Assembly: GCA_037043015.1 (NCBI GenBank)
Contig: CM073323.1
Coordinates: 4,216,001 to 4,280,000, forward strand
DNA: 64,000 bases
Direction: 5' to 3'
Source: Bryum argenteum
Lineage: Eukaryota; Streptophyta; Bryopsida; Bryales; Bryaceae
The notes beneath the pieces are model-generated. The model was given only the letters and a program-made list of their open reading frames with translations. It was not told the origin of the DNA and searched no databases. Shown piece by piece: positions 1 to 64,000 of the stretch (its first letter is position 1; every line of letters begins with the position of its first letter). Both the position numbers and the translations under genes were made by a program.

Positions 1-956
1 TCTATGCTGGTCCTGTAAAATCACACTCCTTGATACAATCCTCAGCAGAATTTGATAGGTAACATCATGGAATTACCTGAGGCACCAGAGAGATGCCACC
101 GACGCTTATAGCTTCGTGCCACAACTGTTGAAGCTCTGGGCGAAGGATAGCGTAACGATTAACAAAGATGAGCCTGCCAACAATTGCCACACTCGTCACG
201 AAGGTGAGAAGCAATGGGAGCCCTCTGGAACCAGCCAGTTGCACGATCGAGGACGACCAATGTTCACAGCGTTCCCACTGCGTGCAAAACCTTGATCACG
301 TTGTCTGTTCCCAAGGCATCCATCTTTGGAGCCACATGCTCATTCTCCTCGACGGGATTCTGCAAACAGGAAACAAACATGTATGCCGGCCAACTCGAAC
401 TTTTGAATGCTACTAAGTCTGAAACTTTGTTCATGACAGGTAGTTGAGTGTGAGCTGGTACGTGGAAAAGCTTTTCTGGCAAACGATTCGAAGTACACAC
501 TCACGCACCTGCATAGTGATGCTCTCGGAGCTTTTAGTACTCTGGAAACAGTTGCCTGCCAACAGAAGACAACGAACGTTGCCATGATTTCGTCCTCTTC
601 GGCTTCAGTGGAATCGGACTGCCGGTGGGCTTTACCACTACGGAGCTTTCCTGCTGCTGATGCTTGCGGCGAATTCTCAACCAGAGCTTGCGCAACCGAA
701 TGCGTAACGAATACCGAACCTGCTGCTGCTGCTGTGGCTGCCCACTGGCAACGAAGACTTGCAACAGAGTCCAACTGAAGCGCAAGCTGACGGTGCGACA
801 ACGGGCGAGAATGGTCCCTGACACTCGGTGCGCTTTGCCAGCAGCTGGAGATCCCCACAAGGAACCCTTCAATCGAACTCGCAGAGTGAGCGCCCGTGTC
901 TTCGCCCGCACCTCAATCTGAACCCTGCTCTCGGACGGCGAAATACCCATCGTCAA
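1..956 (-). CDS. Partial plant gene with a membrane segment, 3' part beyond window
   Basis: The minus strand carries what looks like the 5' or middle part of a multi-exon gene running off the left edge. The best exon is about 77-282. It is open throughout, starts after a cag acceptor and ends in a CAG|gtaatt donor. Its protein begins WERCEHWSSSIVQLAGSRG, continues into a hydrophobic stretch typical of one membrane helix (LPLLLTFVTSVAIVG), then a basic/aromatic stretch ending GGISLVPQ. A second piece, 1-12, follows an acceptor after a 64-nt intron and reaches the window edge. Upstream, an exon ending near 509 (CAG|gtgcgtg) joins in phase to the 282 acceptor. Further 5', to about 956, the frame is Q- and R-rich and the start is not resolved. 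I do not recognise the family. The exon model 5' of 509 is guesswork. Confidence 0.35.
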
Positions 957-2399
957 TTCTTAACCGGAACTGTCACCATCACCTCATTGTGGGCGATTCT
1001 GACACTGTCCGAACTACAGCGTTCTTAGAGCTCCCTGCCCAATCAAAGCTACCAATACATTCGATTGCGTCCAAAGTCTCTTGCGCATACCGACAGCAAC
1101 GTGACCCATACCGACAAATCTAGCTCAAGACACAAAGAGGGGTACAAACTGTTCAAAGTGACTATAACTAGTTAGAAAAGTGATTATTGGTGGTCATGCA
1201 AAGTAGAAATCATGATAATTTGGACTTAAGTGACTATTATACTCATAACTTATACTCTCTGTGACTATCAGTTTACTTTTTGAACCATTTCCATTCACTT
1301 TGAAGAAGTTGCTTCTGACGATGTGATTCTTCTTGTAGGGGACGGAGTAATCGGCACGTTTTTGGTGGAGGCGTGTGTATGGATTTTGGAGGGAAGGATT
1401 ATTTTAGTCACATCTAAACAACAATGTTGGTTAAAATTTTATATACATTAAAATTTGAAGTAAACACAATGAAGAGTACTCATGATCGTATAACTAGTAC
1501 CCAAGTTTTTTACTTTGATTATAAAACCAACATAGAAGCTTGTCATAATTAACTCGTCAAGTATTCTATTTTGCGACAAGGATAGTATCAAATTGAGAGG
1601 AATGATGTCATTGGATCATTCTTCGAGAGTCAACTGTAGTCATTTTAAGTAATAAGTTTACAATATATGTGAGAGTGCATGCCTTAGATAAAACATTATC
1701 CCAAATAAATGATTGGGAACATTTTCATTCATGAAATGCAGCTATCCACTCTCAAAGTTCCAGTTAATTCCACAAAAAGGGTTAACTTTGACATTTTATT
1801 TGACAAGTTTTCTTCATACCAAAAGGTGTATAATATATTTTAATAGAATTCTGAAATACATAATAAGAAACAACACTTTTTTTAAGTCTACAGTCGGAAC
1901 ATAAAAGTATCAAACAATCGTACATGAGAATCCTTCGGAGGAATTCTCCTCAGTATTTTGTCAAGATAAAAAACTATGGGGGCTCCCTGGATGAGTTATT
2001 TCTGAACTTGCAAAAGTCCAGATCCATTTGAATGTTCCACTTGGAAGAATCTTAGGCACAGTTGCTAATCAACTGTCATGACCGAAATCCGCTTATTGAC
2101 AGATTCGTAGTTCAAAAACAGGGTATCCATGTTCACCGACTGGTAATGACACCACATTGTTGCTCAATTTACATGGACATTGAACTTTGGACAAGGTAAC
2201 ACAGTATCATCTAACTAATGGAGCATTAGCTGGTGCATGGTTTGTATGTGAATCAATCAAACAGCGCCTCCGGAACCAAACCTCTCCCGCAATATTTGCA
2301 CTCCCATGTACCTGCCAAATGCCAATCCCAGGTTAAGAATCCCTGCATTTGATAGCAGCAATCGAAGCTTTTACGAAAGAATCTTGTTTGTTTACTCAA
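957..2399. other. AT-rich spacer, no gene seen
   Basis: This is the spacer between the left-edge gene and the 3' end of the GMC oxidoreductase gene. It is AT-rich beyond about 1150, with no long open frame and no repeat structure I could recognise. Its right part (about 2240-2399) is probably the 3' untranslated region of the oxidoreductase gene. Confidence 0.5.
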
Positions 2400-5242
2400 T
2401 TATCTTTCTTCACAAGGGTGAAAGTTGATCCACAGCTGCGCTAGAGTATGAGAAAGAAGTATTTTAGCTGACCTTCCCAACATCATGACAGTGGCCTGAG
2501 GATTCGTGCCAGGCGAGCGGGCAAAGGTGGAGCCATCGATAACTCGAAGCGCCGCCGCGCCTAGGACGCGGTAGTTCTCATCGACAACATCACCAACAAG
2601 GGCACCGCCATGGTAATGCCAGATGGTGGTCACGCTGTCCATACACCACTGCCGGATGTTGATGGAGTCCTGCGTGGAGTTCGTAAAGTCGCGGGTCGGC
2701 CATGTGCTCAGAACTGCTTCGTATACAGGTTGAAGTGCCGGCGGAACGGAGCCGTTAGTGTACTGTATATTTGCAAGAGACGGTGCCGTGACCGTGTCAT
2801 ACACCATCCTGATCCCCTGCTCGCACGTCGCCAAGTCTTCGTCCACCTGCAACAACCAGGACAGTTGGTACCTTTTCTATGAATCAATCGAGATATCGCT
2901 ACTCGTGTAGAAACAAGAAGGTGACTGAAACTGTTGAAGTCATTGCCTGGTAGAATACCCTCTCAGAATTCGCAGGCTCTGATGAAGGGACGTGAGTGTG
3001 CATTATGCAGTCAACGTTATGCTCATTGTCAATGATTGTCTTGGTGTTCAGAAAAGGACTCTGAGATGAGGAGAAATACTAGTCCATGTGGGACTGGGTA
3101 ATTGGAGGTTTGAAGCATAAGCTTTGGTCGAGAAGGCAGGGAATTCGGTTGAGTGTTGTTTTGAGTTGGTCAAGGACTACGCGAAAGGAAAGAGAAGCAT
3201 TTCAGACCGGACCTGGTAGTAATTGAAGCGGACACTGGGATTGTCGGCCGCGTCCAAGGAGACGAGCTGGAGGGCTCCAAAGGATTGAGGACCCCAGATC
3301 TTGTGCACAATAGTGCCGCCCCACGCCGCCTGCGCACGCGGAACTCCGAGGGGAACGTCCACAATGGCGCCGAAGATGCGGTTAGTCATGTTTTGCGCGG
3401 TGACATTGCTGTCTCCGAGCAGGTTGTCGGCGGCCCGGGGTGACGCAGTGAAGTTGCTAGCGTCGCGTTCCAGCGCGCTCAGAAGAGCCTCCGCTTGACC
3501 GCTGGAGATTTCGATGTAGGAGCCGAAGTTGGTGATCCCAACTACTTGGATCAGTGAAACTTCCACCGCCTGGTCGGTGAGCACCCAGAAGGAATTCGTG
3601 GGGTTGTCCGCCATCCGCGCCCCCGCCGCTGGGTTGTTGATGACCACAGGAATGTTGAAAGCCGCCAGCTGATCCACCGGCCCGATGCCGCTCAGCATCA
3701 GCAGCTGCGGGCTGCCCAGCGCGCCGGCCGTCACTAGCACCTCGCTTCCAGCATCCTCGTTTAATAGCGCCGTGTGGTTCGTCCCGTTCAAATCCGAGAA
3801 CACCACCCCTATCACCCGTGGCTGCTCCGACGCATCTGGCACCCATGCATGCACTGATCAGCTAGTGGTTGACTCATATCGTTTAATACAGACTACACAT
3901 ATGGCGATAGAGATGCCTGGCCTGTCCGAATTTCTTCATCAACTGAGCATTGTCACGCCTCAATTCTGTGCACAATCTAAGCTCTGAAATATCATATTTG
4001 GAAGCCTCTGGAGAATTTCCAATTTTGCTGTGACTGTGAAGTTCTAAAGTTTAGAGCTTCCTGGATGAAGATGAGGAGATATGATGATGTCGGTGCTCAC
4101 CGGGAGGGGCGAAGAGCAACTGTTGAACGGTGGCCCAGATGTAGACATCGATGTTGTTAGGGTTGGCTAATGTGAGCAGATCAGCAGCAGTATGGCGACG
4201 GCCATTGCTGTCAAATATCGAGCCGCCCACCTTCGTGCCGATTATGTGCTCGAACGTAGCCCCATTGTAGGGCGTCACGCCGGCTTCCAACAACGCATCT
4301 CTCGCGGCACTCTACACCCAAGCTAGGTCAGAACATGCTCGGACCTTCAGGACCAGTACTTACGCGATGAGTAATGGAATCAGGCTTACTTGGAATACTT
4401 GCAAGGTCGGGAACTGGGCAACAACATCGGAAACCCACACATAGGACTCATTCACTAGCGCCGGATCCCACCCCGACTCTGTAATGAAGGCAGCATCGGC
4501 AAACGAGAAGAAGCCCGCGTTGACGGCGCTCCCGCCTCCGAGCACTCTCGCTCGTTGGTTGGGCACTCCATCTTCGGAGATGAATGTCTGCGCCGCGGAC
4601 GTCGGAGTACTGACCTGCAGATCGGGGTAGAATCCGACCAGGTTCTCCACTAGTGCATTTTCATACGGCTCCCCTGCATTGCCACCATGCTCACCATGCT
4701 CAGGAAAGGAATATAGACAGCCAGCAAAACTAGAGAGTTTGAGTACTGAGCCATTACCTCCCCGCTCTAAGAGAAGAACCGTGAAGTTTTGTGACAGAGT
4801 GGCTGCTAATGGGCAGCCTGCCGTTCCCCCACCAACTATGATGTAGTCGTAGTTGCGGAGGAGCAACGGTGCCTCCGTCGCATTCCGCACAAATGAGTAG
4901 TTGGGGTCTGACGCACACAATCACACCTCATCAAACAACTACGTGCTCGCATCGGATGGTCAAGAACTCGTCATGCAACACGTACTATAGTTCCCCAGGT
5001 GACATGGAACCATGTTCTACACACTCAAAGTCGATCTGCTCGAGGCCAAAAATGAGTACTGCCATTTACTCAACCGGAAACTCTTCGCGAAATCACTGAG
5101 AGCTGCCATTTTCTATATGACCAACAAGCGTACTGTGCAAGCAACAGAACTCACCGCTGTATATCTCTTGCGCGTTGCTCCGATGATCGAGCATCACTTG
5201 CAAAAGGCCACAGAGGAGGAGAACCACGTTCCACTTTGCCAT
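2400..5242 (-). CDS. HTH-like: HOTHEAD-like GMC oxidoreductase (FAD-dependent)
   Basis: Six coding exons on the minus strand: 5242-5155, 4907-4758, 4673-4390, 4311-4101, 3835-3213 and 2846-2400. Together they give 600 aa, close to Arabidopsis HOTHEAD (594 aa). The start at 5242 is chosen because it opens a signal peptide (MAKWNVVLLLCGLLQ) ending near NAQ; an in-frame upstream start at 5311 would spoil it. The protein therefore probably enters the secretory pathway. The FAD-binding motif GGGTAG lies at residues 55-60. RARVLGGGSAVNAGF follows, then a GSPQLLMLSGIGP signature, and the C-terminal catalytic region has WHYHGG (His529) and GTNPQAT (Asn567). All are typical of the GMC family. HTH relatives act on long-chain fatty alcohols or acids in cuticle formation; the substrate here is inferred only. 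The acceptor of exon 5 is ambiguous (3835 or 3853; both keep frame). The last intron is 366 nt with a weak gtccgg donor. Confidence 0.9.
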
Positions 5243-8200
5243 GATTCGCGATGTATACTTACTACTTAATGTAACGATCAGATCAGATTGGTTTCCTTTT
5301 GAAGCAACCAACAGTCGCTCACCACTTCTGACTGATTAAAGTACAGTCCTTGTGATATCGCGACATTTAGATCTCAGAATCCCACATTACGCCGTGCGTG
5401 CATGGGAAACTAGATTCTACAACTAGATGAGGGGGCCTGTAAACTGAAGCGATTGCTGTCGATTTGTCACGAGACGAACGGAGTCGGGATGGACAAGCCA
5501 CAAATCCTTTTGAAGCTCTTTGTTCAGACTGCACTTAATATATCCCAGGCTGCCAAACGTTTAACATAATCCTACAGGTCTTAATTATTGTTTGATTGTT
5601 CGAGCCAGTCGCTACCACTTTGAACGAGATCTTAAAGTATATGTAAATCGTATAAATTGATTGAAACCCCAATTCCATTAAAATGGCATTATTTCGGTAA
5701 AACGGCACACCTTAAACTTTCTGAACCGCAGTTCAAAAACCATATGATATAACAAAATTTGAAGGTGATATTATGGAAAGTGAGTGACAATGTATAAAAG
5801 GGAATGATATTATTAAAAAATTGTGATATTACAGAATACACCATTCCATGTGAGCACATATGTAAGATTTAGTGTGACAAAATGGCACATGGCATAGTGC
5901 CATTTTAACGAAAGTGAGGTTTTGATGCTTCCTCAGGGAGGAATTGTGGGTTCATCCCAAACAAGATCACTTTTTTCGTGATGCATACATTGCTAAGCAT
6001 GAAAAATTTCTTACTTACAGACAGTGGGTTACATTATAGCATATACAAAACAAGTGCTTTCAATGCCTTACAATGCCGTGTAGGGCATTGATGCCGTGTA
6101 GCATCAATGGTGAAAAACCACTTAGTGCAAGTGATGGTGATATCTTACTGAATGATTACAATATGTCTGGGTAATCACGGGTTCACTTAACCACTTCAGA
6201 ATCTGCCTGTGACCGCTGCACCAACTCGACTCATAAGCTTCAGATTGTGTGATTGGAATATTCCCAAAAGTGAACTGACGGTGTAAATTGCGATGGCACA
6301 AGAAGCATGAATGCTTTCAGAGCCGTATGTGTTAATACATGGCAATCTTAGTAAGCCCCACAGTCAACAATAAAGTCTAGCATTTCGAGACACCTGCATC
6401 GCCCTACCGAGTATTTCATGGTAAGGATCGCGGGTACCGATAGAATCTTCGGAACACGACAGTCCGAACTTCCGGCAGCTCTTGGTCGTGTGTCTTTATC
6501 ACTGTATATTCTCGGTTCTGGCTCCTGTTTCAAATATGACAGGGCTGCTGAGGCTGACCTTCGGTGAGGTTTCACTCCAATGCAGAATCATTGTAGCCCT
6601 GACCGCCGACCGGTTTATAATGGAAAACGCCAATGATGGATTTTAAAGTAAAAAAGTTAGCGGAGGAAGGGATACTACTTTAGATTATGTAGCCATGGCC
6701 GAGATTTTGTACTAATGAGTGCCACCAACTCACTCAGCATAATTCCATGTGAAAATGGTACATGTATTACGGTAACGAGGTAAGATGGTAGGAATCACCT
6801 TCTCGTTTAAGCGACACACTCGCAGAATTAAAAATACTGTTACATTCCTTTGAATTTTGAAACTGAGTTGCAGACAGCTGAAGTTTACTCTGATGATCAT
6901 CACGGTACAATGACAGATTTGGACATCCTGCAAGTTTTCCAGGCTGTTAAAAAATTGCGGTACACTTGACAAAGTAGGTTGTAAAATGTGAGTGCAGTGA
7001 ATCTTTGTGCTTCAGACTATATTGATGTCTTGAGAGGTTGAGGATCATATCTGTGTGGTCTGCTGCCCTGTGACAACAAGTAAAGTAGGGGTTAAGAGTG
7101 AAAACATAGAGCTTTAGCTGGTTGATACGATTGTTCATCACATTTTTATGAATTTGAGCACCAACCATATATCTTCCACCAACAACTTCCTTTCGCCACG
7201 CTTGAGGTACAGGCTACATGCTTTTATTCTTTGGCCTGTGCCTACCGGCAGCAGATCTCTTGTCCACTTCACTCCTTAACCAAGTCAAATATCCTCCAAA
7301 CAACCGCCTAAACGAGGAGAATTAGGCAAATCTGAAACGAGTTCAGTGCATGAACGTGCAGAGATTCGGACTCACTGCTAATTTATGCTACATAAAACAG
7401 AATCGGAGCCCCCTGAAGCGATCCGTGTTTTCACCTTTTCAACAGACATGCAGCTTTATGCCTACCGCTTGCAAGCCAATCCTTGCACATGTCAATAAAG
7501 TGGCGCACCAAAGTTGTGTTGGTTTAGAGCGAAAAGCCCACAAAAAGATGGAATGTGTTTCAAAAAAATGTTTGGCAATCACACTTTTGTGATTTTTAAT
7601 ATACTTAATGCCCATAAGAAAGTCTTCATGAAATTTGAGTAGAGCAATATTGTAAAATATGTGAATTTAATATTTGCCTTGGAACTCTCAATGCAGTACG
7701 AAGTGCCTCAGTAAGTTTTGTATAGTTGAGCCATTCAATTTCCTTGACCAATATACAGTGTTCCAATGTTTATGATCCCTTACCAATAAGGGTACGATTC
7801 CTCTACCCACCTAGTGTTCGATGATCTTCAAGGTCACTTTTAAAATACATTGATCCAGAAACAAGCGATGAAAATATGAGGTAATTTCTTTGAAGTTGAA
7901 CATGTCACTTTGAAGCAGTTTTTTGCAAAAATGAATAAAAAATCTCCCTTCACTTACTTTGCTTATTAGTTTTAGGTTTTTACTGATTTCATGAATCAGT
8001 ACGTGAAATTGGAATGCAATAATCGTCTAAAATGGGAGAGTTTGCAAGAATGATATGTCCTTCGATGATAATGACATGCCATAACATTTTAATTAAAGGT
8101 AACCTTTCTTGCACAGAGGCTGATTGTAATACAGGCAGCTGTGTTGTTAGTATTTGAAGCCTAGATACACTCACTTGTTAGCCACTGACCAGTAACTTAT

Positions 8201-8536
8201 CTGTTGCTTCCAGAACGACCAACAAGAATACAGGTCAGGAAGTTCTGACACGTTCACAAGAATATTCCAGCACTGTATGGTGAACACCTGGTGGCATTTA
8301 TGAGGTTCGTTGAAGCTTTGCCGACGCTTTAGGAGCCCACGAACGATACGCTCTTCAAGCCGGATATTTCATGTCAGCACACCTCAACCACATCCAACGG
8401 ATATAAGAGGAGAAAAGGGTATTCATACTTTTGCAACATGATGTGCTCCATATCATCACAAGATACAAGAATCCGACGCCTCGAGTACATGTTGGGTCCA
8501 ACACCATAATGGATTAATATATATTCGACACTGTCA
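5243..8536. other. Spacer with no convincing gene
   Basis: This 3.3 kb stretch lies between the start of the oxidoreductase gene and the 3' end of PEX11. The first few hundred bases up from 5242 should hold the oxidoreductase promoter. It contains one MITE (5664-5923, listed separately). Short open frames at 6348-6575 (minus), 6730-7168 (minus) and 7350-7592 (plus) show no recognisable motif, no splice-linked partners and no domain. I would not call them genes. Confidence 0.5.
5664..5923. mobile_element. MITE family A, copy 1 (about 260 bp)
   Basis: A short non-coding element whose ends are inverted copies of one another. The left end reads AACCCCAATTCCATTAAAAT and the right end is close to its reverse complement (ATTTTAACGAAAGTGAGGTT). 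Inside each end the motif AAAATGGCA or a near copy recurs, giving subterminal repeats. Two more copies are at 28521-28941 and 62098-62355. It codes for nothing, so it would depend on a transposase supplied elsewhere. Superfamily not assigned: target-site duplications are unclear. Confidence 0.8.
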
Positions 8537-11259
8537 TTACAATGTTTCAAAATTATCAAACAGTAAATGAACGGCTTGTGGGCCACATGGAGTCAAACAC
8601 CATTCAATACCGAGTGTGCTTGGATAGCAGATCAAGTCGGCACTTCCCTGGAAGCCTCTCTCGATCAGGTACAAGCATAATAGGCCTGGCAGCAATGTCT
8701 GACCCCTCAAACAGCCAACAATCGTCCAAGCTCGCACAACACAAAAAGGCTAGCCATAATTACATGGAGCAAGTCATCTTACGACAAATCAAGTCCTCGT
8801 TCGACTCAATGTTCAGACTTCCTTGGCCTTCGCTGCAGGTGGTAGTAACTGTACACAACAAAGCAACGCACAGAGTCACAATTTTGGAACAAAACTTCGC
8901 GCTCTTTGAGTCGACTATGATTGAGATTTAACTACCGGTCACCCCATCACCAGATATTAGCAACTCTATTTTGATAACTGTCATGTGCATTATGCTCATA
9001 TGTTGACAAAAGTACCTGATAGCATGATATAATGGAAGTGGTGAAACCCAGGGCTCCTGTAACACGTGGTGTGACGGTGCCAGGGTACAATTGAAGCAGT
9101 CCAGCGGCAACCACAATGTCCAAGGCCGACTTGATCAAGTTTAGAGACCTCCCCCTTGCAACCTTCAGATTTTCTTTCCGCTGATCCTTCTGCGAGTTCA
9201 GTACAAACATGTAGCACTTAGAAACAACCCAGCAACTCTTTTCATGCATCAGTCGATTCATTTACTAAAAGGACCCTACAACGACTCAAGATCAAGAATA
9301 ATTGCTGCATTCTTCGTTAACCACTGCAACCCCTGTGACGATTTCAGACACCATGCACTACACTCTTCATTCTTCAATCTATTTGGTGGGGTGCACACTA
9401 GATAATACTCTAACGCTGAATGAGATGACCTTTTTCATTTTGATAAAACTACACTGCAGTGTTCATCTTATTGGTATTGATATCAAATAAGATATTATGT
9501 TCAAGTGCGATTTTTGACAATGAGTCAAATTTCTAATCACTTCAGTACTTGACAAAAGTTTCATTTGGTGTAATTCCATGTTTTGTGAGGCAACATAATT
9601 GAATGAGGAGCCATTGAATGGAATGGACGTGTAGTGATCATATTAGCCGAAGTCTTGACACGGTGGACACCGAAGAAGCGAAAATGCTCACCAGCTTCGA
9701 TTCCTCGATACTGCCTGTTCCCTTGATCCGCTTGAACTCTCTCTCAATTTTCTTCGTAGCCGTCTTCAGACGAGCGATTTCTGCAATCTGAACACATCGG
9801 CCTTCGCTTATCAACATATGTTGAAACTCGTCAAAGGTCTGCTAATCAAAGGTCTGCTAATCAAAGGTCTGCTAATCAATGAAACTGCAATAAGTTGAGC
9901 GGACAAACGATAGTCCAGAACCATGATGCTTGACAAACACGCGGATGAAAATGGCCGGAAACAGCCGCCAAAGAAACAACTGACCTCAGCAACGGTTGTG
10001 CAGCCAGAGCCCGCCATCCAGCAGAAAAGCGAAATCCTGGAGATGAGATTCAGACGTTCTTGATCCTGCACCATCGAACAACGCCATCAGCAGCCAGAAA
10101 ATAGATCAGAACAAGTATTGACAGCATGATGTTAGCAAGACCAGCCATACCTTGTAGATGCCGGTTCTTCCAGCCCACACAATTTGATCAAGGAACAAAA
10201 AGGTTCCCACCAAGGCATTCTTTGCCTGGCAGATTCACAGAACATAAGTGAAGGATGTTAGAGAATGTAAAATCTGCGATACTCCCTTGTAAATATCATA
10301 ACGAGTGGTTGTTATCTGCTCTGACTTGATTTTTTTCAAAAGGACCTTCCTTGACATGATTCTCAATGCCCAGAGAATACTTCAAGTGTAACCTTCACAG
10401 CCCATGGATATTGCATCATCCTAGCCACCTCGTTGACACGATCCCAAAACAAAAAGATTATATATCTTACGCAAATATGCTAAGGAAACATTTCTACCAC
10501 GTGCTAAATTTGACCACCTTCCAAAATGCTACCCTGTTTCATTGACCATACTGCTCGTACTAAAACGAATCTTTCACTATGTTATCCGACTCTTGACTTC
10601 CAAGCTTCATTCAAGGCTTTGACTAACAACATGCCCCCACACCGTCTAATGAAAATAGAGAGCCACATAAAGTGAATATCAATAGTACTTACCTTGCCCA
10701 GTAAGACAATCGGCAATGGCGTTGCCTTCGGCGCTGGAGCAAGGAGTTGGTTCAACTCATTCAAGGTCTGCAGAAATGGCAACCAACACACATCACCGTG
10801 TCAGTGTTCACACCATTCAATACTCAAGAATACTCAAGTCAGGTTGTTGACTGCCTTCCTCACACAACAAGCACATCTTTAAACGCCCAAAAATCACTAA
10901 CACAAACCTTATTACTCACACACTAAGCATGTCCAGAATTCTCAGAACTAAATTCATGCCCAATTCACTTCCTATACCCTGCAAAACAAGAACATTCTCC
11001 ATCACTTCTGAAAATTGCCACTACCGAATTCCATAACCTACAATGGAAGGATGAATTTTGGACAGACCTTGGCGAGCCGGAAAACCTTCCTCGCCAAGCT
11101 GGTGGTCTTGTCGACTTGCGCAGCGACACCAGGCTCGCCAGCGCTGATGAACTTGGAGCCGTACTGGATGGCACGGCATATTTTGTCTCGCGCCTCCGCC
11201 TTGTTAAGATACATCACCAAGAAGGCGATTTCCGCCCTCGTCACATCCAGAGTCGTCAT
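8537..11259 (-). CDS. PEX11: Peroxisomal membrane protein 11 (PEX11, plant C/D/E type)
   Basis: PEX11 proteins tubulate and divide peroxisomes from within the peroxisomal membrane. The minus-strand start at 11259 gives MTTLDVTRAEIAFLVMYLNK, followed by ARDKICRAIQYGSKF, nearly identical to plant PEX11C-E. Exons: 11259-11068, 10767-10693, 10219-10151, 10065-9985, 9787-9692 and 9189-9016, every intron in phase 0. They encode 229 aa including LLAPAPKATPLPIVLLGK, FLFLDQIVWAGRTGIYK, RISLFCWM and the conserved end DIVVAAGLLQL...TPRVTGALGF..SIISCYQ. The family then normally ends with LLP and a short tail. Two endings fit: splicing from 9016 to 8698, giving CYQ-TLLPG and stop at 8537 (282 aa), or reading through to a stop at 8947 (251 aa). 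I annotate the spliced form because it restores LLP and the donor is good, but this end is uncertain. Confidence 0.9.
9832..9878. repeat. 15-bp direct repeat, three copies, in a PEX11 intron
   Basis: The unit CAAAGGTCTGCTAAT occurs three times in tandem without change inside PEX11 intron 4 (between 9985 and 9787). It is likely slippage; no function is evident. Confidence 0.85.
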
Positions 11260-13517
11260 GGCTCCTGCTCACTCAATCAACAGCAACCCACCCGGCCTAG
11301 AGAACCCCAACAAGCGAAATTGAAATGAAAAATTTGAGCCAGTTCAATTGGGTTCCTGCAGGCTTAGCCCCCGATCGGTGCGCAAACGAGAAACGCGAGA
11401 AATTCCCCCTCGCGACGACCAAGAACAGCAACCCAAATCTCCGGGCTCGCGGGGACCGAAGAAACTCTCCGCATTGCGGGTGCCAGACGCCGCCAACGGC
11501 CCCGATACGCTTTCTTCTCCCATCCGACGGTCGCGATTCGCTCCTCATCCATCCTATCTTGGATGAAAGTTGCCTATCCTGTGCCACAAGTTAGAGTGAC
11601 CCGTGGTCGATGGACTTGTCCAATGGATGCAAGAGGATCCTCGTTTGAGTTTCTGCTGACCGTTGGACGATTCCTCCCGGTCGGTAGACGGTGGTCACGC
11701 CGAAGAGGGATAAACCCTCGTCTCTAAGGCCGGGACAGTGGAGGACTTACGCCTCCGCTGCCCGCCCATACTTGCTGCCCGGTAAAAATTCATAAAAATC
11801 TGATTTTTGCATTTTTGGAGGCCCTACAATATTTTTTTTCAGATTTTGAGTTTAAAAATGGGATCTGCGACCCCAATTTACCCCAAGATGTGTCCCATGA
11901 TGACATTGGTGACATCAACAACAAAAATTTAGGGGGCAAATTTACCCCCAAATTATTTTATGCGGGCAGGGTTTTGTGGGCGGGCAGGGAGGCGTAGGTC
12001 CTCCACTGTCCCGCCCTTAGTGTCGAGGGGATAAACACGCTAGTGGCTGCGTCATCCCCAGGTGCATTGCATCCTCTTCGTCAATGCTGACGAGCAGGTC
12101 ATCTTTGTTGTGAGCACACTAAACACGTCATCATGTTCTGTATACAAAGCTCAGTAGACAATTTATTATAATTAGTATGAAAGCAAATTAATCTAAAAGA
12201 TTAGCTTTGGTTGGATGTGAAGAAAGTTTGATCATTTTCTTTGCATAGCTTACAACCACAGAACATGCTCGCTCTCAGGAACAGGTAGAGATGAGGACTA
12301 TGATAGAAGGGGTTATAGATTTGATTTCATCGGACCTCAAGCCACAAGTTATGTGATTAGCAATCCGAAGCTAACACCTCCTATATCTTATTTGCAATAT
12401 TGATGTGTTCTGAATATACAACAAAATTGTCAACTCCTTCAATGACTACTACACACTCTTTCAAGGTCTTACGAGTTGCACGATCATGTGCTTCTGCGAA
12501 TCATATGTACAGATGGTTAAGGTTTTAGTCTGTCTAACGATAGATACAGCCAAACAAGGGAGATGAGATACCTTGTGTACTATGAACTGCAATATTTCAT
12601 GAGAAAAAGAGGCACCACATTAACACCATACATAACATGATATATAACAAAGATGACTTGAAATTTACCACCATACTCCTAGTTGCAGACTAGGAGATCA
12701 GCACTCAAGGCATAAACCATGATCTGTTCCACTCCGATCGAAGCAGAGAATGTGGACAAAGACCACTCGTGCAATGAAGCTGCAATGAACTTTTCTTTCA
12801 ATAATCGAGTTATTTCCATCAGTGTATAGCTAGAGTCACTTCTAAGACTGATGTTGGGCCGCATATATGAATAAAATTGTCAATGTTGATATAAGCTAAT
12901 GAATTGATACTTTTATGCGTGATTTCTGGAGCAACAATGGATCACTCCAAGAAAATGTAGCCAGGATCTCAAGTCTTCAGGTTAACTGAAGTTCGGAGCA
13001 GAGGGCATGTAGAATGCCGTTATAGCAGCAGCAGCAACACCGTGGGCGACCGCATATAAAAGTGAAGAGACAGCACATGAGGCAGCAAGCTCCTGCGTAA
13101 ATATATCCAACTCCACAGATTAGGAAACAATTTCTAGGTTCATACGACATGAGCAACCCTTCTAATTAATCATAGAATGTTTCACTTCGCTTCAAGTATA
13201 TAGCTTCCTCAAAACTTGACACCATTGCTGCATACATTACAAACTTCGGAATTCAGCATTTGTAAGTGAACAGACCTCCCGTTGATTCTCTATCGTTCGT
13301 TATGGACAATGGAAGCATCTATTGATGTGATTGATTAGATAACAAGCATTTCACTATCCCGCAACTGTGGTCACACAGAGTACCGCAATGACATGTGGTA
13401 GTAGTCCATGAAAACACTTGGATAGACAAACTCATAACTCTCTCAAGATTTGCTTTCTTCAATTTCCAGATTCTCTAAGAAAAGAAGAGATTAGAGGGGG
13501 GTACCTTGGTGATAGAG
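11260..13517. other. Spacer between PEX11 start and RING-CH gene 3' end
   Basis: The first 450 bases are GC-rich and probably contain the PEX11 promoter and 5' leader. Several overlapping open frames there (11297-11594, both strands) reflect GC content and have no recognisable motif. A Stowaway-like MITE follows at 11727-12017. From 12050 to 13517 the DNA is AT-rich and I see no gene; the part next to 13518 is probably the 3' untranslated region of the RING-CH gene. Confidence 0.5.
11727..12017. mobile_element. Stowaway-like (Tc1/mariner) MITE, 291 bp
   Basis: Terminal inverted repeats of about 40 bp match at nearly every base. The left end starts AGGCCGGGACAGTGGAGGAC and the right end finishes GTCCTCCACTGTCCCGCCCT. 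A TA dinucleotide flanks each side (11725-11726 and 12018-12019), as expected for the TA target duplication of Tc1/mariner-type elements. The inside is AT-rich and non-coding. It lies about 470 bp upstream of the PEX11 start codon. The well-matched arms suggest a fairly young insertion. Confidence 0.88.
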
Positions 13518-16227
13518 TCAAGAGCAGTGCATGGAGTGGTGGCTCTCAGAGACAGCAATGCTGCGAGCGCTGGGGCTTCCCCTTGCAGTTGCGGGTTCAC
13601 TAGCGAGCTCTAGATCACGAGAGGTAGCCTGTGAAGTGGCCAACTCGCGTGACCACTGCGAGTTGACACCTCCCAGATCGCCACTTGAGACGACTTGCGT
13701 TCGAAACGATGGCTCCACATCCACAGTGCTAGCGGTAGCAGATAACTGTGCTCTTCGAGCCGTATACTGCTTCCAGTGCAGATATTCCAGCAGTAGCGCG
13801 TTGCAAGTCATGGCCACCCCGAAGCCTGTGAACGCTGCCAGTAATACTGCCAGTACAGCCTCCAGCTTGGTCTGCATATAACCACAATTCAGCACCGAGT
13901 TTACAGCTTCAGCCCCGCATACCTCCGCTCAGATTCTACCACTGACTCTCGTGCAGAGGAAACAATGGACTCGAGAGCCGAATCTAATTACCACTTTTGG
14001 TAGTCGAAAATTAATGACGGCTCGCTTACAACTTACCTTATAGAAGTAGATGTACCCAAAAAGGCAGACAAGGGCGAATTGAATGGAGGCGTACATCCAA
14101 ATGTACCGCCTACTTACTGCACACCACCATCACCACCTCCAGATTTATTACGAAATTTCAAAGTTCTATGAAAGGTAGCTCTTACGAAGTGGAAAGTGAA
14201 CGCATATTCATCGAACTGGAAAAATTGAACCAGACTCATGGGCAAGCCGTCATATCAGCAACCATATCAAATGAACAAACAGATGGTCACAGGCTCACCG
14301 AGGGCAACAGCTGTAACCGAAGCAAGGAGACCGATGATGACAGAAAAGGGAATCGAGATGGCCAGTGCCTTGGTACCCAGTTTGTTAACCTGCGGCAGAA
14401 ACGATGAGAACGTTAAACCAGATCACTCACGAAACCAGATCAAGCTCCAAAATAAACCACTCCACATAAAGAATTGCCCAGACAGCCGTTTACAATTAGC
14501 AGGTACTACAATGGACGATGGCTGGTGCATTTGATAATCTTTCCCCTTCTTGTGACTTACGTCCTTGAATGTATACGCCAGGCAAAGGTAGAAGACATAA
14601 CCAATTAATTCATTATAAGACATCGTTCCAGTCGAGAGAGACCAGAAAAAAGTTCAAGAAATACCAGCAATTGCTCGATAAAACAGAAATAAGCCATCAT
14701 GTTGATTATGCTCATAACGGGAAGGTCCTGCCACACAGTAGCTCTGCGTAGAGCTTACTCAAGTCAGATATATTCGCTAAGATGGTGTTAGGCTGCATCT
14801 ACAATAGCTCTTATAATGATGTGTTACTCGAAAAAAGGCCAGTGTCACAGGAACAGCAGAACTCAAATTTCATCTGAATAATGTTTGAAAGTCAGTACCT
14901 GTTGACGGTTTGTGAGTCTGAAGATCGGAGATGATTGCTGTTCTCGTTGGCAGGAAATCGAACCACCGTGACAGGAATGTTGCTTACAAGAGAACCACAA
15001 ACGTCACACATTCGATCTCCTTTGATTCCAAACCATTTGAAGGCACATTCTTTGTGCGCCAAAGCCATCTCGCCTCGGCAGCGACATTCCATCTTCAGCG
15101 TTTCCCCATAATCCTCTGACAGGGAGTCCATGCAGATTCGACATACCGCTTCTTCCTCTGGTATAGCTTCTTCTACCTCTTCCTTACTGGATCCTTTACC
15201 TGCATTTAGATCCATTCATCAACACAAGCCCTTTCCCAATCCAAGAAAATCGAAGAAATCAACCGAAAATCGCTACGTTTATGTTCACATTGCGTGTAAT
15301 GTGTTGAACAAACACAGGAGTAGACCAATATCTGATGTCTGTAGCACTCTAGAAGATGGTTTGGAGCAATTTTGATGGTTTGAGCCGGAATGTGTACTCA
15401 TTCTACTCGAACCTCTCAATGAATATAGGGACATCCTCACCTTTCTCAATATCGAAGTCTGGGGACGTGTGGAGATCTTTAACAACTTCAGATGGCTGCA
15501 ACTGGTGACTGGTCCGTGGACTGGCAGTTCTAAGGAGTACATATCCCTTTCCCTCTCTACGGAAGCTCTCAACCTTGTCCCCGATCGTCCCAGGTGTGGA
15601 AAATGACCGGATGATATTCACTTTCTCATGTCCTGGCTGCAGTTAGACCAACCAACTAGGATCAAAAACCAGGCACGAACCCGTGACTTGATACAAAACA
15701 AAATTTTGTTACATTCTGTCTCTCGAGAATGCATACAGTACCCACAAACACAGAAGAAGCGACAAACAGCAAGAAATTCCTCTTACGATAGAGGTAACAG
15801 ATATCCAATCCGTAGCTTGAATCCTTGCCACTTGGAATAGTGTGAAGGTAGACATGCAACAAGACAGAATAATGAGGCTTCTGTTCCAGTGAAGGTTTAG
15901 GGATTCGGGTATGCAGCGCACCTGTTCAGAGTGTCCCAGTTCGTGGCTATGGTTTTTGGTGGGATCAGGATTGATGCCAGAGGAGTGAGCACGCCCCGGT
16001 AACGACGCTGCCCTCTTGTCAGCCAAAGGTGGAAGTCCCGGAGGCAGGTTCACTGTAATATTGACCTTGTTTTTCTCAAGCGACGTTCGAGATCGCAAAT
16101 GCGGACGAGGTGGTTGCCCATGTGAGACAGGAGTTTTCGTGGACTTGTTGGCCGACAGGGGAGGCAAATGGCTGGAGCTTCCAGGCTTTGACCTACTCTC
16201 TGAACTGATTCCGACCTGCGTAGCCAT
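13518..16227 (-). CDS. RING-CH (RINGv) membrane E3 ubiquitin ligase-like protein
   Basis: Seven coding exons: 16227-15922, 15636-15441, 15199-14899, 14743-14665, 14389-14299, 14116-14037 and 13871-13518; 468 aa, all phases consistent. The start at 16227 is the first ATG (MATQVGISSES). The N-terminal 165 residues are Ser/Pro-rich and contain LPPGLPPLADKRAASLPGRA, typical of a plant RINGv subfamily. The RING-CH finger is complete: C187, C190, C206, C208, H216, C219, C232, C235. The C-terminal half has hydrophobic helices (VMSIINMMAYFCFIEQLL; ALAISIPFSVIIGLLASV; YIWMYASIQFALVCLFGYIY; VLAVLLAAFTGFGVAMTCN). Family knowledge predicts a membrane-bound E3 ligase that receives an E2 through the finger; the substrate is unknown. 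The last 80 residues are Ser/Ala-rich and not conserved as far as I know. Confidence 0.9.
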
Positions 16228-16268
16228 GAGCACAAACTGATAAACAAAATGCACACTCTTCCTCCAAG

Positions 16269-16295
16269 TTAGGGTTTAAGGCGCTTAAACCCTAA
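16269..16295. promoter_or_regulatory. Palindrome of two telo-boxes upstream of RING-CH gene
   Basis: Two perfect 12-bp arms, TTAGGGTTTAAG and CTTAAACCCTAA, are separated by GCG. Each contains the plant telo-box AAACCCTAA, one on each strand, 42 bases upstream of the RING-CH start codon. Telo-boxes are established plant promoter elements bound by telomere-repeat-binding (TRB) proteins. The regulatory role here is inferred from sequence and position. Confidence 0.6.
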
Positions 16296-16700
16296 CGCCA
16301 ACCCGCAATAGGATACCACCATTACCACCCCATTGACAGAGCGAACAAAACCTCTGCTCACTCCGAACCGAGTTCAAATTTTCAAAATGTTGAACCATGA
16401 TTGTAAATTGAGAATTGGCGATCACATTACCTCAGAAGACGCTGACGATACAATTTCTGCATCAACAACCTCCTGCATTTGCTTCCGAACCTCCCCCTCA
16501 GAGCCTACATGAGAATCCATCTCTCGAGTATATCCTCAAACAGCCTCGGCATCTCGCATCTTACACAACCACTTCATTGACAGCGCCATCGATCTAACCA
16601 GAAAACAAATCCATCTATCTAGCAACACCAGAATGTCCCCAAACTGACACCATTCGCACACTACTTCGATGGCCGATATTCTCGCACCGCAAGCCGAAAC

Positions 16701-16820
16701 TTCTGATCGATGGGTCTTCGCCGACCAAGACGAGTTAGCTAGCGTACACTGAGAGCATAGAATAGAGCCTAGAGGTTCTGATCGATGAGTCTTCTCCGAT
16801 CCAAGAGGAGTGAGCTAGCG
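16701..16820. repeat. 45-bp direct duplication with 30-bp spacer
   Basis: The block at 16701-16745 (starting TTCTGATCGATGGGTCTTC) recurs at 16776-16820 with a few changes, both ending in GAGCTAGCG or GTTAGCTAGCG. It lies about 500 bp upstream of the RING-CH start codon. Function unknown. Confidence 0.75.
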
Positions 16821-17107
16821 CGGAATAGGAGGATGGAACAGAAGTAAGCTAGATGGTGACAAAGTCGTGTAATCGAATGAGAAGGGAGCCGAGCCGGTAG
16901 CGGTCCGGACGAAGTGATAAGTGATTTGCCCGGAAGATGCAGAGGTGGCTGCTGCCGAATGTAGATGGCTGGCATGTAACTCATGGTCAGTAAAGAGAGC
17001 TGATCGCCATGGTGAGGCAAGGAGAGATCGAGGAGCTGATCGATGCAATCGAATCGCCGGATGATACGCGGCGACCTCGGTCACAAGTCTGCTCACTCCC
17101 ATTTCCG

Positions 17108-17459
17108 TAGGGCCCATTCCCGTGTGAGACCCGTCCCTTGAGAGGGTCCCAAATTCCCATGCAACCTAACCAGTAATTAGTTTTACGAGAGTCCCTAAGA
17201 TTTCAAGGACTTGCCAAGAGGAGGTGGCAAGCCCTTGAGATAAAATTAGAAACCTTGATACAAATTTAGATTTTTCATCCACTTGTCTCTGCCTTTTTAA
17301 GAATGACTAGTGCTTCCTCGAATGGAGAACCACTATTCCCTCAAAAGGAGGACTTAAATTTGAATTCTAAGGGAAGACATTTGAATGGCCCTTCATTTTC
17401 AAGGGCTTCTACAGTAGAATTACTGGGGCGGGTTTCACACGGGAATGGGCTGGGCCTTA
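17108..17459. mobile_element. MITE-like element with 25-30 bp inverted ends
   Basis: The left end contains CCCATTCCCGTGTGAGACCC (about 17113-17132). The right end contains GGGTTTCACACGGGAATGGG (about 17430-17449), its reverse complement with one mismatch. The outermost bases (TAGGGCCC and GGGCCTTA) also mirror each other, apart from a small insertion on the right. Inside lie shorter hairpins such as CTTGCCA/TGGCAAG near 17211-17235. About 350 bp, non-coding. Superfamily not assigned. Confidence 0.72.
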
Positions 17460-17692
17460 CTGGCTACTATCACGAGACTGGTAGTAGGGCATGCCCAAAG
17501 AATGTGGACTTCAAACAGTGTGGATTCTAAATAGAGTGCCCCCCGACGGGAAATTGCACAATCTTCGTACAATTTATGAGAAGAATATGAAGATGATCTC
17601 CGCCTTTTCGTGGAGCTTACAGTTCTCTTCATAGATGAGTCTGCATGCTCAAGATTCTGTGGGTCTGTATGAACGAACATTTTGTTTTGTCC

Positions 17693-17766
17693 AGTGCTGG
17701 AAGTTTTGAAGATTGCAGTGCTGGAAGTTTCGAAGATTGCAGTGCTGGAAGTTTTGAAGGTTGCAG
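17693..17766. repeat. 24-bp tandem repeat, three copies
   Basis: The unit AGTGCTGGAAGTTTTGAAGA plus TTGC repeats three times with single-base differences. Because 24 is divisible by 3, it keeps a minus-strand frame open, which explains a short spurious reading frame there. Confidence 0.85.
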
Positions 17767-18369
17767 AATATGAAAGATTGATGGAAACTTATCGATTGTA
17801 TTAGACTTGGAATCACCTTACTGTTACTTGTTATTCTAGAATTTTTGTACTTGGTGAAATGAATATGTGTCATGGACATCATGTGCATGTAATACCAAAA
17901 GTGGTATGATAGATGTGCGTGAGAGAGATTCAAATTTTGTGATATCTTTTGCAATGGAATATCATATATTTTCATGATTAAAGTTGTATGGTTCTTAAAG
18001 TGAACTTTGATTGAATACTTAGGGATCTTGTTTAGGGATCTTTCAAACTCTTGAGTTGAAAATACACGGACCTTTGATATTCATTTGAATTGAGAAATCA
18101 ATCGTAATGTATACATGGATCAATGACATGCAACCCATTTCTCATTTGATGACTTTAAAATTCACATGCAACTTCTTTCTCATTGTTTCTCATCTGTAAA
18201 CTAGAAGGTTCGTAATAGTAGAAGAGTCTAAAATTCTGATTCATTACGAATTCCTAGGAAGATGTCATGGAAATCTGTGAAGAATACTTCTCATTGTATG
18301 GAACAATATACAGTACTTTTCACAGAAGAAAATGATGAAAGCAGACAAAGTTTAGAACCAACTTCCACT

Positions 18370-18573
18370 TTAGCAGGTGAGCCAGATAAGATTCTCATGT
18401 TTCCTAACCATCTCTGACATCCCAAGTCCAAGTATGACAAGTCCATGTACGGGCATGACGTCAAAAACACGACCATATCCGCATAATGCCACAATGAGAA
18501 AGACCTGGGCAGGGTAGCCCATAGCGCTTGCAAGACACTCTGATCGCCGAGGAGTTGCAATAAAACTCATCAA
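18370..18573 (-). CDS. Possible exon of an unrecognised protein
   Basis: An open minus-strand frame of 67 codons, ending in a stop, is richer in GC than its surroundings. It encodes a plausible hydrophobic segment (AMGYPAQVFLIVALCGYG, then VMPVHGLVILGLGMSEM). It starts with MMSFIATPRRSECLAS. No partner exon or family was recognised. It lies 0.8 kb downstream of the PABN1 stop. It could be a last exon, a gene fragment or chance. Confidence 0.22.
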   Translation of the reverse strand: MMSFIATPRRSECLASAMGYPAQVFLIVALCGYGRVFDVMPVHGLVILGLGMSEMVRKHENLIWLTC

Positions 18574-18893
18574 TCACTACCAGAACAAATTGTAGCTTCC
18601 GGTTTCCAATATGTACAAACCTTACAGTTATTAGAACTGATCTACCATTGATTCCACCATAAATTTAAGAGAACAAGGAAATATTGTACATCAGCGGTGA
18701 ACCCAACATAGTGCTGAAATAACTCGGACAAGGGACTTCTTAGGCCGTCACGTCCATACTCAATCTTTGGACTCCCCAGCTCTCTGATCGACCGTAGATT
18801 GGCATTGCACTCGACGTCTTAAAGAGAGAAACAAACTCTATCCTTTTATCATTCGCAGCGTATATCCACAAGAACACGAACTACAGTGAGCTT

Positions 18894-19040
18894 CTCAGTC
18901 ATTTTGGAATGCAAACCAATATTTTTTCAGTCAGATCCCCTTCCGTTTCCAGAAAGGGGAGGAGCTCAGTCATTTTTTTGGAATGCAAACCAATATTTTT
19001 TTTCAGTCAAATCCCCTCGTGCTTCCAGACAGGGGAGGAG
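18894..19040. repeat. Tandem duplication of about 70 bp
   Basis: Copy 1 (18894-18963) and copy 2 (18965-19040) both run CTCAGTCATTTT...GGAATGCAAACCAATATTTT...CAG and end in CAGG/AAGG-GGAGGAG. They differ mainly in the lengths of the T runs. The block lies within 0.5 kb downstream of the PABN1 stop codon, perhaps in its 3' region. Confidence 0.85.
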
Positions 19041-19361
19041 CGTGTGGTCAAAACATCCTCAACAGAGTGGCAGAATAGTACCTCCATGTAAACAACAAAG
19101 CCCGCTGACCACGCAAATCCTTTTCCTAAACGTCATGTGGATGGGCCACTGTACAGAACAGCCAGAAATGAAAATGCTCCGAAAGCACATAATGCCTAAT
19201 AATAAGGTCTGTAACGCATCGGCCTCCTGAACCTTGGAACTTTGCTGCACAACACAACTCACACAAGTTAGTGCCAATTCAACCACAGCTTTCAACTAAC
19301 TAACTTTTTCTACGACAGCATTGATTGACAACATGCAGGAAAGGCACAAACTTTAAACTCC

Positions 19362-21193
19362 TTATGAAATATGCACACCACAAGTCAGAATGGAATCCAC
19401 TAAGGAAGACCACCCAGAACCATAGGGAGCATACCCATAGGGAGCTGAAAAGGGCCTCCGTGGGCGGTACCCATAATACGGGGCGTAAGGTCGACCCCGA
19501 TAGCCCTTCATCCCTGGCACGTTTGTCCTCTTCGCTGTGACCTGCCAATTCAATCCAACCATTTGTTAAAAAATGATCCCCATACGACGCAAGAATTTAT
19601 TTGACTGTTGACAATGTAAATGTAGGAGTCCTGAGGATGGAGATAAACTCACCTTGAGAGGACGATTATGCAACTCGGACTCACTAAGAAGAATAGCGTT
19701 TTGAACTGCTTCAACCTCCAAAAACTCCACGTATGCATACCTGAAATGTAAACGACAGTCAGCACTCAAGACTTGTGTACGATGTTGATACATTACGAAA
19801 TAGCTCTCATCAATGTCCGGATTCGGTATACTATCATTTGATGTCACTGCTAAGTATTTAAACCAGAGGTATTACCCCTTGGGCTGTCCAAACTTGTCTG
19901 TCAAAATCGTGACACGGTTCACTGTGCCACAAGACTGAAAGTGTTGTTGTACTTCTTCAGGAGTACAGGAATAATCAACCTGTGCAACAAAAATAACTTG
20001 TTCAGATCAGATGGTTTGCTCGAGGCGAGTAAGTTTTACAAAAAACACTGAATAACAAATCATATTACAAGATTATATGGGATTGCGCATCCTACTCAAA
20101 ATACTTAAAGACCACAGATGAAAATTGCGCTTACATTTCCAACAAAAACTGAACGAGCATCTGCCTCTTCTCGATTTGCCTGAGCTCCGTTCGCAAGTGC
20201 TGGGTCTGGAAACCAAACGATTCATGAACAAATTACTTCACTGAAACGGCAAAGACATATATCATAAATAGAGCCTTTCACACGGCAGCACTTCTATCAA
20301 AATCGAATAACAAAATCACAACGACTTAAACATTGACCCTCACTTCCATACGTTCACATTCTGACAGATTGAATTTGAAACACCGACATCTAGAACTCAG
20401 TGAGATGGAAGGGATGTGGAATCCAAACCTTGACTACCCCCCATCTCCTTTTCGACTTTTGCTTGCATGTCGCGTAACGCAGCCGCCTCTTCCTCCATCT
20501 CTTTCAATCGTTTCTTCATTTCCTCGAGCTCCTAAGAAGCACAGACGACGGTAGCCAAAGTGTACATCAACTAATGTCCAACACGGACCTACATTGAGAT
20601 GAAACTGAAAACAGACTTACAATCATCAAACAACAGAAAGGAATGCCCATGAATCATGAAGTATACAGCTCATGTATACCATCATGGAAGAAAAAACTAA
20701 GAGATGCAACAAAGCGAGCAGCACGCCCTTCTGCAAAACCCCTAATCCGACTGCACTCGTAAAAATTTCAAAATTTCTGCTTCGTTGAGGAAGAGACTCA
20801 TTTTTTAAGGGCAGATATTCCAGTGAGAGGCACTCGTTCTCCCCTACTGCACTTGTCCATTTTGATTTAAGGTACAACACGGGAAACGAGAAACGACTGT
20901 CCGTAATATTCTTGTTGAGCGATTCCGTGCCAATATGATGACACTCAAAAGCTTTCCCCCGACCTTCTAGGGTTTCTATGACAGAAAAGAAATTACGCTC
21001 AAACGAGCTCCAAAGAAACAACAGCTTGCTGTTTTCATTGGCAGTAATGTGATACCTTGGAGGCGACTTCGTCAGTGGCAATGTCGTCGCCCTTGAGGAG
21101 GAGGTCGTCGGGCTCGCCATCGGAGTCTCCTTCAATGTCGCCCTCCACTTCGTCGGGAATGTCGCCCCCGTAAACCTCGTGTTCCTCCTCCAT
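19362..21193 (-). CDS. PABN1: Nuclear polyadenylate-binding protein (PABN1/PABPN1-like)
   Basis: Six coding exons: 21193-21056, 20531-20438, 20205-20135, 19979-19876, 19740-19653 and 19541-19362; 224 aa, all phases consistent, close to the plant family length of about 220. The N terminus [20 protein letters not shown] is acidic. Next comes a coiled coil ([20 protein letters not shown], residues 47-77). A single RRM follows at about 96-165, with RNP2 VFVGNV (97-102) and RNP1 KGYAYVEF (135-142). The tail is rich in Arg, Tyr, Gly and Pro ([19 protein letters not shown]). The family binds poly(A) in the nucleus and helps poly(A) polymerase set tail length. Arabidopsis homologues end in an Arg/Met/Tyr-rich stretch; here the last 15 residues ([16 protein letters not shown]) differ, so an extra 3' splice after [12 protein letters not shown] is possible. 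Confidence 0.92.
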
Positions 21194-21197
21194 ACTA

Positions 21198-21280
21198 AAA
21201 CCCTAGACGAGCTCGCTGCCCTTCCTTCCTTGCTTGCTTGCGAGCGCTCTCTAGGGAGTGATAGTGGCGCCAAACCCTAA
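21198..21280. promoter_or_regulatory. Two telo-boxes at the PABN1 5' end
   Basis: AAACCCTAG at 21198-21206 and AAACCCTAA at 21272-21280 lie within 90 bases upstream of the PABN1 start codon, the first only a few bases before it. Telo-boxes are common near the 5' ends of plant genes for translation and RNA processing, which suits this gene. Presence is seen; function is inferred. Confidence 0.6.
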
Positions 21281-21649
21281 GAGATTGCAAGGAGAGGAGC
21301 TGAAGCTTGTTTGGAAACGACCTCTAAAGAAAATGGCGAGCAACAACAAGAAGATGCTGGCACAGTGGAACCTCAAAAGGGCTGCGCCCGCGAGAACCCA
21401 AATCCACGCCCAAATGCTTCGTCGATATGCGCCATTTGCTGAATGCCGCGCGGGCCACCGTTACCTCCTATTGCCGGTCGCGGACACCGGATCTAGCGGT
21501 CGTCATCGACTTGAGAGTTGAGCTCCGTACCGAGAATGTTGGGTGTTCAAATTTTACCCTTGCTTTAGGGGCGCTTCATACTATGGCCGTCCAAGTCGAG
21601 AGGTCGTGGAATTGAGAGTCCAAATTTTGTAAAGAAATTTACTGAAAAT
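21281..21649. other. PABN1 upstream region
   Basis: GC-rich to about 21530, then AT-rich. A plus-strand open frame (21258-21521) runs divergently from PABN1 but has no recognisable domain and no spliced partner. It may simply reflect GC content in the promoter region. Confidence 0.4.
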
Positions 21650-22943
21650 CTATATATATAAAAGAACACGATTACCTGCTAGCGATCCTTTGCAGGTTGC
21701 CCGACCTGATGCAGCCGGTTTTCTCTATTTGCCCTTGGTGATCCTTCCCGGTAGTAGGGTGGTTTGCCCATGAGAGTATACACGGTATGAAGAGTTTTAA
21801 AGATTTTGAAGGATTTCCGTAGGTGGTACTTGATTGTTATTAAGAATTTATTAAATCTCATTAACATAACAAGAGTCGAAGGGACAAGGAATGTGGAACA
21901 TGTAAAATGGAGCAAAGTAATGAGTAAAGAGGAGATCAATGGAACATGGAACAAGAACTAGGAATTGGGCACGGAGAATGGGAACAAAAACAAATAATGA
22001 GAACCACATGTCAATGTATGATAGGAACTGGGAACAAATTATGAAATCGGGAACAAATGATGAAACCAAGAAGGGAAATTGGGGGATGGCCGGATGGGGG
22101 AGCCGGAATCGGGAACAAAGGATGGAAACCACGAATGGGAAATTAGAGGTTGGGAGTGATTAGTAAAGAAAAAGAGAATGGGGAACCAAAATAGAACAGA
22201 GGACAGCTGGGAAGTAGGGATCCATGGAATGAAGGATATCCTAAAATTCTTATAAAGCAAGGAGATACAATCAACGAGAGAATCAAGGATAGGGGTCAGT
22301 TCTTGAGGAGCACCAAATTAAAAGCTCATCCATCGGGATGAGGGGGAGAAATTAATCAAAGACATGCATGGTCATGGTCATTATCAGTTGGTCATGTATA
22401 CACGACATAAAGAGTAATTGTTCTAAAGATTTTGAAGAGTTCTCTAAATGGTATGTGGTATTGTGGTTGTTCTTAAGAGTTTATTAGATCCCAATAATAA
22501 AAATACAAGGAGTTAAAGAGACAAGGAATATGGAACATAAAAATGGGAGCAAAGAAAGAGTCACTTGAGGGGAGATCAAGGGAACATCGGAGGGGAACCA
22601 GGAATCGAGATTAAAGGATAAGAATTACGAAAGGAGGATGAGAACCACTAACAAATAATGAGAACCAAGAACGAATGATGGGAACTAGGAACAAATGATG
22701 GAAACTAGGAACAAATGACGGAAACCAAAAAGGAAAGTTGTTGAAACACAAAAGAAATGATGAGAACGGGGAACGGGCCAAAGCATGGGTAACCCAGAAA
22801 AAGGGAACGCAGGACATGCTATAAATCTTAAAAAGTAGGAAGACCATTTACGAGGGAACCGAGGATAGGATGTAGTTTTTGAAGAGCACCAAATAAAGTG
22901 CTTACCCATGGGACGAGGGGAACTTACTCACTAATTAATTGAA

Positions 22944-22999
<56 letters not shown>

Positions 23000-23263
23000 C
23001 CCGTCCAAAGGACATCGGTATATAGAAGTCCTAACCTATATCCTTCGGACTAGGACATCAAAAAGGGCCGATCAATTTTTTTAAAAAAACACGTAAAAAA
23101 CTAAAAATTTAAACTCAGGTATAAAAAGAAATACGTAGTTGGAGGATTCACAATAGGGTATAATTATTTTTTATACCTAGGTCTGAATTTTTTACATGTT
23201 TTCATAAATTTCAATCTTACCTTTTTGATGTCCGTGTCCGGAGGACACGGGTTAGGACTTGTA
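21650..23263. repeat. 1.6 kb interspersed repeat, copy 1
   Basis: The whole block recurs at 53811-55409 in the same orientation with few differences (about one per 30-60 bases where I compared lines). It begins ATATATAAAAGAACACGATT and ends GGTTAGGACTTGTA. It contains two diverged internal units of roughly 600 bp (from about 21775 and from about 22396). Both run from GTATACACG through GGGACAAGGAAT to GAGCACCAAAT and both include a purine-rich GGGAACAAATGATGGAAAC minisatellite. A run of 53 T (22947-22999) is found only in this copy. A smaller inverted-repeat module forms the right end. No coding capacity; the superfamily is unknown. Confidence 0.88.
23026..23260. mobile_element. Inverted-repeat module at the right end of the 1.6 kb repeat
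   Basis: Left end AAGTCCTAACC...GGACATCAAAAAGG and right end CCTTTTTGATGTCC...GGTTAGGACTT are inverted copies with a few mismatches in the middle. The module is 235 bp and has the build of a MITE. The same module sits at the same place in the second copy (55171-55406). So it was either part of the repeat before it spread or is its own right terminus. Confidence 0.7.
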
Positions 23264-25150
23264 ACCAATCAAATATTGTAATTGGAGCCTTTGGTCGGGC
23301 ATACTGTGAAGCCTCCAAAGGCCAAGCCCAAAGTCCAAACCCATACCATTTGTTTGGCTTCAATCTATTTATCTCTTTATCAATTTATCCAATTTTTGAA
23401 TTTTTTCAATTACCTTCTCTAATCATGGATTTTAGAAGGGAACGCAATCTTGTATACTTTTGATTTCCATGATCATCAAGTATTCATTGTGGGTATTTTG
23501 GGAATGCAAAAACTTGCAATTTTTGATGACCCTCTATTCTCCCCCTCCCCGTACATTCAAAAAACTTTAAAAAATTGTTTATTTCTCCAGGCAATTTTTA
23601 AAAATAAAAAATAAATCCGTACCAAGGATACGTACAAGAAACTCAATGTAATATTTCAAAAGTATATCAAATGAATGAATCATCTGTATGTCAATTTCTC
23701 TCAACTGGTTGACACATTGAGAGATTCTAAGTACAAAAAATAAAAACAAAAAATGATCAATCTCACCCCATGTCGGGGATGCTTTTGGGGACCGGCTTGG
23801 TAGATGTGTTTACTGCATGGCCTTGAGGAGGAGTGAGCCAGTGAGGTGGTGTGCACTGTAGCAAAATGGTTTTAAAAGTCCTAGTGGCCCTTGAAGCTGA
23901 TTCATTCAGTTCAATAAATTGATTTGAGCAGAACACAATGGCTGCAGTTTTTGTCACTTTCTAAATTTTTTTAATAAATAAAATGTGACGGCCTCTCGGC
24001 ATTTGTTTGGGTCCTGCCATTTCAGTTTTTGGCAAAATGCAGGACCCAAACAAATGCCGAGAGGCCGTCACTTTAGTCAAAAAGTGCTGCCACATAAGCA
24101 ATTTTGCTGGCCACGGCCTTTGGACTTTGGCTTATAGTGTGAAGGCTTGAGAGGCCAAAACTATGGTTTCGTGCAATTTCATTGGTTGAAACCGATGGCC
24201 TCTCGACCTTCGGCCATAGTGTGAAGCGGCCCTTAGAAGAGACGACAAGGTAGGGTCTGTTTATATGTCGTTGTATTTTGCTTCTCTAGGGGCTCATGGC
24301 TTTTGATTGTAGCAATTTCAGTTATTCAAGGTCTTTTTGGTGATTTTAATCTGAAAAATAACGCCTATTGCCTAGTTTACCTTCAAGAGCTTCTTAGAAA
24401 TGATTTCATGTACATTAAAAACTACGGGGTAATATTTACTCCTCTCAAGAAAAGCTCAATAGTGATTGAGTTACAATAGTCTCTATTGATGAGGTGACTC
24501 ACATTAAAAGTTCTTTTTATGTAATTGATTAATTTTTTGAGATTAGCTTACATGTGGTGTCAAGGTCAAGTTTTTCACCTATGATATTGATTTATCCATG
24601 TAATTAAAACTAAAGTTGAAGTTTAATAGAAGTAATTTGGGCATGCTTTAACAGACTTTACTAGCAACCATATTAGAGGTAAACAAGGTGGTGAAAATAT
24701 AAATGTTCAAATACTACATGTTCAATTTTTTTTAAGTAACATATTAAACTTAAAAGTGTCTTACTCACAATGATTGACACTCGAGGGACTTCATAGTGAT
24801 AGGACAAATATATTCTCTTAGATTATATAGAATGGTATAAATAATTAAAATTTAATTAATAATGTGTTGAATAAGCTTTAATAATTTTGGCAAGCAAGCA
24901 ATTTTCAAAAAAAACAAACCCTTGATACTATTTTATAGTTACTACTTGTATTGTCATAGGTTCTATCTCTATTAACATACATTGCTTCAATTATGGAAAC
25001 ATTGATTTAGAAAATTTGTCAGTGAAGTTAAACTTTAAGGTTACAAGTCAAAAAACATCAATCTTGGCTGCCTCTATTCATTACAAAGCGATAGAGATGT
25101 AATTGTTTCAGGCATACATGTTATAAATGTCAAATTTAGACATGCAACTT
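23264..25150. other. AT-rich DNA with transposon-like ends
   Basis: Between 23283 and 24235 short GC-rich blocks built on GGCCAAAG, CTGTGAAGCC and GGCCATAGTGTGAAG recur in both orientations near the edges. They look like subterminal repeats of a DNA transposon, but I could not fix clean ends. A perfect hairpin at 23985-24071 is listed separately. From 24240 to 25150 the DNA is AT-rich with nothing recognisable. Confidence 0.4.
23985..24071. repeat. Perfect hairpin: 33-bp arms, 21-nt loop
   Basis: The left arm (23985-24017, starts GTGACGGCCTCTCGGCATTT) is matched base for base by the right arm (24039-24071). Pairing continues about 5 bp into the loop past a one-base bulge. The flanks on both sides are AT-rich. 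A transcript would fold into a hairpin of about 38 bp. It may be a foldback element, an inverted-repeat small-RNA source, or an inner piece of the transposon-like block around it. Confidence 0.9.
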
Positions 25151-25179
25151 TTTTTCTTTGGTAAATCCATGGCCACCAC

Positions 25180-25990
25180 TCTTTTTCTTTGAGGGAGCCA
25201 CGTTCACATCGCCAACACTTTCTTTCTTTGAGGGACACATGTTCACATCACCACAACTTTCTTTCTTTGAAGGACCTACGTTCACATCACCACAACTTTC
25301 TTTCTTTCAGAGACCCACGTTCACATCACCACGACTTTCTCTCTTTGAGGGACCCACGTTCACATCGCCACGACTTTCTTTCTTTCACCACAACTCTCTC
25401 TTTGAGGGACCCACATTCACGTCACCACGACTTTCTCTCTTTGAGGGACCCACGTTCACGTCACCACGACTTTCTCTCTTTGAGGGACCCACGTTCACAT
25501 CACCACGACTTTCTCTCTTTGAGGGACCCACGTTCACATCACCACAACTTTTTTTTTTTCAGGGACCCAAGTTCACATCGCCACGACTTTCTTTCTTTCA
25601 CCACGACTTTCTCTCTTTGAAGGACCCACATTTACATCACTACAACTTTCTCTCTTTAAGGGACCCACATTCATATCGCCACCGCTTTCTTTCAAGGATC
25701 TACATTCACATCGCCATCGCTTTCTTACAGGGACCCACGTTCACATCGCCACCGCTTTCTTTCTTTCAAGGATCCACATTCACATTGCCACCGCTTCCTT
25801 TCATGGACCCACGTTTACACTGCCACGTGTACATTGCCCGCGCCTTCCCGCGCGTCTTTTTTCAGGGAGCCACTGTTCACACTGCCACGTTCACATTGCC
25901 ACCATTGTTTTTCAGGGACCCATGTTTACATTGCCACCTCTTTCTTTCTTTCACGACCCACATTGAAATCGTCATCACTTCCTTTCTTTG
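25180..25990. repeat. 39-bp tandem minisatellite, about 20 copies
   Basis: Units of about 39 bp read GGGACCCACGTTCACATCAC, then CACGACTTTCTCTCTTTGA. Copies are regular up to about 25650 and more decayed after. Since 39 is divisible by 3, a plus-strand frame of 277 codons stays open (repeating SPRLSLFEGPTFT). That frame comes from the repeat period and has no other sign of being a gene. Confidence 0.9.
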
Positions 25991-26029
25991 AGGGACCTAT
26001 AATATCACTTTTGTTTTACAACCGTGACC

Positions 26030-27460
26030 ACCTCTTAATTTTGTTGAATCGGTGGTGGTCACTTATTACAAACTTCGCTTATCTTCTTTGACAAGCCACC
26101 ACTTACTTTTTTTCACAAAGCCAATGTTTATTTCCCTTGACAAGCCACCTCTTATTTTCTTAGACAAGCCACCGCTTATTCTCTTATTTAAACAAGTGAA
26201 TGCTAATTTACCTAAACAAGCCACAGGTTACATTTTTAGACTATCTAGGAGTTATATTCTTGAATAAACCACGGGTTACGTTCTTGGAAAAGCCATTGTT
26301 TTGTTTCTTTGAGAGACTCTTGGTTGTTTCCTTTTGGAAAACCAATGGGCCCAATTGTTTTTTAACAAGCTAATAAGTGTCGCTCTCTTTTACGAACCAA
26401 TAGTTACTTTATACAAACTAATCGAAGTCACTCTCTATTTACAAACCGATAGGCATCACCCTCTTTTTACAAACCAATGCCCCATAAGGGTAGTTCTTTT
26501 CTTTTACAAACATATGGGCGCATGTATCTTTTTACGAACCAATAAGCGAGCTCCACTCTCTTCTTACAAACGAGTAAGTGCCACTCTTTTTTTACAAACC
26601 AATGGAAGTCGCCCTTTCTTTGAGATCCTTATGGAAACCACCTATTTCTTACAACACGTCATTACTTATCTTCGTTGACCAATTTTTATTTATCATTATT
26701 GGAAAATTCTGAAACCTATTTATTTTTGTTGGGAAGCCACCACTTTCTTCCTTTCAGAGACTCTTGGTTGTCTTCTTTCCAAAAAACCAATGGGCATGGT
26801 TTATTTTCAACAAGCAAATGGACGTTGCTCTCTATTATGGACCAATACGTGTTACTCTTTTTGTACAAACTAATGGGGTCACTCTCTTTGTACAAATTAT
26901 TGGGGGTCACTCCCTTTGTACGACCTAATGGGCCACTCTCTTTGTACAAATTAATGGGGCCACTCTCCTTGTACGAACCTCTTTGTACAAACCAATGGGT
27001 AGACCCTTTTATTTACAAACCGATAGGCAGATCCTTTTATTTACAAATCAATGCCCCCATGCTCCATGGAGAAGCAATTCCTTTCTTTTACAAACCAATG
27101 GGCCTCAATATTTTTTTACAAACCAATTAGTGAGCACCACGCTCTTCTTACAAATCAATAAGTGCCACTCTCTTTTTCCAAATCAATGAGCGTCACTCTT
27201 TCTTTGAAAATCTTGTGGCAACCACTCATTTCTTCAGCAAGTCATTAGTTATCTTCATTGACAAGCCACCACTTTCTTTCATTAGAGAACTCATGGTAAT
27301 TTTATTATTAAAAACCAATGGCTGTTTGCTTATTATTCACAAAACTTGTGACCATCACTTAGTATTTCTGACAAAACACCGCTTATTTTTATTCAACAAG
27401 TAAGTGCTTGATTTTCCTAACCAACCACCACTTATCTTCATTCGACAAGTATCAATAAGT
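26030..27460. repeat. Degenerate tandem repeat of about 30-40 bp
   Basis: The motif CTTTTTTACAAACCAATGGG plus variants of CACTCTC recurs at about 30-40 bp spacing with heavy divergence. An earlier part has GACAAGCCACCACTTATTTT. It adjoins the 39-bp array and may be an older relative. Open frames in it (to 27130) come from the repeat. Confidence 0.7.
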
Positions 27461-29640
27461 AAGATAATAGTTCAAAATTGTGAAAAACACATACATATAA
27501 TTCATATGAAAACTTTGTCGAAGTAGGAGTTGGTCAAATAACACCTAATTGATAGAAGTTATATACTATCTTCTCATAATCTGATGAAACTCCAAGCTAC
27601 AAAGAAAATAAAATATAAAAAATAAAACTTTAACCTCCCTATAATGACTCAAGAAAATTCTAATAAATTTTATAAAGGTTACAAATGCACGAAAATAAGT
27701 ATGTGAGTAACATCTCAAACTATATATCTTAGAATCTATTTGATTCACCCTTCTAAATCTATGGGGAAAACTTTGTAAACAAAATAAGTATTAAAAATAT
27801 GGTAGTAGTAGATGAAAGTCTCACCACTATAGTCCACCCAACTATTGTGGGGGGTCTTTGGACCTTGTTGTTTGGGTACCTCAAAGCCCTTTGGGGGGAT
27901 ACTATGTCAAGTATCTTCAAGGCATTAATAACTAGGCTAGAAATTAGCGTAGTTATAGTGTCCACCCTCGAGAGGGGGAAGTAGTATTGTTCCAATTTCC
28001 CCTTGTCCGGTGGCCATCGGGATATTAGCATTACGAACGGACACTTCATTCACGCCGGCCCCTTAGAAAGGGATCGGAGTTTCTATCTATCTAGATGAAA
28101 GTCTAGAATTATATATTCTTTTGTTTGGAAATTTTTTAAATACAAGAATTACAATTTTAAACTAAGCAAATTTAGGTTACTAAGGGAGTAACTTACAAAA
28201 TTATTGAAAGTTCATATTACGACTTACAATGTTTGATCCAAAAACTTCAAGTATGTTGATATGTATTGAAAATATACAATTTGTAACAATGTGATGTGAT
28301 AAATTACATGCATTCCTTACTATTCTCATTATTTATTGAACTAACCTCAATTCAAGTGAAAAAAAAATTTGAATGAGATATATGAATTGTATTGAAGCTT
28401 GAAAGTTTACTAACCTTCTTCTTTAGTATAACCATAAACTAATAAAAGTATGGAGAATCATTTTTTTATTAGATAATTTATTAAAATTTGTTATGTATAA
28501 GAGAATATAACCTCTCCTCAAAACCTCAATTTTGTTAAAATGGCATTATTCCGGTAAATTGGCACTATTTGGGGTGCTTAAAATGAAGTAAATAACGTTG
28601 GTTTTTGTCAAGTTTTGACATGATAGGGTAAATATTTCTAACCGCATTTCAAAAACAACAATGTTATTGAACGGGCATTCAAAAATATTGCCATTTGACT
28701 ATGTCCAAAGGTCAAAATCCATAAAAATGTGTGATATTATGGAAATTTTGGTGATGTTATAGAAATCATTTGATATTACGGAGTACTTGTGTGATATTCA
28801 TAAACATGCCATTTTGCAGGCATAAATACTTATGAACTTCAGTTCAAAAATATGCTTGTTTTAGAACGCGACCAAAATGGCTTATAGGAGATTTGGCAAA
28901 ATGGCACAAAGAATACCACCATTTTTACGGAATTGAGGTTTTAAATAACACTTTGATTTGGCTACATTGTGATAATTTGCTTCACATATACCTTTACAAT
29001 TTTCGTTTGTAAGAATTTGTTTGGTGGTGCCAACAATTAAGAATCTCTTGGAATTTTAGAGAAAATTTCTTCCTTTTCATTTATTGCATTTCAATTCATT
29101 AACTTTATTGTTGGAAATTTTATGAGATCTTCATCTTTACAACCTTTCATAAAATATATGTGTAGACCATGTGAATCTCTTGTTTGAATTCTTCATTAGT
29201 GACACTATTAATCTTCATCCTTTTTCACTATTATTTGACAACCTTTTATGCTACTATATAAATCTTGTTGTCACATACAACCTTTCATGAAACCCACGTA
29301 TAAATCTCAAACATTAATTTTATGCCTAACTAGCTTATTTATTTTAACTTGTTTGTGAACATGTTTATATTCTTTGGATTACAATTGTGTTCACTTGCTA
29401 AATTTTTATTTTTAATGCATGGAGAAAAGTGGACTAAATGTAAGTGTAGAAACTGGTCTTTGTGTCACTTTCATTTACCCTTGGTTTGAGCCATATAACC
29501 AAAGTATTCGCGGTCCGTTGTATTGACTCTTGGAACTACAAAACATCAAATTCGGCCAATGATTATGCAAAAACTTAATTTAAGTGGTATATTGAGAGCC
29601 TAAAAAATCTGTTAACAATCTTTTTCGTTAGACAAAGTTA
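27461..29640. other. AT-rich DNA with one GC island and one MITE
   Basis: Mostly AT-rich and featureless. A GC-richer island at about 27810-28075 stands out sharply from its surroundings (for example CCTTGTCCGGTGGCCATCGG), but neither strand has a recognisable product. MITE family A copy 2 lies at 28521-28941. Confidence 0.45.
28521..28941. mobile_element. MITE family A, copy 2 (about 420 bp)
   Basis: Left end AAACCTCAATTTTGTTAAAA and right end TTTTTACGGAATTGAGGTTT mirror each other and match the ends of the copies at 5664 and 62098. It is about 160 bp longer than those, with extra internal sequence. The AAATGGCA motif recurs near both ends. Non-coding. Confidence 0.82.
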
Positions 29641-29699
29641 TCATTTATGGACCTTTGGACTAAGCGTACAGTTATCATTGTTGATTGTATAAATGATAC

Positions 29700-30020
29700 C
29701 AAGACCAACTACGTCCTATCGTATAAACCCTTCTAGTCACGTCTTACGTATCAAATTATTTGACTACGTCCTATCGTACGACCATCTACGTCATCTCGTA
29801 CTAAACATTTAGACTACGTCCTATCTTACGACCATTTGCATCATATTGTGCCAATTGTTTTACTACGTCCTATCTTATAATAATCTACGTCATATCATTC
29901 AAATCTTTGACCACGTCCAACTGTGTACTACCAAGCGTTCTATTCTACCAACTTTTTCAACAGATTCCTTTGACCACATCCTATCATGTATTAACAACTC
30001 TTTCGACTGCATCCTATACT
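29700..30020. repeat. Degenerate tandem repeat of about 50 bp
   Basis: GACTACGTCCTATCGTACGA followed by CCATCTACGTCATATCGT recurs about six times at roughly 50-bp spacing, more diverged toward the right. Confidence 0.75.
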
Positions 30021-30049
30021 CTAAAACCCCATCGTTGAAGATAAATAAT

Positions 30050-31080
30050 ATCTAATGAAAGGTTTTGAAAGGGTCTTTAGTGCCGGTATGAGGAGTTGTA
30101 TAATCGTGTGGTGAAATAACAAACCCCATCGTTTTCTATAAAAATATCCTAATACTTTTTCTCAAAGTGTTGGTTTAAACTCGAAAACTTCCTATAAGCG
30201 TTTCTATTTAAAAATTTAACACATAGTTGGTATGAAGGGTTGTAAAGGCATGTGTAGACAAAAGATGAACCCCATCGTTTAAAATAAGATAAAAAATTCT
30301 CTACTTGAAAAGTTTCAAAGTGTTACCGGAAACTTTGCAGGGAGCGTCTCAATTTGGAAAGTCGACACATAGTCAGTATCACAAGTTAATAATTATATGG
30401 TGGGAAGACAAACTCCACAATCCGAGATGAAAAATCTCAAGTGAAAAGTTTCAAAGTGTTGCTCGATTTAAACAATTGACACATAGTTGTATGAACGGTC
30501 ACAAGTTGATGGGAAAACAAAGCCCAATGTCCAAGATAAAAACTCCATAAAAAACTATTTCAAAGTGTCGGTGAATTGTCAATGAAAGCATCTTTATTAA
30601 AAAGAAACTCATACATAGATGCTATGAGGGGGCTGCAAGTGTGGTGAAAAGATAGACCCCATCATTGAGGATAAAAAAAATCTGCAACGCAAAGTTTCAA
30701 AGTGTTAGTGGAAACTTCATAAGGAAGTGTCGTAATTTGGAAAGTGAACACTCAATTGTTATGAAGGATTATTAATAATTGTTGGAAAAAAAAAATTCCA
30801 CTATCGAAAATAAAAAATCTCAAGTGGACATTTTCAAAGTGTTGGTGGAAGGTTCACATGAAGCGTCTCCACTTGCAAAGTTCATATGTAGTCGTTACGA
30901 AGAGTTATCCAAAAGATGAACCCCATTGTCTACGAGAAAAATTCTCCAATTAAAAGTTCAAAGTGTCGGCGAAACCGACACATAGAGAGTACGAGGAGTT
31001 GCAGTAAAAAGATGAACCCCATTCTCTAAGATTTCAAAACCTCCAATAAAATGTTTCGAAACGAGCACAATTATACTTTA
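30050..31080. repeat. Degenerate tandem repeat of about 110-150 bp
   Basis: Each unit has TTTCAAAGTGTTGGTGGAAA, then GCGTCTC, AAAGTTGACACATAGT, a GGGTTGTAA block and GACAAACCCCATCG with a stretch of AAAAATCTC. About eight copies lie at 110-155 bp spacing. No coding capacity. Confidence 0.75.
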
Positions 31081-32024
31081 GTGTGTCCGAAGAGGCACTA
31101 AAAAACATATTTGTGGGGGTGGAAACAGGAACCGCATTGACAAAGTGCAAGAGTCTGGAAGAGGGTGAGTGAAGTGGGAGAGGAATTGCAGATCCTTTGT
31201 GGCAGTGGGTTGCATGCGTGTCTGTAGGAGGAAATGCGACCTAGAAAGTGGCCAACCCCAACTGTCCAGCGGATGAGGGATTCCACGGGTCCGGGCAAAA
31301 TCCTTCCGCCACCGTAGTGGGAGTTGTACAATACCCAAAAATTTCTTGCGCAAATACGGAACCATTCGGGGTGCACATACTCCAAGGGGCCGTATCTGAG
31401 GAAGCTGCAATGATGATGCAGTGTAGTTTGAAGTAGTACAAGTAGGCGATGCACCCCCACGGCATTGTGCGAATTCTTATTGTGGCGGCCGGGTCTTGCA
31501 CTGATGATCGCTGCACCGCCGCAGCTCAGCGCCGTCACCTTTCTTTGCCTGTCCTTTCTCTCGCCTTCAATTCGCCGATCATGGCCTTCTTATGATTCGA
31601 CCTCTTAAACCCTCCATCATTCCTCTCCCTTCCTCCCGCATCGCATTGCGGACCTGTCTCTCCGTCCTTCTTCTTCCGCGCTTTGCGCATCAATCCCGTT
31701 CGTTCTGTTTTGTGCTCTGAGCTTCCAGCTCGCTCTTGGTAGTTTTTCTGCGCTCTGTGTTTCTGTTTTGTGCTCTGAGCTCCCTTTTCGCGCTTCCAGC
31801 TTGCTCGTGATATTTTTTCTATGCTTTGCGCATCCAGTGCTCTGAGCTCTCCTCTCGCTTCCAGCTTGATCGTGACAGTTTAAGGTGAGGAATTCGGGGA
31901 TGATTTTCTTTGCTCGCATTGTGGGTTTAGTGAAGCGATGTAGGTTTCATGGGCAATTGCTGGAAGTGATTTGTGTAATTTGCTGTGCAGGCGGTGATCG
32001 ATCGAAGGTTGTGTTGTGTGCGCG
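31081..32024. other. Argonaute upstream region and 5' leader
   Basis: GC content rises from about 31080. Open minus-strand frames at 31078-31538 show no recognisable motif. From about 31600 the plus strand looks like the Argonaute leader. A probable 5' untranslated intron runs from an AAG|gtgagg donor near 31885 to a ctgtgcag acceptor at 31990, placing the start codon 34 bases into the next exon. The promoter should lie before about 31600. Confidence 0.5.
31679..31880. repeat. Imperfect direct repeats in the Argonaute leader
   Basis: Three imperfect copies of a 50-80 bp block (CGCTTTGCGC..., TGCTCTGAGCT, CGCTTCCAGCTTGCTCGTGA) lie head to tail just before the presumed 5' untranslated intron. 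They are pyrimidine-rich on the plus strand. Confidence 0.7.
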
Positions 32025-35000
32025 ATGGAAGGAGGTTCAGGTTCCGGTGCGGAAGCCAATCTTCCCCCGCCTCCGCCCGTGCCGGTAGGCGCTATCCCTT
32101 CTCGAGCGCCAGGCTTCGGAGGTCCCAATGGCGGAGGGTCCAATAGCGGCAATGGAAGCGGCGACTCAGCTCTCGCCGCTCTTGCGCTCTCCCCCCATGT
32201 CCCAGTTCCAGCGAAAGCTACAAGACCCGGCTTTGGTACTGTCGGGCGCCAGACAAGACTATATGTCAATCATTTTAAGGCTATGCTTACAAAGCACGAA
32301 GACGTTTTTCATTACAATGTGAGCTCCTCTCTCGTTTCTTCGCTTGCTGATGGGGGGTTCTGGGTTTATGACTTAGTCTGCAGGGTTTTGGGCTGATCGA
32401 GTTGTTTTTTGAATTTCTTTTATCTTTTCGTTTTTTTTTCTGTGCAGGTTTCCATCGAGCCGGCCCAGACGAACAAGGAGGTGTGTCGGGAGATTTTCAG
32501 GAAGCTGAGGGAGACGTTTGGAGACGCGGAGTGTGGCGGTAAGCAGGGGGCTTACGATGGTGAGAAGTCTTACTTCACCAGCGGGAGTCTTCCCTTCAAC
32601 ACCAAGGAGTTTCCAATTTTCCTCGACGACCGCAGAGGTCCCTCGTTCCGACCTGGTGGTGACCGGGGACGTAGGCCGGGTGACAGCCCCCCCACACAGA
32701 GCCCACCGCCAGGTACGAACGGAACGCAGTTTTTTTTGCATGTAATTGTTTAACGACTTCGTTGTTCGCAATTTCACGTGAAATTTTTGGTCGTTGTCTT
32801 GCAGGGAGTCCAGGACAAGAGCTGGTTCCCAAGAGGCGGAAGACCATAGCCCGAGGACGAGACTTCGTCGTCAAGATCGAGTTCGCTGCGGTCATCCGCA
32901 TGAAGTCAATTAATGACATGCTCAAGGGCCAGATGGGGAAGGGCGACCACGAGCAGGAGGTTCGGGCCCTCGATGCCCTGCGTGTCCTGGACATTGTTCT
33001 ACGTGAAAGCGCTTCCCAGAGGTAATGGAATCTCATGTTTTTCCTTTTGCTTGAATCTATCCCAAATAATTCTTTCCCATTTTGCAGAGGGTTTTAATAA
33101 GAAGTTTCGTTTTCGTTTTCCAGAGGTTATCTTCTCGTCAAGGACAACTTTTTCCATCGCGATCTGGGTCAGGTAGGTGACCTGGGTGAAGGGGTGGAAG
33201 CCTGGAGAGGCTATCACTCGAGTGTCCGACCAACGGGTCTTGGTCTGACGCTGAATCTCGATGTTACCACGACCACCGTGTTGAAGCCAATTCTTGTGGA
33301 GGAGTTTCTGAAGGAGCGCTACAATGTCCGAGACCTCCAGCAACTTCAACAACGAGACTGGACCAAGGCGAAAAGCGTGCTGAAAGGCGTCCGCGTCGAA
33401 ACCACTCATATGCAAGTTTCGCGGACACACAAGATCTCCGGGTTCAGCGATCGGCCCATCCGCGACCTCAAGTATGTACCTTTCTTTACATACTTCGCAG
33501 TTTTTCACTTTCTCTTTTCCAACTACTTAACATTGTCGCTGTTGTTGTTGGTTCAGGTTTACGAAGAAGGTTAGGCGCGGAGAGGGTAACGTGGAAGAGC
33601 AGGAAATGTCAGTGCAGCAGTACTATTTCGATGTGTACTCCTACACCTTGAAGTACCCAAATCTTCCAGCACTGGATGTCGGCAACAAGAAGAAGCCAAC
33701 GTTTATCCCTCTTGAGGTAATTTAATGTTTTTTTTTCGACTATGAAACCTTCTTGTCGTTTCTAGTGCTTACAGCTTTTTTGGTGCAGCTGTGCAAGATA
33801 ATGGAGGGACAGCGCTACGTTAAAGCTCTCTCCAGTAACCAGAGGGCGAAGCAGATCGCTGCCTGCAAGCAGGCTCCACAGGACCGACTGGGGATCTGTG
33901 AGAGAGCTATGAGCGTGAGCAAGTACAGCACCGACAGGGTGATTGCCGAGTTCGGCCTCGTATTCGAGAACAAGCTGGCCGGTGTGAACGGCCGAATGCT
34001 TCCAGCCCCGCAGGTATACCAAAATCCTACTATCCTTGAACCTAATCACCACAGCTGTTCCAAAACTTACACTAATCTGCCCCTCGCCTTGTGTCCGTAG
34101 CTGGAATTTGGGGATGGGAGGACCGAGGAACCCCGTGAAGGCCGGTGGAACTTCAACAACAAGGTTCGTTTGCTACACTTTTGTTTGTTCGGTTCTTTCC
34201 AAATACTCTGTCTCACCCTAAAGATTGTGCTTGCAGAAACTGAAGCAGGGAGTTCAGATCGACCCATGGGCTGTGGCCGTGTTCGATTCCCGCTGCCATG
34301 ACGCGGACCGTGTAGCGCAGCAGCTTCTGGAAAGCTGCGTCAAGCGAGGAATGCGAATGCGCCAGGCAGCTGCGGTGGAGAGGGAGCCTCCGAATGCGAT
34401 GGGCTACTCACCTGAACAGCGTGTCGAGCGCATGATCACCGCTCTCCGACCCCACAAGCCAAGCTTTATCCTGGTCATCTTACCAGACAAGGACAGTCCC
34501 ATCTATGGTCAGTGAATCCTCTCTCTGAGTTCCTGCATTGAATTCCAAGCGCTATCATCTAACGAGTCGTACTCTCCTGTGGCAGTTCCGTTCAAGAGAT
34601 TCTGCGAGATGAAGATCGGCATCATATCACAGTGCATGGTGAAACCCCGCCAACTGAACGATCAGTACCTCGGAAACCTGGCCCTGAAGATCAATCTTAA
34701 GGTACGTGTAGTATCATTGATAATGCGCAAGTCTCTAGAGATGAGTATGTGAGCTTTCTAACGTGATCGATTGTGGTGCGCAGATGGGAGGGTTCAACTC
34801 GCCTCTGACTGCGCGCATGGTCCAGTCCCTTGGCCCTTCCACGATCATCTTCGGCATGGACGTTTCTCACGGATCGCCTGGCGATGCCAATGTCCCGTCC
34901 ATTGCAGCCGTTGTGGCAACCAAGAACTGGCCGGATGTTTTCCATTATACGACTCAAGTGAGGACTCAGCCAGCGAAGATGGAGATGATCGAGGGGCTTT

Positions 35001-36298
35001 ATGAGCCTGGAGGTGGCATGGTCAAGTATGTATATCTATTCTGTTAAACTTTCTGAAATTATTTCTTATTACTGCTTGTGCCATGGTTTACTTTCGTTTC
35101 TTTGATGACTAATGTTCGCCTTCTTCAAATTACAGAGAGTGCCTGAGGGCCTACTACAGCACCTGCAGGAACCTCCAGATGCGCAAGCCGAGCCAGATTA
35201 TCATCTACAGGTATCATTGATTTTTATCATTGGTTATTTGTCTGGAAATCTTTTTTTGTGGGAAAGACTTAACGAACTCCAGTATTAGTATGCTGAACGT
35301 GAAGCTGGTACCGATTGTTTCAGGGATGGAGTCAGTGAGAGCCAGTTCGCCGAGTGCCTTCAAGTGGAGTTCACGGCTTTCAAACGGGTATAATATCCAT
35401 CATCCCTTCAGCTCATACTTGTCGTCCTTTTGTAGCATTCCGGTGCCAACCCATTGTTATCTGCACAGGCCTGCGAGGATCTGGAGCCTGGATACAACCC
35501 AGGAATCACCTTCATCGTTGCTCAGAAGCGCCACAACACGCGCTTCTTCCCTCACGGCAACGACAAGATGAAGAACGGAAACGTTCTGCCAGGTATGGGT
35601 GAACCCTGTCATACCTTTACTAAGTTCATTCGAAACCATCGATTATATCTGATTCATTTGTGTGTACGTTTACAGGTACTGTCGTGGACAAAGATGCGTG
35701 CCACCCTCACAACCACGACTTCTTCCTGGTTTCTCAAGCAGGGCTAATCGTAAGCGTTCCATCTTCACCACAGTACTTTCATTTCTTGAAGTTTTCATTC
35801 AGCTTTTATTCTTGTTCGGTGTCTTACTTAGTGCGCATTGCAGGGCACATCCCGCCCGACTCACTACCACGTCCTCGTGAACGAGAACAAGCTCACCCCT
35901 GACGACATTCAGACGCTCACGAACAACCTCTGCTACACGTTTGGACGATGCACCACTGCAATATCTATGGGTAAGCCCCGTCTCAATACTCTCATTCGAT
36001 GGGAGTAACAGTTCTCTTGTACCAGTTGATTGTCTCGATACTTTTATTGAATGTGAGGATCTATTTTTGTGTACTAACTGGTTGGCTTGGGCTTGGAATG
36101 AATACAGCGGCTCCAGCGGCGTATGCCCATGTTGTAGCGACAAGGTACAGGAAGCTCGTGGATACTTGGGGAGGAAGCTCCGGTGGCTCTGATTCCACCT
36201 CTCAGAGGAGCGGCAAGGAGGGAGGAGGTCCTCCACGCCCTGTTCAGGCCCTGCCAGCACTGAAGATCAAGCCTGAGCATTCTATGTTTTTCTGTTGA
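32025..36298 (+). CDS. AGO4-like: Argonaute protein, AGO4/6/9-like clade, complete
   Basis: Sixteen coding exons: 32025-32318, 32448-32712, 32805-33021, 33124-33471, 33557-33716, 33789-34013, 34101-34163, 34237-34507, 34586-34701, 34784-35025, 35136-35210, 35324-35387, 35469-35592, 35676-35749, 35844-35970 and 36108-36298. They give 951 aa with every phase consistent. The N terminus is Gly/Pro-rich. An N domain ([15 protein letters not shown]), PAZ (about 300-450), MID ([20 protein letters not shown]) and PIWI (about 600-910) follow, ending MFFC. Slicer residues are present: D679 ([10 protein letters not shown]), E720, D760 ([10 protein letters not shown]) and the HYH at 853-855. [10 protein letters not shown] and VRTQP point to the AGO4 clade, which binds 24-nt siRNAs and guides RNA-directed DNA methylation. 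However, NGNVLPGTVVD and [13 protein letters not shown] resemble AGO1-type or early-diverging AGOs, so a basal position is possible. Clade assignment is by eye. Confidence 0.95.
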
Positions 36299-36644
36299 AC
36301 CCATCGGCCAGCTCGAGCTTGCGACTCCCTATTCGTGGCTCGAGGATGAGCTTGTTAGTGCCGATTTCCGGACCTGCGTCCATCTTTCTTTTTCTGTGTT
36401 GCTAGTGCATAAGTGGCAATTTTGCAGTCCTGCCACTAATGTACATAGACAGAGTTGGGTATGCACTTTCCACACTTTTTTACTTTGTCGAAAAAAAAAA
36501 ACAGAGATTTTTTGTTTTTGTTTCTGAGAACTTCAATACCTGTACTTCGAACCATGTTGATGCCAACTTTGAACCATACTGATGGTAATATTGAAGTCTC
36601 TTTGAAGACCGGACATTTTACTGTGTATTTACGCTGTACTGTTC
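36299..36644. other. Argonaute 3' untranslated region and downstream
   Basis: Plain sequence after the Argonaute stop codon with an A-run at about 36490. It is probably 3' untranslated region followed by spacer. No gene seen. Confidence 0.5.
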
Positions 36645-36890
36645 GTCGTGGGGGGTTAAAATTTCACATCAATCAACTATTATTTGAATGTCTGTCGTGG
36701 GGGGTTTAAAATTTCACACCAATCAACTCTTATTTGAATGTTCGTCGTGGGGGGTTAAAATTTCACATCAATCAACTATTATTTGAATGTCTGTCGTGGG
36801 GGATGAAAATTTCACACCAATCAACTCTTCTTTGATTGTCTGTCGTGGGGGGATTAAAATTTCACATCAATCAACTCTCCTTTGAATGTG
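36645..36890. repeat. 49-bp tandem repeat, five copies, just after Argonaute
   Basis: Unit GTCGTGGGGGGTTAAAATTT, then CACATCAATCAACT and a T-rich tail. Copies 1 and 3 share CACATC...CTATTATTTG, while copies 2 and 4 share CACACC...CTCTT, so the array seems to have grown by copying a two-unit block. It starts about 350 bases after the Argonaute stop codon. Confidence 0.92.
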
Positions 36891-37429
36891 AGGACGCTAG
36901 GCTATGACTTTGTCTGGGCAATGATCATTCCAGTGACAGTGAATAGCCTCAGTACTAGTATGGCAGTAGTGTGCTGATGGTAACTGTAATGGTGTGCTGT
37001 GAGGGTCCCCTCAGCGTGTGGTTGTCGATCATGAGCTGTAATGAGAGACGACTGGGTCTAAATTCGTAGAATTTGCGGAATATGTACAGAAAAGTGATGA
37101 TGTTTTAGACTTAGTACGAAATCTTATGTACAATATCCAAGAGCTAGATCTTAATATACATAGTAGTGATAGCACAACACGAGACAGGAATGTGAGAGTG
37201 TTCAAGGAATTATGTGTACCGGAGACACGAGTGTGCAAGTGTCCAAGGAATTATGGAGATTTGTGCTTCAGGTAGATTTTCATGATCTCGTTCCGTAGTT
37301 TTAGTTGCTTCACCCAAATCTTCACTGCTGAACTTGGTCTTCGGGAGGAGACCTTCCCATATGAAGGCCATATCTTTGTTTCGTACTCCCCATATAAATG
37401 GTGTAATATCTGATTGCTTTGAATCGCTT

Positions 37430-37570
37430 CATGAGAAGGTCCCCATGAGAATGGTATAATTTTATGTGCTCTGAATCGCTTCAGCATTTCGAAGGGGGCA
37501 GAATTTTGGCCTCAGACATGGTGTAAGTTTTAAGGTGCTCTGAATCGCTTCAGCATTTCGAAGGGGTAAC
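37430..37570. repeat. Short repeat of CTCTGAATCGCTTCAGCATTT
   Basis: CTCTGAATCGCTTCAGCATT followed by TCGAAGGGG occurs twice (about 37470 and 37536). A related TTGAATCGCTTCATGAGAAGG lies at about 37420. Function unknown. Confidence 0.7.
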
Positions 37571-37629
37571 TTCAATTGATCATTATGAGTTAGGAAGCTC
37601 ATTGAAAATGTGAGTACTTCTTTTTGTTT

Positions 37630-38145
37630 TATTGACCCCCAAATCTCCCAAAACTCCTTAATTCCACCCTCCTTCAATGCAAGATGAAAAATTTAAACTT
37701 TTGACGTAATCTCAAGTATGTAACCGTAAGATCTTACACCTAACTTGTTGCAAAATGGGTTTGAAGTTCTCGACCAAAAACCAATTTTAAGAGTCAATTC
37801 GAGCTATGGCTCTTCAAAGTCTTCTTCCGGAGTGAGTTGGGAACATGTCTATGCAATTTAACCCTCATGCGACGTATAAAACCTAAAGTAATGCTTGAAT
37901 TTTTACATGGAGGTATGCTGAAATTCAACTTCTTTGAAGATTTAAATGGCATGTGAAGAATAATTGGATGAAAGATCCAAACGGTGAGATCTTGCATTAA
38001 TACCTTATTTCCAAGTACAAAATAAAAAACTTGCAAAAAGAGAGTAAAATTGTCATTTTTGGTGAATTTTTGAAGTTTCTTGCGATCTTATTTATTTCGA
38101 GCAAATTTTGAGAATAAACGAGCATATACCGCAGTTTGGGGAGTT
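37630..38145. repeat. Inverted repeat, left arm (0.5 kb)
   Basis: This block is the diverged reverse complement of 40385-40985. For example GTAACCGTAAGATCTTACAC here faces TAAGATCTTACGGTTACATA there, and CATGCGACGTATAAAACC faces GGTTTTATAGGTCGCATG. The two arms enclose about 2.2 kb. A third, more diverged copy lies at about 58270-59050. Could be the long terminal inverted repeats of a DNA transposon or two independent insertions. Confidence 0.8.
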
Positions 38146-38990
38146 TTCCGCTCCTTCGCACCATTTGGTAAATCGTCCGGGGCAATCCTGTTTACAAATC
38201 TTCTTCCTTTTGTCCCCACACTTGATTAAGCCTCCCCTCCCAAACTCGGATTGGCGATGCCCGGCCCAACCTAAGCCACCACTTTTCTTTTGGTGCAGTT
38301 ACCCGCCACCTCCCCCTTGAAGGTGCGCCTTCATGGCTTTGAGAGCCTTCGACGTTGTTTGCCGGCTCTGTACGCCGTTCTTCACTGCCTGTCCTGCTAA
38401 AGTGCTCAATTGGGGTCCTCCACTTTCTTGAACATTTGCAAGACCTTCAACTTCAAGCTTGTCAAAGTACAAGCCCTCTTTGGACCCGCAAATTATGGTA
38501 TACTTCAACAAGCAAGAGTGACATTGCCTTTGATCATGGAGGGAAAGCTTATATTCCCAGAAGAGGATTTGTACGTTGGATAAGGGTACAAATCGTTTGT
38601 ATGTAACAAGATTCTTGTTTTCAACAAAGTTCTCTCTTGGCTTTTCATCCTTATTAATTAAGGCAATGTTGGGTGGTGTTGTTACCATGCTACTTGTGTG
38701 TGAATAGAATTAGGGGGAGTTACATCAATATTGATGATAGTTTGTAGTAGAAAAGTCTTGCTTTGTGTACGACTCCAACCAATTTATATGGAAGATGTAA
38801 AGACGGATCCGTTTCCATCGTTGTTTCCAACTGAGCGAGACGGCTAAAAAAGTTTCTTCTCACATTCTTGGATTCAACAAGTCGCACCTTCACCATCGGA
38901 ATCCTTACATAGTCAACTTTAAATCCTAAAAGGTCAATTCCTTCCGTTCACCAACTTACTCTATCGGCAATTTGGCATTTATTTTCATAA
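38146..38990. other. Unique-looking DNA between the inverted arms
   Basis: A minus-strand frame at 38299-38688 (129 codons, ending KAMKAHLQGGGGG) is the longest open frame here and uses moderate GC. It shows no motif I recognise. It might be a decayed piece of a transposon gene, or chance. Confidence 0.3.
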
Positions 38991-39760
38991 ATCTCTTAAT
39001 CAATGGCATGTAAGTCTCAGAAGTCATTGCCTTCATCGTGAGAATATTTTCAACAAGTTGAAGCAAAATTCTAAAAGTTACTGCTTGTAAGTTTCACTAG
39101 TCACATTCATGAGTGAGAGAATAAATTGAACAAGTAAAAACAAAACTCTAAAAGGTCACCGCTTTTGAGTTACAGTAGTCACCGTTGTAATTGTTATCGT
39201 GGTAATAGTTCCAACAATATAAAGCAGAATATCTAAAAGTCACATATTATGAGTTTGAAATGTTATAATAGTCATCATGAGAACATTTCTAATGATTTAA
39301 AAAAACAAAATTTTAAAGTCACTGCTTAAAAGCTTCAAAAGTCATTGTAAGAATACCTCCAATAAGTTAAAAGAGAATTCTAGAAGTCACTGCTTGTAAG
39401 TTTAAGTAGCGACTGCTTTTATGGTCATCGCCAACAAGTTGAAGGTGAACTCTAAAAGTCACCATGATTGTACAATTCTGTAGTCACCGTCGTCATCGTC
39501 ATTGAAGTATTTTCAACAAGTTGAAACAATGAAAGCCAGTGCTCGTTAGTATCAGAAGTCACCGTCCACCGTCGTCTTGTTAAGAATATTTCCAAAAAAT
39601 TGGGCCATAATTCTAAAAGTCATTGGTTGTAAATATTGGTAGTAAGCGTTGTGATTGTGAATACTTTCAACATACTGAAGCAGAATTTTAAGAGTCACTA
39701 CTTTAGTGTTGTCATGGTTCTCGTATGAATATTTCCAACAAGTTTAAGCATAATTTATAA
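38990..39760. repeat. Degenerate 78-bp tandem repeat, about ten copies
   Basis: Units contain AGTCACCGCTTGTAAGTTTC, AGTAGTCACCGTTGT and TCCAACAAGTTGAAGCAAAA plus TTCTAAA. The CAACAAGTTGAAG core recurs at 68-84 bp spacing from about 39050 to 39740. The array lies between the two inverted arms. Confidence 0.82.
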
Positions 39761-39775
39761 GATCATCAAAGTTTG

Positions 39776-39822
39776 TTTTTTTTTTTGTTTTTTTTTTTTG
39801 TTTTTTTTTTTTTTTTAATTTT
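39776..39822. repeat. T-rich tract interrupted by G
   Basis: Runs of 8-15 T broken by single G residues, directly after the 78-bp array. Simple-sequence DNA. Confidence 0.9.
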
Positions 39823-40384
39823 AAGTATACGACTCATTTTTCTTTCAGAATATATGCGTGAGATTTCTCAACAAAAACATAAATCAACTCGTTTTTGTAG
39901 TGTAATTTCTACCTCTAAGAAGATACTGAATATGCTGTAATTTTTCCTTGTTGAAATTCTAGAACTAGCAGTCTTTGATGATGTATCACACTAATGAAAA
40001 GTCAAGCAATTATAACCTGCATGAAATTAATTTCCTAAAAAAAAATAAAAATAAATAAAATCTTTGTGACTGTAAATATCAAAAGCTTGACTTTATATTG
40101 TAGGTTGATAACGTATTAAGTGCGTATAAGTCAAATTTTCATGAAGTCTTGTGGATTGACCCCTAATGTCGAAAAGAGCCCAAAACGGGTCGTTTGGGGT
40201 CTGGTCAGCCCCTTATTTACTATATTTAGCTTGTTCAAAAATTGAAACCCCTTGCAAGTTGTAGAGTTTTCCCATACCTTTCCAATAAGATATTTTGAAC
40301 TTCAAATTTCCCTTTACTTTAGAAGATATTGACGATCAAAGTTTAGTTGAAAACACTATTTGAAATCTGCCCGAAAGTGCCCAA
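39823..40384. other. AT-rich DNA before the right inverted arm
   Basis: No gene. From about 40200 the sequence resembles 58280-58480 (CAAGTTGTAGAGTTTTCCCAT versus TAGGTTGTAGATTTTTGTCC in order), so the repeat family of the inverted arms extends further on this side. Confidence 0.5.
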
Positions 40385-40985
40385 ACTCCAGGATATGCTT
40401 GTTTATTCTCAAAATCTGCCCCCCCAAAAAAATAAATTGCAGGAACTTCAGAAATCCAATAAAAATTGAGATTTTACTTATTTTCAATTTTTGTATTTTT
40501 TACTTGTAAATAAGGTTCTAAGGCATGACCATTTGGATCTTTCATCCAATTATTCTCCACATGCCATTTTTATCATCAAAGAGGGGCATTTGAAGTTGAA
40601 TTTCAGCGTGCTTCCATGTGCAAATTCAAGCATTTCTTTTGGTTTTATAGGTCGCATGAGGATAAAAATTGCATAGACATGTTCCTAACTCACTTAGGAA
40701 CAAGATTATGCAGTTCAAATTTACTCTTAAAATTGGTTATGTGGGTCCACAAAAAACTTTGAGCCCATTTTGCAACAAAGGGAAAAACTTTTTTATGAAC
40801 TTTGCATGTTACGATCACACAATTGGTAAGGAATTTGAAAGTACGTTTTGGTACACACATACATGGACAAGTTAGGTATAAGATCTTACGGTTACATACT
40901 TGAGATTACGTCAAAAGTTGAAATTTTCATCTTGCATTATGGTGGTTTTGAGGAGTTTTAACAGTTTTGGGGGCTTTCGACTTTA
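40385..40985. repeat. Inverted repeat, right arm (0.6 kb)
   Basis: Reverse-complement partner of 37630-38145; see that entry for matching blocks. It is the same orientation as the third copy near 58270-59050. Short open frames here (40491-40875) lie wholly within the repeat. Confidence 0.8.
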
Positions 40986-41769
40986 AGAGTTAAGTAGCGC
41001 TTAGCACTATGAATCAAGAGTCATGTCCAAATTTTTTGATCATTTTCATGGGTATGGCTCTTGGTCGAGAGTCATGACCATGAAACATCAAAAATTATAT
41101 CTTAAGTGGATTGGTCACTCTTTGGAGCACAAAAGGGATTTAGAGTTTTAGACCGGGACACGTTTAAGCTCAATTTTTCAATATAATTCCTCCTCATTCC
41201 CTCTTTTGACCTCCCTTCTTCCTCCTTTCTCTTGATATAATTACACACAACCTGATGAATAATTTTTGAGCCTCATGATCTTCTAGATTATAGTTGAGTA
41301 GGGGCATTTTCTTTGGCGCAATTGTTATCTAGGAGACCATGAAATATCATCTATTTTGGACAATTTTGCATACCTTGGGGACCTCAAAGGTAGTGGTTAT
41401 TCTCCTTTTCTCAAGGTAGTATAAAGTCAAATGGGACCACGAGAAATTTATTGGCATATTGTAGCTTTTGGAATTCCGTGTTAATGGCTTTTGGTGGAGA
41501 GTGTAAACTGCGCCTAAGCTTCTAATCATTGCTTTGTGTGTGTTTGCAATAAAAAATCACATGAAAGATGTAATAATAGATATGTTACACATTGTTGTTT
41601 CAATTGAGCCCACTAGGAAACTCATGTGACAAGGATACAATTACATTCCGAGCCAAACACTCTACTAGCTAGCAACTAGGATTCAATTTGACAGTAGTTC
41701 AATAAGATGATTTACAACATCAATTCTCTTAGATTGAATAATTGCGGCATGTAAACAAAAATACTTACC
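40986..41769. other. AT-rich spacer, nothing recognised
   Basis: Between the inverted arm and the 290-bp array. No gene-like frame and no repeat seen. Confidence 0.5.
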
Positions 41770-44133
41770 ACAGTCAAATTTCAATAAAAAAAGGTCATGT
41801 TTCCATCAGTCACCAATCCCACTCTATCCACAGAGACATTTAGATTCACATGTCTTCTACTGAGTTGCATGCAAGATTCAATGGTCTCCGTCATCCAAAG
41901 GATGTCTTAAAAAAGTTGCATGAAAAATGTGAAAGATCAGTGCTTTTAACCTTAGTGCCTGTATGATTCGAAAGACAGTTGCTACTCGAATACTTTTGAG
42001 TGTCAAAGCTAATTTCAAAAAATAAGAATAAGAACTTATAGAAAGTATTTAAATGTGACTGTGATCGTGACCATTGGACTGCTCACCACAGGTCAAATTT
42101 GAATCATCAAAGCTCAGTTCTCCATCATCTCGATTCACACAAAGTTGCCTGCAAGTTGCAAGTTTCAGTGATCATTGTCATCGTAAGGATATTTTTGAGA
42201 AGTTGCATCAAAACTGTTAAAGACTAGTGCTATCAACCTCGTTGCATGTACAATTTGATAGAAGCGTTACCATTGGAATCTTATGATGTATCAAATCTTA
42301 TTTTTTAAAATAAGTACTTATACAACGTAACCAACAATGTCCACTGGATAACCCACCAAAAGTCAAATTTGAATCCTATAAGCTGAGGTTTCCGTCACAC
42401 TCTCACTCACCGATCTATCACCCACAGATCTACATTCACCTATCTGAGTCGCGTGCAAGTTTCATCGTCATCATCGTCATTGTAAGGATATTTTTAAAAA
42501 ATTGATTCATAATCGTGAAAGATCAGTGCTATCAACCTCAGTGCATGTACGATCCGATAGAAGCATTACATTGTTATCTTTTCATGTGTCAAATCTTATT
42601 TTTAAAACTAAGAACTAATTGAGTGATCATTGGACTATCCACTGCAAGTCAAATTTGAATTATCAAAGCTCATGTTTTCATCAGTCTCGTACTAGGTCGC
42701 GTGCAAGTTTCAGTGATCACTGTTATTGTGATATTTTTTTAAAGTTGAATCACAATTTTAAAAAATCGCTACTTTCATCCTCAGTGCATGTTTTATGCAA
42801 TAGAAGCAATACCACTGGAATCTATTCATGTGTCAAATCTTATTCAAAAAGAAGAACTAATTCGGTGTATCGAGTGACCATTGAAGTGCCAACCACAAGT
42901 TTAAGTTCAATCTTATTAGCTGAGGTTTCCATCACTCGATGACTATATCAACCGAGACATCTACATTTACATCTCTTTTATTGAGGCGCGTGCAAGTTTC
43001 ACTGATTATCATCATTGTGAAGATATTTTTGAAAGGTTGAATCAAGAATTGTAAAAGATCAGTCCTTTCAACCTCAGTGCATGTAGTAATCAATAGAAGC
43101 GTTACCACTAGAATTTTTTCATGTGTCAAAGCTACTTCTAAAAAATGAGTACTTATAGAATATATTCAACAAGTGACCACAAGTGAAATTTGAATAATAA
43201 AAGCTCATGTTTCCATCAATCACAAATCCCTCTCTATCGATCAACAAGATTCACATATCTCGTACGAAGTGGCGTGGTTGTTTCAGTAATGACCCTGTTA
43301 GTGAGGATATTATTTAAAAGTCGAATAGAAACATGAAAGATCAATGCTTTCAACCTTAGTGCATGTATGATTCGATAGAAGCGTTTTCATTGAAATCTCT
43401 CCATGTGTCAAATCTTATTTTCAAAAATTAGTACTTATAGAATATATCGAACGGTGGCTGTTATACTACCCACCACAAATCAAACTTGAATCATAAAAGC
43501 TTAGGTTTCCATCAGGTACCGATCTCACTCTATCGATATAGAGATCTAAGTCAACTTTGAATTATAAAAGCTTAGGTTTCCATCAGGCACCGATCTCACT
43601 CTATCGATATAGAGATCTAGATTCACATATCTAGTAGTGAGTTGCGTGCAAGTTTCAGTTATCATTGTTATGTGAGGATATATATTTGAGAAGTTGAATC
43701 AGAATTGTTAAAAATAAGTGCTTTCAACCTAAGTTCTCGAATGTGTGACTAGATAAAAAAGTTACCACAAGAATCCCCTCATGCATCATAGTTATTTTAA
43801 AAAAAGAAAAATTCTTCTAGAATGTATCGAACGGTGACCATTGGAGTGCCCACTACAAGTCAATTTTGAATCATTAAGCTCATGTTTCCATCAGTCACCA
43901 ATCCGACTGTATCGACTGAGGCGTCTAAATTCACATGTCTTGTATTGAGTTGCGTGCAAGTTCTACTGTAAAAAATAAGTGCATTCAACCGCATGGCATG
44001 TATAATACGAGCATTATTACTAGAATCTTTTCATATGTGAAATCTAATTCAATAAAGAAGTACTTATAGAATGTATAAAAAGAGTGACCACTAGACTGCC
44101 CACCACAAATGAAATTTGAATCATAAAAGCTCA
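41770..44133. repeat. 290-bp tandem array, first block (about eight copies)
   Basis: Each unit of about 285-300 bp runs in order: CATGTGTCAAATCTTATTTT; AATAAGTACTTATAGAATGTA; a GTGACCATTGGACT-CCCACCACAAGTC block; AATTTGAATCATAAAAGCTC; TCCATCAGTCACCAATCCCA; CTATCGACTGAGACATCTAG; ATTCACATGTCTCGTACTGA; GTTGCGTGCAAGTTTCAGTG; and GATCAGTGCTTTCAACCTCA. Copies differ by perhaps 15-30 percent with many small indels, so the array is old. The same array resumes at 45898 after a 1.76 kb interruption. Short open frames inside it (for example 42619-42942) are by-products. Confidence 0.88.
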
Positions 44134-45897
44134 TGTGACACCAAATTCCTCTTACAAAGAATTTAGGCACAAAATGGGCCGGAAGAGGGTGCACGCAGTA
44201 ATTCCTTCCAAGCAATGGATCCTTTCAACGACTATATTCTAATATGCTCAAACCGAAGTTAAACTCTCTAACCTAGTCAACCACCCATGCAACTTGGCCC
44301 TTTCTCAAACATGCACTTTAATCAACATCACCAATCCATACTCAAGCAAACTTCGACCCAATTACATTCACTTAATCAATATAGGCCTACTTCAAGCATG
44401 CACTCACAAATCTAGTGATAATGGTTGCTCAAAGTAAACCCAAGTGACCATCATAGACTTAGAATACAAATTTCAGAGTGTTTTGGGCTAATTCTACTCC
44501 CACAAGCTCCAAATCCCACATGAACTAAGGGGTTTAGCACTTCTCTTGGAGCTTAAAAAGTTAGCAATTCACATAAAACACCTCCTACTTAGATTCTATA
44601 CACCCAATTCTCCCCATATACTTCCACAAGCAATCTAGGCATCCAATTTTTCCAAGTTAGAGTTTATTGGGGAATTTTGTGCAATGCTTCCGCGTTGTGC
44701 TGCAAAACCCCAAATTCAACCTAAACTTCAACTACAAGCAAAAATTGATCAAAACCTAGTGAATTTTGGGCTTTCGCGCTGAGTCCCTCACTAGGCCAAT
44801 CTCAACACAAAAGCAGCAACTACAACAATGCAAATCACATACATTCCAACGAGAGCAACTCAAACAAAACCCACACACAAGAAATCTCACAACACATGCA
44901 ATTCTTACAACTCAAATTCATACATATTTTTTGGCAACTATATTACCTTTTCAATTTTAAGCATTTTTTTCTAGACTAATAGAAATACCAAACGGTAACA
45001 CTTCAATCAAATATTGCAAGGAAGTTAAAGTATTGAAAGGGAAGGCTCCTACTATGATACATGCCTGCTGGAGCACTCCTCCTCCTCCCAAAGGCTATAA
45101 CTCCTTTGTTTTTGATCTATTGAGAGCAATCTTGGGCTTGTTGGAAAGCTAGACTGAGGGCGTTCCCTTCCTCCAAAAGGCTCTATAAGATTTGTCACTG
45201 ATTTCCTACAATTGCCCTCCAAAGTCAGCCTACTCGATCTACTAGGTTTGCCGCAAACCAGTAAGCCGCTTTGGTAGATTTGCGATTTCTCCCTTATCCT
45301 TGCTCGTATGATAGCAAGCTTGGGCTTGTTGGGAAGCCAACTTGAGGGCGCTCTCTTCCTTCAAAGTGCTCGTCAATATTCGTTACCAATCGCCCAAATC
45401 GTCCTCCAAATTCAACCTTCTAATTTTGCTGCCATACAACCGGCCACTACCCCGTCCTTGTCTCACCTACACAACATCCACTTACAATTCCCCTTCAAAT
45501 CCATAGGGTCTCTCCCCAGAAACACATTCTCCTTCTTCCTCCTAGAGCCCTCTCTTCCCCCACACAAACCTCTTCTCCCTCCCCCTTCCGGTTCTCTCTT
45601 TTCCTCCAAGATGAAACTCATCCGGCGGCTTTTATCCAATCAACACATTCACTGGCAAAGGTAAAACCTCCTACTACTTTAATTCACAAAAGTTCACAAA
45701 ATACCTAAATTTTGAACACCACGATCGACTAAATATCAACGAATAGGTAACTAATACAATTCATTTCGACATTACTTCCAAAACAAATCGTAATTATCGA
45801 AATTCTATTAAATGGTAAAAAAACTCAAACTAGGCTTACGCAATGCGTTCTCTCATGCCTAAAAGCTATGGGAACGACTTCCCATTAAGGTGAAAAA
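44134..45897. other. 1.76 kb insertion splitting the 290-bp array
   Basis: The array unit stops after AAAAGCTCATG and resumes with ATCGGTTGAGACATCTAG, so the intervening DNA looks inserted. About 25 bases of unit are missing at the join. The insert begins TGTGACACCAAATTCC. It contains a pair of related blocks about 180 bp apart (CTTGGGCTTGTTGG...GAGGGCG, near 45135 and 45315). The plus-strand frame 45308-45664 (118 codons, Ser/Pro/Leu-rich) has no recognised domain. Element type not identified. Confidence 0.5.
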
Positions 45898-47880
45898 TAT
45901 CGGTTGAGACATCTAGATTCACATGTTTTGTACTTGGTCACATGTTAGTTTCAGTGATTACTGTTATTGTGAGCATATTCTTTTAAAGTTGCATCAGAAT
46001 TGTGAAAGACCACTGCTTTCAACCTCACTGCATGATTCCATATAAGCGTTACCAGTGGAATCTCTTCATGTGTCAAATATTATTTTTAAAAATAATAACT
46101 TACAGAATGTATCCAACAGTGTCCATTGACTACCCATCAAAAGTTAAATTTGAATAATAGAAGCTCAAGTTTGCATCAATTACCGATTCGACTCTATCGA
46201 CCGAGACATCTACATTCACATGTCTCGTACTTAGTCGCGTGCAAGTTTTACTGATCACCGTCTTCGTGACGATATTTTTAAGGAGTTGAATTAGAATTTG
46301 GAAGATCAGTGCTTTCAACGTCAATGCATGCATGATTCGATAGAAGAGTTTACCAGAGGAATCTCTTCATGTGTGAAAGCTACTTTCAACGAATAAGTAC
46401 GTATAGGATGTATTCAACAGTGACCAATTTGAGTGCCTACCAGAAGTCAAATCTGAATCATAAAAGTTAAGGTTCTTATTAGTCACCAATCCGACTCTAT
46501 CGACTGAGACATCTAGATTCCCACGTCTCGCACTGAGTTGCATGCAAGTTTCAGATACTACCATCATCGTGAAGATATTCTTAAAAAGTTGAAACAAAAT
46601 TATGAAAGATCAGGGCCTTCACCCATAGTGCATGTATGATTCAATATCTCAAATCTTATTTTAAAAATACGTACTTATAGAATGTATCCAATGACCATTG
46701 GACTACCCACCACAAGTCAAATTTGAATCATAAAAAGCTCTTGTTTCCATCAGTCATGGATTACACTCTATCACCAAGACATCTAGATTCACATATCTCG
46801 TACAGAGTTGCCCGCAAGTTTCATTAATCATCGTTACGTGAGGATTTAAAAAAAAGTTGAATATGAATTGTGAAAGATCAGCCTTTAACCTCAGTGCATG
46901 TATGATTCGATAAAAGTGTTACCACTAGAATCTTTTCATGTTGAAATTTTACTTTCAAACATAAGTGCTTATACAATATATGCAACAGTCAAGTCAAATT
47001 TGTATCTAAAAGCTCAGATTTCATTAGTCACGGATCCAACTCTATCGATTGAGACATCTAAATTTACATGTCTATTTTTGCAGGCAAGTTTTGGTGGTCT
47101 TTGTCATGGTGAGGATGTTAGAAAGTTGAGTTAAAATCGTGGAAGATGAGTGCTTTTAACGTTGATGCATGGAAGATTTGATAGAACTGTTACCACTTGA
47201 ATCTTTTTGAGTGCCAAAGCTACTTACAAAAAATAAGTACTTATGGAATGTATACTAGATTGAGTGTAATCTTTGGACTACCGATGACAAGTCAAATTTG
47301 AAGTATGAAAGCTGAAGTTTCTCTTGGTCACTGATCCCACTCTATTGACTAAGAAATGTAGATTCACATATCTCGTACTAAGTTGCATGCAAGTTTCAGT
47401 GGTCTTCGTTATCGGGAAGATAATTTATAAAAGTTGAATCACAATTGTGAAAGATTAGTGCTTTGAAGCGAGAGCATGTATGCTTCAATAAAAGCGTTAG
47501 TACTAGAATATTTTCGAGTGTTAAAGTTATTTCCAAAAAATAAGTACTTATAGAATGTATCAACAATGACCATTGAAGTATCCACCAAAAGTCAAATTTG
47601 TATTATACAAACTCAAGTTTTGATTAGTCACCAATCCCACTCTATCGACTTAGACATCTACAATTTACATGTCTCTTAGTAAGTTGCATGCAAGTTTCTC
47701 TGCTCACCGCCAAGTTGTGGATATTTTGAAATAGTTGAATCTAAATCGTGAAAGATCAGTGCTTTCAACATGAGCGCATGTATGATTCGATACAACTGTA
47801 ACCACTCAAATCTTTTCGAGTGTCAAAGTTACATTGAAAAGAACAAATACTTATAGAATGTATCCAAGAGTCATCATTGA
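45898..47880. repeat. 290-bp tandem array, second block (about seven copies)
   Basis: Same unit and same order of blocks as the array at 41770-44133, in the same orientation. Divergence between copies is similar, so the two blocks were one array before the interruption. Confidence 0.88.
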
Positions 47881-48860
47881 ATTGCCCATACAAAGTAAAA
47901 AAGGGCACTGCTTGTAGTTCGTCACCAACTACCGTGTTGGATTTGATAAGACATTTGAATGTTGGTACGAGAAAGGTCATTCTTCGAAGTTGGTAGCACT
48001 TACCAACTGTTGTGTTTAATTTCATCAAAGAATGTAAATTAGAATTCATAAAGGTCATTGTTTGAAGTTCGTCAACAACTACCGTCTTGGATTTGATAAG
48101 ACAATCAAATCTTGTTATAAGAAAGGTCATTGTTTGAAGTAAATAACATTTACAAACTGTTCTCTTGGTTTTCATCATAGAATTAAAATTTGGTTTCAGA
48201 AAGGGCACTGCTTAAAGTTGCTCACCAACTCCAATATAGCCGTGTCGGATCTTATAAGAAGATTGAAACTCGATACAAGAAAGGTTAGTGTTTGAAGTTG
48301 GTGGCACTTTTCAACAATTGTATTGGATTTGATAAGACGATTGAAACTTGCTACGAAAAAAATCACATTTTGAAATTGGTAGCACTTATCAACAATTGAC
48401 CAATTGTCATGGATTTCATCATAGAGTTCAAATCGAATTCTAAAAAGGACATTAATTCAAATAGAATCAAATTGGGTTTTAAAAGGGTGAGTGGTTGAAG
48501 ATTGTAGCTGTTGCAAACCGTGGTGTTGAATTTCTGAAGAGAGTGAAAAGTGGATTCCAAAAAGGTGAGTGTCTCAACTTGGTGTATGTTTCCAACCCTC
48601 CTGTTGGATTTAATAAGATTTTGAGTTTTTGACAAGTGGATTTTTGAAAGGTTGGTGTTTCAAGTTGGCAGTACTTACTAAGTGTCGTGTTAGATTTCAT
48701 AAGACAATTTAATTTGGATTTTGAAAAGCTTAGTATTTGAAGTTGGTATCACTCACTTACTTTTGTCTTAGATTTCATAAAATTTCAAAAACTTAATCTC
48801 AAGACTTAGGTTAGTATTTGAAATCTGCGGCAGTTGCCAACTATCATAGTGAGAATGTTT
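47880..48860. repeat. Degenerate 80-bp tandem repeat, about eleven copies
   Basis: Units contain TTTGAAGTTGGTAGCACTTA, CCAACTGTCGTGTTGGATTT, and CATAAGACAATTGAAATTGG with AAAGGTCA. The GTTGGATTTGATAAGAC core recurs at about 66-117 bp spacing. The same family occurs in the opposite orientation at 51270-51740. Confidence 0.82.
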
Positions 48861-51269
48861 ACTACACCTCTAGAATCAGTAAGTTGTTATTAGTGGAAAC
48901 CAGATTTCAGAGTTTTGGTACTTCAAGCATAGAGTGGTTACCAAGCTCAATTCAAGAATTCAACGACTTAGTGAAGTAAGACTTAAATTTTTTGATTCCT
49001 TATGAGCTGTATATCAATGAATTTTTGATTCTCTATAAACAACATTTAATATAAGTTATGTGACAATAATCAATTTCACTTTTTTTTAAAGAAGTAGTTG
49101 GAGTTTACAATATGTTTTGATGTATTGATTAATGAATCTTTTTGATAGGATGTGCATAGAGTAGCAGGAGAAACAAATTCATTAAGAAAAATCTCATGAC
49201 CTTAATTGGAATCCTTTTGCATTTATTGTGGATTGTGGATTGCTTGAGAATGATACTAATCATGATTGAAATAAACTATATTTTGCTTGCACAAAAATTT
49301 CTTCATAAAGATACAAATATAATTCTTTCGCATAGTATAACTTCTAACTCTAGAAAGATACCAAAATATTTCTTGTCTAAATACTTGTTAAAGTCTAAAG
49401 TTAAAATTAAAGTTTTAGAAATAACAATTTTAGTTGTTAAAAGACACAAGTACAATCATGCAAATGTTTTACTAGAAATGAAAAGAATGACGATTGTAAC
49501 ATGAATCTAATCAAAAAATCGTAAAGGAGGCCTTTTTCTCTTTTTCAATTTTCCTTTTTTCTTATTTGAAAATTTCATTTGATTGTGAATAATAAATATT
49601 TTATCTAATAGTTTGGGTCAAGGTCCTATTAGTGAGTATCAGTTGTATTCTTGTGGATTCTTGTGGAGTATGGACCTATTGAGGAATTTGATATGAATAT
49701 AATCTATGGAGTAAAAATATTAGGAAACTAAGATACATGAGCTTTGTAAGGGTAGGTTTTAAAAAAGAGTATCCAAAGCCTAATGGTATACTGCAACTTT
49801 ATGGTGACTGACCTAATTGTACGTGTGGGGAACTTGAAGGGGCATGTGCAACAATGGGTACGAGACCTTATTGTTCAAAATTTGCTTATTGATTAATATT
49901 TCATTTATAAAATTATTGTTCTTGACTTTCTTTGGTGTGAAGATATTTTTGAGAATTATGCTATCCTTCATCAACTTTAAAATCTAGGATCAAGTACCTC
50001 AGTCACCTCATTGTGTCTAGGATTGTCAAATTTGATTTCTCCTATCTTCAATCAAAATATGCTAAAAGGGAGTATCAAAATAAATGCTCTAGGACACATT
50101 AGCTAAAAGGGAGTCAAAAATTTGGCAATCACTAAACTTGGCCACCTGAGCGATGTGTATGTTGATGGGGCTGGCTCAATGGCAAAGTAGAGTCCCTGTC
50201 GTGCTTGCTAGGGGGAATGCTAGTTGTTACATCGGCCTACAAGGCAGAAGGTTGCTTCTTGGACAACCCTTATTGCCCTTGGCTTGAATGGGGGGGGGGG
50301 GGGCGCTTGTCCCTGCCGGAGGCCTTGGCCTACTCGGCCGCGAGTTCAACGACTGCCCACGCTACGTGGCGACCGCCCTTGGGTTCCACCCGTCCCTCTC
50401 GATTGGTTTGACCGTTGTAAGCCTATCCTAGTCCCGCCACCTCTCTGTAATCTTAATTTGCATAACAAGACTGTGAGTTGCTCCGTGTTGTCTGAGGATT
50501 TAGTAGCTTCTTCATGTTTGGCGGACATAAACCTATGCATATGGTGCATTTAAAAAAAATTGCGTTGCCACCACCACGCGATACTCATCTAGGTACGTTG
50601 CACTAAAACCGCTTTTTCATACCAGAAACTATATTCTAGTAATATGTAGGTGACTTTTAGATGCTAGCAACAAACAACCTTAAGTGGGAGAAAGACAATT
50701 GTATGAGGCAGCCCATGCATTTGCAAAGCTCCTTTTGTAAACTACAAAGTTGCTTGGGTCCTTCCACCTCCTGAGCCCCTACTGTTGACAACGACAAGGG
50801 CGACCCATGGAACTCTTGTGCTTATCACAACCCCACCGTTTTCTCTAACTTCCCTTCACACTCTTGAGGTACCCAACCCGTTTCTACATCACCCTCCTAT
50901 TGCAATTAACAAAAATAGGTGCAATAACATGATTACTTTCGAGAGCTTCATAGTGACGAGGATGTAACTAATCGAAGCTAAAACTGGTCACCATGTTTGC
51001 TAAGTCTTAGTTGTTAGAAGAGCAAGCAAAGGTAGTAAACAATGCGGCAAGCTAGCCATTGCCAATGTCAATTCTAAACTCCTCATTCCGCATTGAAGTT
51101 ACCCAATTCTACTAACTCTCTCAACTTATATGAAAATTAAAGCTTCAAGTGCAGCACTTGATAGAGGATCTCATGTAGTCTTACGATAATTTAATTCATC
51201 AGGCGCTGTTGAACATCCCCATTACCCAGGACACAGATCTTGTAGTGGAATATATTCAAATGTCATAGT
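48861..51269. other. AT-rich DNA, no convincing gene
   Basis: Between the two oppositely oriented 80-bp arrays. The plus frame 49196-49504 (102 codons, Ile/Leu/Lys-rich) has the composition of random AT-rich DNA. A GC-rich island at about 50160-50430, with a run of 15 G near 50290, stands out. It starts with a tRNA-like stretch (GGCTGGCTCAATGGCAAAGT) that resembles an A box, so it could be a SINE remnant, but I see no clear B box. Confidence 0.4.
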
Positions 51270-51740
51270 ACAAGTGCGGGTCTGATGAAATCTAACAAGA
51301 CAATCGGTAAGTGCTACCAACTTTGAAACACTGAGTAGACCTTTCAAGAATCCACTTTTAACAATCTTATGAAATCCAACACGAGAGTTGGTAAGTGCCA
51401 CCAACTCTGACCTTTTTGGAACCCACTCTTCATTATCTCGTAAAATCCAACACGACAGTTGGGTACTTGTTACAAACTTGAAACATTGACCTTTCTTGTA
51501 ACTACTTTTGACTGTCTTATCAAATCCAACATGACAAGTTGGTAACGAACTTCCAACACTAACCTTTTTGGAATCCGATTTCAAATCTAATATGACAGAC
51601 CAGTAAGTAGTACCAACTTGAAGCATTGCCCTTTCTAGAATTCACTTTTGACCGTCTTATGAAATCCACGACGACAAGTTGGTGACGAACTTCAAACACT
51701 CACCTTTCTCAAATCAAATTTTGATTGGCTTAAATGAAAT
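51270..51740. repeat. 80-bp tandem repeat, inverted block (about six copies)
   Basis: Units read ATGAAATCCAACACGACAGT, TGGTAAGTGCCACCAACTT and ACCTTTCTGGAATCCACTTT, the reverse complement of the family at 47880-48860. Spacing is about 65-85 bp. A 134-codon minus frame here lies entirely in the repeat. Confidence 0.85.
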
Positions 51741-52424
51741 CTTTTAACATGCATAATAGCAAAGGCAACTTTTGTTTTGGATTTTCAAACATGAAGCATG
51801 TTTTATAATTGCAAGCCGATTATGTGAAACCGATTATTATTACATTTTTGTGAATTACTTTTTAGATTTCTTTTACATGTTCATGATTTAAATATGAAAC
51901 AACCTTTGAAGATGGAAAATCTTTTGATCCAAGTACCTTTGGTATTAGATTCGCAACAATGCTTTTACATCGAATAGAGTGAAGAAATGGATGATATTGA
52001 GAAGCTATATCCAGATGAAGAGTGATTTGGGAGAAGGCCAGCTCCGCAACTGCAATAGAAGATTTTGCAACGGACCGGAAAGCGCCATTGACCCACCCCT
52101 AAATCCTCTCCCTCGACTCAAGTCGGTCAGCAATGCCGGCGTCGTCCGGACGATGTAACCCGCCGGACCATGCGGACACGGCAATTGACGGTGCCGGCTG
52201 ACTCACCTAAACGCCTCCGTCGGAAACAGACACCCCGCCCACCCCTTTGCTTTCGTATTGCTTTCTGAACTCAAAGACTGTGACTCCTTCCGTTTGTCGA
52301 GCAAATCTCCTCCAAGGTCGACACTGGGTCTCTCACATGGGCATTGAAAGGTGCTCTTGCAGACGTGCTGATTGTCTGATATCGAAATTTCGCTTGCATG
52401 ACCTGAACGAAATCTGAGAGAACG
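51741..52424. other. Spacer with GC-rich patch, no gene
   Basis: AT-rich to 52000, then GC-rich from 52050 to 52260 (for example CCGGACGATGTAACCCGCCG). No recognisable product on either strand. Confidence 0.4.
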
Positions 52425-53010
52425 CTGCCAGATTTGACATTTGAAAGGAAGGTGGAAGCTAAGAAAAAAGAAATGCTGACATGAATGACTCCTCTGATCG
52501 TGGAGCTTTATCACCGTATGTGCAATTGTGTGAGGAGTATGGTAGAGCAGCCAAAAATGGCGCAGTGCCGAAAATGGAGCCCTAGTAATCTTCACTGTCA
52601 CGTACATAATAGTTTCTCCATACAACAGTACCATGTACACGCTGCAAAGATTATATGGCGTCACTTTAGGGCACCATTTTAGGAACACCTATATTTCCAT
52701 CTTTAAAAATTCATTACTTACTGTAGAAGAGTTGAAAAATGATGATTCCACTTGCTCTAGTTTTCTACTAATTTTCCCCATGCACAAAAATTGCTTGCGC
52801 TGGCAACATTCCTGTAGATTTTCTGTGCTGAAAATTGCGCCAGTATAGGACACCTTACCATATTGTATTGTTATTCATACTAAATCGTTGAATGCAAAGT
52901 GAGGGCCCGTTTACACAAGGGTGGACCAACGTTCAGTGAATAATTACTTTTCAACCAATCACATTTGAAGAATCTCACTTTCAACCAATCAAATTTAAGA
53001 TTTCTCATTA
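52425..53010. repeat. Interspersed repeat B, copy 1, split by an insertion
   Basis: Matches 56030-56345 in order: CAGATTTGACATTTGAAAGG, ACATGAATGACTCCT, CGTGGAGCTTTA, GTATTGTTATTCATACT, then ACTTTTCAACCAATCACATT and CAATCAAATTT. The extra DNA at 52541-52859 is absent from the other copy. Identity of the family is unknown. Confidence 0.85.
52541..52859. mobile_element. Probable 319-bp MITE inserted into repeat B
   Basis: Defined by comparison with the uninterrupted copy at 56030-56345. Its ends mirror each other loosely: TATGGTAGAGCAGCC on the left against GGACACCTTACCATA on the right. Blocks inside also mirror (AAAATGGAGCCCTA and TTTAGGGCACCATTTTAGG). Non-coding. Confidence 0.65.
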
Positions 53011-53810
53011 AATTCGTGTCCGGAAGACTTTTCCAAATGTAATGGTAAGTGGCCTTCAACTCGAATATCAATGTGTGCCAATATTTTTCATAACTTGATT
53101 TTGAAAATTTCATCTCTAGGATCTTTTTTAGATCATTGTGCTTGTGAAGTTTTATCAAACTTGATTATATGGATCTTAACCCCTAGAACTCCTTGTGTTT
53201 TTGAGAGTTTGGAATCTCAAACTGCGATTTTCTACCTCTATGCAATCCTTGGGTATAAACCAATTATTCTAGCTTTTTCTAAACTTTTAACTGTAAAATC
53301 TTATATCCGAGTCTATTTTATTTTTTCTTTTGTAAAATCATAACATCCAAAGTCTAGGCCTTGTTTGGGAGACATTGTCTTCATGGTGCAAAGGAGGATT
53401 TGAGTATTGTAACTTTGTAATTTTTGGTTACATTTTTTTCCATGTAGATAAATCTGTTGGGTACGCACATGCAAAATTTTAGAAACTAACTTCGCTTTCT
53501 TGTCCTCAATGGAAATTTTTTTTTGGTGGAAGGTCTAAAAACAACATTACAATAAAACATGCATCACGTTAAACATATTTGATTCAAAAACAAATGGAAC
53601 GGTGAATAGGTGCATCTAGGAATTTTTGAATTTTAGAGTTTGACAAATTTTGAAAGGGAAAATTGAAAAATTACTAGAAATTGTGAAGATTGTTTTGACA
53701 TTTTTGAAGGCTGCTCTTGTAAAATCATTAAACTTTGTGACTTGAGTCACTTTGGAATTTAAGAAGTGATTTGGTTATGATCATAATTTTTGAAAAAAAT
53801 AATTTTATCT
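53011..53810. other. AT-rich spacer
   Basis: No gene. Weak similarity of 53050-53150 and 53600-53780 to the arms of the foldback element near 60200-60620 (TTTGTGACTTGAGTCACTTTG, GGCTGCTCTTGTAAAATCAT) suggests an old relative of that element. Confidence 0.45.
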
Positions 53811-55409
53811 ATATATAAATATATAAAAGAATACGATTACCTGCTAGCGATCCTTTTCCGGTTGTCCGACCTGATGCAGCCGGTTTTCTCTGTTTGCCCT
53901 TGGTGATCCTTCGCGGTGGTAGGGTGGTTTGCTCATGAAAGTATACACGGTATGAAGAGTTTTAAAGATTTTGAAGGATTTCCGCAGGTGGTACTTGATG
54001 GCTATTAAGAATTATTAAATCTTATTAATATAACAAGAGTTGAAGGGACAAGGAATGTGGAACATGTAAAATGGAGCAAAGTAAGGAGTAAAGAGGAGAT
54101 CAACGGAACATGGAACAAGAACTAGGAATTGGGCACGGAGAATGGGAACAAAAACAAATAATGAGAACCATGAATGTATGATAGGAATAGGGAACAAATT
54201 GTGGAAATCGGGAACAAATGATGAAACCAAGAAGGGAAATTGGGGGATGGCCGGATGGGGGAGCCGGAATCGGGAACAAAGGATGGAAACCATGAATGGG
54301 AAATTAGAGGTTGGGAGTGATTAATAAAGAAAAAGAAAATGGGGAACTAGAATAGAACAGAGGACAACTGGGAAGTAGGGATCCATGGAATGAAGGATAT
54401 CCTAAAATTCTTATAAAGCAAGGAGATACAATCAACGAGAGAATCAAGGATAGGGGTCAGTTCTTGAGGAGCACCAAATAAAAAGCTCATCCATCGGGAT
54501 GAGGGAGAGAAATTAATCAAAGACATGCATGGTCATGGCCATTATGAGTTGGTCATGTATACACGACATGAAGAGTAACTGTTCTAAAGATTTTGAAGAG
54601 TTCTCTAAATGGTATGTAGTATTGTGGTTGTTATTAAGAGTTTATTAGATCCCAATAATAAAAATACAAGGAGTTAAAGAGGACAAGGAATATGGAATAT
54701 AAAAATGGGAGCAAAGAAAGAGTCACTTGAGGGGAGATCAAGGGAACATCGGAGGGGAACCAGGAATCGAGATTAAAGGATAAGAATTACGAAAGGAGGA
54801 TGAGAATTACGAAAGGAGGATGAGAACTACTAACAAATAATGAGAACCAAGAACGAATGATGGGAACTACATACAAATGATGGAAACTAGGAACAAATGA
54901 CGGAAACCAAAAAGGAAAGTTGTTGAAATACAAAAGAAATGATGAGAACGGGGAACGGGCCAAAGCATGGGTAACCCAGAAAAAGGGAACGTAGGACATG
55001 CTATAAATCTTAAAAAGTAGGAAGACCATTTACGAGGGAACCGAGGATAGGGTGTAGTTTTTGAAGAGCACCAAATAAAGTGCTTCCCCATGAGACGAGG
55101 GGAACTTACTCACCAATTAATTGAATACTATTTTTATTTTATTTTTTGTCCAAAGGACATCGGTATATAGAAGTCCTAACCTATATCCTTCGGACTAGGA
55201 CATCAAAAAGGGCCGATCAATTCTTTTTTGTAAATCACGTAAAAAACTAAAATTTTTAACTCAGGTATAAAAAGAAATACGTAGTTGGAGAATTCTCAAT
55301 AGGGTATAATTATTTTTTATACCTAGGTATGGATTTTTTACATGTTTTCATAAATTTCGATCTTACCTTTTTGATGTCCGTGTCCGGAGGACACGGGTTA
55401 GGACTTGTA
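53811..55409. repeat. 1.6 kb interspersed repeat, copy 2
   Basis: Same orientation and internal order as 21650-23263, with only scattered single-base changes, a few short indels, a duplicated ATTACGAAAGGAGGATGAGA near 54786, and a short mixed A/T tract in place of the 53-T run. The inverted-repeat module occupies 55171-55406. Flanking DNA outside the stated limits is unrelated to that of copy 1. Confidence 0.9.
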
Positions 55410-56029
55410 CATATTTAAGTAACTTAAGTCCAAGCCTAACAACATCATATATTTGTATTTGTATGATCAATTGTCGCCTTGTAGGATTTTGATTTTGTGG
55501 CTAATGAGCACTAATGGATGTGTTGGTGAGCACAAAACCTTTCAAAGTATGGGAAGACCTCACTAACTCATCCGTACATGAGGAGAGAATTTGGTTCTAG
55601 GTTGGTGTTAGTGATATTTTTATCTCATAAAATTACTGTGTATGTAGATTTACGAATGAAACTATTTTTCCAATGACTATCGACTTGAATGGATTATGAT
55701 AAATACTTTAAGGCAATTACTTTTGGGGTTGTTTCAATTGTGTGATTGATTTGCTCAATGATGTATGACTTATACATATGAACTTGTCATAACTCACAAT
55801 CAATGTGAAATATATATCTAGTTTAGATTATGCTAAGAATATGCCAAGGTCAAAGGTGATGTGGCTCAATGAGATACAACATCACAATTATAAATTTAAG
55901 GAAGCCACTTGATAAAAATACAACACTTACACAATTTTGTTTTTCAACTTCTGACAACAAGGATCATGGTGGTTTTGAAGAATGAACCACGACCTTATTT
56001 TATCTTTTACTATAGCCAACAAGGTGAGG
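55410..56029. other. AT-rich spacer, nothing recognised
   Basis: No gene-like frame, no repeat seen. Confidence 0.5.
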
Positions 56030-56345
56030 GGACGGTGTCAGATTTGACATTTGAAAGGAAGGTGGAAGTTTGCTGCACACACGCGTGACAAAAAAGAAAT
56101 TGCGGACATGAATGACTCCTGTCTATCCTGGGACCGTGGAGCTTTACCAGTGTATGTGCAAAGTATGACAGTATGTGTATTGTTATTCATACTCCATCAT
56201 TGAACATCTGCTTGATAACTAATGCAAACTGAGGGCCGGTTTACACTATAGTAAAGAAATCCACCGCTCACTGAAGAATTTACTTTTCAACCAATCACAT
56301 TTGAAGAGTCTTACTTTCAAGCAATCAAATTTGAGATTTCTTGTT
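56030..56345. repeat. Interspersed repeat B, copy 2
   Basis: Uninterrupted relative of 52425-53010; the shared blocks are given in that entry. It has about 20 extra bases (TTGCTGCACACACGCGTGAC) near its left third. Confidence 0.82.
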
Positions 56346-56379
56346 ACTTTCTTGGCGGAAGACTTCTCCAATATAATGC

Positions 56380-57240
56380 AAAGTTGCAAACCGGCCTTCA
56401 AACAACCTTACCTTATCTTTTGTTGCCAACACCAAGGACCATGGTTTTAAGCAATACCAAGAGCCTTAGCTTAGCTTCTATTGTTAACATTAAGGAAGGT
56501 GGTTTTCATTATCAAAACAACCTTATTGTAACTCTTGCTGTGGATAAGAAGGAAGATTGTTTTTGTCATAATCACCAACTCCCTAACTCCCTTTGCATAA
56601 ATCTCGTTGTCAAAAGTAAAGACGGTGGCTTTCAAAATTTCCAACACCCTTACCTTATCTTTTGCTGTTGATAGCAAAGACAATAGCTTAAAATAATCAC
56701 TTGCAACCTTACCCTATGTATTGATGACAATAGCAAGGAAGTTGACTTTGAAAAATCACCAACGACTAGAACCTTAATTCTTGTTGTTAAATTAAGTTAA
56801 AGAAAATTGCTTGCAAAAATCACCAACACCCTTACCTTATCCCTTGTTGTTGAAGCAAGTTAAGGACAGTTGCTTGCAAGAATCACCAACAACCTAACAT
56901 TATCTCTTGCTGACGATAGCAAAAAAGGTGACTTTGAAAAATCACCAAAGTCAAGAATCTTATCGCTTGTTGTTAAAAGCAAGTTAAGGACAATTGCTTG
57001 CAAAAATCACCAATACCCTTCTCGTATCCCTTGTTGTTGAAGCAAGTTAAGGACAACTGAAATCACCAACAACCTTACGTTATCTCTTGCTGTAGATAGC
57101 AAGGATGGTGACATTTAGAAATCACCAACAACCTTACCTTATCTCTTGCTGCCTTCAAGAAGGACACAGGTTTCAGCAATTACAACCATATGACCTTATT
57201 TTTTGCAATAAAAATTGAGGTTGGTGATTGTGAACAATAC
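56380..57240. repeat. Degenerate 60-bp tandem repeat
   Basis: Units contain AATCACCAACAACCTTACCT, TATCTCTTGCTGTTGATAGC and AAGGAAGGTGACTTTGAAA. At least twelve copies of varied length lie at about 55-75 bp spacing. Open frames in it (56384-56671) have no other support. Confidence 0.82.
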
Positions 57241-58269
57241 CATATATTGAGAAATTAATAAAAGTGGCTATAAAAAATGACCATTTTATTGTAATTGATA
57301 GCAATAACATTTGTTTTAAACAACAACCTAACCTTATTTTCTGCAATCAAACAACTATGACACTCGGTGTTAAAATCAACCTTAACTTATTCAATGGGCA
57401 ACAAAGATGGTGGTTGTCAACAATGTCCATATTAAAAATGATTGACACTTAAAGAATGGATTTGGACAATAAAGCTCTTGATATCTTCAATAGATAGTAA
57501 TGACATGTGCTATGAACAACAATCTTGTAACTAACAATAACTTTGTGCAATGTATGCGACGAGTTATTAAAGAATTATAAAAATTTGACTAACATCTTAC
57601 TTTTTGCAATCATAAATAATAAATAATGGCAATTATTGCAACAATTAGCATAAAGTATTGCCCAAGCCTTAAAAATTTATCACTTCTTATCTAACCATTG
57701 TCAAAGTGTCTACATATACTTACGTACAATTGTAAAATCCAAAGATTGTTTTGCTATATAAATGTAAAAGTATTTGTATCTCTCATTTTCCCCCTATGAA
57801 CTATGAAGCATCCTTAGTAGACACATCATTGCAAATCTTATGTCAAAAGTATTTGGATCGAAAATCTTCCAACTAAAAAGTTGTTGAGAATCATTTAAGA
57901 ATTATAGTAATGCTGAAAACTTTATAGAATGTTGAATTGAATTTCACATAATTGGCTTGCAATGGTAAAACATGCCCAATGTTTGAAATCCGAAAACAAC
58001 AATTTTCTTCACTACGATGCATTTCATTTGTTCATACTTCATTGCATAAATTTACAATTTTATTATAAAAACTAGCCCTTATTTGAGACCCCACCTAAGT
58101 AGATTTGTCCAACACGGAGTCGAAATAAAAAAATATGACTCTTCAAAGGTTCTGCCTCCCATTGAAAATGTTGTTTTTTTGACAATATGAGGAGATGTCT
58201 GAAATTCTGAAAAATGTAAATTTGAGTTTATATAATTGACTTGCAATGGTAAAATATGCCCCATGCTTG
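57241..58269. other. AT-rich DNA, no gene
   Basis: Continues as weakly repetitive AT-rich DNA with CAACAATCTT-like motifs to about 57600, then featureless. Confidence 0.45.
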
Positions 58270-59050
58270 GAAGCCTTAACTCTTGAAGTCAACTTTAGAG
58301 TTGCGGGTTTGGCCAACCTCTTGATTTACCAAGTTTATATTGAATAAAGTTGAATCATTGTGTAGGTTGTAGATTTTTGTCCATAACTTTCCATGAAATC
58401 CAATTATGCTTCAAAATTCCTCATATTCACGGGCAAAGTCTGAAAACACTATTAGGACATGTTGGAGTTTGCCCAAAATTTATTGGATCACAAAAACTAG
58501 AAAATTTACCAAAGGTTGAGACTTTTAATTTTTAATTTTTTGGTTCATGTTCAATTTTGGTTATTATATGTATAAGAGATGCCAAGACATAATCCCAATC
58601 CAACAATTTTGCATATGTCATTTTCATTTATTGTCAATATCCGGCCTTTGTATTCATATTTAAGCATGCCTCCATGCAAATAATCAAGAATTTGTTGTAA
58701 GTTTCATAGGTCCTATGAGAGTAAAAATTGCATAGACATAAGCCTTAATCACCTAGGAACAAGGATGTGAAGAGCCGTAGTTCATATTTACTTTCAATAA
58801 AGGTCACTTCTTCAACCCTCAAAATATTCCTTACCCTTTCTACAACAAGTTGGAGAAAAAAAAATTCTTTTCCAACTTTGAACATTATGATTTCACACAA
58901 ATTGGTAAGGAATTTGAATCAAAGATTTGATACGCTCATACACATACAACTTAAATACTAGATCTTGGGTCACATTCTTGAAAATTTTAGGAAAGACTAA
59001 AATATATTCACCTTGCATTGAAAAACGGGAGTTATTGGTGGTTTTGAGGC
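58270..59050. repeat. Third copy of the inverted-arm repeat family
   Basis: Follows the order of 40230-40985: a GTAGATTTTTGTCCATAACT block, CGGGCAAAGTCTGAAAACAC, TTTAAGCATGCCTCCATGCA, TTTCATAGGTCCTATGAGAG, AAAAATTGCATAGACAT, CACCTAGGAACAAG and GATCTTGGGTCACATTCTTGA. It is more diverged than the two arms are from each other. Confidence 0.72.
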
Positions 59051-59747
59051 TATTCAACTTTATGGGTTAACCCTACTTTCACTAAAATGCATGCTAAAAA
59101 GTCATAAATATTTGAATGAATGACAATTTTCGCGACACAAACTAGACTTTAACTCAAGATTCAAATCAAAAACAATTATGAATTTCAAGATTTCAACTTT
59201 GAACTTCGGGCATTGAACCTATTTCGAGGTCCGAGCACTACAATGGTGGTAAGCTTGGAACTCCCGGGTGAACGCCTCCGCCGGAGACACCCCCACTTTC
59301 CTCGATTGCGTACCCGCACTCAAAGTGGACTCCCTTGCGGAGGAAATCCTTCCAACGGAATCCATTCAATACTTCCAATTGGATTTGGAGTGCAGACGAT
59401 TGCTGACCTGCTATGGATCCCTAGCTTGCATGATCTTCTTATGAAATTTACTGAAATCTGCATGACGGTGAGTATGAATGACAGCACTCTAAAGTTCCTT
59501 CACCACACTAACTGTGTTATTTCAGCTTCTCTTTGACATTAAACCTCTAATAAAACTGGAGTGAGGTCGAGAACGAGTTCAGAAATCAACGCGCTCATTC
59601 TTTAGCACATGATTTCGAAGATTTCAATGCAGTTTTTTTCTTCGAAGTATATTACATGTCAAGTTTTGTTTAATTTGACAGTTTGAGTCTTGGGATGTAT
59701 TCAATCATATTTACTCAAATGGGGGCTCTTTTTGACGTTTTCAATTT
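59051..59747. other. Spacer with a GC-richer patch
   Basis: A plus frame of 107 codons (59213-59536) covers a GC-rich patch at 59220-59420, but has no recognised motif. The patch shares a short block, ACGCCTCCGCCGGAGACACC, with 52209-52228 (ACGCCTCCGTCGGAAACAGA). It may be a fragment of some repeat. Confidence 0.35.
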
Positions 59748-60855
59748 TAACCCCTAACTCTCCTTGAAGCCCGAAATGGGTTTTTGCAACTCCGGGCAGC
59801 CTAGATGAAGGCGTTAGAAGTAATATTTTTGACTAAGAATTTTATTGGGTCCTCCTTATACTGCAAAGCGTATGTGGTAAAGTTTGCAAAGTCAAATTCC
59901 AATTTTTGAGTCTTCTAGGACGATCCTTGGGTTGCAAGCCGAGATGGGGCAGCTCAAAAAAGTAACTTTTTTGAATTTTTTTTTTCGAAACATAACCGGT
60001 TGCTGTCGTTGTCAATGCTTATGTGGCTTCATCCCATTGCGCAACCCGTCCCATCACCATCACAAATTACAACTCATAACCTTCTCTCCTATCAACTTGT
60101 ATCCTACACCCTTGGATCATGAAGATCAAGGGTTGTGATTAAAGAGTGCACAACCGGTTATGAACGATAACCGACTCGCCGCTACGCGGCTCGACCGGTT
60201 ATCTAATCCATGATCAGTACTAAATCACTACTCAAATTTCAAAGTGACTCAAGTCAAAAAGTTTACCAATTTTACAAGGGCAGCCTCCAAAAAGATTTAA
60301 AACCAATCTTTGCAATACCCAAAAAAACTCTACCTCTAAGCACTCGTGGGGGTGTAAACCAATTTCTTTTCTTTTTTTGAAACTTCCAACCTTAAGATCT
60401 TGTACCTAAGAATATGCCTGATTACTCTTCATAAAATTGACCGTGGGATGTTTACCATTTGAGAGATCGTAACATCCAAAGTTTGTCTCCCAAGTTTTTT
60501 TGGGTATTGCGAAGATTGGTTTTAAATTATTTTGGAGGCTGTCTTTGTAAAATTGGTAAACCTTTTGACTTGAGTCACTTTGAAATTTGAGTAGTGATCT
60601 AGTAATGATCATGTTTCAAAAAAAAAATTCAAAAAAGTTACTTTTTTGAGCTGCCCCATCTCGGCTCGCAACCCAAGGATCGTCCTAGAAGACTCAAAAA
60701 TTGGAATTTGACTTTGCAAATTTTACCACATACACCTTGCAGTATAAGGAGGACCCAATAAAATTCTTAGTCAAAAATATTACTTCTAACCCCTTCATCT
60801 AGGCTGCCCGGAGTTGCAAAAACCCATTGCGGGCTTCAAGGAGAGTTAGGGGTTA
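59748..60855. mobile_element. Foldback element with long inverted arms
   Basis: The left arm begins TAACCCCTAACTCTCCTTGA and the right arm ends TCAAGGAGAGTTAGGGGTTA. The arms stay near-identical in reverse complement for about 245 bp to GAACCCC-poor DNA at 59993. After a nested insertion they continue (left 60211-60340, right down to about 60480). Total arm length is about 375 bp, with a central loop of about 140 bp. Key paired blocks are GAGATGGGGCAGCTCAAAAA with its complement near 60640, and GACGATCCTTGGGTTGCAAG with its complement near 60675. Non-coding. High arm identity suggests it is young or kept alike by gene conversion. Confidence 0.9.
59994..60208. mobile_element. Small element nested in the left arm of the foldback
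   Basis: The right arm of the foldback has no equivalent of this stretch, so it was inserted later. It starts AACCGGTTGCTGTCG and ends near CGACCGGTTATCTAATC. ACCGGTT recurs again inside (60153-60159), next to a small hairpin GCCGCTACGCGGC. A possible CAT duplication flanks it (59991-59993 and 60209-60211). About 215 bp, non-coding. Confidence 0.75.
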
Positions 60856-62097
60856 ACTCTGTTGGTTTGACACTTTATTTTTTAGAATCAAACATGTACG
60901 GTTGAACGGATACTAGCCCCTAAATGTCCCTAATCTCGAAAAGAGACATTTTTGGATGAAGGGCAGGAGCCATAGCTTCTTCATACAGACTCTCTGTTTT
61001 TGACGAAATCACTTGAGTTGGGTATCAATTCAAATTTAGTTTATATCATAATAGTTGCATACTCATACATTGAAGTATGCATTGATTATCAATTGATGGC
61101 ATGCATTTTGGTGAAAGTAATTTTTGGTTTTTAAGTATAGCCAAATACAAAATCTCTCACAACACTTTGTTGTGAAAATGCCTCCGACCAATGAGCTGTT
61201 GGACACCTCTTGCTAATTCACCATACCTCTAGTATTATTCTCAAAACAAGAATATATGATAGTAAAAACACACTAGTGAATTACAATTGCTCAAAAAGTA
61301 TTTATTATTTTCCAAGGGTAAGTATTCATATTTGAGTGCCTATATGATTGCAGTTTAGAGCTCTTGGTGTTCATATAATTATATTCAAAAGATGTTGCAT
61401 ACTTTTAATATTACATGTTGCGATAATTCACAAATTTATTTGAGACTTGCATCATGTTTTAGTACACTTTAAAGCTCTTTGTGGAAAAATGTATAGTCAC
61501 TTGTATCAGTTGGAAAAATTATATTGCATATTCATTGGGCAATATACCAAATCATGGGAAACATTTACAAAATCTATTGTCTTTCAATTTTCAGAGATAT
61601 GATCTAATATTTAGTTCACCTAACCATGTGATTAGATTTTGGGTTTTGAACTTTTGATCAAGTGAATGTATATAACAAGATTGTAAGTTCTAACCTCTTG
61701 GTTGAGAATGTTGACTAGATCAAGCAATGAGGGTCTTTATACTTTGAGGTCAAGATTGATTACCTTAAGGAGTTAAGGTTATTGGTTATTAGAGAAATTT
61801 GAACTTAGCTTAGCTAGAGTTTGATATAGGATATACAATGATTGCACTTCTCATGATTTGTTTGTTTGCAAATAATTTGTATATAAAGAGAGTCTCAAAC
61901 TTGCAAGAGCCTTCTTCATTCCTCAATCCTACCTCAAAAATTATTTGTGTACACTTCAAGAAGTAAATACTCAATTTATAACAATATATCCTAGCCAACT
62001 TATATATCAAAATTATTCAAACCATGGATACAAAAAATTAGTATGAATAAGGCAAGGACTTCAAAAGATTGCGCGATAATGTGGTACAAAAGATAGT
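60856..62097. other. AT-rich spacer, no gene
   Basis: No open frame with coding character and no repeat recognised. Confidence 0.5.
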
Positions 62098-62355
62098 AAC
62101 CCCAATTCCGTTAAAGTGGCATTATTCCGGTAAAATGGCACACCTAAACTTTCTGAACTGTAGTTCAAAAACCATGTGATATAACAGAATTTTAAGGTGA
62201 TATTTGGGAAAATTAGTGACAATGTATACAAAGAAGTGATATTACAAAAAAAATTGTGATATTACAAAATATACCATTTTATATGAGCACAAATGTAAGA
62301 TCTAGTGTGACAAAATGGCACATGGCATAGTGCCATTTTAACGGAATTGAGGTTT
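62098..62355. mobile_element. MITE family A, copy 3 (258 bp)
   Basis: Very similar throughout to the copy at 5664-5923 (for example TTCAAAAACCATGTGATATA, GTGACAATGTATA, GGCACATGGCATAGTGCCAT). Ends AACCCCAATTCCGTTAAAGT and ATTTTAACGGAATTGAGGTT are inverted copies. Confidence 0.88.
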
Positions 62356-63809
62356 AGTTGAAATAAAACCACCTTCTTTACACCCTTTCACATGTATATG
62401 ATGTCCAATTCGTGGTATAGTAGTTTGAGATAGCCTAGAGTATTTTACTTGAAGCATCTAAAGTATAACATTCATGAATTGAACTATTTTAGAATGTTAT
62501 ACATCAATAATCATTAACATTCTATTAGCGCAAATAAAAGTTGAAAAATCTAAACATGGTTCGAGATTTACTATATAAAAAACATACTAATACATGTGCA
62601 ATTACATAATCTATATACAAATTTGACATATGTGCGGTTGAGTGTATTACTAACTATATCAATAGTACTTATCAATAGTAATTATCAAACATAGAAGTCA
62701 TGATTAATCGGCTACCAGCCTACCATGTGTAACATGGTCATCTAACACCATACATATTAGTCCAATTATATTTGTTTCCATTAAATTTCTATCCTATAAT
62801 ATATAATACATTATATGACCTCATTACATGTGTTGTTTTTACACAAAGGTATGTTAAGTGCAATTGATTGTGCACTTCTTTGTCAAATATCAGCTGTTAT
62901 AATGAGAGTACTTGTGATATTTTCATGGAAATCTTAAAAAATGATCAAATCAACCATGACCTCATTAGTGTACACGACTCCAGGGTCATGGTTGATTTTA
63001 TCATTAACCATTTAATACATTTGCTTATTATTTTTGTGACCTACAAAATGTATGGTAGTGTCCCTTCCTTGTCTAGGTTTTCTCCAATTGATATGTCATT
63101 TGAATTTGTTGTTGTTAGAATGTAAGTGGCCAAGTGGCCATCATTCCAGTGTTGCCCACTTGTTCTATTTTAGCTACATAATGTACGTGTGTATTGGTAT
63201 GTTTTACTACAATAGGTAGTAATTGAGTACATTGTTACAATGATTAGAGTTCATGCCAAACACTTGATTGACTCAATGGTATAGAATACATTAGTATTGA
63301 TTATCTGAGCTTGATTATCGACGAACGCATTTGAACTTGTCAATCTGGCTAACTGAGGGTGGTAGTTCCATCAACGCCGTGAATACGTAGGTGGGTACAA
63401 TAATGTGGATCGATTACGTTGCAAACGCAGGAGAGGAACATTTCACCATGAAGTAAGCCTCATCAGAAGGATTCTACATAAAAAAGTGGAATGCCCATGG
63501 GTCATCCTTTCAAAACTCAACTTACTCATCAGAAATGAGGTGCAAACTAAATGAGGTGCAAACTGGAAGGCACTCAAAAAGACTGCGGTGCGAACCTAGA
63601 AGGCACAACGACAAAATGCCAAGTCTCCTTTGTTCGATTTCTGACATCATGCATCAAAGTTGTTGCATTCAGCAGGGAATTGTCATGAGCAGGCTCAGGA
63701 TTTGAAGTAGGAATCATTTCATTGGTCTGTGAGCGGTGGTTACATTTTGAGGCGGAGGCCAATGCTGTCCGACTATTTCAACTAGGCAATGCCGAGACCA
63801 AGCTATTGA
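62356..63809. other. AT-rich spacer grading into GC-richer DNA
   Basis: AT-rich with no gene to about 63300, then more balanced composition to the edge. A minus frame at 63574-63762 lacks a recognised motif but could belong to the gene suspected at the edge. Confidence 0.4.
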
Positions 63810-63998
63810 GCAACCTTAAGCAGGTGAGCGCAGAAGACGAAAGATCTGCCTGACTCCCTCAATGCCAGCTATGAATCCTGGCAGCACTTTTGACAGGATC
63901 CGCAGGTGGCATAAAGGGAGCCAGGCGGTTCCAATCAATCGACGTACTCCAACTGCTTTCTCTTGTTTTTCGCTACAATCTGAGCTAGTATCTTCGAT
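63810..63998 (-). CDS. Possible last exon of a gene entering from the right edge
   Basis: Reading on the minus strand from the window edge, one frame stays open for 62 codons and ends at a TAA near 63810. It encodes IEDTSSDCSEKQEKAVGVRR, then a more hydrophobic part (GTAWLPLCHLRILSKVLPGF) and ends QIFRLLRSPA. It has no start codon in the window. Composition is more gene-like than the DNA to its left. Family not recognised. Confidence 0.25.
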
Positions 63999-64000
63999 CC

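Follow-up and report, generated by a model that had tools for sequence, protein, structure and literature searches.

A block of decayed tandem arrays around an Argonaute gene of Bryum argenteum, probably shaped by local amplification, inverted duplication and decay

How does a single Argonaute gene come to be surrounded, within some 32 kb, by many short tandem arrays that appear to have nothing in common? We addressed this question in a 64,000-bp stretch of the Bryum argenteum genome (hereafter the window), which corresponds to positions 4216001-4280000 of contig C3 (30.56 Mb, in a genome of 258.8 Mb and 25 contigs). Positions given below without a contig name are those of the window. The array-rich block extends from 25180 to 57240, and array density was measured as the bases falling in same-strand self matches (self-BLAST) at an offset of 10-1500 bp. 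By this measure, 36.0% of the bases of the block show local tandem-like self-similarity; the 168 overlapping 32-kb segments of the surrounding 264-kb region that lie clear of the block average 3.8% and reach at most 7.7%. About 0.84 kb of the signal comes from a dispersed repeat of 1.6 kb that has repeats inside it. Seven 12-kb Markov-simulated pieces contained no array-like bases in self-BLAST. Four remote 10-kb stretches, picked regardless of arrays, were 9, 2, 0 and 8% array-like, and a fifth, picked because it held a match, 28%. In base composition the block is only slightly AT-rich, with 38.8% G+C versus 40.2% for the window. The block is thus a real and locally unusual cluster; the controls being 200 kb of flank and four remote 10-kb stretches, similar blocks may be common elsewhere in the genome.

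The original prediction of side-by-side tandem arrays with different units was borne out by Tandem Repeats Finder, self-BLAST, a shift test and nhmmer profiles. Tandem Repeats Finder listed the better arrays; the most decayed ones, with units of about 300 and 80 bp, are visible through self-BLAST, the shift test and the profiles. Periodicity was present at the array positions: in all 11 stretches submitted to the shift test, which had been preselected as arrays, the top shift exceeded the best of 10 shuffles. The block therefore contains head-to-tail copies beyond chance, as minor satellite or minisatellite arrays do. Outside the block, the longest array-like run of the flanks is a 1.46-kb stretch to the left of the window (C3:4174106-4175566), partly made of a 53-bp unit, and on the right side of the window a close inverted repeat (59747-60856; 247 bp, 97% identity) has a second inverted pair nested within it (121 bp, 93% identity).

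Iterated nhmmer profiles were built from ten seeds and run on the 264-kb region plus six other loci, the reversed sequence serving as decoy (best decoy E 0.51); they led to the classification of the arrays into eight unit families at eleven positions. Treating the 24-bp stretch at 26076-26241 separately, as it has no profile link to the 28-bp stretch, would bring the number to nine. From left to right, these are a 39-bp array (25168-25999; units about 77-82% alike), a 24-28-bp array with an internal duplication of about 360 bp (26078-27321), an array of about 50 bp detected by Tandem Repeats Finder and the shift test (29690-30030), an irregular array of about 130-150 bp detected by self-BLAST and its profile (30024-31059), a 49-bp array some 340 bp downstream of the stop codon of the Argonaute gene (36640-36889), an array of about 80 bp (38890-39765), an array of about 290-300 bp on the forward strand in a left (41767-44136) and a right part (45898-47890), a 78-bp array on the forward strand (47897-48793), a second 78-bp array on the reverse strand (51280-51741) and an array of about 60-63 bp (55967-57343, with its core at 56397-57180). 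The two parts of the 300-bp array belong to one array that a 1.76-kb stretch (44137-45897) interrupts, and this stretch is absent from the 3.5 kb that were read of a paralogous array on the same contig.

The predicted figure of at least eight arrays therefore stands, though not their being unrelated. The 300-bp profile detects the 80-bp array at E 8.7e-18, a figure inflated because the iteration had absorbed such hits, and a direct BLAST of a 300-bp array from contig C7 also detects 38865-39070 at 71%, so that the 80-bp unit is related to part of the 300-bp unit. The two 78-bp arrays detect each other on opposite strands and form one family in opposite orientations. No further pair of families was linked by the iterated profiles at E < 0.5, and two isolated weak hits (E 0.41 and 0.15) lay outside the arrays. 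A common ancestor for all units was considered and rejected, the profiles tying only the 80-bp unit to the 300-bp unit and the 78-bp array to its inverted partner. The description of the arrays as mostly badly decayed holds for most of them, the exception being the 49-bp array, the least decayed, with units 88-93% alike.

Whether the units are specific to this locus or dispersed was examined by genome-wide searches, which pass over very common words and therefore give minimum counts. The predicted alternatives appear to apply to different families. No match elsewhere in the genome was found for the 39-bp unit (query 25173-25828), the 24-28-bp unit (query 26300-27300) or the 49-bp and ~130-bp units (all 26 candidates scored); this speaks for local amplification of these four without proving their rarity. 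The other units recur at a few places. The 300-bp family is present at C3:4043059-4045611 (reverse strand), at C7:4755100-4767791 (forward strand) and weakly at C6:4238437; the 78-bp family at C3:4041627-4042975 (reverse strand) and C3:4033219-4034150 (forward strand); and the 60-bp family at three places within C3:4013998-4026617 (reverse strand) and at C8:3192739-3193454. The 50-bp region (29603-29986) recurs once, at C3:5268704-5269088 on the reverse strand (85%). The copy numbers found, taken as lower bounds, are low, again as in minor satellite arrays. The presence of the 300-bp family on C7, and weakly on C6, and of the 60-bp family on C8 indicates that some dispersal also took place.

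Several of these recurrences lie together. Pieces of 39744-57756 match C3:4013459-4047278 in mirror order with 79-84% identity, a divergence that shows the counterpart not to be an assembly duplicate. Five of the matches are non-array sequence and total 4602 bp: 39744-41311 with 4047278-4045698 (84%; about half of it an 840-bp dispersed repeat), 48808-50054 with 4041612-4040438 (83%), 52020-52446 with 4032140-4031702 (81%), 52930-53725 with 4031211-4030383 (79%) and 57193-57756 with 4014005-4013459 (81%). The 300-bp, 78-bp, inverted 78-bp and 60-bp arrays are interleaved with them in the same order in both copies. The duplicate spans at least 18 kb in the window and 34 kb at the counterpart, and the near ends of the two are 208,466 bp apart. 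The mirror-order homology also covers sequence outside both the arrays and the dispersed repeats, as expected of an inverted segmental duplication. The mirror order is imperfect, the 60-bp array having three counterparts, near 4.014, 4.020 and 4.026 Mb. No counterpart was found for 50.1-51.3 kb among the best 40 of 7780 candidates, nor for 53.7-56.6 kb among the candidates scored (the best 40 of 7780 and the best 40 of 8690). The left half is not part of the duplication: a genome search with 29600-37630 gave no counterpart at the duplicate, which places the left limit, as far as tested, between 37630 and 39744, and a short hit of the 300-bp unit occurs at C3:4048468-4048525 (reverse strand), where the mirrored 80-bp array would fall. 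Judging from these alignments, many recurrences of the 300-, 78-, 60- and 50-bp families reflect one inverted-duplication event, which explains why several satellites that look different recur together.

The same data bear on another origin, in which the right half of the block (39.7-57.8 kb) would be one large decayed mobile element carrying the arrays, and the counterpart would result from its having inserted a second time. Such an element would fit the finding of two mirror-order copies, spanning 18 kb in the window and 34 kb at the counterpart, whose arrays follow one order, as well as the opposite orientation of the two 78-bp arrays; oppositely oriented arrays are reminiscent of fold-back elements. 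However, just two collinear copies were found, both on C3 (for these long queries, the best 39-40 candidates were scored), and 10 kb of C7 match the window only at the 300/80-bp arrays and their edges. We consider this origin improbable. For the block as a whole, a single element was rejected, its left half (29600-37630) having no counterpart; the possibility raised at the outset, that the units are fragments of one larger element, thus does not apply to the entire block.

An inverted segmental duplication being the preferred reading of the right half, the dispersed repeats help to place it among other events. The 840-bp transposon-like repeat (40156-40994) is present inside both duplicates and, besides the paralogue, at 39 or more other places (81-84%); a partial inverted copy of it lies at 37636-38147. 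An element of about 325 bp (52534-52862) has at least 37 other places at 95-98% and is absent from the aligned stretch of the paralogue, which suggests that it is probably younger than the duplication. The second copy thus shares with the window the 300-, 78- and 60-bp arrays and the 840-bp repeat, the 325-bp element not being seen there. The 1.6-kb transposon-like repeat with internal repeats (53785/53806-55409), whose right end is weakly palindromic (66-69%), has a second copy in the window at 21622-23263 (92%) and occurs at 39 or more other places among the best 40 of 8690 candidates, of which 31 are listed near full length (91-95%).

The relative age of amplification and duplication can be approached through the 300-bp family, for which we compared the units of at least 200 bases (29 of the 44 rows of the profile alignment, the 15 shorter rows being dropped). 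Units from one and the same array have a mean identity of 0.738 and 0.742 in the two arrays of the window and of 0.736 in the paralogous C3 array; for units from different arrays among these three it is 0.734-0.737. The C7 units are slightly more similar among themselves (0.714) than to C3 units (0.687-0.705). In this family, the only one so compared, arrays do not show the likeness within exceeding that between that is expected of an active satellite under concerted evolution, and the lack of any such excess among the C3 units indicates that homogenisation has stopped. Only the unit at the edge adjoining the conserved flank clearly matches its counterpart by position (0.881), the second-best pair reaching 0.812; we infer from these comparisons that inner units were probably gained or lost differently between the two copies since the duplication. 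The flanks being 84% and the units 74% identical, values that stem from different alignments and give a relative order only, amplification would have preceded duplication. The original prediction had also suggested that the genome tends towards local tandem amplification, which is not supported by the array content of the flanks (mean 3.8%) and of the four remote stretches (0-9%) or by 300-bp arrays in which homogenisation has ceased.

The original prediction also offered heterochromatin as an explanation: the block would be constitutive heterochromatin, for instance pericentromeric, in which minor satellites accumulate under methylation. This reading is compatible with the one that we prefer. 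The block is rich in arrays and contains several dispersed repeats, and expanded satellite arrays are described for the primary constrictions of Lathyrus sativus chromosomes (PMC7004042). The ratio of observed to expected CHG is 0.34-0.89 in nine array groups, seven of which lie below the regional value of 0.80 (0.34-0.78), against 1.10-1.12 in three gene-bearing stretches. For CpG, the ratio is low in the forward 78-bp array (0.57), in the 60-bp array (0.27) and in 48800-50054 (0.26). Divergence among the 300-bp units is greater at C and G sites than at A and T sites, with C-to-T changes of 25, 21 and 14% in CG, CHG and CHH contexts, respectively. However, transversions are raised at CHG as well, and the G-to-A side has no CG excess. 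The substitution contexts are thus ambiguous; we rejected their reading as a methylation fossil and did not use this proxy as support. Moreover, the 300-bp arrays have a CpG ratio (0.72-0.73) close to that of the region (0.70), the 39/24-, 50/130-, 49-, 80- and inverted 78-bp arrays have one near or above it, an intact gene lies inside the block, and both 100-kb flanks are poor in arrays. Taken together, these observations leave heterochromatin a possible but rather doubtful explanation.

We also considered that the arrays could be the remains of genes for tandem-repeat proteins, as the unit lengths of 39 and 78 bp are divisible by three and an open frame of 283 codons runs through the 39-bp array. 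Several overlapping frames are open in that array, as expected of a stop-poor periodic sequence, and its 22 units have similar substitution values at the three codon positions (0.103, 0.124 and 0.103), with a shifting unit phase, so that a coding origin of this array was rejected for lack of codon-position bias. For one open frame in the inverted array of 78-bp units, the codon positions have unequal values (0.215, 0.136 and 0.148), but these figures come from six units, too few to judge. Repeat-protein genes are thus an extremely unlikely source of the arrays. As to RNA genes, nothing in Rfam reached the gathering threshold, and no tRNA was detected (tRNA search with the bacterial setting).

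The Argonaute gene (32025-36298, forward strand) is composed of 16 exons, with GT-AG borders in all 15 introns and 951 codons followed by one stop. It is an intact neighbour of the arrays, neither part of the array system nor its cause. Its closest relative of solved structure by sequence bears the name 'Protein argonaute 10'; by its features, the protein may be AGO4-like. No Piwi match was found at the duplicate (C3:4.01-4.05 Mb), and the most extensive DNA match of the gene elsewhere, at C5:16059554-16064717, consists of pieces of 66-78%. Two other Piwi-domain loci of the same contig, C3:8038035-8040598 (forward strand) and C3:8248809-8250189 (reverse strand), lie in opposite orientation with near ends 208,211 bp apart; they are possibly another inverted duplication, and the similar spacing may be due to chance.

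One segment of the gene (34345-34576, forward strand), corresponding to the end of exon 8 and most of intron 8 (34508-34585), recurs in repeats. A genome search with 34330-34600 gave 30 matches (22 of 22 candidates scored). A 231-bp piece of exon plus intron is present on C1 (93%), with a 78-bp piece 1.1 kb further (96%), and a 66-bp intron piece (34511-34576) occurs, whole or in part, in seven C4 units, at ten further places on C1, at one on C6 and at three on C2. The C4 locus (C4:7376000-7376700) is a tandem array of about 150 bp (4.7 copies in 701 bases), and each of its units that was read contains the intron piece at 89-95%. The motif adjoining this piece in the C4 satellite also abuts the Argonaute pieces at C1:20377700-20379200; the exact 24-mers in common with the Argonaute gene number 4 for the C4 locus and 33 for the C1 locus. 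If the C1 and C4 repeats yielded small RNAs, these would match the gene, and this Argonaute, which may be AGO4-like, may itself load them; the result would be a self-regulating loop that connects satellites with the silencing machinery. We regard such a loop as very unlikely.

Altogether, the block is most likely a non-coding one, produced by old local amplifications with some dispersal, an inverted duplication, dispersed insertions and decay. Tandem amplification of short sequences would have taken place locally in several separate episodes, presumably through slippage during replication and through unequal crossing-over; the majority of the arrays would then have lost homogenisation and decayed, dispersed elements would have inserted among them, and an inverted segmental duplication would tie the right half (39.7-57.8 kb) to C3:4.013-4.047 Mb. 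Which copy came first, like the absence of a function of the block, is something that we infer.

The cluster is accounted for by known processes. Minor (low-copy) satellite and minisatellite arrays are a known kind of sequence in plant intergenic DNA, and the short arrays of the block resemble them in having many units, few loci each and advanced decay, as well as no coding signal in the one array tested well (39 bp); they differ in that eight families lie within 32 kb and make the block 36% array-like, versus a mean of 3.8% around it. The duplication resembles intrachromosomal inverted segmental duplications in that its mirror matches extend across 18 kb or more and take in sequence outside the arrays, with near ends 208 kb apart, and departs from typical ones in being old (79-84%) and rich in tandem arrays, with the 60-bp array occurring three times in the other copy. 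In Lathyrus sativus, as the same report describes, satellites can arise from short tandem arrays inside LTR-retrotransposons (PMC7004042). The likeness to that system lies in short expandable arrays and in the internal tandem repeats of the 1.6-kb repeat of the window; unlike there, an unsystematic look revealed no retrotransposon source for the eight families, none of which was found as a long satellite. In the literature surveyed, at the level of titles and abstract openings, neither such a block nor an Argonaute-derived satellite is described.

These results indicate that a seeming mosaic of unrelated satellites can come from a few local amplifications, one duplication and decay. The block can be read as documenting how minor satellites die out when homogenisation is absent, with the relative order of some steps preserved, and the Argonaute-derived satellite of C4 is the one lead that may possibly be biologically active.
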